Both the position numbers and the translations under genes were made by a program. A DNA stretch of 64,000 bases, taken from assembly GCF_016827605.1 (NCBI RefSeq), contig NZ_JAEPJQ010000006.1, forward strand, positions 124,001-188,000, written 5' to 3'. Under the pieces are notes generated by a model, which had not been told where the DNA came from, made no database searches, and was given only the letters and a program-made list of their open reading frames with translations. This stretch comes from Hyunsoonleella ulvae (GTDB lineage: Bacteria; Bacteroidota; Bacteroidia; Flavobacteriales; Flavobacteriaceae). The stretch's first letter is position 1, and the number at the start of each line of letters is the position of its first letter. Below, in pieces: positions 1 to 64,000 of this stretch.

Positions 1-2835
1 CTCAGAACTATTATTTCCGCTCCAGCCATTTACTGCTCCTAATGCGTTTACACTAGCCGAGTTGTACCATTGCGTTCCATCACCCATAGCTCCCAAAGTG
101 GTCCAAGTAGATCCATTAGTTGAATATTCTATTAGAGCACCATCATTAGCATCTGTATTATAACGTATGTCTATACTAAACTTTAAATTGTAGAAACCAG
201 TTAAATCTATTACTGGGCTTGTTGCGTATGTATCGGTATTTGTTAAATAGTTGTTGTAGCTATCAGTATACCAGTAATTTGCTTCACATATATCAGTAGT
301 GTTTGTACCGTGTGTCCATGTTGAGCCAGAGCCACTGTTAGTCATAGTCCATCCTCCATCGTTGTTGTCAAAATTTTCGTAGTAAATGGTGTATGTTGGT
401 GGGCCGCTAATTCCTGTACCTTGAATATCAAAAGTATAAGGGTTTTCATCTCCATCGTCATTTGCTATAGATACAGTTGCAGTTCTAGTACCTAGAGCGC
501 TAGGGTCGAATGTAATTTCAAAAGTAGTGCTGCTGCTAGCTGCTATAGTAGCTGAAGGGATACTTGTTACAGTAAAATCTCCTGGGTGAGCACCACCAAT
601 AGTTATATATGGAGAAGCTCCTGTAAGATTTAAACTAGATACTGTACCTAGGTTTTGAATGGTAAAGGTGTTAGCATTATTACCACTAGTAACTACAATG
701 CTACCAAAATCTGTGTCGTCGCTTGTATCTGGTGTGGTATCACCATCAGCGATATCAACGCTATTACCTTGAATATTTATTTCTTGTACTGTGGTTATCC
801 CCGTACCTTGAATATTAAAATTATATGGGTTTTCATCAGAATCATCATTAGCGATACTTACTGTAGCGGTTCTTAAGCCTGTTGCGCTTGGGTTAAATGT
901 AATGGTAAATGTTGTACTGCCACTGGCAGCTACAGTAGCTGAAGGATTTGCTGTTAGTGTAAAGTCGGCTGCATGGGTTCCGCTAATTGTAATGTAAGGG
1001 GATGGGGCTGTTAAATTTAAGGTTGCAGTACCTGTATTTTGGATGGTAAACGTATTGGCGTTAGTACCAATTGTCACGTCAACATTTCCAAAATCAGTGT
1101 CATCAGATACATCTGGTGTAGTATCTCCATCTGTAATTGTGGTTGCATTACCAATAAGATTTATTTCTGGTTCTGGTGCTGTGTTGTAAAGAGAGATATC
1201 ATCTACGGACATATCACTGTTAAAGCTACTTCCTGTAATACCTTGAATTCTTAATTTGATAGTTTGCCCAGCATAAGCAGCAAGGTTTAACGTAACGGTA
1301 ATCCAAGCGTCTCCATTGGTTGTTTGAACTTGTCCAGTTTGCGACCAAAGATTTGTAGGGTAGGTAACTCCACTATCAGTACTAATGTCTACATTAAGGG
1401 TTCCCATATCTGCTCCATACATGTGGTAGCTAAAGGACAGTTCTGGATTTGTTAGGCCAGTAAGGTCAAAACAAGGACTAAAAAGATTACTAGTATTATT
1501 GTAATTTGAACTTGCTTCCGTATAAATATAATATGTTCCACCGCCAGCACCAGTAGGACCAGTTGCTGATGAAGTGGTTCCACCACTATTAACGGTCCAA
1601 TCAAAATTATCAGTTGTATCTTGAATCCATGCACCAACTGTGTTGGTTTCAAAATCTTCAGTGTATGGAAAACTACTAACTGTTGAACCACAAGGATCTA
1701 CCCCTGTGCCTTGAATATCAAACGTGTAAGGATTTTCATCAGAATCATCATTTGCAATACTTACGGATGCAGTTCTAAGGCCTGTAGCACTAGGATCAAA
1801 AGTAATTGTAAATGTTGTACTACCGCTAGCAGCTACTGTTGATGCTGGATTAGCCGTAACTGTAAAATCGGCTGCATGAGTACCTGAGATGCTTACTAGA
1901 GGACCACCAGTAAGGTTTAATGTTATAGTACCTGTATTTTGGATGGTAAATATATTTGCATCTGTAGCACCAGTAATATTCACACTACCAAAATCTGTAT
2001 CGTCGCTTACATCTGGAGAAGTATCCCCATCAGTAATATCTGTTCCATTACCTTGTATGTTTATATCTGGAGCTATTGCAGTCCATGTAAGAATAACTAA
2101 ACCTGGGGCACCATTTCCACCAACGCCATTTCCATCTCCAGAAGCACCACCGCCACCGCCATAGTCCTCACCGTTTTGTCCGTCGTTATCGTTTCCACCA
2201 TTACCACCGTTTCCAGTTCCGCCATTACCGTTGTTTGTGCCACCAGCACCACCACTTGGTGTGAAAGTACCTGTAGCATCTTGACCGTCGCTTCCGTTAC
2301 CACTATCACCTGCAGCCCCACCGCCAGCTCCTCCTTCGTCTAGATCGCCATTACCACCACTTCCTCCAGAAAAGGCTACTTGACTGGTAACAGTGCCTGT
2401 AAAAGAACCACCTCCACCAGCACCACCAGCTCCTCCACTACTTGTTGATGTAAAACCACCACTACCTCCATTAGCAGTTATTGTACCTATGGTGTGTGAA
2501 ACAATTGTATTACCACCATTACCTCCATCATTTCCGTTCGAAGTTGCTCCAATACCACCTGAGCCAATCGTTACTGTAATATTATCTCCTGGTGTCACAG
2601 CTAGCGTTCCTCCTCGGAATCCGCCTCCTCCTCCTCCGCCGCCGCCATCGTTACTGCCTTCGTCTGCACCACCACCACCGGCCCCCCAGGCCGATACATT
2701 TACAGATGTAACTCCAGAGGGAACTACAAAAGTACCGCTTGAGGTGTAAGTTTGACTTTGGGAAAATACATTCGAGGAAAATAGAATACCTACTATAAGT
2801 ATAGTAAACTTTAATAAAAAAGTAACTTTTTTCAT
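1..2835 (-). CDS. Large secreted glycine-rich / choice-of-anchor D repeat protein, C-terminus beyond window
   Basis: An open frame on the minus strand starts with ATG at 2833-2835 and runs without a stop through position 1, giving 945 codons; the C-terminus is missing. Residues 1-26 are a signal peptide ending in VFSQ. Residues ~30-250 form a strongly glycine-rich stretch of the 'glycine-rich domain' kind. Three Hydin/choice-of-anchor D type beta-sandwich repeats follow, near residues 255-378, 552-675 and 685-805, each with a DGDTTPD...DDTDFG start and an ENPY.F.IQGTG end. MAM/jelly-roll-like domains separate and follow them (~382-548 and ~808-945). This architecture is typical of T9SS-exported adhesin-like surface proteins in Bacteroidota; the sorting domain would lie outside the window. 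The substrate or partner is unknown. It shares strand and an upstream motif with the next gene. Confidence 0.85.
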
Positions 2836-2888
2836 GAGAGGTTAAATTTAGCTTGGGACTAATTATTTAAGCTCCAAATATAAAATAC

Positions 2889-2925
2889 AACTCCATGAAA
2901 TACAAAAATAATCGATGAAATACAT
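2889..2925 (-). promoter_or_regulatory. 37-bp upstream element, copy A (direct repeat, 20-bp period)
   Basis: On the minus strand this element holds two copies of the core TTTCATSG whose ATG complements lie exactly 20 bp apart. It matches 10949-10985 at 34 of 37 positions. It lies 54-90 bp upstream of the start at 2835, nearly the same placement as copy B. A TATATTTG sequence (2882-2875, minus) fits the Bacteroidota -7 consensus TAnnTTTG and sits just downstream. This suggests a shared transcription-factor site for the two minus-strand surface proteins; the factor is unknown. Confidence 0.6.
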
Positions 2926-3004
2926 AATATATATTGTATATTATTGATAATCAGTTAATTAATTTTTTTGGATTTATATGTTTTTAGTGGGGCAACCATA
3001 TAAA

Positions 3005-3041
3005 ATAAGAGGTTGAACTTTTACAAAGCTCAACCTCTTAT
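3005..3041 (-). terminator. Intrinsic terminator after the M14 repeat protein
   Basis: A perfect 12-bp stem (3005-3016 with 3030-3041) with a 13-nt loop lies 19 bp beyond the stop of the 3060-10895 gene. On the minus strand the stem is followed by TTTTATATGG, a short U-rich tract. Confidence 0.75.
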
Positions 3042-3059
3042 GAGTCTATTTATTTTTGA

Positions 3060-6000
3060 TTAAAACTTTATTAACTGTCTCATCATAGAGAATCCAGTTT
3101 CAATATTTATGATTTTTACGACATATGGAGCTTGGTCTAGTTGATCTAAACCGCTTACTCTTATTTTTCTATTAGTACTTGAATACTGTCTGTCAATAAC
3201 TAATCTACCATTCATATCAAATATCTGTATACCAAACTCTACACTATTATAACTTGAAGGTAAATCAATGTTAATAGTATTACCAAATGGATTTGGTAGT
3301 ACAGAAATATTTCTGAATTCTAATTTGTCTCTATCAAGCGTGGTTTGGTCAAACCCGTCACAATCTTGATCAATACCATCATCTGTGATTTCTGGTGCTC
3401 CGGGGTGTATACTAGCTCCGCTACCCGGCGTGTCATCACAATCAGTTACAGGAAGTACGCTAGACGTGTATTCTATTCCTGGAGATGAACAATCAGAAAC
3501 CGTTGATATTGCGTAACCATCACCATCAGCATCTAAATACCAAATAGTTTGAGGCGTCACTGTAAGGTTCAGCACATCGTTAGCCGTACATCCATCGTTG
3601 GTAATGGTAAGCCCAGACTGGCTTGTTGTATAGTCCTGTCCATTGGCTGCCCAAGTGTAGGTCTCTCCTGAACAGATGGTGGCATTGGTCACGTCATCTG
3701 CAGGTTTAGGCGTCACTGTTAAGTTAAGCACGTCATCCGCCGTACATCCATCATTGGTAATGGTAAGCCCAGACTGGCTTGTTGTATAATCCTGTCCATT
3801 GGCTGCCCAAGTGTAGGTCTCTCCTGAACAGATGGTGGCATTGGTCACGTCATCTGCAGGTTTAGGTGTTACCGTAAGGTTCAGTACATCATCCGCCGTA
3901 CATCCATCATTGGTAATGGTAAGCCCTGACTGGCTTGTTGTATAATCCTGTCCATTGGCTGCCCATGTGTAGGTCTCTCCTGAACAGATAGTGGCATTGG
4001 TCACGTCATCTGCAGGTTTAGGTGTTACCGTAAGGTTCAGCACATCATCCGCCGTACATCCATCGTTGGTAATGGTAAGCCCTGACTGGCTTGTTGTATA
4101 ATCCTGTCCATTGGCTGCCCAAGTGTAGGTCTCTCCCGAACAGATGGTGGCATTGGTCACGTCATCTGCAGGTTTTGGTGTTACCGTAAGGTTCAGCACA
4201 TCGTTAGCCGTACATCCATCATTGGTAATGGTAAGCCCGGATTGTGACGTGGTATAGTCCTGTCCATTGGCTGCCCATGTGTAGGTCTCCCCCGAACAGA
4301 TGGTGGCATTGGTCACGTCATCTGCAGGTTTAGGCGTTACCGTAAGGTTCAGCACATCGTTTGCCGTACACCCATCGTTGGTAATGGTAAGCCCAGACTG
4401 GCTTGTTGTATAGTCCTGCCCGTTGGCTGCCCATGTATAGGTCTCTCCTGAACAGATGGTGGCATTGGTCACGTCATCTGCAGGTTTTGGCGTAACAGTT
4501 AAGTTTAGTACATCATCAGCTGTACATCCATCGTTAGTAATGGTAAGTCCAGATTGCGCTGTTGTATAATCTTGGCCATTAGCTGCCCATGTGTATGTTT
4601 CTCCTGAACAGATGGTGGCATTGGTCACGTCATCTGCAGGTTTAGGCGTTACTGTTAAGTTAAGCACGTCATCCGCCGTACACCCATCGTTGGTAATGGT
4701 AAGCCCAGACTGGCTTGTTGTATAGTCCTGCCCATTGGCTGCCCATGTATAGGTCTCTCCCGAACAGATGGTGGCATTGGTCACGTCATCTGCAGGTTTT
4801 GGTGTTACCGTAAGGTTCAGTACATCGTTAGCCGTACACCCATCATTGGTAATGGTAAGCCCAGACTGGCTTGTTGTATAGTCCTGCCCGTTGGCTGCCC
4901 ATGTGTATGTTTCTCCTGAACAGATGGTTGCATTGGTCACGTCATCTGCAGGTTTAGGCGTTACTGTTAAGTTAAGCACGTCATCCGCCGTACACCCATC
5001 GTTGGTAATGGTAAGCCCAGACTGGCTTGTTGTATAGTCCTGCCCATTGGCTGCCCATGTATAGGTCTCTCCCGAACAGATGGTTGCGTTTGTTACGTCA
5101 TCTGCAGGTTTTGGTGTTACCGTAAGGTTCAGTACATCGTTAGCCGTACATCCATCGTTGGTAATGGTAAGCCCTGACTGGCTTGTTGTATAATCCTGTC
5201 CATTGGCTGCCCATGTGTAGGTCTCTCCTGAACAGATGGTGGCATTGGTCACGTCATCTGCAGGCTTAGGTGTTACCGTAAGGTTCAGTACGTCATCCGC
5301 CGTACATCCATCGTTGGTAATGGTAAGCCCTGACTGGCTTGTTGTATAATCCTGTCCATTGGCTGCCCATGTGTAGGTCTCTCCTGAACAGATGGTGGCA
5401 TTGGTCACGTCATCTGCAGGCTTAGGTGTTACCGTAAGGTTCAGTACGTCATCCGCCGTACATCCATCGTTGGTAATGGTAAGCCCTGACTGGCTTGTTG
5501 TATAATCCTGTCCATTGGCTGCCCATGTATAGGTCTCTCCCGAACAGATGGTGGCATTGGTCACGTCATCTGCAGGTTTTGGTGTTACCGTAAGGTTCAG
5601 TACGTCATCCGCCGTACATCCATCGTTGGTAATGGTAAGCCCTGACTGGCTTGTTGTATAATCCTGCCCATTGGCTGCCCATGTATAGGTCTCTCCCGAA
5701 CAGATGGTGGCATTGGTCACGTCATCTGCAGGTTTAGGTGTTACCGTAAGGTTCAGCACATCGTTAGCCGTACATCCATCATTGGTAATGGTAAGCCCGG
5801 ATTGTGACGTGGTATAGTCCTGTCCATTGGCTGCCCATGTGTAGGTCTCCCCCGAACAGATGGTTGCGTTTGTTACGTCATCTGCAGGTTTTGGTGTTAC
5901 CGTAAGGTTCAGCACATCGTTAGCCGTACATCCATCATTGGTAATGGTAAGCCCTGACTGGCTGGTCGTATAGTCCTGTCCGTTGGCCACCCATGTGTAT

Positions 6001-9000
6001 GTTTCTCCCGAACAGATGGTTGCGTTTGTTACGTCATCTGCAGGTTTTGGTGTTACCGTAAGGTTCAGCACATCGTTAGCCGTACATCCATCGTTGGTAA
6101 TGGTAAGCCCTGACTGGTTGGTCGTATAGTCCTGTCCGTTGGCCACCCATGTGTATGTTTCTCCCGAACAGATGGTTGCGTTTGTTACGTCATCTGCAGG
6201 TTTTGGTGTTACCGTAAGGTTCAGTACATCGTTAGCCGTACATCCATCGTTGGTAATGGTAAGCCCTGACTGGTTGGTCGTATAGTCCTGCCCGTTGGCT
6301 GCCCATGTATAGGTCTCTCCCGAACAGATGGTTGCGTTTGTTACGTCATCTGCAGGTTTTGGTGTTACCGTAAGGTTCAGTACATCGTTAGCCGTACATC
6401 CATCGTTGGTAATGGTAAGCCCTGACTGGCTTGTTGTATAGTCCTGTCCATTGGCTGCCCATGTATAGGTCTCTCCCGAACAGATGGTGGCATTGGTCAC
6501 GTCATCTGCAGGCTTAGGTGTCACGGTTAAGTTAAGTACATCATCCGCTGTACATCCATCGTTGGTAATGGTAAGCCCTGACTGGCTGGTCGTATAGTCC
6601 TGTCCGTTGGCCGCCCATGTATAGGTCTCTCCCGAACAGATGGTGGCATTGGTCACGTCATCTGCAGGTTTAGGTGTTACCGTAAGGTTCAGCACATCGT
6701 TAGCCGTACATCCATCATTGGTAATGGTAAGCCCGGATTGTGACGTGGTATAGTCCTGTCCATTGGCTGCCCATGTGTAGGTCTCCCCCGAACAGATGGT
6801 TGCGTTTGTTACGTCATCTGCAGGTTTTGGTGTTACCGTAAGGTTCAGCACATCGTTAGCCGTACATCCATCATTGGTAATGGTAAGCCCTGACTGGCTG
6901 GTCGTATAGTCCTGTCCGTTGGCCACCCATGTGTATGTTTCTCCCGAACAGATGGTTGCGTTTGTTACGTCATCTGCAGGTTTTGGTGTTACCGTAAGGT
7001 TCAGCACATCGTTAGCCGTACATCCATCATTGGTAATGGTAAGCCCGGATTGTGACGTGGTATAGTCCTGTCCGTTGGCCACCCATGTGTATGTTTCTCC
7101 CGAACAGATGGTGGCATTGGTCACGTCATCTGCAGGTTTTGGTGTTACCGTAAGGTTCAGTACATCGTTAGCCGTACATCCATCGTTGGTAATGGTAAGC
7201 CCTGACTGGTTGGTCGTATAGTCCTGCCCATTGGCTGCCCATGTATAGGTCTCCCCCGAACAGATGGTGGCATTGGTCACGTCATCTGCAGGCTTAGGTG
7301 TCACGGTTAAGTTAAGTACATCATCCGCTGTACATCCATCGTTGGTAATGGTAAGCCCTGACTGGCTGGTCGTATAGTCCTGTCCGTTGGCCGCCCATGT
7401 ATAGGTCTCTCCTGAACAGATGGTGGCATTGGTCACGTCATCTGCAGGCTTAGGTGTTACCGTAAGGTTCAGTACGTCATCCGCCGTACATCCATCGTTG
7501 GTAATGGTAAGTCCAGATTGAGCTGTTGTATAATCTTGGCCATTGGCTGCCCATGTATAGGTCTCTCCCGAACAGATGGTGGCATTGGTCACGTCATCTG
7601 CAGGCTTAGAACAACCCACATTTGCAGTTAAGGCTAATTCATCAATAGCAATATCACTATTAAATCCATTTCCTGTTGTTCCTGAAAATCTGAGTCTAAT
7701 AACTTGCCCGTCGTAATTACCTAAATCTATAGTTTGTTGTGACCATGCTGCTCCACTGTTTGCTTGTTGTTGTCCACTTAAGATAGGTGTATTAGTTACT
7801 ACATTTCCAGCTGCATTAAGTTGACTCCACGTGACTCCATTATCTGTGCTTACATCAACAGACAATGTTCCCATATCCCCTCCGTACATATGATAATAAA
7901 ATGAAAAACTAGCATTTTGGTATCCATTTAGATCAAAACATGGACTGATGAAATTTACATTAACATTTGCTCCAATTCTATTGGTTCCAGGAGGGGTGGA
8001 AGCTTCAGCATAGTAGTAATTTCCACCACCATTATAATCTCCTGACGGACCTGTATTAGTAGAAGGTGTGCTTCCAGAATTCAAGGCCCAATAAGAGCTA
8101 TCAGTACCAGGGTTTATGGTATCGTCATTAGGGTCTTGTTCCCAATCTGTTGAACCTGAATCAAAATTTTCAGCATAAGGATATGAAGAGATAATAGTTC
8201 CTGTACAAGCGGTTCCAGTAAAGTTTACTGATGAAGAATAGCTTGATGTGGAGACACCGCACCTTGTAGCGACTTGAGCTTCATAATCTGTTCCGTCTAT
8301 TAAACCGTTTATTGTATAAGTATTAGTAACAATATCTGTTACGGTTGTCCAAGTTGGAGCACCAGTTTCTCTGTATCTTACGTCATAAGTAGCTGATGGT
8401 ATATTATCCCAGCTAAGTATAGCTGATAATGCTGTTGTTGTTGTATCTGCTGTAAGTCCAACGGGTGCAATGGAATTATTACATGGGATTTGAATATCTA
8501 AAATTTTAAAATCATCAAAAATAAAACCATCGAATGTAGTGGTTAAATCGTCCTCTCTATTGGTATCGTCTGATTTAAATCTGAATCTGAATTCTATGTT
8601 ACTTTGTCCTAGTAGAAAGCTATTGTCTTCATTATTGATAAGAATTTCTTCCATTACCCATTTATCCATGCTATCTCCATCATAAATGGTTTCTCCATTG
8701 GTTGATTGGTGTTGTGCAAGTGTATTGTTGTTACCATAAATACTGAAAGAATCAGACCTTTTAGAGATGTGGAAATTAGTTAGTGATGTTGCTGCAGGTT
8801 TATTATATCTACCACATAAAGCAGTCCAATTACTACCTCCATCTGTACTTGCTTCTAGTTGTACCAAGTCAAAATTTCTCTCTAAATCCCATTTCGCATA
8901 AAATTGTACTAATGCTTGAGAAGAAGATGATAAATCTATCGTGGAATTTAATGTAATGGTTTTGTTTTCATTATTACTATAAGCGCCTGAGGGCGAATCT

Positions 9001-10895
9001 GTAATAGCTGTAGAACCAATATGGGAGTCTCCTGTGGTTCCCCATGTACCTCCTGATGTTGTCCAGTTTGAAGTGTCTGTATCATTGTCTTGGAACAGAA
9101 CAGTAGGTTGGTAATATTTTATATAATTTGCGCGATAGATAATAAAATCATTATTACTTAAAGTAACTTGAAACTCAATTTCATCATTTGGTTGAATTCC
9201 AGCATCTAATGTATAAGGTACATTTAAATTTCGTTGCTCCAATTTTGTCCATCCAGATTGTACAGAAGGAGAGGTTATTGAGGTAATGTTTGCAGAAACT
9301 GGTGTAACCGTAAGTGTAATATCGTCGTAAGTCTTACCTAAATATTCTACACCAAAGGTTAAGTTTCCCGATGTAGATGATATGTCACTTGTATTTAGGT
9401 CGTGAAATTTAGCATATTTTCCAGAGTGAATAACTGATAAATAATTCATACGTAAAGCACGTCTAGCGATATCTATAATCAATGTAGTAGTAGGCCAAAA
9501 ATCATCTCCATTTTCTGGAGCGAAAGCCAATACATCTTTTCCGGAACCTGAGCTTGTTTGTCCGCCAGAAGTTACAGATGGTCCACCTAGCATCCAGTCG
9601 TTAACATCTCCGTTAGCTTCGTATAATGTGTTTGGTGCCGACCCAAAAATATACCTATTATGATGTGTTAAATCAGTACATATTTTTGCATATTCATCTT
9701 CTCTTCCGGAGTCGATTGCTGATGCATTACCATTATAAGAAGAAGTCACGATGGAATTTAAACCACCGTGATGGTTTACAGCTACTTTAATATCATGTGC
9801 GGCAATGAATTCTTGTACAATTTGTGTTTCAGGCTCTGATCCTGCCGAGGGCCCTCTATATGTATTACTACTTGTTGTGGGTGAGGAACCAGTATTGTCC
9901 CATCCCCAGTAATAGTTAAAGTTTCTATTTAAATCAACCCCTCTAACATTATTAGATGAACTCGTAGTGCCATTATCTGCAACTCCAGGTCTTAAATTTT
10001 TACGCTGTAATCCTCCACCAGATGGGGCTATAACCTCATTCCAACGATATCCATCAGGGTTACTGATTGGTATGATGTAGATTTCTTGATTGTCTACTAT
10101 GTTTTTTACAAAAGGGTCTGTACTATAGTTTTCAAGTAAATACCACATAAAATAGAAAGTGTTCATAACACTACTAATCTCACGGGCATGCATTGCACCA
10201 GTAATTAGTGTTTCAGGCTCATTTGCTTCATCTGTATCAGGGTTATCTGAAATTCTAACATAGTACACAGGTTGTCCAGCCCATGTTGTACTACCCGTAG
10301 AATTTCCGTGAGTTACTGTTCCTGAAGTAGAAGCATCTGTTCTCACGGATATTAAATTTGGATACATACTACGCATCAAATCTAATTCAGCATAAGCCTC
10401 ACTTAATGTTAGTGCTCCACCCATACTACCTAACTTAAAGTTTGTAGGCTCTATCCAATCAATTTCTTCACAATCATCATGTTGCGTTGGGTTATCAACT
10501 AAGCTACTCTTTTTGCTTAACGTTTTGCTTGCCCTCTTTTGAGCTGCGATCTGTTGGGATAGTCTTAGTTCGGCTTGGGCAATTGGTAATTCAATTGCAT
10601 TTCTTTCACTATAGTAAGTAGTGAGATCATCAATTAAGACATTATAGGAAATGCCTTGATTGTCTAGAAGCTGTAATTCAGCATAACTAAGTTCCATTTG
10701 CAAATTATTGTTAACGAACTTAGGTCCACAAGATAAAGCTATTCCAGCCTTTTGGATGTTTTGTAATGTGCTAACTGAAGGGTTAGGTATGGAGATTCTT
10801 TTTGGCGTTTGATTTATTACCTGAGAGAAACCATAATTAATAAGTAAATTGAAAATTGCTAGCAAAACAATTTTCTGGCAGGTAGTTTTTTTCAT
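3060..10895 (-). CDS. Secreted M14-family zinc carboxypeptidase with FN3, 26 tandem 52-residue repeats and T9SS sorting domain
   Basis: This is a 2611-residue secreted protein. Residues 1-25 are a signal peptide. An M14 peptidase domain spans ~150-500 with zinc ligands H236 and E239 (HARE motif), H375 or H376 (VNHHG) and a catalytic-type glutamate E461 (APENGD); all key residues are present, so it is probably an active metallocarboxypeptidase. A jelly-roll domain, an FN3 domain (~830-920) and a MAM-like domain follow. Twenty-six near-identical 52-residue repeats then occupy about 1,350 residues; each has two cysteines (TICSGETY and NDGCTA), probably a disulfide-stapled Ig-like stalk. After the repeats comes an Asp-rich DADGDGY...DCDD...DQDCDG segment resembling MopE/thrombospondin-3 calcium-binding motifs, and finally a T9SS type A sorting domain beginning at VLPNPFGN. 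It probably acts at the cell surface. A terminator follows at 3005-3041. It is not obviously part of the polysaccharide locus. Confidence 0.92.
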   Translation of the reverse strand: MKKTTCQKIVLLAIFNLLINYGFSQVINQTPKRISIPNPSVSTLQNIQKAGIALSCGPKFVNNNLQMELSYAELQLLDNQGISYNVLIDDLTTYYSERNAIELPIAQAELRLSQQIAAQKRASKTLSKKSSLVDNPTQHDDCEEIDWIEPTNFKLGSMGGALTLSEAYAELDLMRSMYPNLISVRTDASTSGTVTHGNSTGSTTWAGQPVYYVRISDNPDTDEANEPETLITGAMHAREISSVMNTFYFMWYLLENYSTDPFVKNIVDNQEIYIIPISNPDGYRWNEVIAPSGGGLQRKNLRPGVADNGTTSSSNNVRGVDLNRNFNYYWGWDNTGSSPTTSSNTYRGPSAGSEPETQIVQEFIAAHDIKVAVNHHGGLNSIVTSSYNGNASAIDSGREDEYAKICTDLTHHNRYIFGSAPNTLYEANGDVNDWMLGGPSVTSGGQTSSGSGKDVLAFAPENGDDFWPTTTLIIDIARRALRMNYLSVIHSGKYAKFHDLNTSDISSTSGNLTFGVEYLGKTYDDITLTVTPVSANITSITSPSVQSGWTKLEQRNLNVPYTLDAGIQPNDEIEFQVTLSNNDFIIYRANYIKYYQPTVLFQDNDTDTSNWTTSGGTWGTTGDSHIGSTAITDSPSGAYSNNENKTITLNSTIDLSSSSQALVQFYAKWDLERNFDLVQLEASTDGGSNWTALCGRYNKPAATSLTNFHISKRSDSFSIYGNNNTLAQHQSTNGETIYDGDSMDKWVMEEILINNEDNSFLLGQSNIEFRFRFKSDDTNREDDLTTTFDGFIFDDFKILDIQIPCNNSIAPVGLTADTTTTALSAILSWDNIPSATYDVRYRETGAPTWTTVTDIVTNTYTINGLIDGTDYEAQVATRCGVSTSSYSSSVNFTGTACTGTIISSYPYAENFDSGSTDWEQDPNDDTINPGTDSSYWALNSGSTPSTNTGPSGDYNGGGNYYYAEASTPPGTNRIGANVNVNFISPCFDLNGYQNASFSFYYHMYGGDMGTLSVDVSTDNGVTWSQLNAAGNVVTNTPILSGQQQANSGAAWSQQTIDLGNYDGQVIRLRFSGTTGNGFNSDIAIDELALTANVGCSKPADDVTNATICSGETYTWAANGQDYTTAQSGLTITNDGCTADDVLNLTVTPKPADDVTNATICSGETYTWAANGQDYTTSQSGLTITNDGCTADDVLNLTVTPKPADDVTNATICSGETYTWAANGQDYTTNQSGLTITNDGCTANDVLNLTVTPKPADDVTNATICSGETYTWVANGQDYTTSQSGLTITNDGCTANDVLNLTVTPKPADDVTNATICSGETYTWVANGQDYTTSQSGLTITNDGCTANDVLNLTVTPKPADDVTNATICSGETYTWAANGQDYTTSQSGLTITNDGCTANDVLNLTVTPKPADDVTNATICSGETYTWAANGQDYTTSQSGLTITNDGCTADDVLNLTVTPKPADDVTNATICSGETYTWAANGQDYTTSQSGLTITNDGCTANDVLNLTVTPKPADDVTNATICSGETYTWAANGQDYTTNQSGLTITNDGCTANDVLNLTVTPKPADDVTNATICSGETYTWVANGQDYTTNQSGLTITNDGCTANDVLNLTVTPKPADDVTNATICSGETYTWVANGQDYTTSQSGLTITNDGCTANDVLNLTVTPKPADDVTNATICSGETYTWAANGQDYTTSQSGLTITNDGCTANDVLNLTVTPKPADDVTNATICSGETYTWAANGQDYTTSQSGLTITNDGCTADDVLNLTVTPKPADDVTNATICSGETYTWAANGQDYTTSQSGLTITNDGCTADDVLNLTVTPKPADDVTNATICSGETYTWAANGQDYTTSQSGLTITNDGCTADDVLNLTVTPKPADDVTNATICSGETYTWAANGQDYTTSQSGLTITNDGCTANDVLNLTVTPKPADDVTNATICSGETYTWAANGQDYTTSQSGLTITNDGCTADDVLNLTVTPKPADDVTNATICSGETYTWAANGQDYTTSQSGLTITNDGCTANDVLNLTVTPKPADDVTNATICSGETYTWAANGQDYTTSQSGLTITNDGCTADDVLNLTVTPKPADDVTNATICSGETYTWAANGQDYTTAQSGLTITNDGCTADDVLNLTVTPKPADDVTNATICSGETYTWAANGQDYTTSQSGLTITNDGCTANDVLNLTVTPKPADDVTNATICSGETYTWAANGQDYTTSQSGLTITNDGCTANDVLNLTVTPKPADDVTNATICSGETYTWAANGQDYTTSQSGLTITNDGCTADDVLNLTVTPKPADDVTNATICSGETYTWAANGQDYTTSQSGLTITNDGCTADDVLNLTVTPKPADDVTNATICSGETYTWAANGQDYTTSQSGLTITNDGCTADDVLNLTVTPKPADDVTNATICSGETYTWAANGQDYTTSQSGLTITNDGCTANDVLNLTVTPQTIWYLDADGDGYAISTVSDCSSPGIEYTSSVLPVTDCDDTPGSGASIHPGAPEITDDGIDQDCDGFDQTTLDRDKLEFRNISVLPNPFGNTINIDLPSSYNSVEFGIQIFDMNGRLVIDRQYSSTNRKIRVSGLDQLDQAPYVVKIINIETGFSMMRQLIKF
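3554..7607 (-). repeat. 26-copy, 156-bp coding tandem repeat
   Basis: There are 26 head-to-tail units of 156 bp (52 codons) inside the M14 gene, all in frame. Variation at protein level is limited to a few sites (A/V after YTW; T-S/N/A-Q; A-D/N-D). At nucleotide level, synonymous variants are shared in patches between non-adjacent units: the segment from 5725 recurs from 6661 (936 bp = 6 units), and the segment from ~6481 recurs from 7261 (780 bp = 5 units). This indicates block duplication or gene conversion. Confidence 0.95.
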
Positions 10896-10948
10896 CAGAT
10901 TTAGGGGTTAATGAATTACAGGGGCTAATATAGTATTTTACAATTCAA

Positions 10949-10985
10949 AACTCCATGAAAGGCAAAAAAAATCGATGAAATACAT
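10949..10985 (-). promoter_or_regulatory. 37-bp upstream element, copy B (direct repeat, 20-bp period)
   Basis: This is the second copy of the element at 2889-2925, with 34 of 37 bases identical and the same 20-bp offset between the two TTTCATSG cores. It lies 54-90 bp upstream of the M14 gene start at 10895. A clear TAnnTTTG element is not visible downstream here, unlike copy A. Confidence 0.6.
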
Positions 10986-11296
10986 TTTTAAAATTGTTTT
11001 TCTTATATTTAAATCTTGTTTTTTAGCTGTCAAATTATATTTTTTATTTCTGTAAATCAATTGATTAGGTGTTTATAAATATGTGTTGTAAGATAAAAAA
11101 TACAATATTAGATAAGAGTGAAAAAAAATTAATCTGGATTGATAAAAATTTTATTATTCTTACAATTTTGTAGTTTAAAACTTATACCATTCCAAGTAAA
11201 TATTAATAGCTCAAAAGTAGTGAGATAAACTAAGTTAGAAGTATTGGAAAATATGGGGAATTATTTAAAGAGAGATGTGTTTTAGAAGTATAATTA

Positions 11297-11340
11297 CCAG
11301 ACACAGCAGGACAGTTGTTTGTTTTATTGATGTTAATTTG
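11297..11340 (+). promoter_or_regulatory. CAGGAYA direct-repeat operator and -7 element, GntR gene
   Basis: The 18-bp site at 11297-11314 (CCAGACACAGCAGGACAG) has a strong second half-site and a weak first half-site. A TTAATTTG sequence (11333-11340) lies 18 bp downstream; the other copies have 19. A second -7-like TAATTTTG is at 11353. The site is 116 bp upstream of the GntR start. Confidence 0.6.
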
Positions 11341-11429
11341 TCTTATATCCTTTAATTTTGTAGGTGTTTTTAACAAATCTGATTCTTCAGTTTGTTTTAT
11401 TTTACAAACTTTTTTTAATGTTGTAAATT

Positions 11430-12431
11430 ATGGTTGACAGCAAGGTAAAGCTGAAAAATATAGGTAATAATGATGTTCCTAAGTATAAAAAAATCTTTAA
11501 TGCTTTTAAAGAATCTATAGAAACCAATGCTTTTAAACCTGGAGATAGTATACCTTCCATTAATGAGTTTAGTAAAGATTATAGATTATCTAGAGATACT
11601 GTTTTTAAGGCCTATACTTTATTAAAACAAAAAGGATTTATAAAGTCTACACCAAATAAAGGTTACTATGTTGCTGATAGTAAAATAAAAGTACTTTTAC
11701 TCATAAGTACATTTAAAGCCTATAAAGAGGTATTGTATCACTCGTTCATGCAGAATTTACCAAGTAACGTTATTGTTGATTTTCAATTTCATCATTACAA
11801 TGTAAAGAATTTTAAGTCTATGCTAGATATTGAGGAAGGGGAATATTATAAATACATTATTATGGGTTTTGACCATCCTGAAGTAAAAAGAGCTATTTCT
11901 AAAATTGATAGGAATAGGCTTTTATTAATAGATTGGGATCTGGGTTCTGAAAAAACTAAAAACTACCTTCTTCAAGATTTCGGACAAGGGTTTTATAACT
12001 GTTTAGAGCAAGGGTTACATTTATTTAAGAAATACAATGAAATCAACTTTGTTTATCCTGAGTATACTTATCACCCGTGGGAGAGTGTAGAGTATTTTAA
12101 AAAGTTTTGTGATACCTATGGTATTAAGTGTAGTATTACCAAAAACTCTAAAGACTTGAAAGTGAAACGTCATACCGCATATATAACTGTGAATGATAGA
12201 ATGTTATATGATTTACTCGACCAATGTATTACTGAAGACTTGGAACTTGGTAAGGATGTTGGCTTGCTTTCATATAATGAAACTCCAATCAAGAGGTTTA
12301 TTTACAAAGGTATTACAGTAGTATCAATAGACTTTAAAGAGTTTGGTGCAATAGCAGCAGAGTTTGTTAAAACAGATAACGCCATTAGAAAATTTTTACC
12401 TACAAAATTAATAATAAGAGACTCTTTGTAA
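11430..12431 (+). CDS. GntR-family transcriptional regulator with LacI-like effector domain
   Basis: The protein has 333 residues. Residues ~17-85 are a winged helix of GntR type (PKYKKIFNAF..., PGDSIPSINEFSKDY, LSRDTVFKAYTLLKQKGFI, PNKGYYVA). Residues ~90-330 resemble a periplasmic-binding-protein/LacI sensor fold (KVLLLISTFKAYKE..., IIMGFDHPEV..., LLSYNETPI, GITVVSIDFKEFG), an architecture like that of AraR-type sugar regulators. It probably senses a sugar or uronate intermediate and controls the adjacent catabolic operon. Its own promoter carries a copy of the locus-wide direct repeat, so it is either a member of that regulon or its autoregulated reader. The stop is followed by a 326-bp leader region of the uronate operon. 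The ATG at 11430 gives a complete wHTH; the exact ligand is unknown. Confidence 0.88.
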   Translation: MVDSKVKLKNIGNNDVPKYKKIFNAFKESIETNAFKPGDSIPSINEFSKDYRLSRDTVFKAYTLLKQKGFIKSTPNKGYYVADSKIKVLLLISTFKAYKEVLYHSFMQNLPSNVIVDFQFHHYNVKNFKSMLDIEEGEYYKYIIMGFDHPEVKRAISKIDRNRLLLIDWDLGSEKTKNYLLQDFGQGFYNCLEQGLHLFKKYNEINFVYPEYTYHPWESVEYFKKFCDTYGIKCSITKNSKDLKVKRHTAYITVNDRMLYDLLDQCITEDLELGKDVGLLSYNETPIKRFIYKGITVVSIDFKEFGAIAAEFVKTDNAIRKFLPTKLIIRDSL

Positions 12432-12757
12432 AATCATCTTACTTAGATTCTTTTAGTTGTTAACTACATTACAATCCCAAATCTTACCCTTATAAAGATG
12501 TTTTTTAATATATTGCAAAGCAGGACAGAGCAGGACAGGTTCATTTGCTTTCTTAACTATTTTTGTTTGTAGATAAAATGACTTGATGCCAAGTGTATTT
12601 CTCTAGCTTTAAAGTACGAAAAAGGTAGTTGATAGTACATTTTTCTTAAGCGTTTTAAATAAGTAATAAAGTAATGCTTTTTTTTGTTCTGGAGTTTTAA
12701 ACGAGGATTAAAACAGCTTTAAATATTAAATTAAATAACTGATCAAACCATAACTAA
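12432..12757. other. 326-bp region upstream of the uronate operon
   Basis: This region holds the best-matching copy of the locus operator and its -7 element (12521-12565). About 190 nt of leader then precedes the SDR gene. No terminator, riboswitch-like fold or open frame is obvious in the leader. Confidence 0.6.
12521..12565 (+). promoter_or_regulatory. CAGGAYA direct-repeat operator and -7 element, uronate/TRAP operon
   Basis: The site is CAGGACAGAGCAGGACAG at 12521-12538, two perfect CAGGACAG half-sites with a 10-bp period. A perfect TAnnTTTG element (TATTTTTG, 12558-12565) lies 19 bp downstream. It is likely the promoter of the 12758-22805 operon. Confidence 0.75.
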
Positions 12758-13585
12758 ATGACTAAAACAATAGTATTAACAGGTGCAGGAGGTGTACTTT
12801 GTGGCACATTAGCAAAGGCACTAGCAAAACAAGGACACAATGTGGCTTTGTTGGATCTTAGGAAAGAGGCCGCAGATGAAATTGCAAACGAAATTAATTC
12901 AAGCGGAGGCAAGGCCATAGGCGTTGCTGCTAATGTACTTGAAAAAGAATCATTACAAAATGCTAAAAAGGAAGTTAATGGCGCATTTGGGGATTGCGAT
13001 ATTCTTATTAACGGCGCTGGGGGTAATCATCCGTTAGGTACCACTTCAAATACTCATTTTTTGGAAAGTGATTTAGAAAATAAGGCTGAAGGCTTTAAAA
13101 CATTTTTTGATTTAGATACTAGCGGAATAAAATTCGTATTTGATTTAAATTTTATTGGGACATTATTGCCAACTCAGGTGTTTGCAGAAGATATGATAGG
13201 TAAAGAAGGTTGTAGTATATTAAATATTTCCTCGATGAATGCCTTTACGCCTTTAACCAAAATTCCAGCATACAGTGGTGCAAAAGCAGCAATATCTAAT
13301 TTTACCCAATGGTTAGCGGTTCACTTCTCAAAGGTAGGTATTCGAGTGAATGCTTTGGCTCCAGGTTTCTTTTTAACTGATCAAAATAGATCTCTATTAA
13401 CAAACTCAGATGGAAGTTTAACCCCACGTGGAAATCAAATTATAGACCAAACCCCCATGGGTAAGTTTGGTGAGCCTGAAGACCTTATTGGAACTACGTT
13501 ATGGCTGTGTGGAGAAGGCGCCTCATTTGTGACTGGGGTAGTCATCCCAATTGATGGTGGATTTAGCGCTTATAGTGGAGTGTAA
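12758..13585 (+). CDS. SDR-family oxidoreductase, probable D-mannonate oxidoreductase (fructuronate reductase)
   Basis: This is a short-chain dehydrogenase of 275 residues. It has an N-terminal Rossmann motif (TGAGGVLCG, residues 8-16), an NGAGG motif in place of NNAG, and the catalytic Y172-x3-K176 (YSGAK). The C-terminal GG(F)SAYSGV end resembles SDR-type mannonate oxidoreductases that replace classical UxuB in many Bacteroidota and Thermotogota. The expected reaction is NAD(P)H-dependent interconversion of fructuronate and mannonate, linking UxaC and UxuA, both encoded downstream. It is the first gene of the operon, with its promoter at 12521-12565. Assignment to mannonate rather than another hexonate rests mostly on context. 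Confidence 0.8.
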   Translation: MTKTIVLTGAGGVLCGTLAKALAKQGHNVALLDLRKEAADEIANEINSSGGKAIGVAANVLEKESLQNAKKEVNGAFGDCDILINGAGGNHPLGTTSNTHFLESDLENKAEGFKTFFDLDTSGIKFVFDLNFIGTLLPTQVFAEDMIGKEGCSILNISSMNAFTPLTKIPAYSGAKAAISNFTQWLAVHFSKVGIRVNALAPGFFLTDQNRSLLTNSDGSLTPRGNQIIDQTPMGKFGEPEDLIGTTLWLCGEGASFVTGVVIPIDGGFSAYSGV

Positions 13586-13606
13586 TTTAAAATTTTAAAA
13601 CGCATA

Positions 13607-14575
13607 GTGATTAACGATACAGTAATTTGGGGAATTATTGGTTGCGGCGACGTAGCCGAAGTTAAGAGTGGGCCAGCATTTCAAAAATGTGAAAATTCTA
13701 AACTACTGGCAGTGATGCGTAGAAATGCCAGTTTAGCTGAAGACTTTGCTAAGCGTCATTACGTGCCTTTTTGGTATAGCGATGCTGATAAACTTTTAGC
13801 AAATCCAGATGTTAATGCGGTTTATATAGCAACACCTCCTTCTACACATTTAGAATATGCAATAAAGGCTCTGAATGCTGGTAAACATGTATATATTGAA
13901 AAGCCAATGGTATTAAATGATGCAGAGGCAATTCAATTAGAAGAGGCAGTTGGCAATAGCAATCAAAAGCTAGTGGTAGCGCATTATCGCAGATTTTTAC
14001 CAATGTATGCTAAGGTAAAAGAACTCATAAATACCAATGCCATAGGGGATATAAAGTTTGTAGATTTAAGATTTTTACAGCCTTATAACTTTAATGATAA
14101 AGCCACATGGAGATTAGACGCAGAAGTTTCAGGAGGAGGTTATTTTCATGATATAGCCCCACATCAAATAGATTTAATGTACTATTTTTTTGGAGCATAT
14201 AAAAGAGCAACAGGATTGGCTGTAAACCAATCAAAGATTAATAATGTTGATGATACTGTTAACGGTGTTATAGATTTTAGTAATGGTGTTCAATTTAGAG
14301 GGATGTGGTCTTTTGCTATTCCTGAGTATTTAGAAGAAGATCGCTGCACTATTTATGGAGACAAGGGAACAATTGAAATTTCCTTCTATAAGGAAAAACT
14401 TGTGTTGAACTCGAGTAAAATAAATAAAACTTTCGAATTTAATAATCCAGAGAACATTCAGCAGCCCATGATACAGGAAACAGTTAATTATTTTCTAGGT
14501 AAGCGCAGTAACCCATGTCCTGTTGAAGATGGAAAATTGGTCACAAAATTAATGCAAGAATTTACAAAAAAGTAA
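13607..14575 (+). CDS. Gfo/Idh/MocA-family oxidoreductase, cytoplasmic
   Basis: The protein has 322 residues and starts with GTG at 13607, 21 bp after the SDR stop. It has an N-terminal NAD(P)-binding motif (GIIGCGDVAE, residues 9-18), the family's EKP motif (YIEKPMVLND) and the C-terminal domain motif GGGYFHDIAPHQIDLM with the typical active-site histidine pair. There is no signal peptide, so it is cytoplasmic, unlike the two Tat-exported relatives at 36018 and 37365. Family members oxidise or reduce sugars, inositols and uronates. The operon position suggests a uronate or rhamnose-derivative substrate, which the sequence does not settle. The stop is followed after 10 bp by uxuA. Confidence 0.85.
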   Translation: MINDTVIWGIIGCGDVAEVKSGPAFQKCENSKLLAVMRRNASLAEDFAKRHYVPFWYSDADKLLANPDVNAVYIATPPSTHLEYAIKALNAGKHVYIEKPMVLNDAEAIQLEEAVGNSNQKLVVAHYRRFLPMYAKVKELINTNAIGDIKFVDLRFLQPYNFNDKATWRLDAEVSGGGYFHDIAPHQIDLMYYFFGAYKRATGLAVNQSKINNVDDTVNGVIDFSNGVQFRGMWSFAIPEYLEEDRCTIYGDKGTIEISFYKEKLVLNSSKINKTFEFNNPENIQQPMIQETVNYFLGKRSNPCPVEDGKLVTKLMQEFTKK

Positions 14576-14585
14576 ACAATAAAAA

Positions 14586-15761
14586 ATGGAGCAAACATGG
14601 AGATGGTACGGGCCAAACGACCCAGTATCTTTATCAGATGTAAAACAAGCGGGAGCAACAGGTGTGGTTTCTGCATTACACCATATACCTAATGGTCAGG
14701 TATGGACTGTAGAAGAAATACAAAAGCGAAAAGAAATCATAGAAAATGCTGGTTTAACCTGGAGTGTAGTAGAAAGTATACCAGTACACGAAAATATTAA
14801 AACCCGTTCGGGAGATTTTAAAACTTACATAGAAACTTATAAGCAAAGTATAGAAAATTTAGCCAAATGTGGGATTAATATTGTATGCTATAACTTTATG
14901 CCAGTACTAGACTGGACAAGAACAGATTTAGCCTTTAAAGTAGAGGATGGTTCTGAAGCATTACGTTTTGATGTTACCGCATTTGCAGCATTTGAGTTGT
15001 TTTTGTTAAAGCGACCAGGAGCAGAAAGTGATTATACAGAAGCACAACAATTGGCAGCTAAAGCTTATGCGGATGGATTGTCTGAAGAGGAAAAAACCAA
15101 ATTAGTAAATAACATTATCGCTGGCTTACCAGGAGCAGAAGAAGGATATACATTAGAACAGTTTCAGGGTATCTTAGATACCTATAAAGACATCGATGCG
15201 CAAACATTAAGAGGGAATTTGGTAGCCTTCCTTAAAGAAATTATACCAGTAGCATCAAAAAATGATGTGTTGATGTGCATACACCCTGATGACCCTCCAT
15301 ATCCAATTTTAGGATTACCAAGAGTAGTAAGTACAGAGGCCGATTATGCATACTTATTTGATAACGTGCCAGATTATGCTAATGGTATTACGTTCTGTAC
15401 AGGGTCTTTAGGTGTTAGGGCAGATAATGATTTAGTTAAGATTTTTCAGCGCTTTGCTGATAGAACACATTTCTTGCATCTAAGAAGTACAAAACGTGAT
15501 GAAGCAGGTAATTTTTATGAAGCAGATCATTTAGATGGTGATGTAGATATGTATGGTGTAGTAAGAGCTGTTTTAGAAGAAGAAAAACGAAGAAGGGCAG
15601 AAGGTAGAACAGATACTGCGATACCAGTAAGACCAGACCATGGACATCAAATGTTAGATGATCTAAATAAGAAAACCAACCCAGGATATTCAGGTATAGG
15701 TAGATTAAGAGGTTTGGCAGAAATACGCGGTTTAGAATACGGACTAAAACACATTATATAA
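14586..15761 (+). CDS. uxuA: Mannonate dehydratase
   Basis: This 391-residue protein matches the UxuA family in length and N-terminus ([13 protein letters not shown]..., [15 protein letters not shown]). It has the conserved metal-site segments [25 protein letters not shown] and VRPDHGHQM. It dehydrates D-mannonate to 2-keto-3-deoxygluconate in the cytoplasm, using Fe2+ or Mn2+. It sits between the Gfo/Idh/MocA gene (10 bp gap) and kduI (18 bp gap). Together with uxaC and the SDR it makes a complete glucuronate-to-KDG branch. Confidence 0.96.
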
Positions 15762-15779
15762 ACGATAATCACTAGAGTT

Positions 15780-16622
15780 ATGAGCACAAATTACGAAACG
15801 AGATACGCATCGAGCCCACAAGCAGTAAAAAAATATGATACACAGGAGTTAAGAGATGAGTTTTTAATACCAGATTTAATGCAGAAAGATAACATTAAAT
15901 GGGTATACACACATTATGATAGGTACATGGCAGGAGGTGCAATGCCAACAGCCGAAGCATTGTCTCTAGAAACAATAGATCCTTTAAAATCTGAATTCTT
16001 TTTAGAACGAAGAGAATTGGGGATTATAAATGTAGGTGGTGCAGGAACTATTGTAGCAGATGGAGAAACGTTTACTATGGCACACAAAGATGCCTTGTAC
16101 CTTGGTAAAGGCGTAAAAGATGTAGTTTTTAAAAGTGATGATGCTAATAAACCAGCAAAATTTTACATGAATTCGGCACCAGCACATACATCTTACCCAA
16201 CAAAACATGTAGCTAAAGTAGATGCTAACAAAATTGAACTTGGAAGTTTAGAGACTGCGAATCATAGAACCGTAAGTCAAATGATTATCGGTGGTATTGT
16301 AACAACTTGCCAATTGCAAATGGGGATGACAGAACTTAAAACAGGCTCTGTTTGGAATACAATGCCATCACATGTTCATGATAGAAGAATGGAGATTTAC
16401 TATTATTTAGATATTATGGATGAACAGGCAGTTTGTCACTTTATGGGAGAACCACAGGAGACACGTCATATATGGATGCAAAATCACGAAGCAGTAATTT
16501 CTCCACCATGGTCTATCCACTCAGGATCAGGAACTTCAAACTATACCTTTATCTGGGGAATGGCAGGAGAGAATTTAGATTATGGCGATATGGATGTTGC
16601 TAAAATAACAGAATTACGATAG
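15780..16622 (+). CDS. kduI: 5-keto-4-deoxyuronate isomerase (4-deoxy-L-threo-5-hexosulose-uronate ketol-isomerase)
   Basis: The protein has 280 residues, the usual KduI length. The zinc-binding cupin ligands are visible: H198 and H200 in HVH, E205, and H247 in PPWSIHSG. It isomerises DKH/DHU, the spontaneous rearrangement product of unsaturated uronate released by lyase plus GH105, to 2,5-diketo-3-deoxygluconate. Its presence therefore implies lyase-based polymer breakdown. It is followed after 3 bp by kduD, so the two are translationally close. Confidence 0.97.
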   Translation: MSTNYETRYASSPQAVKKYDTQELRDEFLIPDLMQKDNIKWVYTHYDRYMAGGAMPTAEALSLETIDPLKSEFFLERRELGIINVGGAGTIVADGETFTMAHKDALYLGKGVKDVVFKSDDANKPAKFYMNSAPAHTSYPTKHVAKVDANKIELGSLETANHRTVSQMIIGGIVTTCQLQMGMTELKTGSVWNTMPSHVHDRRMEIYYYLDIMDEQAVCHFMGEPQETRHIWMQNHEAVISPPWSIHSGSGTSNYTFIWGMAGENLDYGDMDVAKITELR

Positions 16623-16625
16623 GCT

Positions 16626-17420
16626 ATGAGTATCTCTTTATTTGATATAAAAGGCAAAATAGCCTTAGTAACGGGAAGCACACACGGTCTTGGTATGGCG
16701 ATGGCAAGAGGCTTAGGTTTGGCAGGAGCAACTATAGTTGTTAACGGAAACTCATCTCAAGAAAAAATAGATAAAGCCGTAGCGCAATACAAAAGCGAAG
16801 GTATTAATGCTGTAGGTTATAAATTTAATGTAACCAACGAAGCAGAAGTAAGTGCAGCTATATCTAAAATTCAAGAAGAAGTAGGGCGTATTGATATACT
16901 AATCAACAATGCGGGGATTATAAAAAGAACTCCTCTAATAGATATGGAGGTTGCCGACTTTAAACAAGTTATAGATGTAGATTTGGTAAGTCCTTTTATA
17001 GTGTCTAAACATGTTGTGCCAGCTATGATAGAGCGAAAAGCAGGTAAGGTTATAAATATTTGCTCCATGATGAGTGAATTAGGGCGTAACAGCGTAGGCG
17101 CTTATGCAGCTGCAAAAGGTGGTTTAAAAATGCTCACACAAAATATGGCTACAGAATGGGCAAAGCATAATATCCAAGTAAATGGTATAGGGCCAGGGTA
17201 TTTTGCCACATCGCAAACCGCACCAATACGTGTAGATGGACACCCATTTAATGATTTCATAGTAAACAGAACACCAGCAGCCAAATGGGGAGACCCAGAT
17301 GATTTAGCTGGGGCAGCCATATTTTTGTCATCTAAGGCTAGTGACTTTGTAAATGGTCAAGTAGTATATGTAGATGGCGGTATTTTAGCGACCATAGGAA
17401 AACCATCTAACGAAGATTAA
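16626..17420 (+). CDS. kduD: 2-deoxy-D-gluconate 3-dehydrogenase / 2,5-diketo-3-deoxygluconate reductase
   Basis: This SDR of 264 residues has the cofactor motif TGSTHGLGMAMA (residues ~16-27), an NNAG motif, and the catalytic Y160-x3-K164 (YAAAK). The C-terminus DFVNGQVVYVDGG is typical of KduD. It reduces the KduI product to 2-keto-3-deoxygluconate. The gene ends 1 bp before the start of the DUF4861-like gene. KduI, KduD and UxuA all deliver KDG; the kinase and aldolase for KDG are not in the window. Confidence 0.95.
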   Translation: MSISLFDIKGKIALVTGSTHGLGMAMARGLGLAGATIVVNGNSSQEKIDKAVAQYKSEGINAVGYKFNVTNEAEVSAAISKIQEEVGRIDILINNAGIIKRTPLIDMEVADFKQVIDVDLVSPFIVSKHVVPAMIERKAGKVINICSMMSELGRNSVGAYAAAKGGLKMLTQNMATEWAKHNIQVNGIGPGYFATSQTAPIRVDGHPFNDFIVNRTPAAKWGDPDDLAGAAIFLSSKASDFVNGQVVYVDGGILATIGKPSNED

Positions 17421-17421
17421 T

Positions 17422-18600
17422 ATGAAAACAACACCAATATTCGCATTACTTACACTTTGCTTAGCGTTTTTTAATTGTAAAAGCGAGTCGGGACAGATTG
17501 TAACTGTAAAGAACACTTTAGATATATCACGGAGTTTTGAAACTGTTGAGATTAATGTATCTGATATAATTTTATCGCAAGATGAAAGTATTGAGGGTAT
17601 TGGAGTTGTAGATGTTGAAACAGGTAATGTGTTAGTTTCCCAGCTCATTGATGAAGATCAAGATGGGAGTGCTGATGCGTTATTGTTTCAAACAGACATT
17701 GATGCCAATTCAGAAAAAAGATTTAAACTATTACAAGTTGAAGCATCATCCAGACCAGATGTAAAAGAATATTGTTATTCTAGATTTGTACCAGAACGTA
17801 CTGATGATTACGCGTGGGAAAACAATAAGGTGGCATTTAGAACCTTTGGGCCTGTAGCGCAAAAAATGAAGGAAGATGGTGTTAAAGGAGGTACGCTTTC
17901 TAGTGGTATTGATGCTTGGTTAAAACGTGTAGAGTATCCTATAATCAATAAATGGTACAAGCGTAATGATGAAAAATTAGGAGCTTACCATTATGATATA
18001 GGAGAAGGTTTAGATAACTTTCATGTAGGTGTAAGTAGAGGCGTAGGTGGTTTGGCAGCAAAAATAGACACCACTTATTATGTGTCTAAGAATTTCACAA
18101 AATGGACAACCATTGCAACTGGACCAATACGTACAAGCTTTATATTAGAATATGCTAATTGGAATGCGAATGGTAGTCCTATTTCAGAGACCAAGCATAT
18201 TTCTTTAGATTATGGAAGTAATTTATCTAAATTTGAGGTAGAACTATCCGGTGTTGAAACTATTTATGCGGGGTTAACACTGCATGAAAAAGATGGTAAT
18301 GATACTCAAAACACCAAGGCAGGCTACATTTCTTACTGGGAGCCACATGGCGATTCTGAATTAGGGACAGCGATAGTTGTACCTAATGGAAATATGATAT
18401 CTTCAGAATTGTTTGATACTCCAGTTAAAGATTGGAGCAACTTATATGCAAACATAAAAATAGATGAAGGTAAAGTAGTTTACTACGCTGGATTTGGTTG
18501 GAAAAAAGCAAAAGAGTTTACTACCGAAGCAACATGGAATAATTATTTAGAAACATTTGCAAAAAAAGCAAATAACCCGTTGGTGGTTACCTTGAAATAA
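17422..18600 (+). CDS. DUF4861-like lipoprotein
   Basis: The protein has 392 residues. The N-terminus is a lipoprotein signal with the cysteine in AFFNCKSES. The body resembles the DUF4861 family often found beside polysaccharide lyases and KduI/KduD: recognisable segments are the VDVETG...DEDQDGSADALLFQ opening, RFVPERTDDYAWENN, and DNFHVGVSRGVGGLA. A predicted beta-sandwich rich in aromatic residues would suit carbohydrate contact. It starts 1 bp after kduD, so it is co-transcribed, although its product is exported to the periplasm or outer membrane while its neighbours are cytoplasmic. No biochemical function can be assigned from the sequence; a role in handling unsaturated uronates is only inference from context. 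Confidence 0.75.
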   Translation: MKTTPIFALLTLCLAFFNCKSESGQIVTVKNTLDISRSFETVEINVSDIILSQDESIEGIGVVDVETGNVLVSQLIDEDQDGSADALLFQTDIDANSEKRFKLLQVEASSRPDVKEYCYSRFVPERTDDYAWENNKVAFRTFGPVAQKMKEDGVKGGTLSSGIDAWLKRVEYPIINKWYKRNDEKLGAYHYDIGEGLDNFHVGVSRGVGGLAAKIDTTYYVSKNFTKWTTIATGPIRTSFILEYANWNANGSPISETKHISLDYGSNLSKFEVELSGVETIYAGLTLHEKDGNDTQNTKAGYISYWEPHGDSELGTAIVVPNGNMISSELFDTPVKDWSNLYANIKIDEGKVVYYAGFGWKKAKEFTTEATWNNYLETFAKKANNPLVVTLK

Positions 18601-18608
18601 AGCACTAA

Positions 18609-20024
18609 ATGAAATCAACTAAATTTATAACAGATAATTTTATATTACAATCAGATATTGCAGTACAACTGTATCATGAGTATGCTAAAGATTTACCAAT
18701 TATAGATTATCACAATCATTTATCACCACAAAAAATTGCAGAAAACCAGCCTGTTAAAAATATTACGGATGCATGGTTAGAAGGAGATCATTATAAGTGG
18801 AGGGCAATGCGAGCCAATGGTGTCGAAGAAATTTTTATCACAGGTTCTGCTACTTCAAAAAAAGAAAAGTTTTTAAAATGGGCAGAAACTGTTCCTTATA
18901 CCTTAAGAAATCCTTTGTTTCATTGGACACATTTAGAGCTTGAACGTTATTTTGGGATAGATGATGTGCTGCAACCAAACACAGCAGAGACTATTTATGA
19001 AACAGCAAATGCAGTTCTAGAAAATAAAACACCAGCTCAGCTTTTGGAAGATATGAAAGTTGAAGTAATCTGTACTACAGATGATCCTATTGATGATTTA
19101 AGATATCATAAAGAAATATCAGAAAAAGGGTTTTATACTAAGGTGTTTCCAACGTTCAGACCAGATGCGTTATTATTTATAGAAAAAGAAAACTTTAGTG
19201 CCTACATAAGTAAATTATCGGGGTGTGTTGGGTTTTCCATAGAGTCATTAGATGATTTATTAAAAGCTATAGAAAATAGGGTTTCGTATTTTGATGCAGC
19301 AGGTTGCCGTTTGTCTGATTATGGGATGGAAGAAATATATGCAGCAGATTTTACAGAAGCAGAAGCAGATACCATATTTAAGAAACGACTATCAGGAAAT
19401 AAAATTTCAAAAGATGATGTTAAGCTATACGCATCATGTGTTTTGGATAAGTTATGTAAAATGTACCATGCTAAGGGATGGACACAACAGTTTCATGTGG
19501 GAGCCATAAGAAATAATAATGATAGGTTATTAAACCAAATAGGTTTAGATGCGGGTGTAGATTCTATTGGGGATTTTCCAGCGGCTAAGTCTATGTCTAA
19601 ATTATTTAATAGATTAGATAGCACAAATCAATTAGCAAAAACAATTTCATATAATTTAAACCCTTCGCAAAATGAAGTGTTTGCTACCATGATGGGCAAT
19701 TATAGTGAAGGGGGTACACCAGGAAAAATGCAATGGGGGTCTGGCTGGTGGTTTTTAGATCAAAAAGACGGCATGGAAAAACAGATCAACTGTTTATCTA
19801 ATATGGGGTTGTTAAGTCGATTTGTAGGAATGCTAACCGATAGTCGAAGCTTTTTATCTTTTCCTAGACATGAGTATTTTAGACGTATCTTGTGTAATAT
19901 TCTTGGCGAAGATGTCAAACAAGGACTCATACCTAACGATTTGGAATTTTTAGGAAAGATGGTACAGGATATATGTTATTACAATGCAAAAAACTACTTC
20001 GGTTTTAGTAATTACCGAAAATAA
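18609..20024 (+). CDS. uxaC: Glucuronate isomerase
   Basis: This 471-residue protein is of usual UxaC length. It has the amidohydrolase-like metal motif DYHNHLSP near residue 33 and the conserved segments KVFPTFRPDALL, QFHVGAIRNNN, FPAAKSMSKLF and GSGWWFLDQKDGM. It interconverts D-glucuronate and D-fructuronate (or galacturonate and tagaturonate) in the cytoplasm. Glucuronate and iduronate are ulvan constituents, and the SDR plus UxuA in this operon complete the path to KDG. The gene precedes the TRAP transporter by 7 bp. Confidence 0.97.
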   Translation: MKSTKFITDNFILQSDIAVQLYHEYAKDLPIIDYHNHLSPQKIAENQPVKNITDAWLEGDHYKWRAMRANGVEEIFITGSATSKKEKFLKWAETVPYTLRNPLFHWTHLELERYFGIDDVLQPNTAETIYETANAVLENKTPAQLLEDMKVEVICTTDDPIDDLRYHKEISEKGFYTKVFPTFRPDALLFIEKENFSAYISKLSGCVGFSIESLDDLLKAIENRVSYFDAAGCRLSDYGMEEIYAADFTEAEADTIFKKRLSGNKISKDDVKLYASCVLDKLCKMYHAKGWTQQFHVGAIRNNNDRLLNQIGLDAGVDSIGDFPAAKSMSKLFNRLDSTNQLAKTISYNLNPSQNEVFATMMGNYSEGGTPGKMQWGSGWWFLDQKDGMEKQINCLSNMGLLSRFVGMLTDSRSFLSFPRHEYFRRILCNILGEDVKQGLIPNDLEFLGKMVQDICYYNAKNYFGFSNYRK

Positions 20025-20031
20025 ATAAGAC

Positions 20032-21003
20032 ATGAGAAAAACACTTGCAATCTGTTTACTTTTTTTAGTGGTTTTATCCTGTAAGAAGGATGAAAACAAA
20101 AAGGTACTCTATCTGGCCCATACCTTGCCTCAAACACATCCTGTTCATAAAGGGATTGTAGAATTCCAAAAGATATTAAATAAGAAATCTAATGGCGAGC
20201 TAACAATTAAAATATTTCCTGATGCACAATTAGGTTCAGAGCGAGAAGTTTTAGAACTGTTACAAATTGGTAGCGTGGCTATTACTAAAGTAAGTGCGGC
20301 AACATTATCTAATTTTGTGCCAGAATACCATGTGTTGGGAATTCCGTATCTGTTTAGAGATAAACAACATATGTTTGATATTTTAGAAGGGCCAGTTGGT
20401 AAATCCATATTAGAAAAAGGGGAGAAATTTTGGCTACGTGGTTTATGTTATTATGATGCAGGAAGTAGAAGTTTTTACACTTCTAACAAAGCGGTAAGAA
20501 CCCCTGAGGATTTAAAAGGGTTAAAAATTCGTGTTATGAACAATCAAATGGCTATAAATATGGTAAACTCATTGGGAGGTGCAGCCACACCAATGGCTTA
20601 TGGTGAGTTGTATACGGCAATACAACAAGGTGTTGTAGACGGAGCCGAAAATAATCCGCCATCATTTGTGTCATCCAATCATTACGAAATTAGTAAGTAC
20701 TATACACTGGACGAACATTCCTCAGTGCCAGATGTTTTATTGATAGGGACAAAACAATGGGAAAAATTATCCGATCAAGAGAAAACTTGGGTGCAAGACG
20801 CAGCTAATGAGTCTGCTCAAGCTCAAAAACAGTTCTGGAAAGCATCGGTTGATGAAAGTATGAAAATAGCTAGAGAAGCTGGTGTGGAGATTATAATTCC
20901 TGAAAAATCTTTATTTGCAGAAAAGTCAAAATCAGTCTTGGAAGAGTTTAAAAAAGAACATCCAGAGCTAATTCAACTGGTTAAGGATATAAAATCTAAT
21001 TAA
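20032..21003 (+). CDS. TRAP transporter solute-binding lipoprotein (DctP family)
   Basis: The protein has 323 residues and the DctP fold signature: LAHTLPQTHPVHKG, FPDAQLGSEREVLE, the carboxylate-binding arginine in LKGLKIRVMNN, and QQGVVDGAENNPPSF. It binds an organic acid in the periplasm and hands it to the DctQM permease encoded next. The N-terminus ends in a lipobox (VVLSC), so it is probably membrane-anchored rather than freely diffusing. Context in a KduI/UxaC/UxuA operon points to glucuronate or an unsaturated uronate as ligand. It lies 3 bp upstream of the small permease gene. Confidence 0.93.
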   Translation: MRKTLAICLLFLVVLSCKKDENKKVLYLAHTLPQTHPVHKGIVEFQKILNKKSNGELTIKIFPDAQLGSEREVLELLQIGSVAITKVSAATLSNFVPEYHVLGIPYLFRDKQHMFDILEGPVGKSILEKGEKFWLRGLCYYDAGSRSFYTSNKAVRTPEDLKGLKIRVMNNQMAINMVNSLGGAATPMAYGELYTAIQQGVVDGAENNPPSFVSSNHYEISKYYTLDEHSSVPDVLLIGTKQWEKLSDQEKTWVQDAANESAQAQKQFWKASVDESMKIAREAGVEIIIPEKSLFAEKSKSVLEEFKKEHPELIQLVKDIKSN

Positions 21004-21006
21004 AAT

Positions 21007-21498
21007 ATGAGCACGTCTACATCTATATTTAGTAAAGTAGTCAAGTTTATGGAAGTATTCTTGATTATCATATTCACGCTTCTGGTTTTTGATGTGTTGT
21101 TTCAAGTGTTTTCAAGATACGTATTAAAAGCTTCGTTTTCATGGACAGAAGAGTTGGCTAGGTTTTCATTAATCTGGATGTCTATTTTAGGCGCAGCATA
21201 CCTAAATGCTAAAAGAGAGCATTTATCAATGGATTTTCTTTACAGGAAATTTTCAGACAAGACGAAAAAGAAAGTATCCATCCTCATAGAAGTATTTATC
21301 TTTTTGTTTGCATTAATTGTTATGGTAATAGGAGGTTTAAACCTTGTATATACCACGTTGCATTTAGGACAATTATCAGGGACGTTGCGCATCCCTCTAG
21401 GATATATTTATGCCATTTTACCATTTAGTGGTTTACTAATTATGTGGTTTTCAATTATCCATATAACACAAATTTCTAAAAACCAATTAACCGACTAA
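21007..21498 (+). CDS. TRAP transporter small permease (DctQ family)
   Basis: This 163-residue membrane protein has four predicted transmembrane segments, including VFLIIIFTLLVFDVLFQV and VFIFLFALIVMVIGGL. The DctQ motif SFSWTEELARFSLIWM lies around residue 45. It scaffolds the large DctM subunit in the inner membrane. It lies tightly between dctP-like (3 bp) and dctM-like (2 bp) genes. Confidence 0.92.
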   Translation: MSTSTSIFSKVVKFMEVFLIIIFTLLVFDVLFQVFSRYVLKASFSWTEELARFSLIWMSILGAAYLNAKREHLSMDFLYRKFSDKTKKKVSILIEVFIFLFALIVMVIGGLNLVYTTLHLGQLSGTLRIPLGYIYAILPFSGLLIMWFSIIHITQISKNQLTD

Positions 21499-21500
21499 TC

Positions 21501-22805
21501 ATGAGTATAGAAGTAATAAGTATAATAGTTCTGTTTGCTAGTTTTTTTGTGCTTTTAATGCTTAAAGTGCCAGTGGCGTACAGCATTGGTATTTCAACAA
21601 CACTTAGTTTGTTATTAAATATAGATAAGCTACCAGGTCTTACTACTATTGCCCAACGAATGACAACGGGCATAGATAGTTTTGCGCTTTTAGCAATTCC
21701 GTTTTTTGTGTTAGCGGGAGAAATCATGAAACAAGGCGGTATCGCCAATAGACTCATTAATTTTGCAAAATCGTTGGTAGCTAGCTTACCAGGAGGTTTG
21801 GCCTACGTAAATGTATTGGCTTCTATGTTGTTTGGAGCTATTTCAGGAAGTGCAATTGCAGCTACTTCAGCTATTGGTAGTATCATGACCGATAGGATGG
21901 AAGAAGAAGGCTATCCAAGAGAATTTAGCGCTTCAGTAAATATTACATCATCAACAACAGGATTGTTAATTCCACCAAGTAATATTTTAATAGTTTATGC
22001 TTTAGCTAGTGGAGGTACTGCCTCTGTAGCGGCTTTATTCATTGCTGGTTACCTGCCGGGGATTTTGTTAGGTTTAGCGCTTATTGGATATATCGTTTTT
22101 GTAGCCATAAAACGTAAATTTGCAAAAGGCCAACGTGCTACATTAAGAGAGGTATGGAGCCATTTCAGAAAAGCATTCTTTAGTTTATTAATGCTTGTTA
22201 TTGTTGTAGGGGGTATTGTGGCAGGTGTTTTTACAGCTACAGAAGCTTCAGTGATAGCAGTTTTATACGCAGCCATACTTGCACTTATTTATAAAGATGT
22301 GACTTTAAAAAGTTTTCCTAATATATTATTGAATAGTGCCAAGACTACCGCAGTAGTAATGTTTTTAATTTGTACATCTATGGCAATGAGTTGGTTGTTT
22401 TCATTTGAAAGTATTCCTGCGTTAATGAGTAACTTCTTATTAGAACAATTTAGTAGTAAGTTTGCTATATTTCTTGTTATCAATTTAACATTATTAGTTA
22501 TAGGAACTTTTATGGATATGACTCCAGCAGTGTTAATATTTACGCCTATTTTCTTACCAGTGGTTATGGCATTGGGCATGGATCCGGTACATTTTGGTAT
22601 TGTTTTGGTGCTTAATTTATGTATTGGCTTATGTACGCCACCAGTGGGAACTATACTTTTTGTGGGAAGTGGTATAGCCAAGGTTTCGGTATCTCAAGTT
22701 GTGAAACCGTTATTACCATTTTTACTAATTATGGTAATAGTTCTGTTTTTAATAACATATATTCCAGAAATTTCTATGTGGTTACCTGGATTATTTGAGT
22801 TGTAA
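21501..22805 (+). CDS. TRAP transporter large permease (DctM family)
   Basis: This 434-residue polytopic membrane protein has the DctM signatures: KVPVAYSIGIS, the SFALLAIPFFVLAGEIM segment, LFGAISGSAIAATSAIGS, and TPPVGTILFVGSGIA near the end. It performs sodium-driven uptake of the acid bound by the DctP-like protein. It is the last gene of the operon that starts at 12758. A 22-bp perfect hairpin lies 121 bp after its stop. Confidence 0.95.
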   Translation: MSIEVISIIVLFASFFVLLMLKVPVAYSIGISTTLSLLLNIDKLPGLTTIAQRMTTGIDSFALLAIPFFVLAGEIMKQGGIANRLINFAKSLVASLPGGLAYVNVLASMLFGAISGSAIAATSAIGSIMTDRMEEEGYPREFSASVNITSSTTGLLIPPSNILIVYALASGGTASVAALFIAGYLPGILLGLALIGYIVFVAIKRKFAKGQRATLREVWSHFRKAFFSLLMLVIVVGGIVAGVFTATEASVIAVLYAAILALIYKDVTLKSFPNILLNSAKTTAVVMFLICTSMAMSWLFSFESIPALMSNFLLEQFSSKFAIFLVINLTLLVIGTFMDMTPAVLIFTPIFLPVVMALGMDPVHFGIVLVLNLCIGLCTPPVGTILFVGSGIAKVSVSQVVKPLLPFLLIMVIVLFLITYIPEISMWLPGLFEL

Positions 22806-22926
22806 TTATCTAACCAAGTCTGTAGGCTGTACTTTTCACTCTCTATTCTGAGCTTACTTATGTTAAAGTACTTTAAGTCTGCTAATTCTTATAAATAAGT
22901 AGAGTTTTATCTATATAAATTTCAAT

Positions 22927-22974
22927 AATTAATCCCATTATAATATTTAAACAAATATTATAATGGGATTAATT
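22927..22974. terminator. Perfect 22-bp hairpin after the TRAP operon
   Basis: The left arm 22927-22948 is exactly complementary to the right arm 22953-22974, with a 4-nt AAAC loop. The tail is TATTCT, so the U-tract is weak, but the stem is long. Its inner core (CCCATTAT...ATAATGGG) recurs in the leader hairpin at 34567-34603. It probably terminates the uronate operon; a protein-binding palindrome is the alternative. Confidence 0.6.
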
Positions 22975-23143
22975 TATTCTCTGTCTAAAAATAACAAAAC
23001 TTCAACTCAGAACATTCAAAATGTATAGAGGGTTGTGTAAATAAAAGTAAAATTTAGTCTCATAAATGGTATTATTATAAATAATTTCTTACTTTTAATT
23101 TAGAGTTCTTAAAACGGCGTTATTACCCAAATACCCAACGTTA

Positions 23144-23188
23144 CAGTATAGTACAGGATAGTTAAACTGCTAATATGTTGTAAAATTG
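23144..23188 (+). promoter_or_regulatory. CAGGAYA direct-repeat operator and -7 element, SusCD operon
   Basis: The site is CAGTATAGTACAGGATAG at 23144-23161. TAAAATTG (7 of 8 to TAnnTTTG) at 23181-23188 lies exactly 19 bp downstream. The first susC start is 70 bp further on. Confidence 0.7.
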
Positions 23189-23258
23189 TTAACATATATT
23201 TAAGACTAAAGTCACTTCATTCAGTACTTAGATATACAAACTAAATAAAACAATTTAA

Positions 23259-26200
23259 ATGTTAAAACTTAAACTCAAAATGAAACAAAAATTTAAAAGG
23301 CAATCCCCAGTCTTTGGGTTTGTGTTGATGCTTATGCTGTTATTTTCTAGTAACGTAAGTATTAGTGCTCAAACTCAGGAAAGGGTTTCAGGAACAGTTA
23401 GTGGTCCTGACGGATTTCCAATTCCCGGGGTAAACGTTCTTCAAAAAGGTACAAATAATGGAGCTGTTACCGATTTTGATGGAGAATATAATATAGTTCT
23501 CCGGGCTGGAAGTAAAATATTAGTCTTTTCTTACATTGGTTACAAAACACAGGAGGTTGACGTTAGTGGGAAGACTAGCGTTAATGTTGTTTTAGAAGAC
23601 GATGTTGAAGGTTTAGATGAAGTAGTAGTAGTAGGTTATGGTACTCAAAAGAAAGAAAGTGTAGTAGCAGCCATTACTCAAATAAAAGGAGAAGATTTAC
23701 AGGAATTAACTTCAGGTATCACAAATGTAGCTGAGGCACTTCAAGGTAATTTACCTGGAGTTACCACAATACAAGGTAGTGGTGTACCTGGACGTAACGA
23801 TGTACAAATTTTTGTTCGTGGTCTTGCAACATTTAACGGTACAGGTGGTCCTCTAATTCTTGTAGATGGTGTTCCTAGGCCTTTAGATAATATTGATTTT
23901 AATGATATTGAAAACCTCTCGGTTTTAAAAGATGCATCTGCTACAGCAGTTTTTGGTGTACAAGGTGCAAATGGTGTTATTTTAATTACTACAAAAAGAG
24001 GAAAGAAAGGTAAAGCGCAGTTGTCGTTACAAGCCAATACAACTTTAAAAACAGTATCTAGATTACCAGAAAAGTTAGATGCTTATAGTGCTATTTTAGA
24101 AGCTAACTCGTCCATATTACGAGAACTTCCTCATGAGGAAGCTTCTTGGCTTGCATTTAGACCAATAGAGATTGCTGATAATTATAGAAACCCTGCAAAT
24201 GAAGAGGAGAGGCTATTGTTTCCTAATGTAGATTGGGAAGATGTGCTTTTGAAAGATATGGCGCAAGATTATCGTGTTAATTTATCTGTACGTGGAGGTG
24301 GTGACAAATCTAGATATTTTGGTAGTTTAGCATATCAAAAAGTATCTGATATTTTTGATGGGGCTAGTTTTGATAATGGTAAAGGTTATGAAAGTGAATT
24401 TAGTTACGACAGGTTTAACTTTCGTAGTAATATAGACTTTGATATTACAAATACTACTGAATTTTCAGTAAATTTAGGAGGGTTTTATGCTATTCAACAA
24501 ACACCAGGTAGCTTAAATTTAGTAACCAATTCAATTTACGAGCTTGCTGCAAATGCTTATACTCCTGTTTTTCCTGATGGTGCATTTGGTAGGGATGTTC
24601 AAGATGTTTTTGCAAATACAAACCCTCTAGTAACCCTAACAAATACAGGTTATACAACTACAAGAACTTTTCAAATCAACACTGATTTTATTTTAAAGCA
24701 AAAATTAGATTTTATTACGAAAGGCTTGTCGGTTCAAGGGCGTTTTTCATTAGATAATAGTTCTCAAAGTAGACAGCGACTTCTGGATCCTAACCGTGAT
24801 GGACAGGAAAATGTAACATATCGTATTTATGACCGCTTTTTAAATGAGATTATTGAATCTCCAGATGGTGTAAATGACTTTGATTTTGTACCATTTCCAT
24901 GGCGACTTGAACCTGAAGCAATTCAAAACGGGACTATTGTTCGTAATTTATTATATGATTTTTCTTTTAATTATAGTAATACTTTTGCAAAAAAACACAC
25001 AGTTACAGGGTTGTTATTGGCAAGACGTCAAGAGCGTGGTAGAGGTAGTGGTTTTTTAACACTCCGTGAAGATTGGGCATCAAGGGTAACTTACGATTAC
25101 GATAAGAGATATTTCTTGGATATTAGTGGCGCATATAACGGATCTGAAAAGTATGGTCCAGGCTTCCGTTTCGATCTTTTTCCTGCAGTTGGAGCAGGTT
25201 GGACGGTATCTAATGAGGTATTTATGGAGAAAGTTGATTGGGTAAATAAGCTTAAAATTAGAGGATCTTATGGTTTAATTGGTGATGATCAAGCAGGAGA
25301 AAGATTCGAATATCTACCAACCTTTAGTATTGGAGGAGGCGCATTTATCAATCCCGAGCAATCTAATGTAAGAGAGCGATATGTATTTTACACAGAAGAC
25401 AATGTTGGTAACCCCAACCTTCAATGGGAAACTGCCATAAAATATAATTTTGGTGCAGAAATAGGTTTGTTTAAAAACGCAATTAGTGCAGAGTTTGATT
25501 TTTATGGAGAAAATCGAAGTGATATTTTGATACAAAGTGATGATAGAGCTGTACCAGAATGGTTTGGTGCTAGACCTCCAGCCTTTAACAGAGGGAAAGT
25601 AGAGGTAAGAGGTTTTGAACTTGTGTTATCTGCAAATCATACCTTTGGTAACGGATTAAATATTTTTGGTAATGTTAATTATACGCAAGCAAAAGATTTA
25701 GTAATAGATAGAGAAGATCCTGAATTTCGCCCATTTTGGCAAAAAGCAGCAGGTTATCCTATCGGTCAACCAAGATCTGCCATCCCTGGTAATATACTTG
25801 CTAGTTTAGATGATCTTTATAGTTCTACACCTAGAGTTAACGGGCAAGATTTTATACGTACTGGATACTATAATTTACATGATTATGATGGCGATGGTGT
25901 TTATAACGCTAATTTTGATAATATTCCGTTTGGTTTTCCAACGAGACCACAAAGAACATGGGCTGCTACTGTAGGTGCTCAATATAAAGGATGGAAATTG
26001 TCTGTACAATTTTATGGTGCTCAAAATTCTAATAGAGATTATCTTAGTAGAACGTTTACGAATCAAACAGATACATTTTTTGCGCACGAGTTAGGGTATT
26101 GGACAAAGGATAATCCAACAGGTACACGAACGCAGCCAACCTTTTCTTTTGATCAAGGCGCTAGTGATCCCAGACGAAACTTTTGGTCTGGTTCTTTAAC

Positions 26201-26423
26201 GAGACTAAGAGCTATTGCTTTAAATTATACTGTACCTAAGGAAACTTGCGAGAAATTAGGGGTTAAAGGGTTAAGTATTTTTGCTAATGGTAATAACTTG
26301 TTTTTATGGACAGACTTACCAGATGATAGAGAATTTAACAGTAGTCTAACTGATGATTCTAGATTTAGAGGGGATTATCCTAATTTGGCTCGATTTAACT
26401 TCGGTTTTAATTTAGATTTTTAA
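23259..26423 (+). CDS. SusC-like TonB-dependent outer-membrane transporter (first pair)
   Basis: The protein has 1054 residues. A signal peptide ends near VSISAQ. A CarboxypepD_reg-like domain follows (~45-125, VSGTVSGPDGFPIPGVNV) and then a TonB plug with VVVVGYGTQKKESVV, the RGLATFNGTGGPLILVDG segment and LKDASATAVFGVQGANGVI. A ~22-strand barrel runs to the C-terminal aromatic residue (FNFGFNLDF). It imports oligosaccharides captured with its SusD partner, encoded 12 bp downstream. The start at 23259 is the longest; the ATG at 23280 (MKQKFKR) also leaves an intact signal peptide. Transcription probably starts from the operator-linked promoter at 23144-23188. Confidence 0.95.
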   Translation: MLKLKLKMKQKFKRQSPVFGFVLMLMLLFSSNVSISAQTQERVSGTVSGPDGFPIPGVNVLQKGTNNGAVTDFDGEYNIVLRAGSKILVFSYIGYKTQEVDVSGKTSVNVVLEDDVEGLDEVVVVGYGTQKKESVVAAITQIKGEDLQELTSGITNVAEALQGNLPGVTTIQGSGVPGRNDVQIFVRGLATFNGTGGPLILVDGVPRPLDNIDFNDIENLSVLKDASATAVFGVQGANGVILITTKRGKKGKAQLSLQANTTLKTVSRLPEKLDAYSAILEANSSILRELPHEEASWLAFRPIEIADNYRNPANEEERLLFPNVDWEDVLLKDMAQDYRVNLSVRGGGDKSRYFGSLAYQKVSDIFDGASFDNGKGYESEFSYDRFNFRSNIDFDITNTTEFSVNLGGFYAIQQTPGSLNLVTNSIYELAANAYTPVFPDGAFGRDVQDVFANTNPLVTLTNTGYTTTRTFQINTDFILKQKLDFITKGLSVQGRFSLDNSSQSRQRLLDPNRDGQENVTYRIYDRFLNEIIESPDGVNDFDFVPFPWRLEPEAIQNGTIVRNLLYDFSFNYSNTFAKKHTVTGLLLARRQERGRGSGFLTLREDWASRVTYDYDKRYFLDISGAYNGSEKYGPGFRFDLFPAVGAGWTVSNEVFMEKVDWVNKLKIRGSYGLIGDDQAGERFEYLPTFSIGGGAFINPEQSNVRERYVFYTEDNVGNPNLQWETAIKYNFGAEIGLFKNAISAEFDFYGENRSDILIQSDDRAVPEWFGARPPAFNRGKVEVRGFELVLSANHTFGNGLNIFGNVNYTQAKDLVIDREDPEFRPFWQKAAGYPIGQPRSAIPGNILASLDDLYSSTPRVNGQDFIRTGYYNLHDYDGDGVYNANFDNIPFGFPTRPQRTWAATVGAQYKGWKLSVQFYGAQNSNRDYLSRTFTNQTDTFFAHELGYWTKDNPTGTRTQPTFSFDQGASDPRRNFWSGSLTRLRAIALNYTVPKETCEKLGVKGLSIFANGNNLFLWTDLPDDREFNSSLTDDSRFRGDYPNLARFNFGFNLDF

Positions 26424-26435
26424 AAAAATAGAATT

Positions 26436-28337
26436 ATGAAAAATAGTGTATTAAAAATAGTTTTAACCCTAGGGCTCGTATTATCGTTAGCCTGTGAGGA
26501 TTATTTAGACATACCTTTAGAGGCTCAAATTGAAAGAGAAGATGTATTTGGAACTTTTCAAACGACACAAGGTTTTGTAGAAGAGATGTATAACTTGGTA
26601 GTTGATTACGGAACAAATGGTTGGTCCTTTCAAGATTATATATATGGAGATGATGGTTACAATACCCAAACTTTTAAGTATAGTACTCAGATAGATAGAG
26701 GAGAACTAGATCGTTGGGATGGAAATAGCTTAAGCTACTTACATAAAAATAATAGGTTTCAAACAAATCTAAATAATGGACCTGCCGGTAGTACTAATGA
26801 AGAACAAGGTAGAGGTAGGCCAAAAGTGTGGAGAGCTAGTATGCTAGGTATTCGTAAAGCCAATGTTGTAATTGCTAACGAAGATTTAATGGTTGGACTA
26901 ACTCAGGCCGAAAAGGATGTTGTTCTTGGTCAAGCTTATTTTTTTAGAGCGTTCTTTCACAATGAAGTTATGAAGTTTTGGGGACGTTTTCCACATATCC
27001 AAGAAGTATTCACAGGATCAATTGATATACCACGACCCGAAACTTATAGAGAAGTAGCTTTATCAATAAATGAAGATTACAAAAAGGCCGCAGAGTTATT
27101 ACCTGTTAATTGGGATAATGAGCCTTATGGACAAATTACTCGAGGTCAGAATGCCGGTAGGTTAACAAAAGGTGCCGCTTATGCATTTCAAGGTAAAAAT
27201 TTATTATTGGCTGCGAGTCCATTAATGTTTTTTAATAATCAACCTGGAATCAATACGTATACGTATGACACTGAATTAGCTGATATGGCTGTTGATGCAT
27301 TTGCTGAAGTACTTAAACTGGCACAAGCGGGTGAGTATAGTTTGGCTGCTAACATGGAAGATTATAAAAAAGTGTTGTGGGAGACGCCTAGAAACACTTG
27401 GCCAGCATTAGTGCCAGAGGCCAAAGAGTTAATTTTTGCGGGTTCTGCAGGATCGCATGTTGGCTCAACTATGAGTTTTATGTCTACTGGTATACCAAGA
27501 CCTATTGCATCTGGAGGTACACAATGTACAAGTGCAACCCATAATTTTATACACAATAATTTTGGAATGGCTAATGGGTTATCCATACAAGATGATATAA
27601 GTGGGGTATATGGTACACCAACTTATAATCCTTTAAGACCATTTGATAATCGCGACCCTCGTTTTTACGCATGGATATTTGCTGATAGAGATACTCTTGG
27701 TACAAGAGCAGGTATACCAGCTGTAAACAGAACTTTAAAATTATATTCAGTTGATGCAAGTGGTAATCCTGGTGCGCATCGGGATAGAAATAATTATTCC
27801 TTTTCAGGTTACATGTTTAAGAAATTTTATCCAGAAGTTGATGGCCAATACCATTCACAAACTGGAAATAATATTATCAGAAATTTTACAGGCATACGCC
27901 TTCACATGAGACTAACAGATGTATATCTTATGTATGCAGAAGCACTTCATGTTGCTAGAGGAGCTACAACGGCCCCTAGCTCTTTCTCATTGACTGCAGA
28001 AGACGTTATCAATATATTTAGAGCCAGAGCTGGGGTGCCTAATGTACATCCTGCTATAGTTGCAGATAATAATAAGTTCATGGATGAGTTAAGACGTGAA
28101 AGATCTGTAGAATTATCCTGGGAAGCGCATAGATGGGTTGATATACGCCGTTGGGGAGTTGCGCATGAAGATAAATATAGAATTAAGACAAAATTTAATT
28201 TTGATCAGGATTGGACCTTCTTTGAAGAAGCTGTACTTGTAGACAGAGTGTGTGAGTATCCTAAACATTACTGGTTACCATTTGAACCTAATCAAACACA
28301 GTTTTATGAAGGCTTTCCTCAAAACCCAGGTTGGTAA
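26436..28337 (+). CDS. SusD/RagB-family surface glycan-binding lipoprotein (first pair)
   Basis: This lipoprotein has 633 residues with a lipobox cysteine in LSLACEDYLDIP. It shows the SusD TPR region (GQAYFFRAFFHNEVMKFWG) and the RagB C-terminal signature (ELRRERSVELSWEAHRWVDIRRWG). It caps the first SusC-like transporter and binds oligosaccharides at the cell surface. At 633 residues it is slightly longer than many SusD proteins. It is followed after 49 bp by the second susC-like gene. Confidence 0.95.
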   Translation: MKNSVLKIVLTLGLVLSLACEDYLDIPLEAQIEREDVFGTFQTTQGFVEEMYNLVVDYGTNGWSFQDYIYGDDGYNTQTFKYSTQIDRGELDRWDGNSLSYLHKNNRFQTNLNNGPAGSTNEEQGRGRPKVWRASMLGIRKANVVIANEDLMVGLTQAEKDVVLGQAYFFRAFFHNEVMKFWGRFPHIQEVFTGSIDIPRPETYREVALSINEDYKKAAELLPVNWDNEPYGQITRGQNAGRLTKGAAYAFQGKNLLLAASPLMFFNNQPGINTYTYDTELADMAVDAFAEVLKLAQAGEYSLAANMEDYKKVLWETPRNTWPALVPEAKELIFAGSAGSHVGSTMSFMSTGIPRPIASGGTQCTSATHNFIHNNFGMANGLSIQDDISGVYGTPTYNPLRPFDNRDPRFYAWIFADRDTLGTRAGIPAVNRTLKLYSVDASGNPGAHRDRNNYSFSGYMFKKFYPEVDGQYHSQTGNNIIRNFTGIRLHMRLTDVYLMYAEALHVARGATTAPSSFSLTAEDVINIFRARAGVPNVHPAIVADNNKFMDELRRERSVELSWEAHRWVDIRRWGVAHEDKYRIKTKFNFDQDWTFFEEAVLVDRVCEYPKHYWLPFEPNQTQFYEGFPQNPGW

Positions 28338-28386
28338 AACAATTATAAACTCGTTTTAACTAATACTAAATACTAAAGAAAACAAA

Positions 28387-31300
28387 ATGAAGATAAATAA
28401 AATATATAGGTTTTATACTCTCGTATGCCTTACCATGTTATGCTTTTGTGGTATGGCAACAGCTCAATCGGGCGGAACCGAGGTATCAGGAACCGTAGTT
28501 GATGAACAAGGAAACCCCTTAAGTGAAGTTAATATTTACGGTCCTAAGGGTTCTCGCGCATCCACTAATAGTGCTGGTCTATTTAATATTACTTTACCTG
28601 ATGATGAAGCGGTAGTTATAAAGAAAAAAGGCTACGAATCGCAGCTTGTTAGCTTGTCTAATATTACAGGTAATATTACTCTAGTAAAATCAGAATTCTT
28701 AGCTTCAGAAGATGATGAAATAAATATGGGGGTTGCTACTAAAGATAAGCGAGACATTGTAGGAGCTATATCATCAACAAATACTAGAGACCGTTTAACG
28801 TATGATAATACGCAGTCTGTAAGAAATTATATTACTGGATTAACACCTGGTGTAATAGGTTCAACAAATATTAGAGGTTTAGGAGGTGCACTTATCGTAA
28901 TTGATGGTGTTTTTGGACGTAGTATTGATCTTATAAACATGGAAGAGGTAGAGCAAATAACCGTTCTAAAAGATGCAAATGCTGTGGCATTGTATGGGAG
29001 TCAAGGTAGAAATGGTGTTATTGTTATTAATACAAAGCGAGGTAAAACTAACCAAAAAGAGGTAAATGTTAATGTACGTTCTGGTTTTAGTCGACCTATA
29101 GCATTACCTAATTATTTAGATGCAGCAAACTTTATGATACTTCGTAATGAGGCTAGAGCAAACGATGGTTTAGATCCTTTATTTGGAGTAGATCAAATCC
29201 AAAACACCAGAAGTGGTACTAACCCCATACAGTATCCAGATGTTGACTTGTATGAATTTGTACAACCATTTGTTAATAGTACTAATGTTGTTTCAGAGTT
29301 TTCTGGAGGTACTGATAAATCAAGATATTATGTCAATGTAGGTTGGATTTATGGAGAGAATTGGGTGGATATTAACGAAGATATAAATGCAGGTAACAAT
29401 CGTTTTAATGTTAGAGGTAATATAGATTTTAAAGTTAACGATTGGATTACCAGTAGTATAGATGGTGTTGCAATCATAGGTACTAATAAAAGTTCTAGAG
29501 CTAACATATTAAGTGCGGCAACTACATTTTTGCCTTTTGATTATGCACCTTTAGTTCCTGTAAGTAGCATTGACACAACTAACAATCCAGAGCTAGCAAC
29601 TTTATTAGCTGGTGCTAATGTTTTTAATGGTAACTTATTAGGTACTGCTCAACAAATTCAAGATAATGCGCCTTTAGCACTTGCAATAGCAGGTGGATAC
29701 CAAGATAGAAGATTTCGTGTTACCCAAATTAATAACGCTATAAATTTTGATCTTTCTGGAATTACTGAAGGATTATCTGCTAAAACGTATTTAAGTTTTG
29801 ATTTTTACGATCAATTTACTATATCAATAGAAAATGATTTTAGAGTTTATGATATAACTAGGTTTTTAAACAGTACTGATCCATTATCTGAGCCTTTGGA
29901 AGCTTTCGGTGTAGATGAAAGAGACCTTAGAGAGAATGTAAATTCTAATGGGTTTTTATCCAGATTAGGGGCATACGCTTTAATAAATTATGAAAAAACG
30001 TTTGCTACTAATCACTCTATAAATACAACCTTTTTGGGGTACTATAATTCACAGAAAGCATCTGGGAGAATTCAAACTGATAGAGATTCCCATATAGGAT
30101 TTCAAATGACTTATGATTATAAGAAAAACCTTTTTGTTGATTTTTCTGGTTCTTATGTGCACTCCATAAAATTACCTGAAGGAAATAGAGGTGGTTTCTC
30201 TCCAACAATTGGCTTAGGTTATATTTTAAGTAATGAATCATTCTTGAAAGATTCTAATTTTGTAAATTATTTAAAGTTAAAAGCTTCTGGAGGTATCATA
30301 AAAACAGACCAAAGGCTTGGTTACTTTTTATATGATGAAAACTATTTTGCTGCTCCTGGTTTTTCTTGGGCTGATAATACGTTTTCAAATGCTAGACAAG
30401 GTATTTCTCAAGGGGAGAACCTTAACTTAGGTTATGAAGAGCGTATTGATTTAAATGTTGGCTTAGAAACTTATTTAATGAATTCACTTTGGATAGAAGC
30501 TAATTATTTTAGAACAGAGCTTGATAAACAATTGGTGGTTTTAGCAGATCAATATCCATCATATTATCAGGATTTTAGACCATTAAATAATTTTAATGCG
30601 AATTTACATACTGGGCTAGAATTAGGGCTTAACTTCAACAAAACCTTTAATGATTTTTCATTTGGTATCGGAGCTAACGTTCTATATACACAAAGAGAAG
30701 CATTAAAACGATCTGAGACTAACGAGTTTGAGTATCAAAATACACAAGGACTTGATTTATCCTCAATATTTGGATTACAAGACTTAGGTTTCTATTCAGA
30801 ATCTGATTTTACAACCAATACTGAAGGTGATCTAGTTTTGAATGACGGTTTGCCAATACCAAATTTTGGTGCAGTACAGCCAGGAGATATAAGGTATGCG
30901 GATCAAAATAATGATGGTGTTATTGATCAAGATGACCAAGTAGCGATTGGGGAATCTTTTAGTCCTTGGACCTATGGAATCAATTTAAATTTAAAATATA
31001 AAAGATTTAATTTATTTGTGTTAGGTACAGGACAAACAGGTGGAGTTAGTAGTAAGTTGTTTAGTACTTTTAATAACTATTATGCCCCTAATGGTACTGA
31101 TAAATACTCTGAAGTAGTGTTAGGTCGCTGGACACCAGAAACAGCAAGTACGGCAACATTTCCAAGACTATCATCAGGAGACAATCAAAATAACTTTAGA
31201 CAGTCTACGTTTTGGTTATTTGATAACAGTTTTTTCAGAATCAACCGTGCTCAGTTAACATACGAATTTACGGATGCCTTGTGTGACAAGATAGGTGTTG

Positions 31301-31431
31301 AAGATTTTAGTGTGAATTTTCAAGGGACTAATCTTTTTGAAATATCTGAAAACCGAGACATTCGTCAACTTAGTATTGGTGGAAATCCTCAGGCTAGAAG
31401 CTATACATTAGGTGTAAGAATGTCATTTTAA
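28387..31431 (+). CDS. SusC-like TonB-dependent outer-membrane transporter (second pair)
   Basis: The protein has 1014 residues. A signal peptide ends at GMATAQ. A carboxypeptidase-regulatory-like domain follows (VSGTVVDEQGNPLSEVNIYG, ~33-105), then a TonB plug with IRGLGGALIVIDGVFGRS and LKDANAVALYGSQGRNGVIV, and a beta-barrel to the C-terminal F. The sequence is clearly divergent from the first SusC, including a shorter plug lacking the usual VVVGYG motif (here NMGVATKDKRDIVG). The pair is therefore not a recent duplication and probably takes a different oligosaccharide. The second susD-like gene lies 25 bp downstream. Confidence 0.94.
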   Translation: MKINKIYRFYTLVCLTMLCFCGMATAQSGGTEVSGTVVDEQGNPLSEVNIYGPKGSRASTNSAGLFNITLPDDEAVVIKKKGYESQLVSLSNITGNITLVKSEFLASEDDEINMGVATKDKRDIVGAISSTNTRDRLTYDNTQSVRNYITGLTPGVIGSTNIRGLGGALIVIDGVFGRSIDLINMEEVEQITVLKDANAVALYGSQGRNGVIVINTKRGKTNQKEVNVNVRSGFSRPIALPNYLDAANFMILRNEARANDGLDPLFGVDQIQNTRSGTNPIQYPDVDLYEFVQPFVNSTNVVSEFSGGTDKSRYYVNVGWIYGENWVDINEDINAGNNRFNVRGNIDFKVNDWITSSIDGVAIIGTNKSSRANILSAATTFLPFDYAPLVPVSSIDTTNNPELATLLAGANVFNGNLLGTAQQIQDNAPLALAIAGGYQDRRFRVTQINNAINFDLSGITEGLSAKTYLSFDFYDQFTISIENDFRVYDITRFLNSTDPLSEPLEAFGVDERDLRENVNSNGFLSRLGAYALINYEKTFATNHSINTTFLGYYNSQKASGRIQTDRDSHIGFQMTYDYKKNLFVDFSGSYVHSIKLPEGNRGGFSPTIGLGYILSNESFLKDSNFVNYLKLKASGGIIKTDQRLGYFLYDENYFAAPGFSWADNTFSNARQGISQGENLNLGYEERIDLNVGLETYLMNSLWIEANYFRTELDKQLVVLADQYPSYYQDFRPLNNFNANLHTGLELGLNFNKTFNDFSFGIGANVLYTQREALKRSETNEFEYQNTQGLDLSSIFGLQDLGFYSESDFTTNTEGDLVLNDGLPIPNFGAVQPGDIRYADQNNDGVIDQDDQVAIGESFSPWTYGINLNLKYKRFNLFVLGTGQTGGVSSKLFSTFNNYYAPNGTDKYSEVVLGRWTPETASTATFPRLSSGDNQNNFRQSTFWLFDNSFFRINRAQLTYEFTDALCDKIGVEDFSVNFQGTNLFEISENRDIRQLSIGGNPQARSYTLGVRMSF

Positions 31432-31456
31432 TAAAATAAAAAATTAGATATATAAA

Positions 31457-33184
31457 ATGAAAAATATAACAAAATATATAACAATTATGTTTGTTTTGAT
31501 AAGCATAATTAGTTGTGATACTATTTTAGAGCCTATTGATGAAAATAGATTAGACTTTGACTTTGTAAGTAGTGACCCTGCATCTGCAGAAGGTTTATTG
31601 TTAAATGGTTATTCACGTTTAACAAGTCAGTTTTCATTCAGTGAAGCTGCAACTGATGATGCAGTAACTAATCAATTAAGTAATAGCTTTAAACGTATGG
31701 CTCTTGGGGAGTTAAACTCACAGTTTAATAACCCGTTAGCACGTTGGAATAATTTTGAAAGTGTATTATGGCTAAATAAATTTTTGGAAGTTATTGAAGC
31801 TGGAGAAATAGTATGGTCTCAAGATGAAGAGATAAATGAGATGTTTTATTTGCGTATGGAAGGAGAAGCGCTAGCTTTAAGAGGCTTGCATCATTTCTAT
31901 GCATTACAAGCTCATGCAGGTATTGGTACTTCAGGAGAATTATTGGGTGTGCCCTATATCACAGAGTTTATAGAGGCTGATGGAGATTTTAACTTACCTC
32001 GTTTGTCGTTTCAAGCCACAGTAGAAGCTATTATGGCTGATTTTGATGCAGCACTTGCATTGTTACCAACTGATTATGGACTAAGTGCTGGGGATGTAGA
32101 CCCGCTATATGCAGGTTTCGACTTTAATAATTATGATGTAGTTAATGGATCTTTGTATGATTTAAGAATGTCTGGAAGAATAGTACGAGCTTTAAAGGCG
32201 CGTTTAGCTCTTTTTGCTGCTAGTCCCTCATTCTTAAATGATCAAGGATATTATAATATGGCGGCAACAGATGCTAGTGAACTGTTAAATACTATTGGAG
32301 GTGTTTCTGGTTTAGCGGCTAATGGCGTAGATTATTACGTAGACTATGATGAAAATAATGATGCCGAAATGATTTGGAGAAGTTCTATACAGAATACTCC
32401 AACCTCTTCAATTGAGCGTGATATGTTTCCTCCTTCTGTAAATGGTAGAGGATCTATCAATCCAACACAAAACTTTGTTGATGCGTTCCCTATGCAAAGT
32501 GGATTTCCTGCAACAACAGCTAATGGTTACGATCCGCAAAATCCTTATGCAAACAGAGATCCTAGATTAGATAAATTTGTAGTACTCAATGGAACTTCTT
32601 TTGGTGGCGGAACTATTAATACAGGTGTTGGCGGTGGAATTGATAGGTTAGATTCTATTCCTGAATTTTCAACTCAAACAGGTTATTATCTTAAAAAGAC
32701 ATTACGTCCTGACGTTAGGCTAAATAATGATGGTTCTACAGTTAATCAAAGACATTATAATGTTTATTTTAGATATACAGAGTTATTCTTAATTTTTGCT
32801 GAAGCTGCTAATGAAATTGGTGGTCCAGATCAGCAAATAAATGGTATGACACCTAGAGATGTAATTGCAGCAATAAGAGAAAGAGCTGGACTAGACCAAC
32901 CTGATAGCTATTTAGCATCAATAACATCAATGGAAGATATGCGGGAATTAATTAGAAATGAACGACGTTTAGAATTGAGTTTTGAAGGACATAGGTTTTG
33001 GGACTTAAGAAGATGGGGTTTACCTTTAAACGAAACAGCTGAAGGCGCATTTTTTGATGGAAACGATTATACTCTAGGAATCCCTGTTGAGATAAGAAAT
33101 TACCCATCATTTGCGACTTACATGCCTATACCCAATGCAGAAATCTTGAGATTTCCAGCACTTGAACAAAATATGGGTTGGTAA
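31457..33184 (+). CDS. SusD/RagB-family surface glycan-binding lipoprotein (second pair)
   Basis: This lipoprotein has 575 residues with a lipobox in SIISCDTILEP. The SusD TPR motif (EGEALALRGLHHFYALQAHAG) and the C-terminal RNERRLELSFEGHRFWDLRRWG signature are clear. It partners the second SusC-like transporter. A predicted SusE-position lipoprotein gene starts 38 bp later. Confidence 0.94.
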   Translation: MKNITKYITIMFVLISIISCDTILEPIDENRLDFDFVSSDPASAEGLLLNGYSRLTSQFSFSEAATDDAVTNQLSNSFKRMALGELNSQFNNPLARWNNFESVLWLNKFLEVIEAGEIVWSQDEEINEMFYLRMEGEALALRGLHHFYALQAHAGIGTSGELLGVPYITEFIEADGDFNLPRLSFQATVEAIMADFDAALALLPTDYGLSAGDVDPLYAGFDFNNYDVVNGSLYDLRMSGRIVRALKARLALFAASPSFLNDQGYYNMAATDASELLNTIGGVSGLAANGVDYYVDYDENNDAEMIWRSSIQNTPTSSIERDMFPPSVNGRGSINPTQNFVDAFPMQSGFPATTANGYDPQNPYANRDPRLDKFVVLNGTSFGGGTINTGVGGGIDRLDSIPEFSTQTGYYLKKTLRPDVRLNNDGSTVNQRHYNVYFRYTELFLIFAEAANEIGGPDQQINGMTPRDVIAAIRERAGLDQPDSYLASITSMEDMRELIRNERRLELSFEGHRFWDLRRWGLPLNETAEGAFFDGNDYTLGIPVEIRNYPSFATYMPIPNAEILRFPALEQNMGW

Positions 33185-33222
33185 AATAATTGCATACTTT
33201 TAAAGAATTAAAAATATTAAAC

Positions 33223-34362
33223 ATGAAAATTAAATTAATAATAATATTTGCTATAGCCTTTAGTCTATTGTCTTGCGAGAATCAAGAATTCGTGGCTGAT
33301 GATTTTGGCTCAACTTCGGTGTTCTTTCCATACCAAACGCCTGCTAGGACTTTGGTTTTGGGTGAGTACGATTTAGGCTTTAACGATAATGATAACAATG
33401 GCCGGTTTGAAATAGGTGTTGTGATGTCTGGTGTATTTGAAAATCAAACAGATAGGAGAGTACATTTTGAATTAGCTCCAGAATTGATAGATCTAACTGC
33501 ATTAGGTGCAGATTCTGTAAACGTACAAATATTACCTTCGTCTTATTATACTATAGAACAACAAAGTCCTGTTACTATTCCAGCTGGTTCTATAAATGGT
33601 CGTATTCCTATTCAACTGGAAGAGGCATTTTTTAATGATACGCTTTCTTTCGCTGGAGAAAATGAAACACATTATGTAATTCCTTTACGAATTACAGATT
33701 TTGAGGAATTAGATTCTCTTTTAACAGGAGTGCCTGCTGTGGATAACCCAAGAAAGATAATAAATGAGGATTGGGTATCCTTACCCAAAGATTATACACT
33801 TTTTGGTATTAAATTTATGAATGAATATCAAGGTGTTTATTTACGCCGTGGAGGAGATAGGATTGTTGGAACTTCAGAAACAGTTACTATTGCAACTGGT
33901 GAAACAGAAACTACTAATATTGATACTACATCTGTTTATAGAGCAGAATTTGTTGTGCGAGATGAGATTGTTCCAGTGACAACAACAGGAAGAAATACTG
34001 CCAGGGTTACCAATCGTGTTAGAAGAGGTGATATACCTAGTGATGACGAGGTTAGTATAAATATGACATTTGATAATAGTGGCAATATTACGATTGAAAA
34101 TGTTGAAGGAGAAAATTTCACTGTAACAGGTACAGGAAGTTGGGTAGAAGACGGTGATGAATGGGGAGGAGAAAGACGTAATGTAATGTATTTGGAGTAT
34201 GAGTATAGAGATGTTCAAGTTGTAGAAGAACGTGTTTTTGGACAATTAGTTTCGCAAACAACGGTTGATTTATTACATACAGTTAGAGATACCCTAGTAA
34301 TTAGAAATAGAGATGTTAAATTTGAGGAGTTCACAGTAGAATTAACTGAAGGCACACCATAA
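33223..34362 (+). CDS. SusE-position surface lipoprotein (DUF1735/DUF4361-like)
   Basis: The protein has 379 residues from the ATG at 33223, which gives MKIKLIIIFAIAFSLLSC with the lipobox cysteine; a longer TTG-initiated frame from 33190 would put extra residues before the signal and is less likely. An N-terminal DUF1735-like beta domain (SVFFPYQTPARTLVLGEYD, VMSGVFENQTDRRVHFELA) is followed by a beta-rich C-terminal half. Proteins at this position after SusCD usually bind glycan at the cell surface. The operon ends here with a strong terminator at 34387-34416. Confidence 0.78.
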   Translation: MKIKLIIIFAIAFSLLSCENQEFVADDFGSTSVFFPYQTPARTLVLGEYDLGFNDNDNNGRFEIGVVMSGVFENQTDRRVHFELAPELIDLTALGADSVNVQILPSSYYTIEQQSPVTIPAGSINGRIPIQLEEAFFNDTLSFAGENETHYVIPLRITDFEELDSLLTGVPAVDNPRKIINEDWVSLPKDYTLFGIKFMNEYQGVYLRRGGDRIVGTSETVTIATGETETTNIDTTSVYRAEFVVRDEIVPVTTTGRNTARVTNRVRRGDIPSDDEVSINMTFDNSGNITIENVEGENFTVTGTGSWVEDGDEWGGERRNVMYLEYEYRDVQVVEERVFGQLVSQTTVDLLHTVRDTLVIRNRDVKFEEFTVELTEGTP

Positions 34363-34386
34363 TTTATCATAAGACATTTGAAACAG

Positions 34387-34418
34387 AAAAGGATGAGGTA
34401 AATACCTCATCCTTTTTT
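34387..34418 (+). terminator. Intrinsic terminator of the SusCD operon
   Basis: A perfect 13-bp stem (34387-34399 with 34404-34416), a 4-nt loop and a run of T residues form a canonical rho-independent terminator. It lies 24 bp after the SusE-position gene. Confidence 0.92.
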
Positions 34419-34477
34419 ATTTATGCACTATATGAATAATAAAAGAGTAAATAAAAAATTTACTTATCTTGTAAATT

Positions 34478-34522
34478 CAGGACAGGACAGGATAGGGATA
34501 ATCATTAGAATATTTAATTTTA
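34478..34522 (+). promoter_or_regulatory. CAGGAYA direct-repeat operator and -7 element, DUF1080 operon
   Basis: The site is CAGGACAGGACAGGATAG at 34478-34495. TAATTTTA (34515-34522) lies 19 bp downstream, matching TAnnTTTG at 7 of 8 positions. The leader to the ATG at 34625 is ~100 nt and contains a terminator-like hairpin. Confidence 0.72.
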
Positions 34523-34566
34523 AGAAAATTAATTAGTTTAATTTATAAGTATTTGAGTTAGTCGAT

Positions 34567-34608
34567 ACTTCCCATTATCTGCTTGTGTATTATAATGGGA
34601 AGTTTTTT
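34567..34608 (+). terminator. Leader hairpin with U-tract (candidate attenuator)
   Basis: The arms 34567-34578 and 34592-34603 pair perfectly over 12 bp with a 13-nt loop and are followed by a T6 run (34603-34608). It lies downstream of the promoter at 34478-34522 and 17 bp before the start codon at 34625. As drawn it would terminate transcription inside the leader of its own operon. Termination of upstream read-through is unlikely to be its only role because 34387-34416 already does that. Confidence 0.65.
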
Positions 34609-34624
34609 AATAATATTAAATTTT

Positions 34625-36028
34625 ATGAAAGTATTTAAATTAGGTATATCAAGTTTTATGGCCATTGTTGCATTTACAGGAATCATGTCTTCTTGTAAAC
34701 AAGAGCAAAAGAAGACACCATGGGTTAATTTAATTCAAGCTAACACTCTTGATGGTTGGAATATTAAAGGAGGTAATGCAACTTATGATAATGTTGATGG
34801 GACTATAATAGGAACAACAGTTGCAAATACACCAAATACGTTTTTAAGTACAGATAAAATCTATGGAGATTTTATTTTTGAGATTGATTTTAAGGTAGAT
34901 TCTACCATGAATTCTGGTATTCAAATAAGAAGCAATACGTTGCCATATTACAGAGATGGAATAGTTCATGGTTATCAAATAGAGATAGATCCTTCCAATA
35001 GAGCTTGGAGTGGAGGTATATATGATGAAAAAAGACGTAAATGGCTGCATCCTCTAGAAAATAACACCAAGGCGCAAAAAGCTTTTAAACAAAATGAATG
35101 GAATCATTATCGTGTTGAAGCTATCGCAGATACTATTAAAACTTGGATAAATGGAGTGCCAGCGTCTTATTTAATCGATGATAAAACAGCCTCTGGCTTT
35201 ATTGGTTTACAAGTACATTCCATAAGACAAAAGGAAAAGATAGGTAAACAGGTAATGTGGAAAAATGCAAAAATTTTAACTGAAGATTTAGAGAAGTATT
35301 CCACGCCATCTCCCTTAGAGCCAGTTATCACTAAAAATAGTTTAACCTATAGCGAGAAGAAGTCTGGTTGGAAAATGCTTTGGGATGGAAAAACAACCAA
35401 AGGTTGGCGTGGAGCAAAATTAGATGAATTCCCAAGACAAGGTTGGGTTATAGAAAATGGAGAGCTTATTGTTTTAGCATCTGGTGGTGCAGAATCTGCT
35501 GCCGGTGGAGATATAGTGACAACCCAAGATTATAGTGATTTTGAATTACAAGTAGATTTTAAGTTAACACCAGGAGCAAATAGTGGCATAAAATATTATG
35601 TAGATACTGAAATTAATAAAGGCCCAGGGTCTTCAATTGGTTTAGAATATCAAATATTGGATGATGAAATACATGAGGATGCCAAGAGAGGATCTCATGA
35701 AGGTAGTAGAACGGTTTGTTCGCTTTACGATTTAATAAAGGCAGATTCAAATAAACCCACTAACCCAGTAGGAGAGTGGAATACAGCATATATTAAATCA
35801 ATAAATAATCATGTAGAACATTGGGTAAATGACGTTAAGGTTTTAGATTATGAGCGTGGAAGCGATTTGTTTTTAAAATTGGTTTCAGAAAGTAAATATG
35901 CTAAATGGCCAAATTTCGGATTATTAGAAAAGGGGCAAATACTTCTACAGGATCATGGAGATAGAGTAGCCTTTAGGAATATTAAAATTAAAGTTCATAC
36001 ACCTAAAAATAAGAAGGATGAAAAATAA
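34625..36028 (+). CDS. Lipoprotein with two DUF1080 (3-keto-disaccharide hydrolase-type) domains
   Basis: The protein has 467 residues from the ATG at 34625, chosen because it places a lipoprotein signal (cysteine in IMSSCKQEQ) at the N-terminus; a frame from 34583 would add 14 residues across the leader hairpin. Two jelly-roll DUF1080/PF06439 domains are visible: ~35-215 (WVNLIQANTLDGWNIKG..., FEIDFKVDSTMNSGIQIR) and ~245-460 (WKMLWDGKTTKGWRG..., LQVDFKLTPGANSGIKYYV). Some family members act on 3-keto-glycosides, others only bind carbohydrate. The stop overlaps the start of a Tat-exported Gfo/Idh/MocA gene by 11 bp, linking the two functionally. Confidence 0.88.
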   Translation: MKVFKLGISSFMAIVAFTGIMSSCKQEQKKTPWVNLIQANTLDGWNIKGGNATYDNVDGTIIGTTVANTPNTFLSTDKIYGDFIFEIDFKVDSTMNSGIQIRSNTLPYYRDGIVHGYQIEIDPSNRAWSGGIYDEKRRKWLHPLENNTKAQKAFKQNEWNHYRVEAIADTIKTWINGVPASYLIDDKTASGFIGLQVHSIRQKEKIGKQVMWKNAKILTEDLEKYSTPSPLEPVITKNSLTYSEKKSGWKMLWDGKTTKGWRGAKLDEFPRQGWVIENGELIVLASGGAESAAGGDIVTTQDYSDFELQVDFKLTPGANSGIKYYVDTEINKGPGSSIGLEYQILDDEIHEDAKRGSHEGSRTVCSLYDLIKADSNKPTNPVGEWNTAYIKSINNHVEHWVNDVKVLDYERGSDLFLKLVSESKYAKWPNFGLLEKGQILLQDHGDRVAFRNIKIKVHTPKNKKDEK

Positions 36029-37361
36029 ACGAAGAGACTTTATAAAAAAGACTGCTTTAGCAAGTGTAGGTGTCAGTGTAGTGGGAGGTGTAAATACTAT
36101 GTCTGCTAAAAGTTACAATAATATTATTGGAGCAAACGACAGAATTAATGTTGCTATACAAGGACTGGGTAGAAGATATGGTGCATTTATTGGAGGTATT
36201 GCCTCTAAAGAGAATAATGTACGTTTAAAATATCTATGTGATGTTTTACCTAGCCAGATGAGTAAAGCTGCTAATAAGGTTGGAAAAAAGATTGATTACA
36301 AGATAGCATTAGAAGGTAATATTCAAAATATTATTGAAGACAAAGATGTTGATGCTATATTTATGGCTACTCCAGATCACTGGCACACACCAGGTGCTAT
36401 AATGGCCATGAAAGCAGGAAAACATGTTTATGTTGAGAAGCCCTGTAGTCATAATCCTAGAGAAAGTGAACTTATTGTTGAGGCTCAAAAAAAATATAAT
36501 AAAGTGGTACAAATGGGAAACCAACAGCGGTCTTCTCCACAAAGTATCGAGATTATTAGCGAAATCCATAATGGCATTATTGGGCATGCTTACAAAGCCA
36601 TTGCATTTTATACTAATGGGCGTGGTAAAGTGCCAAAACCAGTAAAATCAGCACCTCCTGAAGGATTGAATTGGGACTTATTTCAAGGACCTGCACCACG
36701 AAAAGATTATATGCATGATACTTGGAATTATAACTGGCATTGGTATGGTTGGGATTACGGTACTGCAGAAATGGGTAATAACGCCACTCACGAATTGGAC
36801 ATTGCTAGATGGGCTTTAGATGTAAAATATCCAGAATATGTGGATGTTATTGCAGGAAAACATCAATTTATTGATGATGGATGGGAGATGTACGATACCA
36901 TGGAAGCTAATTATAAATTTGCTGACAATAAAATGATCCAGTGGGATGGGAGTAGTAGAAATGGATATTCAAAATACGGACGAGGACGTGGAACTATTAT
37001 TTATGGTTCTAAAGGATCTGTAATTGTAGACAGAAATGGATATGAACTTTATGACCTTAGAGGAAAACTGATAAAGGAGAATAAATCTGATGGAAAAGAA
37101 GGTGGTACTGCCCTAGGAGGAGGAGGAGATTTATCTACGAGGCATGTAGTTAACTTTTTTGATGCCATTAGAGGGAAAGAAAAGCTTAATTCACATATAG
37201 AAGTAGGAGCTATTTCTCAAATGTTGACACATTATGCAAATATTTCTTATCGAGTTAATAAAGGTTTTAATGTTGATGAAAATTCTGGAAAGATTTTTGA
37301 TAGAGAAGCTATGAAACTTTGGTCCAGAGCTTATGAACCAGGGTGGGAACCAAAACTATAA
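36018..37361 (+). CDS. Tat-exported Gfo/Idh/MocA-family oxidoreductase (first)
   Basis: The protein has 447 residues. It starts with a twin-arginine signal (RRDFIKK, residues 5-11, followed by a hydrophobic stretch ending in MSAKS). It has an NAD(P)-binding fold (VAIQGLGRRYGAFIGG), a VEKPCSHNP motif matching the EKP signature and a C-terminal substrate domain (ATHELDIARWALDVKYPEYVDV). Tat export implies folding with the cofactor bound before crossing into the periplasm, as known for glucose-fructose oxidoreductase. The substrate is unknown; the DUF1080 partner suggests a 3-keto-glycoside route. The gene overlaps the preceding one and is 3 bp from the next. Confidence 0.88.
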   Translation: MKNKRRDFIKKTALASVGVSVVGGVNTMSAKSYNNIIGANDRINVAIQGLGRRYGAFIGGIASKENNVRLKYLCDVLPSQMSKAANKVGKKIDYKIALEGNIQNIIEDKDVDAIFMATPDHWHTPGAIMAMKAGKHVYVEKPCSHNPRESELIVEAQKKYNKVVQMGNQQRSSPQSIEIISEIHNGIIGHAYKAIAFYTNGRGKVPKPVKSAPPEGLNWDLFQGPAPRKDYMHDTWNYNWHWYGWDYGTAEMGNNATHELDIARWALDVKYPEYVDVIAGKHQFIDDGWEMYDTMEANYKFADNKMIQWDGSSRNGYSKYGRGRGTIIYGSKGSVIVDRNGYELYDLRGKLIKENKSDGKEGGTALGGGGDLSTRHVVNFFDAIRGKEKLNSHIEVGAISQMLTHYANISYRVNKGFNVDENSGKIFDREAMKLWSRAYEPGWEPKL

Positions 37362-37364
37362 AAA

Positions 37365-38558
37365 TTGAAAAGACGATCGTTTATAAAAAAAGCGGGACTA
37401 ACAACTTTAGGCGTCACTGGTGCCGGATATTTGTATGCTCAACCGTTATCTTTTTTGGGAGCTAATGATACCATAAATATTGGTGTTATTGGTACTGGAA
37501 ATAGAGGTGCTGGTTTATGTTCTATAATTAATTCAATAGAAGGTATAAACATTGTTGGCTTATGCGATGTACTGCCTTTTAGGTTAAAAAAAGGATTATC
37601 TAGAGTAAACTCAAATTCAAAAGGATATGTTGATTATCGTAAACTTTTAGATAATAAGAATATTGACGCTGTAATAGTAGCAACACCTTTTAGCACTCAT
37701 GCTAAAATTGCTATTGATGCGCTTGACGCTGGAAAACATGTGTATTGTGAAAAAACATTAGCAAAAGGATATGAGAGTATTGGAGCATTGGTGGATAAAG
37801 CTGAAAGTTCGAATAACATATTTCAAACAGGTCATCAGTATCATAGTTCTAGGTTGTACACTCATGTGGTAGACTTAATTAAGAATGGAAAAGTAGGTAG
37901 GATTTCAGCTTTTGAATGTCAATGGAACAGACATGGCAACTGGAGACGTCCCGTTTCTGATCCAAAATTTGAGAGAGCCATTAACTGGAGAATGTATAGA
38001 GAGTTTTCAGGTGGACTTCTTGCAGAATTGTGTTCACATCAAATAGATTTTGCTAATTGGGTATTAGATGAAACACCTGAAAAAGTTACAGGTGTTGGAG
38101 GCGTTAACTATTGGAAAGATGGCAGAGAAACTTATGATAATGTTCATCTTATATATAGTTACAAAAGTGGAGTTAAAGCATCTTTTACATGTTTAACTAA
38201 TAATGCTAAGGACGGGTATCAAATTAAAGTAATAGGAGATAAAGGGACTATTATAATTGATACAAAACATGCATGGTTTTATCCAGAGGGTAAACGAGAC
38301 AATAGAGTAATTGATGATGTAGATGGTGTTAGTGGAGCAACAGCCCAATGGGATGCAGAAAAAGGGATGCGTATTAATTTGGAGCACTTAAATCCAAGTA
38401 AACAAGCATTATTGGATTTTAAAACAGCGATAATCAATAATACAAATCCACTGTCAAATGTAATTACTGGTGCTAAAACTTCAATTTGTGTACAAATGGG
38501 TTTAGATGCTATGTATAACAATAAAATTGTAAAATGGGATAACAATATATTAGGTTAG
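37365..38558 (+). CDS. Tat-exported Gfo/Idh/MocA-family oxidoreductase (second)
   Basis: The protein has 397 residues and starts with TTG at 37365, 3 bp after the previous stop; this start preserves a twin-arginine signal (KRRSFIKKAG) with a hydrophobic core ending in YLYAQ. The cofactor motif is IGVIGTGNRGAG. The usual EKP motif reads EKT (YCEKTLAKGYE), a departure from most relatives that could affect catalysis or cofactor handling. The C-terminal domain motif (GGLLAELCSHQIDFANWVL) is intact. It probably acts in the periplasm with the 36018 enzyme. The SASA-type esterase gene follows after 2 bp. Confidence 0.86.
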   Translation: MKRRSFIKKAGLTTLGVTGAGYLYAQPLSFLGANDTINIGVIGTGNRGAGLCSIINSIEGINIVGLCDVLPFRLKKGLSRVNSNSKGYVDYRKLLDNKNIDAVIVATPFSTHAKIAIDALDAGKHVYCEKTLAKGYESIGALVDKAESSNNIFQTGHQYHSSRLYTHVVDLIKNGKVGRISAFECQWNRHGNWRRPVSDPKFERAINWRMYREFSGGLLAELCSHQIDFANWVLDETPEKVTGVGGVNYWKDGRETYDNVHLIYSYKSGVKASFTCLTNNAKDGYQIKVIGDKGTIIIDTKHAWFYPEGKRDNRVIDDVDGVSGATAQWDAEKGMRINLEHLNPSKQALLDFKTAIINNTNPLSNVITGAKTSICVQMGLDAMYNNKIVKWDNNILG

Positions 38559-38560
38559 GT

Positions 38561-39982
38561 ATGCTGTCCTATATTAAAATAGCGCTTTCATTTTTTATCC
38601 TTTGTACTTTATCATTACAAAGTCAGATAGAAATTTCGGCTGTTTTTGGGGATAATATGGTATTACAACAGAAAGAACATGTTTCTATTTGGGGTAAAGA
38701 TAGTCCAGGAACGAAAATAGAGATACTTTCTAGTTGGGATGCAAAAGCTAAAGCAGTAGCTAATTCAGATGGCTTTTGGAAAACCGCAATCAAAACAAAA
38801 AAAGCTTCGTTTAATCCAGAAGAATTGCAAATTAAAGGGAGTACTTCTATTACACTTCGTAATATTTTAATTGGAGAGGTTTGGTTCTGCTCAGGACAAT
38901 CAAATATGGAAATGCCTTTACAAGGGCTGAGGCAATCTAAAGTATTACATGCAGAAGACTATCTTCAAAAATCAGATAATAAATACATCAGATTATATAA
39001 TAATGCAAGATCAGCTAGTGTTACGCCTAGTTTTAATGTTAATGGTAAATGGAGTGTGTCAGATAAAGACGGCGCTAAAAAATTTAGTGCTATTGGCTAT
39101 ATTTTTGGAACCAAATTATTTGAAAAACTAAATGTCCCTATAGGTATTATAGAATCTGCTTGGGGTGGTACAAAAATAGAAAGTTGGATTCCTAAAGAAG
39201 TGTTGCTTAAATACAAGGATATTACGTTTTCTAATATTCTCCCAAAAGTTCAAAACAAACAAAAGAAACCATCGTTTTTGTATAATGCGATGATTTATCC
39301 TTTTCAAGATTTTAAAGTGAAAGGTATCTTGTGGTACCAGGGGGAATCCAATAGAAATGAACCAGAGCCTTATTACGGCTATATGCGAGATTTAATTGTC
39401 TCTTGGAGAAAGCAATGGCAAGATAAAAACCTGCCCTTTTATGTCGTACAAATTGCACCGTACAACTATACAAAGCATAGGAATTCTTCTGGTAAAAAGG
39501 CTAACATAATTCGAGAAGCACAACAAAAAATAGCCAAGGATATTAAGAATGTAAATATAGTAGTAACCACAGATGCGGGAGATTGTAACGATATCCATCC
39601 CTCAAAAAAGGAAATTATTTCCAAACGCTTATTACGAATCGCATTAGCTGAAGAGTATAGTTTAAAAAACTTAGTATACCAGAGTGCAGAGTTTAAGCGA
39701 ATGGCTATTAAAGACAAATATGTAACTCTAGAATTTAAATTTCAAAAAGATGATCTTTTCGAGGGTAATAAAGACGCAAAAGGATTTGAAGTGGCAGCTT
39801 CAGATAAAGAATTTTATCCAGCTAAAGTGCTTTATTCTAAAGATAAAAAAGGAATAATTTTATATAGTGATAAAGTAGAAAATCCAGTGGCGGTAAGGTA
39901 TGGATTTAAAGATTGTTTTGAAAGTAATCTAAAAACAAAATCGGGTTTACCCATATCTGTATTTAGAACTGATAATTGGTAG
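38561..39982 (+). CDS. SASA-type (sialate O-acetylesterase-like) carbohydrate esterase
   Basis: The protein has 473 residues with a signal peptide (~1-22, ending in LQSQ). The N-terminal FGDNMVLQQ...VSIWG domain and the SGNH-like nucleophile motif CSGQSNMEMP (nucleophile S114), then GTKIESWIP, GILWYQGESNRNEP and a terminal NDIHP segment with the Asp/His pair, mark the SASA/PF03629 family. It removes O-acyl groups, probably acetyl, from sugars in the periplasm. The gene sits 2 bp after the second Tat oxidoreductase and ends the operon begun at 34625. Acetylation of the target glycan is inferred. Confidence 0.87.
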   Translation: MLSYIKIALSFFILCTLSLQSQIEISAVFGDNMVLQQKEHVSIWGKDSPGTKIEILSSWDAKAKAVANSDGFWKTAIKTKKASFNPEELQIKGSTSITLRNILIGEVWFCSGQSNMEMPLQGLRQSKVLHAEDYLQKSDNKYIRLYNNARSASVTPSFNVNGKWSVSDKDGAKKFSAIGYIFGTKLFEKLNVPIGIIESAWGGTKIESWIPKEVLLKYKDITFSNILPKVQNKQKKPSFLYNAMIYPFQDFKVKGILWYQGESNRNEPEPYYGYMRDLIVSWRKQWQDKNLPFYVVQIAPYNYTKHRNSSGKKANIIREAQQKIAKDIKNVNIVVTTDAGDCNDIHPSKKEIISKRLLRIALAEEYSLKNLVYQSAEFKRMAIKDKYVTLEFKFQKDDLFEGNKDAKGFEVAASDKEFYPAKVLYSKDKKGIILYSDKVENPVAVRYGFKDCFESNLKTKSGLPISVFRTDNW

Positions 39983-40035
39983 AATTATACCCTAAATAGT
40001 TCGAGGCATAGTTATTGAGGTTTTAACTAAAGTTT

Positions 40036-40080
40036 CAGGATACAACAGGATGGCTTCTGGTTTAAAATGCTATAATTTTA
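40036..40080 (+). promoter_or_regulatory. CAGGAYA direct-repeat operator and -7 element, sulfatase-GH78 gene
   Basis: The site is CAGGATACAACAGGATGG at 40036-40053. TAATTTTA at 40073-40080 lies exactly 19 bp downstream. The start codon follows 61 bp later. Confidence 0.72.
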
Positions 40081-40141
40081 TAAGCTATCAATCTCACATA
40101 ATAATTCATTAGAAAAATCAAAATACTTAAGACGTTAATCT

Positions 40142-43100
40142 ATGTTTAAAAAAAGTTATTTATTAGTACTACTTACCTTATTTTATGGTATAAATATAAT
40201 AAAGGCGCAACAAAATAATAGCGAAAAACCAAACATCATTTTCATTCTAACTGACGACCAGCGCTTTGATGCCATTGGTTATGCTGGTAACGAGTTTGTT
40301 GAAACACCAGAAATGGATAATTTGGCTAAATCAGGAACCTATTTTAATACCGCTATAGTAACGACGCCTATTTGTGCTGCTAGTAGAGCATCTTTATGGA
40401 CAGGTTTACATGAAAGGTCACATAATTATAATTTCCAAACAGGGAATGTGCGAGAGGAGTATATGGCAAATTCATATCCAACATTACTTAAAAATAATGG
40501 ATATTACACAGGTTTTTTTGGAAAGTATGGTGTGCGATATAACGATTTAGATAAGCAATTTGATGAATATGAGTCTTATGACAGGAATAATCGTTACAAA
40601 GATCGCAGAGGCTATTACTATAAAACAATAGATAATGATACCGTACATTTAACACGATATACTGGACAACAAGCCATAGATTTTATTGACAAAAATGCTT
40701 CTAATAATAAACCGTTCTGTTTGTCGCTAAGTTTCAGTGCGCCTCACGCTCATGATGGTGCCCCAGAACAATATTTTTGGCAGTCTGAAATGGACCAAAT
40801 GTTGGAAAGTACAACAATACCTGAACCTGCATTAGGCGATGACAAGTATTTCTTAGCACAACCAAAGATTGTAAGAGATGGTTTTAATAGACTTCGTTGG
40901 ACGTGGCGTTATGATACCCCTGAAAAGTACCAGCATAGTTTAAAAGGCTATTATAGAATGATTTCCGGTATAGATTTAGAAATCAAGAAGATTCGAGAAA
41001 AACTTAAAGAAAAGGGTGTTGACAAAAACACAGTAATTATCCTGATGGGAGATAATGGGTATTTTTTAGGAGAACGCCAATTTGCGGGAAAGTGGTTGAT
41101 GTATGATAATTCGATTAGAGTCCCATTAATTGTTTTTGATCCAAGGGAAAGCAAGCATCAAGATATTGATGAAATGGTATTGAATATTGATGTGCCGCAA
41201 ACTATAGCAGATATAGCAGGTGTAAAAGCGCCTGACACTTGGCAAGGTAAAAGTTTATTACCAATAGTAAAGCAAGAAACAAAATCTATTGAAAGAGATA
41301 CTATTTTAATAGAACATATTTGGAATTTTAGTGAAATACCACCAAGTGAAGGTGTTAGGACAAAAAAGTGGAAATATTTTAGGTATGTTAATGATCAATC
41401 TATTGAGGAGTTATACAATTTAGAAAAAGATCCTTTAGAAACTAAAAATCTTATAGGAAAGAAAAAGTATAGAGAAACTGCTAATAAATTAAGAGCTAAG
41501 CTTGATGAACTTATTAAGAAGAATAGTAATGAATACAGAGCAGCACCAACCGATTTAACTGTAGAATTAATCAGAGAACCTTCAACCGATGTTGAAATAT
41601 TTGATTTGAAACCAGAATTTGGTTGGACCGTACCATTAGGTTCTAAATTTCAAGGTGCTTACCAAATTTTAGTAGCATCAAATAAAAAGGATATTGATCA
41701 AAATAATGGAAACATTTGGGATAGTGGGCGCGTGGCTTCTACAAGATCTACAGATGTTGAATATGAAGGCAATCCCTTAGAAATAGGAAAAACATACTAT
41801 TGGAAAGTTAGAATTTGGGAGCAAGAAAATAGACTTGTCGATTATTCTGAAGCTCAAAAATTCACAACAGGAAAGCCAGATAACTACATTATTTCAACAG
41901 AAAACAAATATCTTATAGATAAGGTAAAACCAGTCAAAATCGAAAATAGAGGAGATTTCTATTTTATGGATTTTGGTAAGGCAGCCTTTGCGACGATAGA
42001 CTTTAACTATGAAGCTAAAGAACCGCACACATTAACGGTTAGAATTGGCGAGATGTTAGATGATGAAGGGAATGTAAACAGAACACCACCAGCAAAAAGT
42101 AACATTCGTTATCAAGAAATTAAGGTTGATGTAACCCCTGGAAAAACAAAATACCAATTACCTATTGATCCTGTTCCAGATAAGCGTTTTAAAGGGCCAA
42201 GCAAAGCAATTCCTTTACAAGAAGGATGGCCTGTTTTACAGCCGTTTAGATATGCGGAAGTAGAAGGTGCTCAAACAGCTTTAAAAGCAGAAGATTTCGA
42301 ACAATTACGATACACCAGCTACTGGGATGATAACGCAAGTAGCTTTGAAAGTAATAATGATATTTTAAACCAAGTTTGGGATTTCTGTAAATACTCCATT
42401 AAAGCAACCACTTTTGCTGGTTTATATGTAGATGGAGACAGAGAGCGCATTCCTTACGAAGCTGATGCATATCTTAATCAGTTAAGCCATTACACCACAG
42501 ATAGGGAATACGCAATAGCGAGACGTACCATAGAGTATTTCATGAAGAATCCTACTTGGCCAACAGAGTGGCAACAGCATGTAGCGTTATTAATTTATGC
42601 AGATTATATGTATACCGGAAATACGGAATTAATAGAACGTTACTATGAGCCATTAAAACATAAAACACTTTATGAACTTTCTAATGAAGATGGGTTGATA
42701 ACATCTACAAAAGTTACCGAAGAGTTTATGTATAAGCTAGGGTTTGAAAAAGGTTATAGAAAACCATTAACGGATATTGTAGATTGGCCATCAAAGAATT
42801 TTGCAGGAAGCAAAACAAAAGGAGAACGTGATGGTTTTGTGTTTAAGCCTTACAGTACAGTTATTAATGCGTTCTTCTACGAGAACATGAAAATTATGGC
42901 TGAGTTTGCTACTTTATTAGGAAAAACTCAAGAAGCTTTAGATTTTGAATATAGAGCAGCAAAAGCTAAAAAAGCAGTGAATGAACAAATGTTCGACAAA
43001 GAGCGTGGTATTTATGTAGATGGCATTGGTACAGACCACGCATCTTTGCATGCTAATATGATGCCTTTAGCATTTGGATTAGTGCCAGAAGAACACTTTA

Positions 43101-43672
43101 GTTCAGTTGTAGACTATGTTAAATCCAGAGGAATGGCTTGTAGTGTATATGGTGCACAATTTTTAATGGATGGTTTATATAATGCTGGTGAGGAGGATTA
43201 CGCTTTAGAGTTATTAGCCAGTAAAGCTAAAAGAAGTTGGTATAATATGATTCGTATAGGCTCAACAATTAGTTTAGAAGCCTGGGATTATGAGTATAAA
43301 GTTAACTTAGATTGGAATCATGCTTGGGGAGCAGCACCGGCTAATGTGATACCTAGAGGGTTATGGGGTATTAAACCTAAAACTCCGGGATTTGGTATTG
43401 TTACTATTAAACCACAAATGAGTAAATTAAGATCAAGTGCGATTACTGTACCAACTGTTAGGGGGGGCATTAAAGCAAAGTACACTTATAATGGTGCGCG
43501 ATTGCAAACTTATGAAATTGAAATTCCAGGAAATATGGTTGGTGAATTTTCGCTAAATGACTTAGGAGGAAAAGACCTAATCCATAATGGTGAAAAAGTA
43601 CCGTCTGCTTTCAATTATATAAGATTACCTCCAGGTAAACACACCATTCAACTTAAAATAAACTCATTTTAA
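40142..43672 (+). CDS. Bifunctional S1 sulfatase - GH78 alpha-L-rhamnosidase
   Basis: The protein has 1176 residues with a signal peptide ending at IIKAQ. Residues ~28-480 are a type I sulfatase: metal-binding [13 protein letters not shown], the formylglycine motif C78-A-A-S-R (CxAxR), and [10 protein letters not shown] for the second metal cluster. Residues ~500-1170 are a GH78 rhamnosidase: FN3/beta-sandwich regions, then an (alpha/alpha)6 barrel with [18 protein letters not shown] holding the acidic catalytic region, and [22 protein letters not shown]. The fusion could desulfate rhamnose-3-sulfate and release the rhamnose. A similar sulfatase-GH78 multidomain enzyme is known from the Formosa agariphila ulvan locus (from memory). 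It is exported to the periplasm; no T9SS domain is seen. A terminator follows. Confidence 0.93.
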
Positions 43673-43692
43673 AGGAGAATGAATAAATAATT

Positions 43693-43728
43693 AAAAAGCC
43701 AGTAAGATTATTTTATTACTGGCTTTTT
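43693..43728 (+). terminator. Intrinsic terminator after sulfatase-GH78
   Basis: A perfect 13-bp stem (43693-43705 with 43716-43728) with a 10-nt loop, ending in a T run, lies 20 bp after the stop at 43672. Confidence 0.9.
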
Positions 43729-43776
43729 TGTAAGCCTTCTAAAGAAATAAAGACGAAACTTTAAAAAATTAGAAAA

Positions 43777-45876
43777 ATGAAAAAGAGTTACTTTGTGTTA
43801 TGTTTGTTGTTAGTGTTTTGTTCTTTAGTTGAAGCTCAAAAAGAATTAGTTGCTACATTAGACAGTTCAACTAGAGTGTCTGGCGATGGAGAAGGAGGCT
43901 TGTTTTTTGCAGGAACAAGGGATGTAAATTATAGATTTGCTCAAAGAATTTCACCTCACGGAGATTGTGTAGATGTTGTTAACGGCTATGCATTTGTAAC
44001 TTGGTACAAAGGTGGTATGGATACTCGAAATCTAATGCTATCAAGAAAAAACCTTAATGTACCAAATTCCGATTGGGTTACTATTGAGTTCCCCCATAAA
44101 CATATTGGTCAAGGAGGGGAGCTTCTAAATGGTACAGGTATAAGAGGAGATTCTCATAACACTGCAGCTATAGGTGTCAGTACCATAGATAATACCATTC
44201 ATATTTTATATGATATGCATGCCTATAGTTCATCTTCTTTACCTAACGATTTCTTTAACTATTCTGTTTCAAAAACGAATATGGCATTTGTGCCTGATAA
44301 TGAGTTTACTTTGGATATTTTTAATCCAAAGCAAAACTATTTAAAGTTAGGAGAGAGTTACGAAAGAGCAACTTATCCAATGATCCATAGAGCAGATGAC
44401 GGAAGTCTTGTAGTAAGATATAGAGAAGGAGGCTCAGGTAATGGAGATATTTTAATGGCGCATTACGATGGTAATGTATGGACTAATAATTGGTTATTTC
44501 ATGAAGGGACATTACCATTGCCCAATAGAAACAATATGTATGGAGGAGAACGTTTTATAAATGGTAAGTTTTATTCTGGTTTTTCTATCCGTTATGCTAC
44601 AAATAAAGAAAGTAGTACTAGTAATGGTTACCTAATAAATAGTGGTTTGTATTATGCTTATACTAATGAAGTCCCAAAAAGTCAATCTACTCAGTGGTTT
44701 GATGTCAACGATAATCCTATTTCTCTACCTATACAAAATAATGTAAATCCAAACTTAGATCCAGTTCAGATAGCACAACCAGGAGATGATCATGGTACAG
44801 CGGCATTACCTCGATCATCTTTCGATCCAGCATGGACAGTTACTGAAAATGGTGCTATACATTTTATTACCAGAGTTGATAATATAAATGTACATTATTA
44901 TAAGCTTGCTTCAGATGCTAATTTTTCAAGTGCTGCAGGTGGCCTAATTCCTAATCCTCAAGTTCGTGGGGAAATTTATAGTTATAAAAATCATATATTC
45001 ATGGTGGAGCTGTTAGGAGGTAAAGTGAATATAAAAACAACATTAGAAGGACAAAATGATTGGAAAATAGTTTACACAGGAACAGAGACTATAAACTTTG
45101 CTCATTTTAATGCTTTTGTTGAAGGTAATAAACTATACGTCTATCTTATGGAAGATACAGGAAATAATACACCAGGAGTTGGAGACAAACGCCCATTGTA
45201 TTTTCAAGAATTTGCATTATCTGAAGTTGATGCCCCAGTTTTAATAGCATTAGAAGCTGAAGATTATACAACAGCTAGTAATGATATTAATGTAGGATTT
45301 GGCACTACGGCTTCTGGAGGAGAATATATAGATGCTTTTTCTTCAAATCAGTTTATAGAACATAAATTTCAAGTTACCACAGCTGGTACTTATGACTTTA
45401 TTCTTTTAGCAGCAAATAGGAATAGGGATGACTCCATTATGGATATAGAAATTAATGGAACTTTATATGATAATGTTTTAATAACAAGAACATTTGATTG
45501 GAATATATATTTAGAAACAAGAATTTCAAATATTACCTTAAATGAAGGAGAGAATAAAGTAAGACTTACGCAACAAAGATCATTATCCAGTGAACCTGAT
45601 AGAATTGTTTTTGAACTTAAATCATCATCTTTAAGTACTAGCGATTTTACAAATCAAAAAGTAGTAGTATATCCTAACCCAAGTGAAGGTGTTTTTAATA
45701 TTCAATCTAATTTGCAAAACCTTAATTATAACTTAGTAAATATCCAAGGTCAAGTTATCCAAAGTGGTGGGGTTTCTCAAAACAAGGTAGATTTTTCTAA
45801 CCATGCGAGAGGGATTTATTTTTTAGAATTATCCAATGAAAATAATAGACTTGTTAAAAAGATAGTTATTAAATAA
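43777..45876 (+). CDS. Secreted BNR_4-type candidate ulvan lyase (PL24/PL25-like) with CBM6-like and T9SS domains
   Basis: The protein has 699 residues with a signal peptide ending at LVEAQ. Residues ~25-470 form a BNR_4-type beta-propeller. RGDSHNTAAIG (H127) and YDMHAY (H148) give two histidines 21 residues apart, and YPMIHRADDGSLVVRYREGGSGNGD carries the Tyr/Arg-rich segment; this pattern fits what I recall of PL24/PL25 ulvan lyases, which use His/Tyr for beta-elimination next to uronate. Residues ~487-620 are CBM6/35-like (LEAEDYTTASND...). Residues ~625-699 are a T9SS sorting domain (VVYPNPSEGVFNI...LVKKIVIK). It is probably cell-surface or secreted and makes the first cut. It has no visible operator copy of its own and lies just behind a terminator. 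Confidence 0.82.
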   Translation: MKKSYFVLCLLLVFCSLVEAQKELVATLDSSTRVSGDGEGGLFFAGTRDVNYRFAQRISPHGDCVDVVNGYAFVTWYKGGMDTRNLMLSRKNLNVPNSDWVTIEFPHKHIGQGGELLNGTGIRGDSHNTAAIGVSTIDNTIHILYDMHAYSSSSLPNDFFNYSVSKTNMAFVPDNEFTLDIFNPKQNYLKLGESYERATYPMIHRADDGSLVVRYREGGSGNGDILMAHYDGNVWTNNWLFHEGTLPLPNRNNMYGGERFINGKFYSGFSIRYATNKESSTSNGYLINSGLYYAYTNEVPKSQSTQWFDVNDNPISLPIQNNVNPNLDPVQIAQPGDDHGTAALPRSSFDPAWTVTENGAIHFITRVDNINVHYYKLASDANFSSAAGGLIPNPQVRGEIYSYKNHIFMVELLGGKVNIKTTLEGQNDWKIVYTGTETINFAHFNAFVEGNKLYVYLMEDTGNNTPGVGDKRPLYFQEFALSEVDAPVLIALEAEDYTTASNDINVGFGTTASGGEYIDAFSSNQFIEHKFQVTTAGTYDFILLAANRNRDDSIMDIEINGTLYDNVLITRTFDWNIYLETRISNITLNEGENKVRLTQQRSLSSEPDRIVFELKSSSLSTSDFTNQKVVVYPNPSEGVFNIQSNLQNLNYNLVNIQGQVIQSGGVSQNKVDFSNHARGIYFLELSNENNRLVKKIVIK

Positions 45877-45948
45877 ACAGGCTGCACATAATTATTCATA
45901 TAATGAAGCTATAGGTATATTTATTAGGTCTGTTTCTGTTAGTATTTG

Positions 45949-45993
45949 CATGATACAGCAGGACAGATTTGGATGTGTCAAATAATATATTTA
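45949..45993 (+). promoter_or_regulatory. CAGGAYA direct-repeat operator and -7 element, GH43-GH3-GH105 operon
   Basis: The site is CATGATACAGCAGGACAG at 45949-45966, with a perfect second half-site. TATATTTA (7 of 8 to TAnnTTTG) at 45986-45993 lies exactly 19 bp downstream. The GH43 start codon at 46051 follows after 57 bp, which supports that start over the upstream ATG at 45946. Confidence 0.7.
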
Positions 45994-46050
45994 CACTATT
46001 ATTTTTTTTGTAATACTTCTATTAGTATAACCTTTTATAGTGTGTTTGTA

Positions 46051-47394
46051 ATGAAGAAATTAAGCCTTAGTATTGTGCTTGTTTTAACTGGTTTGATGTC
46101 TTCAAATACTCAAAATCCAATAGTGTCAAACAAAGGGTTAAACGATCCTCATATTCATATTTTCAACGATACTGCTTATGTTTATGCGTCTCATGATAAA
46201 TCCATTGACAATGATAAATTTACTATGGAAGATTGGTGGATATGGTCTTCCTCAGATTTGGTAAATTGGACAAAGCGAAGTGTTTTAGATCCTAAAGACA
46301 CCTACATTGGTAAGGATTTTTCAAGATGTTGGGCAACAGATATAGCCCATAAAAACGGAAAATATTACTGGTATTTTTCTGAAGGAAATGAACAAACAGG
46401 TGTGGTGGTTGGTAATACACCTGTGGGACCTTGGAGAGATGTATTGGGCAAACCGCTATTGCATTCAGATTTAACACCAACCCACGAATATGATATGGCG
46501 CTTTTTGAAGAAAATGGCGAGCATTACATCATTTTTGGGGTATGGGACTATTATATTGCTAAACTTAATGATGATATGGTGAGTTTAGCAGAAGCACCAA
46601 AGAAAATTAAAATTAATAACCCACGAGGTCCCTATAATCCAGATGGTAAGAATACAAAGATGCCAACCGATGATAAACCTTTTGTACACATGTACAAAGA
46701 CAGATATTACTTGTCATGGGGCTGTTTCTACGCCATATCCGATAATCTTTATGGACCTTACGTTTATAAAGATTCTGTGATAAAAGAAGGTAGTTTTGTA
46801 AAAGGCTTCGATGCGCCTACATGGCCAAATGGGTTTTTACAAGGGCGTCATGGTAGTTTTTTCGAATGGCATAACCAATGGTATTATATTTATTGTGATA
46901 TTAGTCAAACAGGAAATCGTTATTTTAGAGATAGCTTTATAAGCTACGTTCATTATAAAGCCAATGGAGACATGGCAACAGTAAGAATAGATGGTGTTGG
47001 AGTTGGTAACTATAATGCCAATGGCAGTATTGAAGCAGAAGACTATTTTGAAGCAGAAGGAGTTGTAAAAAAAGAGAATACCATTGGAGGTTTCTCTGTA
47101 CAACCCCAAAAGGAGTTTAGCTATCTAATATACCCAAATATTAAAGGATTGAAGGATAAAAGTAACTTAGAATTAGAGGTTATGGCAACGGCAACCTTAG
47201 AAGTAGAAGTTAGGGACGATAATCCTCAAGGAAATTTGTTATTTACCTGCGAAATACCAAAAAATGAAATTTTTACATTTCAAAAAAGAACGTTTAAAAC
47301 AAAAGACCTTAAAGACGAGCAATCACTTTGCTTTGTTTTTAAAGACTTGGATGAGACATCATTCAAATTAAATAGATTTCAATTTAAAAACTAA
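46051..47394 (+). CDS. GH43-family glycoside hydrolase with CBM6-like C-terminus
   Basis: The protein has 447 residues from the ATG at 46051; the open frame begins at 45946 but that extension would overlap the promoter and lacks a signal peptide. MKKLSLSIVLVLTGLMSSNTQ is a signal peptide. A five-bladed GH43 propeller follows, with the catalytic-base Asp in GLNDPHIHIF, an HEYDMALFEENGEHY blade and GRHGSFFEWHNQWYY. A CBM6-like module (SIEAEDYFEAEGV...) forms the C-terminal ~130 residues. It is probably a beta-xylosidase or related exo-enzyme; ulvan contains xylose. It is first in an operon with GH3 (20 bp) and GH105. Confidence 0.88.
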   Translation: MKKLSLSIVLVLTGLMSSNTQNPIVSNKGLNDPHIHIFNDTAYVYASHDKSIDNDKFTMEDWWIWSSSDLVNWTKRSVLDPKDTYIGKDFSRCWATDIAHKNGKYYWYFSEGNEQTGVVVGNTPVGPWRDVLGKPLLHSDLTPTHEYDMALFEENGEHYIIFGVWDYYIAKLNDDMVSLAEAPKKIKINNPRGPYNPDGKNTKMPTDDKPFVHMYKDRYYLSWGCFYAISDNLYGPYVYKDSVIKEGSFVKGFDAPTWPNGFLQGRHGSFFEWHNQWYYIYCDISQTGNRYFRDSFISYVHYKANGDMATVRIDGVGVGNYNANGSIEAEDYFEAEGVVKKENTIGGFSVQPQKEFSYLIYPNIKGLKDKSNLELEVMATATLEVEVRDDNPQGNLLFTCEIPKNEIFTFQKRTFKTKDLKDEQSLCFVFKDLDETSFKLNRFQFKN

Positions 47395-47414
47395 ACACTT
47401 ATTAATAAAGACTA

Positions 47415-49679
47415 ATGAAGAAATTACTGTTTTTAGCATTACTCGCAATTTTGTCTTCCTGTAAAGACGGGGATTCAAGTTCTAAAGATTACAAAGACAC
47501 CTCTCTATCTATAGAGGAGCGTGTAGAAGCATTATTACCTAAACTTTCTATTGAAGAAAAAGTGGCACAAATGCGGATTTTTCACGCCAATATTGGTACA
47601 AAACCCGATGAGAACGGCAACTTAAAATTATCAGATAGAGTTATAAAAAAATTAAAGTTAGGTATTGCGGGGATTAAAAACCCAGGAGAACATATCGATG
47701 CTGTAGCTGCAGCAAAGCTTAATAATGAGCTTCAAAAATATATCATAGAAAATAACCGTTGGGGTATACCTGCATTATTCGTTACAGAATCCTATAACGG
47801 TGTTGATGCAGAGGGCTGTACTAAGTTTGGACGCCCAATGACATCAGCGGCTTCATTCAACCCAGACTTAGTAAGAAGACAATGGGATGTAGTTGGAAGG
47901 GAAGCACGTTTAAGAGGAATGCATATGTGCCACTCGCCTGAGGCAGATATCGTACGCGATCCACGTTTTGGACGTATGAGTGAAGCTTTTGGAGAAGATA
48001 CATATTTAACAACTCAAATGGTTAAAAATGCCATTATTGGTGTACAAGGTAATTATGAAGGTCTTGGAAATGGTACACATATTGGAGCTGTTGCAAAACA
48101 CTTTGCGGGATATGGACAAGTATTGGGAGGTTCTAATTTTGCAGCCATAGAGATTTCAGAAAGAACTTTAATAGATGAAATTTATCCACCGTTTGAAGCT
48201 GCTGTAAAAGAAGCTAAAACATTAGGGATTATGGCATCACATGGTGATTTAAACGGAGTAGCAAGTCATGGTAATCCAGAATTATTGACAGGGGTTCTTA
48301 GAGATCAGTGGGGATTTGAAGGTTATGTAGTTTCAGATTCTAATGATATTGCACGTTTGTTTTATTTTATGAATGTTGCAGAATCGCCTGAAGCTGCTGC
48401 GCAAATGGGCTTGGAGGCAGGAATTGATATTGATTTATATGCTGAGGATTCTTATGCATATCTGCCAGAAATGGTAAAGAAAAACCCAGAACTTGAAAAA
48501 CTGATTGACAGGTCTGTAAGGCGTGTATTAAGAACAAAATTCATTTTAGGACTTTTTGATAATCCTTACATCAACATTGAAGATGTAGAGAAAGGCAACA
48601 GGGCAGCCTCTTCTTTAGAATTAGCAAAAGAATCAGATTTAGAATCTATCATTCTATTAAAAAATGAAGATAAAGCACTTCCACTTTCAAAAGATAAGTC
48701 TTTAAAAGTAGCTTTGATAGGACCACTTTTAAAAGAAAATACAAAAGAGATGTTTGAATCTGTTGCTGGAAATAACGTAAAGTTTATTGCCGAAAAAGGA
48801 TTTCAATTAACCAACCAAAAAGGTGGTGCACCAGAACTTTTAGATAGAAATCCAAAAGCGATAGCGAGTTTAGTTAACAAAGCTAGATCTGCTGATGTGT
48901 CTATTTTGTTTTTAGGAGGGGATGAGTACACTTCAAAAGAAGCATATTTTAGTAATAGCACTTTAGGAGACAGAGCAACAATTAATCCTGTAGGGCCACA
49001 AGATGAGTTAGTTGAAAAAGTTAAAGCTTTAGGAAAACCAGTAATTGTTGTATTAAAACATAGAAGAACATTATCAATTAATACCATTGCAGAACAGGCT
49101 GATGCCATACTAGATGTTTGGGATTTAAGTGAATTTGGAGATGAGTCTACGGCAAAAATCGTTTTCGGCGAAGTGTCGCCGTCTGGAAAATCGCCAGTTA
49201 CGATACCACGATCTATCGGGCAGATACCATTTCATTACAGTATGAAAGAGATTAACTATAAGAAAGAATATTTATTCTTAGGTCAAGGACCATTATATCC
49301 ATTTGGGCATGGTTTAAGTTATGGGGATTTTAAATATTCTGATATTACAATCTCTAGTGAAGAAATCACACCAGATACAGAGTTAGAGGTTAGCGTCAAA
49401 GTTACTAACAGCGGTAGTATGAAAGCTAAAGAAGTGGTGCAACTCTATATTAAAGATGAAATTGGCTCTGTAACTCGACCAGATAAAGAATTAAAAGGCT
49501 TTGAGAAAATTGAGTTAGATGCTGGAGAAAGCAAAACAGTTAGTTTTAAAATAACACCAAAAATGTTGGAGTTTACAGGCATCTCTATGGAAAAGGTTTT
49601 AGAAGCTGGCGACTATACCGTAATGCTGGGAACATCTTCAAAAGAGTATTTAGAAACTACATTTAAACTAAAAAAATAA
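47415..49679 (+). CDS. GH3-family beta-glycosidase lipoprotein
   Basis: The protein has 754 residues with a lipobox cysteine in LSSCKDGDS. The GH3 TIM barrel carries VTESYNGVDAEG, the KHFAGYGQ motif, and the nucleophile D308 in GYVVSDSND (usually VVSDxxA/G; here SND follows). The alpha/beta sandwich (~420-600) and a C-terminal FN3-like domain (SVKVTNSGSMKAKEVVQLYI) are complete. Members cleave beta-xylosides or beta-glucosides. With the adjacent GH43 a xylosidase role on ulvan oligosaccharides is plausible. The GH105 gene follows after 6 bp. Confidence 0.93.
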   Translation: MKKLLFLALLAILSSCKDGDSSSKDYKDTSLSIEERVEALLPKLSIEEKVAQMRIFHANIGTKPDENGNLKLSDRVIKKLKLGIAGIKNPGEHIDAVAAAKLNNELQKYIIENNRWGIPALFVTESYNGVDAEGCTKFGRPMTSAASFNPDLVRRQWDVVGREARLRGMHMCHSPEADIVRDPRFGRMSEAFGEDTYLTTQMVKNAIIGVQGNYEGLGNGTHIGAVAKHFAGYGQVLGGSNFAAIEISERTLIDEIYPPFEAAVKEAKTLGIMASHGDLNGVASHGNPELLTGVLRDQWGFEGYVVSDSNDIARLFYFMNVAESPEAAAQMGLEAGIDIDLYAEDSYAYLPEMVKKNPELEKLIDRSVRRVLRTKFILGLFDNPYINIEDVEKGNRAASSLELAKESDLESIILLKNEDKALPLSKDKSLKVALIGPLLKENTKEMFESVAGNNVKFIAEKGFQLTNQKGGAPELLDRNPKAIASLVNKARSADVSILFLGGDEYTSKEAYFSNSTLGDRATINPVGPQDELVEKVKALGKPVIVVLKHRRTLSINTIAEQADAILDVWDLSEFGDESTAKIVFGEVSPSGKSPVTIPRSIGQIPFHYSMKEINYKKEYLFLGQGPLYPFGHGLSYGDFKYSDITISSEEITPDTELEVSVKVTNSGSMKAKEVVQLYIKDEIGSVTRPDKELKGFEKIELDAGESKTVSFKITPKMLEFTGISMEKVLEAGDYTVMLGTSSKEYLETTFKLKK

Positions 49680-49685
49680 GATATA

Positions 49686-50813
49686 ATGAATAAAACAATT
49701 TTAACACTTTTTATGGCTGTATTACTCTTTAATTGTTCAACGGCTCAGAAAGTAACAGAAGCGCAACCAATTAATAAGGAAGCAGTAAAAGCTTCAATGA
49801 TAAAAGCTTTAGAGTGGCAAGAAGTTCATCCGATTTTCGCTTTATCTCCGACAGATTGGACTGCAGGGGCTTATTATGTAGGTGTAGCTAGAGCCCATAA
49901 AACTACTAAGGATATGATGTATATGGCAGCTCTTAAAAATCAAGGGTATTGGAATAATTGGCAAACATACAAACGTTTGCACCATGCAGATGATGTCGCT
50001 ATCTCATATAGTTACATTTATATTGATAAATATGCTGGTAGGAAAAATTTTGTGGATTTAGAACCAACAAAGAAGTTTTTGGATGCACATTTATATGATG
50101 ATGATAATTGGAAAGCAGGTACTGATAAAAGTGAAATGGGTAAAACTATTTTATGGTGGTGGTGTGATGCCTTATTTATGGCACCACCAGTACTAAATTT
50201 ATATGCAAAACATACCAACCAGCCTAAGTATTTAGATGAGATGCATAAATTTTACATGCAAACCTATAATCAACTGTATGATGAAGAAGAGCAGTTATTC
50301 GCAAGAGATATGCGTTTTGTTTGGCAAGGTAAAGACGATGACACAAAAGAACCAAATGGCAAAAAAGTATTTTGGTCTAGAGGAAATGGTTGGGTTATTG
50401 CAGGTTTAGCTTTGATTTTGGATGATATGCCAGCAGATTATGAGCACCGTCCTTTTTACGAAAAACTTTATAAAGAAATGGCTGAAAAAATGTTAGCCAT
50501 TCAACCAGAAGATGGTTTATGGCGCACAAGTTTACTATGCCCAGAATCTTATGACCATGGAGAGGTAAGTGGTAGTGGGTTCCATACTTTTGCATTGGCA
50601 TGGGGTATCAATAATGGTCTGGTAGATAAAAAACATACAGCAGCAGTTAAAAAGGCATGGAATGCTATAGCAAAGTGCCAACATGAAGACGGTCGCGTAG
50701 GTTGGGTACAAAATATTGGAGCGTTTCCAGAACCAGCATCTGCTGATTCTTGGCAAAATTTTGGAACTGGAGCTTTTTTAATGGCGGGAAGTGAGATTTT
50801 AAAGTTAGACTAA
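49686..50813 (+). CDS. GH105-family unsaturated uronyl hydrolase
   Basis: The protein has 375 residues, the usual GH105 size. The N-terminus is hydrophobic, with a possible lipobox (LLFNCSTAQ). Conserved elements are [13 protein letters not shown] (D102/D103), [12 protein letters not shown] with the catalytic-type D161, and [17 protein letters not shown]105 enzymes hydrate the delta-4,5 double bond of unsaturated glucuronyl residues left by lyases, releasing DKH for KduI. This links the extracellular lyases with the cytoplasmic KduI/KduD branch. It ends the GH43-GH3-GH105 operon; a terminator follows at 50839-50857. Confidence 0.94.
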
Positions 50814-50838
50814 AAAAATGTATATTTAAAATGTAAAG

Positions 50839-50862
50839 CGGGAACGGTATGTTCCCGTTTTT
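50839..50862 (+). terminator. Intrinsic terminator after GH105
   Basis: A 7-bp GC-rich stem CGGGAAC/GTTCCCG (50839-50845 with 50851-50857) and a 5-nt loop are followed by TTTTT. Confidence 0.85.
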
Positions 50863-50883
50863 GGTTTTTATACATAAAGAATT

Positions 50884-53800
50884 TTGAAAGTGATTAAATT
50901 TAATGATATAAGCTTTTTGTTTATTGTATTCCTAATATTTTTTGGGGAAGCACAAAATGATATTTATAAGTTTAATCATATTACAGATGCCAATGGTTTA
51001 TCTCAAAATTCTGTAATAGCTATGCATCAGGATAAACTTGGTCAAATGTGGATTGGTACCCGAGATGGTTTAAATAAATATGATGGTGAGCAATTTACAG
51101 TTTTCAAACATGAAAAAAATAATCCAAATTCAATTACGAATAATAGTATTCTCTGTATTGAAGAAGATAGAAATGGTTTTATTTGGGTAGGGACGTCTTT
51201 TGGACTTAATCGCTACAATCCAAAAAAAAATGAGTTTAAGGCTTATTTTGTTAATAAGCAACGCACATTTATTGGAAGTAACATGATTTCAGTAGTCAAA
51301 GAAATGGCTAATGATGCAATATGGATAGGTTCAGCTAGCGGTATTTCAATTTACAATATACAAAAGGATGAATTTGAAAGTGTATTGGAAAAGAAGAATA
51401 TTACTTCGGTTTTAGAAACAAAATCAGGGAAAGTCATTGTTGGGACTACTAGTGGACTATTAGTTTTAGATGATAAAACAAGAAGCTTATTTAATTTTCA
51501 CACTGTAGCAGGAACAGAAAATTTAGATATTCAAGATATAGTTGAAAGTAATAGCGGTAATATTTTAATCGCTACAAAAAACGAAAGTATATTAGAATTT
51601 GAAATAACTAAAAATAGTATAAAACCTTATTTTGATAAGGCTTTATTAAAAGGAAAAAGTAAGAATGTTAGAAGTCTACTTTTTGATGATCTAGGGCATT
51701 TATGGTTAGCTACCTATAATGGACTTCAAATATCCAGTGATAGAAACAAATTGATGGTACTCTACAGTGATGATAATGATGAAAAATCTATCAATGATAA
51801 TTTTATAAAAACCTTATTCAAAGATAATATTGGAGTTTTATGGGTAGGTACCTATTATGGAGGGGTAAATATTTGTAGTGATTTTAATAAAAATTTTATC
51901 AATATTACTCAAAAATATTCAAAAGCAGGTCTTAGTTTTAAGGTCGTAAGTTCTTTAGTTAATTATAAAAATCTGTTATTTATTGGTACTGCAGGTGGGG
52001 GTATTTCTGTTTTAAATAATGAGAATAATTCCATAGAGCACATAAATACAAAAAACTCTAGAGCTTTAAAAAGTGACAATATAAAATCTTTATGTATAAC
52101 AAATGATGACAAACTTTGGATAGGTACATTTGAAAATGGTGTAGCTATTTATAATTTAAAAACGAAGTTATTTGAGGAGTTACCTTTTTCAGAGAAATTA
52201 AAAGCGCTTTTAAAAGATGTTGGAGTATTAAGTTTATCACAGTATGATAGTAATTATATGCTAATAGGAACAAATGTTTCAGGCTTAATAAAATATAATA
52301 TAAGACAAAATACGTATAGGGTTTTTAGTAGTTATTCAAAGACTTCTGCGCTTACAAATGGAAATATAAAAACTATTCATGTTAGCAAGAAAGGAGATAT
52401 TTTAGTAGGAACGTTACGAGGTTTAAATTGTATTTCAGCAGACGGAATAGTTACCAATTATATTTATTCTAAGGACCTCAAAATAAAATTTGAAATCACT
52501 TCAATTTATGAAAGTCAAAATGATGTATTATGGATTGGTACAGCGGAGGATGGACTTTTTAAATTTGCAAACAATCAATTTGAGCCTATTCATTTAAAGG
52601 TAAATAATGAAGATATAAATGCAATTCGAGGTATAGTTGAGGCTGAGTCAGGCCATGTTTGGATAAGTACCTATACACAAGGGTTAATAAAATTTGATCT
52701 TGCTCAAAAAAAAATAGTATTCCACTATACCAAAAAAGATGGACTTCCGAGTAACCAATTTAATCGAGATGCGTATTTAAAAATTGGAGCCTCCTACTAT
52801 TTTGGAGGACCATCTGGTGTAACATTTTTTAATGAAAAAAACTTAATAAAAAATAATTATGCACCACAGGTTATCATTACTGATTTTAAAATTAAAAACA
52901 ATTCCGTTGATGTTAATGAAGATCAAAATATCATTGAGACCGCTATAAGTTATACAAGAGACATTGAATTGGCATATAATCAAGGTAATTTTAGCCTAAA
53001 GTTTGCAATGCCAAACTTTATCAATTCTTCAAGTAATAGTTATTTGTATAGGTTGCAAGGTTTAGAAAATGATTGGGTAGAAACTTCTACTAATGTAGCG
53101 TCATATACCATACAGAAATCAGGCGATTATAAATTCGAGGTAAAGGGTGTAAATAGCGATGGAGTAATAAATAAAATACCAACCACTTTAAACATCATAG
53201 TAAAACCGGCACCATGGGCAACATGGTGGGCATATAGTCTATATGGTCTTTTAATTATAGGGACATTATACTATTTGTATAATACTTTAAAATCGAAAAC
53301 AAAACTTAAACATCAACTAGAATTAGAGCATGTTAAGACAGAGCAGATTGAAAAGATAAATAAATCTAAACTAGAATTTTTTACTAATATATCTCATGAG
53401 TTTAGAACTCCTTTAACCCTGATTTTGGGGTCTTTACAACAAGTTTTAGATGATTATCAAGGGAGTAGTAAAATGTTTAAGAAACTTAAAGTAGTAGAAA
53501 GCAGCTCTAATCAATTGTTAAAACTGATTAATAGATTGATGGACTTCAGGAAGTATGAGAATAGAGTAATGAAACTCGAAGCTGCAAAAGGCGATATTGT
53601 TAATTTTGTTGAAGAGATTTATTTGTCATTTTCAGAATATGCTAAAGAAAAAAAATATACTTATAACTTCTCTACCTCTGCAAAGATTATAGATTTATAT
53701 TTTGATAATGCCAAGTTAGAGCGCGTATTTTACAACCTTATCTCAAACGCATTCAAATATACCCCCAAAGGAGGGAAAATAAATGTAGAAATAGAAGAAC

Positions 53801-54945
53801 AGGAGAAACTTGTGCTAATTTTAATAAAGGATACTGGAATTGGTATACCTACGCAATTTAGAAGTAAAGTTTTTGATCGTTTTTTTGAAATATCAGAGCA
53901 TAAATCAAATAATGAGCATAATCAGGGTACTGGAATAGGTCTTTCAATAGTTAAAAGCATAATAGATTTACATAAAGGAACAATTCATATTTCAGAACAA
54001 ACTAAAACTACTGGTACTGTTTTTACTCTAGAACTGCCAAAAGGCAAAACCCATTTAAAAAGTAGTGAAATTGTTGAAGACTTTAAGCAAGGAGAGGATG
54101 TTTCTTATTATCAAAGTCAACTTAAAGCTATAAATGCATCTCATTTGGATGAAAACTTCTTTAATAAAACCCCACCACAAGATAAAGCTTCAATTCTTAT
54201 TGTAGAAGATAATAAGGAGCTGAGAACTTTTATACGCAATCTTTTGAACTCATATTACAATGTTTATGAGGCTGGAAATGGAAAAGAAGGGTATAAAATG
54301 GCCATAAAACACCAGGTAGATCTTATAATTAGTGATGTAGTCATGCCTATAACTAGTGGTACTGAATTATGTGCTATGATTAAAGAAGATATAAGAACAA
54401 GCCATATCCCAGTAATTTTATTAACCACACGTTCTGCTTTGGTTTATAAACTAGAAGGCTTGGAAACAGGTGCTGACGACTATATAAGCAAACCTTTTAA
54501 TCTTAAAGAATTTAAATTAAGAATATCTAATATACTGGCATCAAATCAACGACTAAAGGACAAAATAAATGCTAATGAGATCTTAAAACCAGAAGATATG
54601 GTAATGTCCTCTATGGATGAGGAGTTGTATAAGAAGGCATTAAATATTGTTGAGAAAAACTTAGGTAACGATACTTTTGATATTCCTTATTTTTGTGAAG
54701 AGTTAGGTGTTAGTAAGTCCGTTTTATATATTAAGGTAAAAGCTTGGACAGATTTTACACCTAAACAATTTATAGTTCATTTAAGACTAAAATATGCAGC
54801 TCAACTTCTTGAGCAAGGTAAAATGAATATAAATGAAGTTAGCCGTAAAGCTGGTTTTAAAAATCAGAAATACTTTGCAAAGATCTTTAAAAATAAGTTT
54901 GGAAAAACTCCAAGCGATTATGCTCAATCTTTTACAGAATTTTAG
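50884..54945 (+). CDS. Hybrid two-component system regulator (HTCS), sensor plus AraC-type output
   Basis: The protein has 1353 residues and starts with TTG at 50884, which puts a signal peptide (...FLFIVFLIFFGEAQ) at the N-terminus. The periplasmic half is two seven-bladed propellers made of Reg_prop repeats (WIGTRDGLNKYDG, WVGTSFGLNRYNP...), then a Y_Y_Y domain (~715-775) and one membrane segment (~778-798). The cytoplasmic half holds HisKA with phosphoacceptor H838 (NISHEFRTPL), an HATPase with the GTGIGLSIVKSI box, a receiver with D1151 (LIISDVVMP), and a C-terminal AraC/HTH_18 domain (~1255-1350). Such proteins sense oligosaccharides in the periplasm and activate their own locus. It lies between a terminator and the 55116 gene and is a leading candidate reader of the CAGGAYA sites. 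Confidence 0.96.
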   Translation: MKVIKFNDISFLFIVFLIFFGEAQNDIYKFNHITDANGLSQNSVIAMHQDKLGQMWIGTRDGLNKYDGEQFTVFKHEKNNPNSITNNSILCIEEDRNGFIWVGTSFGLNRYNPKKNEFKAYFVNKQRTFIGSNMISVVKEMANDAIWIGSASGISIYNIQKDEFESVLEKKNITSVLETKSGKVIVGTTSGLLVLDDKTRSLFNFHTVAGTENLDIQDIVESNSGNILIATKNESILEFEITKNSIKPYFDKALLKGKSKNVRSLLFDDLGHLWLATYNGLQISSDRNKLMVLYSDDNDEKSINDNFIKTLFKDNIGVLWVGTYYGGVNICSDFNKNFINITQKYSKAGLSFKVVSSLVNYKNLLFIGTAGGGISVLNNENNSIEHINTKNSRALKSDNIKSLCITNDDKLWIGTFENGVAIYNLKTKLFEELPFSEKLKALLKDVGVLSLSQYDSNYMLIGTNVSGLIKYNIRQNTYRVFSSYSKTSALTNGNIKTIHVSKKGDILVGTLRGLNCISADGIVTNYIYSKDLKIKFEITSIYESQNDVLWIGTAEDGLFKFANNQFEPIHLKVNNEDINAIRGIVEAESGHVWISTYTQGLIKFDLAQKKIVFHYTKKDGLPSNQFNRDAYLKIGASYYFGGPSGVTFFNEKNLIKNNYAPQVIITDFKIKNNSVDVNEDQNIIETAISYTRDIELAYNQGNFSLKFAMPNFINSSSNSYLYRLQGLENDWVETSTNVASYTIQKSGDYKFEVKGVNSDGVINKIPTTLNIIVKPAPWATWWAYSLYGLLIIGTLYYLYNTLKSKTKLKHQLELEHVKTEQIEKINKSKLEFFTNISHEFRTPLTLILGSLQQVLDDYQGSSKMFKKLKVVESSSNQLLKLINRLMDFRKYENRVMKLEAAKGDIVNFVEEIYLSFSEYAKEKKYTYNFSTSAKIIDLYFDNAKLERVFYNLISNAFKYTPKGGKINVEIEEQEKLVLILIKDTGIGIPTQFRSKVFDRFFEISEHKSNNEHNQGTGIGLSIVKSIIDLHKGTIHISEQTKTTGTVFTLELPKGKTHLKSSEIVEDFKQGEDVSYYQSQLKAINASHLDENFFNKTPPQDKASILIVEDNKELRTFIRNLLNSYYNVYEAGNGKEGYKMAIKHQVDLIISDVVMPITSGTELCAMIKEDIRTSHIPVILLTTRSALVYKLEGLETGADDYISKPFNLKEFKLRISNILASNQRLKDKINANEILKPEDMVMSSMDEELYKKALNIVEKNLGNDTFDIPYFCEELGVSKSVLYIKVKAWTDFTPKQFIVHLRLKYAAQLLEQGKMNINEVSRKAGFKNQKYFAKIFKNKFGKTPSDYAQSFTEF

Positions 54946-55035
54946 TTCTCTTTTTATTTAGCTCTTTTTTTTATTACAAAATAATGATAATCAAATCATT
55001 GTGTTTGTGTATGTAGTTTTAAAAAAGGAAATTTT

Positions 55036-55080
55036 CACACATTTTCAGGAAATTTTTACCCTGATTCTCCTTTAATTTTG
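55036..55080 (+). promoter_or_regulatory. Degenerate CAGGAYA operator copy and perfect -7 element
   Basis: The promoter-proximal half-site CAGGAAAT (55046-55053) sits exactly 19 bp before TAATTTTG (55073-55080), a perfect TAnnTTTG match. The distal half (CACACATTTT) is poor. The start codon at 55116 is 35 bp downstream. Confidence 0.5.
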
Positions 55081-55115
55081 TTACCAAATCATTTATAAAC
55101 TAAATCTAACATTTT

Positions 55116-55868
55116 ATGAAAAAAATTACATTTTTTGTTATCACTCTGTGTATTGCAACTAGCACTTATGCACAATTTATTGGAGCTGGTGAGTACAGAC
55201 TAAGAAACAATTTTACTACTAATGGTACTGTTTATTTGTCACATGATGGCTCTAAAGCTATAAGGGCAACTTCGACTGCTTCTGATGCTACAAAATTTAC
55301 ATTAGTTTCCACAGGGGTAGCAGACCAATACAATATTGTAATACATACCAATGATGGTATTTTGAGAGCCAATAGTACCTCAGAAATTCCTGTAGTTGCT
55401 TATTCTGGATCACCTTCCACGTCTAACCCTAATGTTTGGTCTGTTGTTGATTCAGGATCGACTGGATCAGGCGGAGAAATTGCATACAATGTACTCACTC
55501 CGTTGACCAGTACAACTAGGTATTTGGTTTATAACAACAGTACTGATGCCATAGGTTATTCAGGTGGTAATTTTACAAGAACACAGTGGATTTTAGAGAG
55601 ATTGTCTCCACCATTGAGTACGAATGATTTAGAAAAAAGTTCTGTTTTTATCTCTAACCCAATACATGATAAAATGACAATCAAAGGGTTAAAAGGGAAA
55701 GTAAACCAAATTGAAGTTTTTAATGTGCTAGGAGAATTAATGATAAGCAGAAGTACTGTAGACTCATTGTCAATAGATATAGAGACAAATGCACTATCAA
55801 GGGGATTATATCTCGTTAAGTTTTATGGAGAAACATTCTCTTTTACAAAAAAAATTATAAAAAGATAA
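55116..55868 (+). CDS. Secreted T9SS protein of unknown function (possible beta-trefoil)
   Basis: The protein has 250 residues with a signal peptide ending at STYAQ. Residues ~20-165 contain three related segments (GAGEYRLRNNFTTNGTVYLSHDG, FTLVSTG...YNIVIHTNDGILRANS, LTSTTRYLVYNN) that resemble a ricin-type beta-trefoil carbohydrate-binding fold. The C-terminus (~175-250, VFISNPIHDKMTIKG...LVKFYGETFSFTKKIIKR) is a T9SS sorting domain. No catalytic motif is visible. A glycan-binding surface protein is the most likely reading; this is inference. A hairpin follows the stop at 55894-55930. Confidence 0.75.
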   Translation: MKKITFFVITLCIATSTYAQFIGAGEYRLRNNFTTNGTVYLSHDGSKAIRATSTASDATKFTLVSTGVADQYNIVIHTNDGILRANSTSEIPVVAYSGSPSTSNPNVWSVVDSGSTGSGGEIAYNVLTPLTSTTRYLVYNNSTDAIGYSGGNFTRTQWILERLSPPLSTNDLEKSSVFISNPIHDKMTIKGLKGKVNQIEVFNVLGELMISRSTVDSLSIDIETNALSRGLYLVKFYGETFSFTKKIIKR

Positions 55869-55893
55869 ACGTAAAGTAATTTTTTTCAATGAT

Positions 55894-55930
55894 TGAAACG
55901 GTTTGATGCCATGAGTATCAAACTGTTTCA
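55894..55930 (+). terminator. Long hairpin after the 55116 gene
   Basis: A 14-bp stem (55894-55907 with 55917-55930), with one G-U wobble and a 9-nt loop, lies 26 bp after the stop. The tail TGTTT is only modestly U-rich, so termination may be partial. Confidence 0.65.
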
Positions 55931-56009
55931 TGTTTAAAGGATATTTTGTTTTAAGTTTATGAACAAGAAACGCTATTTGTTAAAAAATGTCAAAGAAAAA
56001 TGAAACGCT

Positions 56010-58658
56010 ATGAACAAAAGAATAATATTTTATCTCGCAATTTTAATTGCGGGTTATATTAATGCACAAAATGTAGAAGCACCCTCTTGGGTTGACTTTA
56101 CAGAAAAAAAGCTTACAGGAAATTTAGCAGAAGCAACATTAAGCGACTTTTCATATACAGGTTACCACTTTTCTGAAAAAGAATTGCCAGATGTATCTGG
56201 TTGGAATACGATACGTGTAACAGATTATGGAGCCATTCCAGATGATACAGGTTATGATGATATAGGTATTCAAGCTGCTATTGATGCGGCAGAGGCTAGT
56301 AATCAACCAACAGTTGTATTTTTTCCAGCAGGAAAGTATATCGTTTCCAGTGAAACCACAAAAACGCAACCCATAGTTATTAGTGGGAGTAATATTGTTT
56401 TGAAAGGAGCAGGTACAGGCGTTGGAGGTACAGAGATATATGCAGATAAATTTAATGAAAATAAGTTTGGAAGTGGTTCTACACATTACCGATTTATGTT
56501 TAAACCATCTAATACAGATTCAAATGATATCACGCAGGTAACTGCAGAGATAAAAAAGGGAGATTTTGAAGTTCAAGTTGCAAGTACTGCTAATCTATCA
56601 GTTGGTCAATATGTAGATTTATTTCAAAAAACAACAGATAATTTAGAGGCAAATATGCCTGGATTAACACCTAACACAAGATGGACTGCTATCAACAGAG
56701 ATGGTATTCGTCCTTTTGAAAAACATATAATTACTAAAATATCTGGCAATACAGTCACTTTTAAGAATCCCGTTCAGCTAAATATGCCGGTTTCTTCTAC
56801 AACAGTACTTAAAACTTTTCAAACCATAGAAGAGGTTGGGGTCGAGGACATCTTATTTACAAGTGGTTGGAAAGATTATCCTGAAAACTTTGTACACCAT
56901 GCTAATGACATTGTAGATTATGCGTGGCAAGCTTTGTTCTATACAAATGTTGTAAACGGATGGATTAGAAATTGTCATTTTAAAGATTGGAATGAAGATA
57001 TTTTTATAGATAGAAGTATGGCAATAACAGTTAAAAATATTGACATTTCCGGAAAAAGAGGTCATACTAGCTATTTCTCAAGATATAGTTATGGCGTACT
57101 TTTCGAAAATTGTTTTGATAATGCAGATGAAGGTTTGGTTGATGCAAATAAAAAAGGAATGCATCATGGGCCAGGAATGCGTTGGAGTACAACAAGTTCA
57201 GTTTTTATAAACTGTCCCATGCAACCTGATCAATCCATAGATTGTCATGGCTCTCACCCTTACGCTAACTTATTGGATGATATTCAGGGTGGAAAGCTTC
57301 TAGGTAATGGTGGTGCAGAGCTATCTTACCCTAATAGTGGTCCTTATTTAACATTTTGGAATTTTAAGCATGATGCTAATTTTACCAGTAGGCTCTATGA
57401 TTTTTGGTTTATATCTAATACAACAGAGCGGAGAACCCATACGTTTCCTAATCCATTATTTATTGGTTTTCAGCCTGGTCCAGGAGAGAATAATATAAGA
57501 TTTCAAAATGAAGGTTTAAATGAGTTGCATGGACAGCAAGTATATCCGAATTCATTATTTGATGCCCAATTACAGTTACGCTTATTTGGTGCATATATGT
57601 CTGCTTCCTCCTCTAAAACAAACACTGAAGCTAAATTGGCAAATGACGATGACGATACTACATTTTGGGAATCCGATGGAGCAGGAACCGGAGAATGGTT
57701 AATGTTAGATTTAGGTATTAATAGAACGGTCAGAGGAATTACTATAAAAGAAGTTTCTTCAGGAATTAAAGACTGGACATTAGAATATTGGGATAACAAC
57801 CAGTGGATAGAGCTTGTTTCAGATTCTGAAATAGGCGCAGAAAAGACCGTTAATTTTGATATCATCGTTACACGCAAAATTCGACTTAATGTAGTTAATA
57901 TGTTGGCTGGACAGGAATCTGCTTCGGCATCTATTACCGCTTTTGAAATTGTACCTGGACCGTTAGAATTACCGGCTGACAATTTTACTATTGAAACTAT
58001 TGGTGAAACCTGTACAGGCAAGAGCAATGGTTCTATTGTTATAAATGCTAATGCAACTTACAATTATATTGCTTCAATTAATGGTACTAATTATAATTTC
58101 ACAGATACTTATACGATTACTGATTTGGCTCCAGGAGTTTATGATTTATGCATTACAGTAGATGGGGAAGATTTCCAGCAGTGTTATCAAGTAACTATAG
58201 AAGAAGGTGTTACCTTAACAGGTAAGATAGCAGTTGTTAAAAAATCTGCTCAAGTTTCTGTTGAATCTGGCGCAGCTCCTTACACGGTTTACAAAAATGG
58301 AACTCAAATTATGGAAACATATCAGTCTAACTTTTCAATTGATGTAAGTCATGGCGATGAACTGCAAATAAAAAGTAAGGACGCTTGCCAAGGGGAAATG
58401 ATAAAAACAATAAATCTACTTGATAATGTTAAGGCATATCCCAATCCTTCTGATGGTGTATTTGAGATTTACATGCCAAGTAACCTAAAAACAGTGGAGA
58501 TGTTCATCTATAATATACATTCTCAATTAATTGATGTTAAGATGTATACCTTAAATGCAGGAAAGTTGCAATTAAATATTGAAGATAAACCCAATGGAAT
58601 TTATTTTGCTAAGATGAATTTAGAAAAACCGGTATTCATAAAATTAATAAAAAAATAG
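56010..58658 (+). CDS. Secreted beta-helix protein (pectate-lyase-superfamily-like) with discoidin-type CBM and T9SS domain; candidate lyase
   Basis: The protein has 882 residues with a signal peptide ending at YINAQ. A Pectate_lyase_3-type start (VTDYGAIPDDTGYDDIGIQAAIDAAE..., FFPAGKYIV) opens a right-handed beta-helix to about residue 430, with histidine/arginine-rich strands (SGKRGHTSYFSRYSYG, GMHHGPGMRWSTTSS, DCHGSHPYANLLDD). An F5/8-type C (CBM32-like) module covers ~535-645 (DDDDTTFWESDG...WLMLDLG). A SprB-like segment (ETCTGKSNGSIVI) and a T9SS sorting domain (AYPNPSDGVFEIY...FIKLIKK) end it. I cannot name a CAZy family with confidence; a DUF4955-type protein or an uncharacterised polysaccharide lyase are the alternatives. 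It probably acts on the cell surface on the polymer. The next gene starts 1 bp after its stop. Confidence 0.8.
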   Translation: MNKRIIFYLAILIAGYINAQNVEAPSWVDFTEKKLTGNLAEATLSDFSYTGYHFSEKELPDVSGWNTIRVTDYGAIPDDTGYDDIGIQAAIDAAEASNQPTVVFFPAGKYIVSSETTKTQPIVISGSNIVLKGAGTGVGGTEIYADKFNENKFGSGSTHYRFMFKPSNTDSNDITQVTAEIKKGDFEVQVASTANLSVGQYVDLFQKTTDNLEANMPGLTPNTRWTAINRDGIRPFEKHIITKISGNTVTFKNPVQLNMPVSSTTVLKTFQTIEEVGVEDILFTSGWKDYPENFVHHANDIVDYAWQALFYTNVVNGWIRNCHFKDWNEDIFIDRSMAITVKNIDISGKRGHTSYFSRYSYGVLFENCFDNADEGLVDANKKGMHHGPGMRWSTTSSVFINCPMQPDQSIDCHGSHPYANLLDDIQGGKLLGNGGAELSYPNSGPYLTFWNFKHDANFTSRLYDFWFISNTTERRTHTFPNPLFIGFQPGPGENNIRFQNEGLNELHGQQVYPNSLFDAQLQLRLFGAYMSASSSKTNTEAKLANDDDDTTFWESDGAGTGEWLMLDLGINRTVRGITIKEVSSGIKDWTLEYWDNNQWIELVSDSEIGAEKTVNFDIIVTRKIRLNVVNMLAGQESASASITAFEIVPGPLELPADNFTIETIGETCTGKSNGSIVINANATYNYIASINGTNYNFTDTYTITDLAPGVYDLCITVDGEDFQQCYQVTIEEGVTLTGKIAVVKKSAQVSVESGAAPYTVYKNGTQIMETYQSNFSIDVSHGDELQIKSKDACQGEMIKTINLLDNVKAYPNPSDGVFEIYMPSNLKTVEMFIYNIHSQLIDVKMYTLNAGKLQLNIEDKPNGIYFAKMNLEKPVFIKLIKK

Positions 58659-58659
58659 T

Positions 58660-59361
58660 ATGAAAAAGTCATATTTATATTTAGTATTAATTACTAATGT
58701 TTGTTTGTCATGTAATAGTGGAGGGGCAGATGATGACAATGAATCAAACCTTGTTAACACTGCTCCCACTATTCCTGTACAAATATATCCATTGAGCAAT
58801 ACTTTATGTATTGATAATAACGTAATTTTTGAATGGAATGCTTCTACAGATAACGAAGGAAATACGATAACTTATAGAGTTGAAGTATCTGAACAAAGTG
58901 ACTTCTCTTCGTTAGCATATGATGTCTCAAGTTCGTCAACGTCTAGAATTATTAGCTTAGAGAAAGGAAAATCGTATTATTGGCGGCTAAAATCCAGAGA
59001 TAGTAAGGGAGAGGAAAGTGCATATTCTACCGTTAGTCAATTCCTTACTGAGGGAGACGGTATTTCAAATCATTTACCATTTGCACCAAGTTTGGTTGAG
59101 CCTGCTTTGAATGCTGAAATTGATGGTACGAGTACAACACTTAGTTGGTCTGCTAGTGATGTGGATAACGATAGTTTAATTTACGATGTGTATTTAGATA
59201 CAGATAGTGATCCAACAACAAAAGTTTCAGAAAATCAATCTGAAACAACATATAATGCTACCGGTTTAGCAGCAGCTTCAACTTACTATTTTAAAATAGT
59301 TGTAAAAGATGGAAATGGAGGAACCACTATAGGTCAAATTTGGAGTTTTACGACTCAATAG
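58660..59361 (+). CDS. FN3-domain lipoprotein
   Basis: The protein has 233 residues with a lipobox in NVCLSCNSGG and an acidic linker (GADDDNES) after the cysteine, which favours surface display. Two fibronectin type III-like domains follow: ~35-130 (APTIPVQIYPLSNTL...YYWRLKSRD) and ~138-233 (PFAPSLVEPALNAEI...YYFKIVVKDGNGG). There is no enzymatic motif. It is coupled to the beta-helix gene (1 bp gap) and may be a surface glycan-binding or scaffold partner for it. Confidence 0.78.
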   Translation: MKKSYLYLVLITNVCLSCNSGGADDDNESNLVNTAPTIPVQIYPLSNTLCIDNNVIFEWNASTDNEGNTITYRVEVSEQSDFSSLAYDVSSSSTSRIISLEKGKSYYWRLKSRDSKGEESAYSTVSQFLTEGDGISNHLPFAPSLVEPALNAEIDGTSTTLSWSASDVDNDSLIYDVYLDTDSDPTTKVSENQSETTYNATGLAAASTYYFKIVVKDGNGGTTIGQIWSFTTQ

Positions 59362-59587
59362 GTAGTTTATTAATTCAAAACTAACTTGTCCAAATAATTA
59401 AATCTACAGTAGTTTTGTTTTTTGATAATGCTTAATTGATTTTAGCTTTATCATGTATTGCTCCTTCTTGCCTAAAGATTAGACTATAGTTTATTTAGGA
59501 GTTATAAAGAAATGCTGATTTATTCATTAGTAAGTAAAAAATCAGTATTTTATCAAATGGTTTTTTATTCGTGGAATTTTAGTAAAT

Positions 59588-59632
59588 CAGGATAATACAG
59601 GACACTGCTTTATCTTTAGAAAACTAATTTTA
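59588..59632 (+). promoter_or_regulatory. CAGGAYA direct-repeat operator and -7 element, second sulfatase
   Basis: The site is CAGGATAATACAGGACAC at 59588-59605. TAATTTTA at 59625-59632 lies exactly 19 bp downstream. The sulfatase start codon is 20 bp further on, so the leader is very short. Confidence 0.72.
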
Positions 59633-59652
59633 GTAATTTAAATCTAGCCTAA

Positions 59653-61404
59653 ATGAAATTATTCAAAATACTAGTCGTATTCTGTTTATGCTTCACTAAT
59701 TGCCAAATTAAAAAGGGAAATAAGAGTGAAAAACATGAAGAAATAGCAAAACTAGAATTACCCAAGCGCCCGAATATTCTCTGGTTAGTAACTGAAGATA
59801 TGGGGGCTTACATTCCTCCTTTTGGAGATAGCACAGTAGCTACACCAAATTTAAGTAAACTAGCTTCCGAGGGTGTTATCTATCCCAATTTATATTCAAC
59901 TTCTGGTGTTTGTGCACCAAGTAGGGCGGCTATTGCAACAGGTATGTATCCGTCAAGTATAGGTGCTAACCATATGCGCACCAATTCTTATACAGAGGTT
60001 ACGGGGTTGCCTAAATATGAAGCAGTACCACCACCCAATGTTAAGATGATAAGTGAGTTATTACGTCAACAAGGTTACTACTGTACCAATAATTTAAAAA
60101 CCGATTATCAGTTTAAGGCACCAGTAACCGCTTGGGATGAAAGTAGTCCTTATGCTCATTGGCGTAATAGAGCTAAAGATCAGCCTTTTTTTGCAGTATT
60201 TAACTTTACAGAAACTCATGAATCAGGTTTATTTGAGCCTTATGGGTTCAGAGCCATAGAGACAAGGCATTACCATGCCGGAGATAGAAGTTATAAATGG
60301 AAAAACTTTGGAAGCTCACAATCCAAAAACCGCATGGCCGAAGCAGAAATTCCAGTACATCTGCCAAAAGACACAAAATTTAATATTCCTCCTTATTTGC
60401 CAGATACAGAAGTAACGCGTAGGGATATGTGGAAACTCTACAATAATATTGGCGAGATGGATAACCAAGTAGGTGCTGTTTTAAAACAATTAGAAGCCGA
60501 TGGATTGTTAGAAAACACCATTATATTTTTCTACGGAGATCACGGTGGGCCACTACCGAGAGAGAAACGTTTAATCTATGATTCTGGGTTAAATACGCCA
60601 ATGATAATCCGTTTTCCAAATAAAATAAACGCAGGAACAAAAGACAACCAGTTAATCAGTTTTATAGACTTTGCACCTACATTATTAGCATTAACGGGAG
60701 AAGCACCAAAAGCGTACATGCAAGGTCAAGCCTTTTTGGGAGAAAATAGTACTGAAAAAGAACGTAACTATATTCATGCAGCAGCAGACCGGTTTGATGG
60801 GTTTACTGATGCCATACGTGCAGTAAGAGACAGTCGTTTTAAATACATTCGTAATTATAGGCCAGAACAAGGCTATTATTTGCCTGTGGCTTACAGAGAA
60901 AAGATACCCACAATGCAAGAACTGTTAAGGCTAAAAAAAGAAGGAAAGCTAAACGATATCCAAATGCAATGGTTTAGAGAGAAAAAACCAGTAGAAGAGC
61001 TATTTGATTGCGAAAAAGATCCTCATGAATTAAATAATTTAGCTGACGACCCAGCTTACAAAGAAAAGTTATCCGAGTTAAGAGCCGAAATGGACCGTTG
61101 GTTAGCTGAAGTGGGAGATGATCCAAAACTTAAAGAAGCTAAGTTGGTTGAAAAATTATGGAACGAAAGCCCCACAAAACCAGCGACATTAAAACCAATT
61201 GTTACTTTTGAAAATGGATTGGTAAGTGTTGCTTGTGCAACTGAAGGCGCATCAATAGGCTATAAAATAATTGATAAAAATGGAAAAACTCCGAGATCTT
61301 GGGAAATCTATCAAGAGCCTATAAAACTTCCAGAAGCATCCAAATTAGTTGTACAAGCACATCGTATAGGTTTTGTGCCAAGTAAAGTTGTAGAATTTAA
61401 TTAA
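59653..61404 (+). CDS. Type I sulfatase lipoprotein
   Basis: The protein has 583 residues with a lipobox in LCFTNCQIKK. S1 sulfatase features are the metal site NILWLVTEDMGAY, the formylglycine motif C87-A-P-S-R (CxPSR), FNFTETHESG, and the FYGDHGGPLPREKR segment that completes the active site. The N-terminal NILWLVTEDM type resembles the S1_8-like heparan/ulvan sulfatases (family number from memory). A C-terminal chitobiase-like beta domain (~500-583) follows. It probably removes sulfate from rhamnose or uronate oligosaccharides in the periplasm or at the outer membrane. A sulfatase-maturating enzyme is not in the window. Confidence 0.93.
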   Translation: MKLFKILVVFCLCFTNCQIKKGNKSEKHEEIAKLELPKRPNILWLVTEDMGAYIPPFGDSTVATPNLSKLASEGVIYPNLYSTSGVCAPSRAAIATGMYPSSIGANHMRTNSYTEVTGLPKYEAVPPPNVKMISELLRQQGYYCTNNLKTDYQFKAPVTAWDESSPYAHWRNRAKDQPFFAVFNFTETHESGLFEPYGFRAIETRHYHAGDRSYKWKNFGSSQSKNRMAEAEIPVHLPKDTKFNIPPYLPDTEVTRRDMWKLYNNIGEMDNQVGAVLKQLEADGLLENTIIFFYGDHGGPLPREKRLIYDSGLNTPMIIRFPNKINAGTKDNQLISFIDFAPTLLALTGEAPKAYMQGQAFLGENSTEKERNYIHAAADRFDGFTDAIRAVRDSRFKYIRNYRPEQGYYLPVAYREKIPTMQELLRLKKEGKLNDIQMQWFREKKPVEELFDCEKDPHELNNLADDPAYKEKLSELRAEMDRWLAEVGDDPKLKEAKLVEKLWNESPTKPATLKPIVTFENGLVSVACATEGASIGYKIIDKNGKTPRSWEIYQEPIKLPEASKLVVQAHRIGFVPSKVVEFN

Positions 61405-61549
61405 GCTTAAAACATTCCACAATATTTAAATTGATGTTTTCAAGTTCGCTATCATGATTTGTTTCAGCTATGTATCTTTTAAGTGAAGAGTATAATAAAC
61501 TGAGTATAGTTATTTATATTTACGACTCTATAACATATTTTTTTATTCA

Positions 61550-64000
61550 ATGTTAAGGGGGCTAGCTTTTTTGATTTTTTTTACATGTAGTTTGATTTGT
61601 GTTAGTCAAACACGGTCGTATAGCTTTTCTCATCTATCTACATTAGACGGATTATCGCAAAGTACGGTTATAGCAATACATCAAGATAAATTAGGGCAAA
61701 TATGGGTGGGAACTAGAGATGGTTTAAACAAATATGATGGTACAAAATTTACGATTTATAGAAATAAAGAAGATGACCCAAAATCTATAAGCAACAACGA
61801 TATATTATCTATAGAAGAAGATGAAGAAGGGTTTTTGTGGATAGGTACATATAATGGGCTTAATAAGTATAATCCCAGAACAGATGAGTTTACCCGTTAT
61901 TTCCACAATGAGGATAATACCTCTTTAGCCAATAATACTGTTTTAGTACTAAAAGCATTCTCAAATGGTAAGATTTGGGCAGGTACATCAGGAGGACTAT
62001 CGATACTTAATAAAGCAACTAATAAATTCAGTACGTATTTAAACACTTATGGCAAGCCAATTGCTAGGCAGGTCATGTCAATTTTAAAAACTTCAGAAGA
62101 TGACATATTTGTAGGTACAGGAGCTGGGATTTATAAGGTAGAAAGAGGTAAGGATACGTTAGGTTTAGACCGTTTAAAGGGGAGTGAATCACTTTTCGTT
62201 CAAGATTTAGTGAAAGGTTTAAATAATAACTTATTAATTGCTACCCAAAGTAATAGTGTGTTTAGTTATGATCTAATACAAAAAGAGTTTACCAGATTTT
62301 TAGACCCTGATACATCTAACACAAGTAACGTAAGACAACTACTTTTTGATGATGATAAAAACCTATGGGTAGGTTCTTATGATGGAATTAGGGTTGTTAA
62401 TCAAGAAAAGGTTATTACCACTTTAAAAGCAGATATAGATAGAAAAAATTCGTTAAGTAAAAACTCTGTAAAATGTTTGTTTAAAGATAAAAAGGGATCA
62501 GTTTGGGTAGGAACATATTATGGAGGTATAAATATATGGGATGAAACCAATACAAACTTCAGTAATATAATACAAAACCAGAAAGGTAAGGGGTTAAATT
62601 ATGCCGTAGTTAGTTCTATCGAAAAATATGGGGACAATATGTTTTTTGGTACAGAAGGCGGGGGTGTAAATATCTGGAACAGCAAAACGAATACATACAG
62701 GTACATAACCATAGGTAATTCCAACATATCAGATAATAATATAAAGTCACTAAAAATTCTTGGCAATGAACTTTGGATAGGGACTTTTAAAAGAGGCTTA
62801 GATGTATATAACCTTGATACTAGATCGATTAATACTAAAGGTCTACCAAGAATACTAAAGGCATTTTTGGAGGATACTGGCGTATATACGATAAAAAATG
62901 ATGCGCATAATAATATTTGGATAGGTACTTTTGGACAAGGTTTATTTAAATATAATCCTACCACCAAAGAATTTAAAAGATTTTACGATACAGATAGCGG
63001 TAATGCCATATCTAGTAATCTAGTTAGGTCTATATGTATAGATTCAAAACACAATATTTGGGTTGGTACCGAAAAAGGGTTGAATAAAATTGATGAAAAT
63101 GAAATTGTTTCCACATTTTTTTATGATGAAAAGCTGCAATACGGAGATGATATTTTATGTGTTTATGAAGATAGCATAAATAATTTGTGGGTAGGAACAA
63201 AGTCTAGGGGACTTTATAAATATGATGGTACAGATTTCAATGCTATTAATTTAGATATAAATAAACTGAAGATATCAGCAGTTCATAGTATTCTCGAGGA
63301 AAATGATAATAAATTATGGATAAGTACCAATCAAGGGCTAATGCAGTATAATATTAGTACTGAAAATGTACAATTATACAACCAGACGGATGGATTGATT
63401 AGTAATGAATTTAATAATAACTCCAGTTTTAAAACAAAAAGTGGTGTGTTTTATTTTGGAGGTCCCCAAGGAGCAACGTATTTTAATCCGCAGGAAATAA
63501 CAACAAATAATTATGCACCTCAGGTTATATTAACCGATTTTATAGTTCGAGAAAATGATAAAGAGGCTGACGATGCTAAAAATAACCTTAATAAAGAGTT
63601 AGCATACACAGAGTCTATTAACTTATCACACAAGCAAGGTAATTTTAGTATAGCGTTCTCTATTCCTAATTTTATAAATTCTAGTAATAACAAGTATCAG
63701 TACAGATTAAAAGGACTAGAAAAAGATTGGAATTTAACTACTACTAATATAGCATCATATACCATACAAAACCCAGGAAATTATGTTTTTGAAGTAAAAG
63801 GCGCTAACAATGATAATATATGGAATGCTACAGCAACACAATTAGCTATAAACGTAGCACCGGCACCATGGCGTACATGGTGGGCTTTTGTATTGTATGG
63901 TCTTTTAATTTTTACTGCGCTGTATTTTCTTTTAGATATCTTAAAATCTAGAACAAAACTAAAACACGATTTACAATTAGAATACTTAGAAACAGAAAGA
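61550..64000 (+). CDS. Second hybrid two-component system sensor, C-terminal half beyond window
   Basis: The open frame starts at ATG 61550 and stays open to 64000 (817 codons), so the kinase, receiver and AraC domains lie outside. A signal peptide (MLRGLAFLIFFTCSLICVSQ) is followed by Reg_prop propeller repeats (IWVGTRDGLNKYDG, WIGTYNGLNKYNP, WVGTYYGGINIW), a Y_Y_Y domain (~690-765) and a membrane segment (~772-795, WWAFVLYGLLIFTALYFLL). It is a clear paralog of the 50884 sensor: the opening (LSQSTVIAIHQDKLGQIWVG) and the membrane-proximal region are closely similar. No copy of the CAGGAYA operator is seen upstream. Confidence 0.9.
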   Translation, partial: MLRGLAFLIFFTCSLICVSQTRSYSFSHLSTLDGLSQSTVIAIHQDKLGQIWVGTRDGLNKYDGTKFTIYRNKEDDPKSISNNDILSIEEDEEGFLWIGTYNGLNKYNPRTDEFTRYFHNEDNTSLANNTVLVLKAFSNGKIWAGTSGGLSILNKATNKFSTYLNTYGKPIARQVMSILKTSEDDIFVGTGAGIYKVERGKDTLGLDRLKGSESLFVQDLVKGLNNNLLIATQSNSVFSYDLIQKEFTRFLDPDTSNTSNVRQLLFDDDKNLWVGSYDGIRVVNQEKVITTLKADIDRKNSLSKNSVKCLFKDKKGSVWVGTYYGGINIWDETNTNFSNIIQNQKGKGLNYAVVSSIEKYGDNMFFGTEGGGVNIWNSKTNTYRYITIGNSNISDNNIKSLKILGNELWIGTFKRGLDVYNLDTRSINTKGLPRILKAFLEDTGVYTIKNDAHNNIWIGTFGQGLFKYNPTTKEFKRFYDTDSGNAISSNLVRSICIDSKHNIWVGTEKGLNKIDENEIVSTFFYDEKLQYGDDILCVYEDSINNLWVGTKSRGLYKYDGTDFNAINLDINKLKISAVHSILEENDNKLWISTNQGLMQYNISTENVQLYNQTDGLISNEFNNNSSFKTKSGVFYFGGPQGATYFNPQEITTNNYAPQVILTDFIVRENDKEADDAKNNLNKELAYTESINLSHKQGNFSIAFSIPNFINSSNNKYQYRLKGLEKDWNLTTTNIASYTIQNPGNYVFEVKGANNDNIWNATATQLAINVAPAPWRTWWAFVLYGLLIFTALYFLLDILKSRTKLKHDLQLEYLETER

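Follow-up and report, generated by a model that had tools for sequence, protein, structure and literature searches.

A tandem-repeat element at a fixed distance from the promoter box, a predicted operator of AraR-type GntR regulators at ulvan and rhamnose utilisation genes of Hyunsoonleella ulvae and its relatives

The switching of marine polysaccharide loci is understood in few cases, and hybrid two-component sensors are often assumed to be responsible. The DNA analysed here, a 64,000-nucleotide stretch of the Hyunsoonleella ulvae genome that we refer to as the window, raises the question of which protein reads an 18-bp repeat recurring throughout its ulvan locus, and to what effect. The original prediction, made from the sequence of the window, was that an AraC-type output domain of a hybrid sensor reads it, with a GntR protein as the alternative. 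Our analysis points to the alternative: the CAGGACAG-type element is probably the operator of AraR-type GntR regulators controlling the use of ulvan and its sugars, with the GntR protein acting as an activator. Sequence comparison is what establishes the site, its 19-bp distance to a promoter box, its conservation across species, the kinds of genes that it precedes and its co-occurrence with two clades of GntR proteins (clades A and B).

Searching both strands of the window for CAGGAYANNRCAGGAYAG with up to two mismatches returned exactly the seven sites that had been predicted, all on the forward strand, two of them with no mismatch, four with one and one with two, while shuffled windows gave a mean of 0.11 matches and a maximum of 2. 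A matrix scan of the window scored the seven at 20.1 to 28.3, the sites themselves being part of the training set, and the next match, at 13.0, overlaps one of them. The predicted operators lie before the GntR gene (11297..11314), an operon for uronate catabolism and a TRAP transporter (12521..12538; operon at 12758..22805, forward strand, with mannonate oxidoreductase, UxuA, KduI and glucuronate isomerase), the first SusC gene (23144..23161), a DUF1080-type (3-keto-disaccharide hydrolase) operon (34478..34495), a sulfatase-GH78 fusion gene (40036..40053), a GH43 gene (45949..45966) and the second sulfatase (59588..59605). The ATG begins 47 to 219 bp past the end of the site; the site at 45949 falls within a mechanically called ORF with a TTG start, and the GH43 domain instead fits an ATG at 46051. 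Across the whole genome, 22 matches with up to two mismatches were found versus 5 for the reversed pattern, and 17 of the 22 lie within the window locus or at C16:456-591 kb, so the frequent matches at unrelated genes that had been named as evidence against the idea were not seen.

The predicted sites were said to be locked 19 bp upstream of a TAnnTTTR promoter box. A box agreeing at 5 or more of its 6 defined positions does stand at that gap (N19) after six of the seven sites, for instance as the TAnnTTTG box of the uronate operon (12558..12565, forward strand), and the seventh site, at 11297, fits better at a gap of 18, as had also been stated (4/6 at N19, 5/6 at N18). Given a window background of 0.023 per position for such a box, the chance of six of seven at one gap is about 1e-9 and rises to 4e-8 when 40 gaps are allowed for, with positions taken as independent. 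The loci of relatives, scanned with a matrix trained on the source genome alone (16 of its 22 matches, including the seven window sites), yielded 131 distinct sites, a figure that counts overlapping registers of one array separately and leaves out sites less than 60 bases from the stored start of a locus or less than 80 from its end. The N19 box (at least 5/6) follows 100 of these 131, where other gaps average 4.4, and an exact TAnnTTTR follows 66, where they average 0.47; with look-alike flanks removed, the box is found at 88 of 118 sites.

In a mapped flavobacterium, the TAnnTTTG-type box of primary-sigma promoters occupies -12 to -5 (PMC9723704), and the site would therefore span -49 to -32, which is the class II-like arrangement that had been proposed, with a fixed distance to the promoter and an overlap with the -33 region. 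None of the 100 sites has TTG at the -33 position, a lack that is largely forced by the sequence of the site itself. The presence of the site in place of a -33 element suggests activation. The constant distance to the downstream box would also fit a reading of the word as the -33 element of an alternative sigma factor, but that box is the one used by the primary sigma factor (PMC9723704) and the repeat tracks a family of GntR genes, as described below; we consider this reading highly improbable and rejected it.

The architecture of the site was predicted to be two half-sites with a 10-bp period. The 10-bp period is borne out by a self-match of 0.80 at lag 10 in 113 sites, but the description is incomplete: self-match also rises to 0.57 at lag 5, with none of the remaining lags up to 12 exceeding 0.30, and a 5-bp period runs inside the repeat as well (CAG-GA-YAG-WR-CAG-GA-YAG). 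Because of this second period, a pair of 8-bp half-sites as the sole unit is too simple a model and was rejected. Arrays of more than two half-sites were likewise set aside: of the 113 anchored sites, 4 have an extra half-site at -10, 3 have one at -20 and 2 have one at -21, too few to build on; the 19-bp gap of the last copy in an array follows from how the anchored set was chosen. No overall palindrome was found in the site set. A GntR-type palindrome is confined to one subclass of sites, which holds GTAYAGTAC. Outside the promoters of rhaD, TA occupies positions 9-10 in 8 of the 13 sites with T at position 4, several of which look orthologous, versus 9 of the 82 with G.

The same repeat, at the same distance, precedes dozens of ulvan and rhamnose utilisation genes, and the 18-mer at 23144 is identical to one at the rhaD promoter of the same genome. 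A family search was run on 117 genes downstream of sites, 16 of them from the source genome (from 123 sites, of which 5 had no ORF downstream and 1 was a duplicate); these unlike genes were aligned solely so that one joint search could be run, and the counts come from the 25 of 43 families that were listed. Among those families are 15 sulfatases, 11 TonB plug proteins, 11 class II aldolases (RhaD type), 10 PL28 ulvan lyases, 5 ulvan-lyase domain proteins, 5 GntR proteins, 3 CCG proteins, 2 FBPases and 1 RhaT. The names lutA-like, galK-like and galT-like come from reading the sequence rather than from a profile. Taken with the sites in relatives, the downstream genes support the prediction of a single regulon across the ulvan locus in fixed phase with its promoters, and the sites appear to mark one that comprises ulvan lyases, sulfatases, SusC genes, the uronate operon and the L-rhamnose operon.

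The candidate reader in the window is the clade A protein encoded at 11430..12431 on the forward strand, which combines an N-terminal GntR winged helix (PF00392, 38.7 bits, cut-off 27) with a C-terminal LacI/GalR-type effector domain (Peripla_BP_3; PF13377, 33.6 bits, cut-off 26.5) and whose structure model (pLDDT 87.9) matches LacI-family structures. When genomes were classed by hand from comparison tables, the 23 with clade A or B held 115 sites and the 96 without held 25, versus 10 for the reversed pattern in the same 96; three of the 25 are in one genome (G115). One genome with clade A (G028) lacks sites even when one mismatch is allowed. Clade B is the rhamnose clade, and in all 18 readable genomes that have it the rhaD promoter carries the site with an N19 box. 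The full site is absent from all three rhaD genomes with a more distant GntR protein, one of which has the proximal half and an N19 box, and one of the 22 rhaD genomes (G013) was left out with its promoter off the contig. The co-occurrence of clade B and rhaD is confounded because the two genes are usually neighbours, and in the source genome they are divergent.

We also searched the 700 bases before each GntR gene. The best site there scores above every one of 60 composition shuffles in 21 of 34 clade A or B rows and in 0 of 17 rows of other GntR types; no such site precedes the gene in the other 13 of the 34, including 5 of the 15 clade A rows. Seven of the 19 clade B rows have a best score below 9, and in these rhaD is at least 1.5 kb away or on another contig. 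A half-site with a box at N18-20 precedes the GntR gene in each of the 10 clade A loci from the genus and from genome G055. No such site was found near galactose-type GntR genes. With the sites following clades A and B and the rhaD promoters, the GntR protein emerges as the better candidate of the two readers that had been proposed.

The favoured reader of the original prediction, the hybrid two-component sensor with an AraC-type output domain (50884..54945, forward strand), fared less well, and we rejected it as improbable. Hybrid sensors are located in both the window locus and the C16 cluster, and in Bacteroides such sensors have direct-repeat motifs at glycan genes, but those predicted motifs have an average spacing of 21 bp (PMC3878776) and belong to a different protein family; the period here is 10 bp, with 5 bp inside. 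The matrix scan of the window found no operator upstream of the sensor gene. Nor did the sites follow the sensor across genomes in a search with this one sensor as query and the 5 best candidates per genome scored: 12 of the 23 clade A or B genomes lack a relative at E<=1e-300, two of them carrying 9 sites each. In the 20-kb stretch with the rha operon of the source genome, no ORF exceeds 958 aa, and a sensor of that size is thus absent. Likeness of DNA-binding domains was tried as a way to choose between the readers and does not discriminate, because those of the three GntR paralogues of the source genome share 42 to 60%, no higher than the 48 to 62% found when three hybrid sensors are compared in their AraC domains.

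In the mechanism that we propose for the GntR reading, a sugar or intermediate derived from ulvan (rhamnose for clade B) would bind the GntR protein, which would then occupy the site, from about -49 to -32, replace the missing -33 element and activate RNA polymerase. The source genome has three paralogues of clade A or B type, the window GntR and two of clade B type, and all three may share the site. On a more speculative view, two or three paralogues on one operator would let separate ulvan sugars drive a single regulon, and the timing of the entire ulvan programme would be set by a monosaccharide inside the cell and not by an oligosaccharide outside it. An operator defined by its sequence and by a constant distance to the promoter also offers a testable regulon for ulvan, a main polysaccharide of green tides, ties its use to rhamnose catabolism and provides a design for inducible promoters in flavobacteria.

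The proposed system has partial counterparts. AraR of Bacillus subtilis, a repressor with a palindromic operator, likewise fuses a GntR winged helix to a LacI/GalR-type sugar domain, whereas the site here is a tandem repeat at a fixed, activator-like position. GntR proteins of the MocR subfamily (GabR, TauR and PdxR) activate from direct-repeat operators (PMC5320631); they have an aminotransferase-like sensor domain, and the Pfam scan of the window GntR found none. Rhamnose genes elsewhere are controlled by RhaR or RhaS, and the DeoR-type RhaR has sites made of direct repeats, 10-11 bp in length; these regulators are described as AraC, DeoR or LacI proteins, and the paper does not contain the word GntR (PMC3870299). 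In the open-licence literature, covered by titles and abstract openings, we found no report of the motif or of a GntR regulator for ulvan or rhamnose genes in Bacteroidota.

A further case, AusR of Zobellia galactanivorans, is also a GntR protein over a scattered glycan regulon in a marine flavobacterium, but it is described as a repressor of alginate genes (PMC8286568), in contrast to the activator proposed here. By analogy, the AraR-type protein might instead sit at -49 to -32 and block RNA polymerase, to be released by sugar. We regard this as rather unlikely, since a repressor has no need of the fixed distance seen at 100 of the 131 sites, and no -33 element is left for an unaided polymerase, though this is largely imposed by the site. 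Further evidence on the side of repression comes from operons with a distant clade A protein at their head: in 3 of 5, a related repeat is found 5 bp beyond a promoter-like box, versus 1 of the 113 anchored sites. The genes headed by distant relatives of clade A are of the xylulokinase and xylose isomerase types, and we therefore did not adopt a uronate-sensing role for clade A despite its place before the uronate operon. The xylose operon of the source genome itself has no site in the 900 bases examined. Alongside the activating role that we prefer for the ulvan sites, it is conceivable, though doubtful, that in marine flavobacteria soluble AraR-type GntR sensors of the rhamnose, ulvan and xylose types share one vocabulary of tandem-repeat operators with 5- and 10-bp periods, in which the repeat activates 19 bp before the box at rhamnose and ulvan genes and represses just after it at xylose operons.

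The original prediction described seven copies of an 18-bp direct repeat, two half-sites with a 10-bp period, and all seven were confirmed on the + strand of the window at 11297, 12521, 23144, 34478, 40036, 45949, and 59588, each preceding a gene start. A TAnnTTTR promoter element (the box) begins 19 bp after the end of the site (N19) in six of them and at N18 in the one at 11297. No eighth site at ≤2 mismatches was found in the 64-kb window (shuffle expectation 0.11). In a matrix scan of the window, the weakest of the seven scores 20.1 and the next match, which overlaps one of them, scores 13.0; all seven belonged to the training set of the matrix. The whole Hyunsoonleella ulvae genome (4.06 Mb, 23 contigs) holds 22 matches at ≤2 mismatches, compared with 5 for the reversed pattern. 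The window accounts for seven of the 22 and contig C16 for eleven (ten at 456-591 kb and one at 351.8 kb); the other four are elsewhere.

The C16 region groups sulfatase-like genes and other glycan genes with an L-rhamnose operon, in which the RhaD-dehydrogenase matches TIGR02632 at 935 bits (cut-off 568), a rhamnose isomerase-like protein scores 506 bits, below its own cut-off of 647, and the rhamnulokinase is a weak match. One C16 site sits between rhaD and a divergently oriented GntR gene, and it is the identical 18-mer to the site preceding the window's first SusC gene. A GntR winged helix is present in the window GntR (an AraR-type regulator, 11430-12431), in the rhaD-adjacent GntR, and in a third GntR on C16, whose Peripla_BP_3 match of 25.2 falls just below the curated cut-off of 26.5.

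A matrix trained on 16 H. ulvae sites was run over loci of related genomes that had been selected for holding sites or GntR genes, gap length playing no part in the selection. Among the 131 distinct sites scoring ≥19 outside H. ulvae, 100 have a box matching at ≥5/6 positions at N19 (88/118 once sites with similar flanks are removed) and 66 have an exact box there, while the remaining gaps average 4.4 and 0.47 of the same 131 sites, respectively; 31 have no N19 box. The fixed phase proposed from the window thus recurs out of sample. The consensus of 113 anchored sites (13 from H. ulvae) is CAGGAYAGWRCAGGAYAG, in which the proximal CAGGA hardly varies; the score cut-off accounts for part of that constancy, and the box reflects how the set was chosen.

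Downstream of the 123 sites whose box lies at N18 to N20, 117 genes (16 from H. ulvae) were collected. The matches listed, which cover 25 of 43 Pfam families, include sulfatase (15), TonB plug (11), class II aldolase (11), PL28 ulvan lyase (10), short-chain dehydrogenase (10), BNR_4 (8), 3-keto-disaccharide hydrolase (5), ulvan-lyase beta-trefoil (5), GntR (5), GH88 (3), CCG (3), FBPase (2), GH43 (2), and RhaT (1). The CCG genes resemble lutA in sequence, and LutA would handle L-lactate, an end product of rhamnose breakdown. In the related genome G009, a LutA-like CCG gene is back to back with a rhaT-like gene, and two sites fall between them. The uronate operon behind the window's second site encodes mannonate oxidoreductase, mannonate dehydratase, KduI, glucuronate isomerase, and a TRAP transporter; ulvan itself is built of rhamnose, uronic acids, and xylose. 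Frequent matches at unrelated genes had been named as grounds for abandoning the proposal, but the downstream genes fit an ulvan regulon and genomic matches well outnumber those of the reversed pattern; the site-bearing genes are one regulon for ulvan, not unrelated promoters.

Back-to-back operators lie between lutA-like and rhaT-like genes in locus L161 (names by sequence inspection and Pfam), and in locus L154 one lies ahead of a lutA-like gene and the other ahead of a divergent gene. The operator is further found upstream of FBPase-like genes in two species (L097 and L100, with two FBPase matches among those listed), which suggests that gluconeogenesis has been drawn into the regulon. In the window, a sulfatase and a GH78 alpha-L-rhamnosidase are fused in one 1176-aa protein (40142-43672).

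The original prediction favored a hybrid two-component sensor with an AraC-type output (50884-54945) as the reader of the site, with the GntR protein as the alternative. A tree of 51 GntR proteins contains clade A (15 rows, the window type), clade B (19, the rhamnose type), clade C (12), and five outliers. At ≤1 mismatch, the 23 of 119 genomes with clade A or B hold 115 sites (≥1 site in 22/23) vs 25 sites in the 96 without (≥1 site in 17/96; the reversed pattern gives 10), and outside the genus there are 42 sites in 13 genomes with A/B vs 23 in 94 without; because the genomes are kin, the test value for this comparison overstates their independence. The rhaD promoter provides the cleanest test of the reader. 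It is readable in 21 of the 22 genomes with rhaD, and all 18 clade B genomes have a site (score ≥13.6) with a ≥5/6 box at N19, most of the surrounding bases differing among the 18. Among genomes with a more distant GntR, the rhaD promoter has one half-site and an N19 box in G031 and no such site in G035 and G048.

The best site ≤700 bases before the GntR gene outscores the top hit from 60 composition shuffles in 10/15 clade A and 11/19 clade B rows (two rows of this test belong to H. ulvae), and in 0/17 rows for other GntR genes. Seven of the 19 clade B rows score <9, and there rhaD is ≥1.5 kb off or on another contig. A proximal half-site with a 5/6 box at N18 to N20 precedes the clade A gene in 10/10 cases (the genus plus G055). 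Clade C has no site near its gene, which in H. ulvae (L225, 7790-8782) adjoins galK-like and galT-like genes and a sugar transporter. The recognition-helix region reads SRDTV(F/Y/E)KAY in most of clades A/B and SRDTV(L/I/M)xAF in most of clade C. In these sequence comparisons the sites track clades A and B, pointing to GntR as the candidate reader.

The hybrid sensor fared differently. With the best five candidates per genome scored, and with the comparison covering relatives of the window sensor alone among hybrid sensors, full-length relatives at E≤1e-300 occur in 12/119 genomes, and 12 of the 23 A/B genomes have none; two of these 12, G004 and G009, hold nine sites apiece. The matrix scan of the window found no site upstream of the sensor gene itself, and predicted Bacteroides hybrid-sensor motifs are reported as repeats averaging 21 bp apart (PMC3878776). 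On these three grounds we rejected the sensor as the favored reader. Likeness of the DNA-binding domains is unhelpful for the choice because the ranges overlap (three hybrid sensors share 48 to 62%, three GntR paralogues 42 to 60%). A second hybrid sensor crosses the window end (61568-64000 and beyond; G000:C20:185568-189590).

Alongside its 10-bp repeat, the site has a 5-bp period. In one subclass, marked by T at position 4, the site includes GTAYAGTAC, similar to the GT..AC palindrome described as the usual GntR target, and the extra half-sites reported 7 to 12 nt away from such palindromes resemble the layout of the ulvan-rhamnose site (PMC4494728). TA at positions 9-10 occurs in 8/13 non-rhaD sites with T at position 4 vs 9/82 with G, some of these promoters looking orthologous. 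Four-half-site arrays with a 10-bp period are present in L165 (G006:C1) and L129 (G013:C12).

For a mapped flavobacterium, the box of the primary sigma factor is reported at -12 to -5 (PMC9723704), which would therefore place the site at -49 to -32, the expected place of a -33 element. Such a strict distance, with no -33 element distinct from the site, suggests activation through contact with polymerase, and GntR bound there would act in this way. In five loci where a distant clade A protein comes first, related repeats are close to the start codon. Exactly 5 bp separate the repeat from the end of an upstream promoter-like box in three of them, a repressor position, and L077, one of the remaining two, carries a 5/6 box downstream of the repeat at N19. 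Four carry xylulokinase and xylose isomerase type genes (in the two checked against profiles, the isomerase is above the cut-off and the kinase below), and the fifth, in G072, looks similar. With a repressor position here and N19 elsewhere, the position of the repeat may set the regulatory sign. The structure predicted for the window GntR, with a pLDDT of 87.9, resembles LacI-family sugar regulators, which suggests that the signal is an internal sugar or a derivative of one; we infer sign, ligand, and the assignment of paralogues to sites. In L074-L078, L191, and L197-L200, a distant clade A GntR heads or adjoins xylulokinase/xylose isomerase type genes, and the repeat there, close to the start codon, reads CGGAACAGAACAG (or CAGAACAGAACA).

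Among the titles and abstract openings listed in searches of open-licence papers, none describes this operator, its regulon, or the assignment of its reader. The closest precedents are AusR, likewise a GntR glycan (alginate) regulator but described as a repressor (review PMC8286568); AraR, with the same domains as the window GntR; MocR proteins, for which direct repeats and activation are reported, as proposed for the ulvan-rhamnose site (PMC5320631); and the rhamnose regulators of other groups, which are AraC, DeoR, or LacI proteins (PMC3870299). On the - strand, window 3060-10895 encodes a 2611-aa protein whose N-terminal part looks carboxypeptidase-like on sequence inspection and is followed by >20 near-identical repeats of ~50 residues (KPADDVTNATICSGETYTW...).
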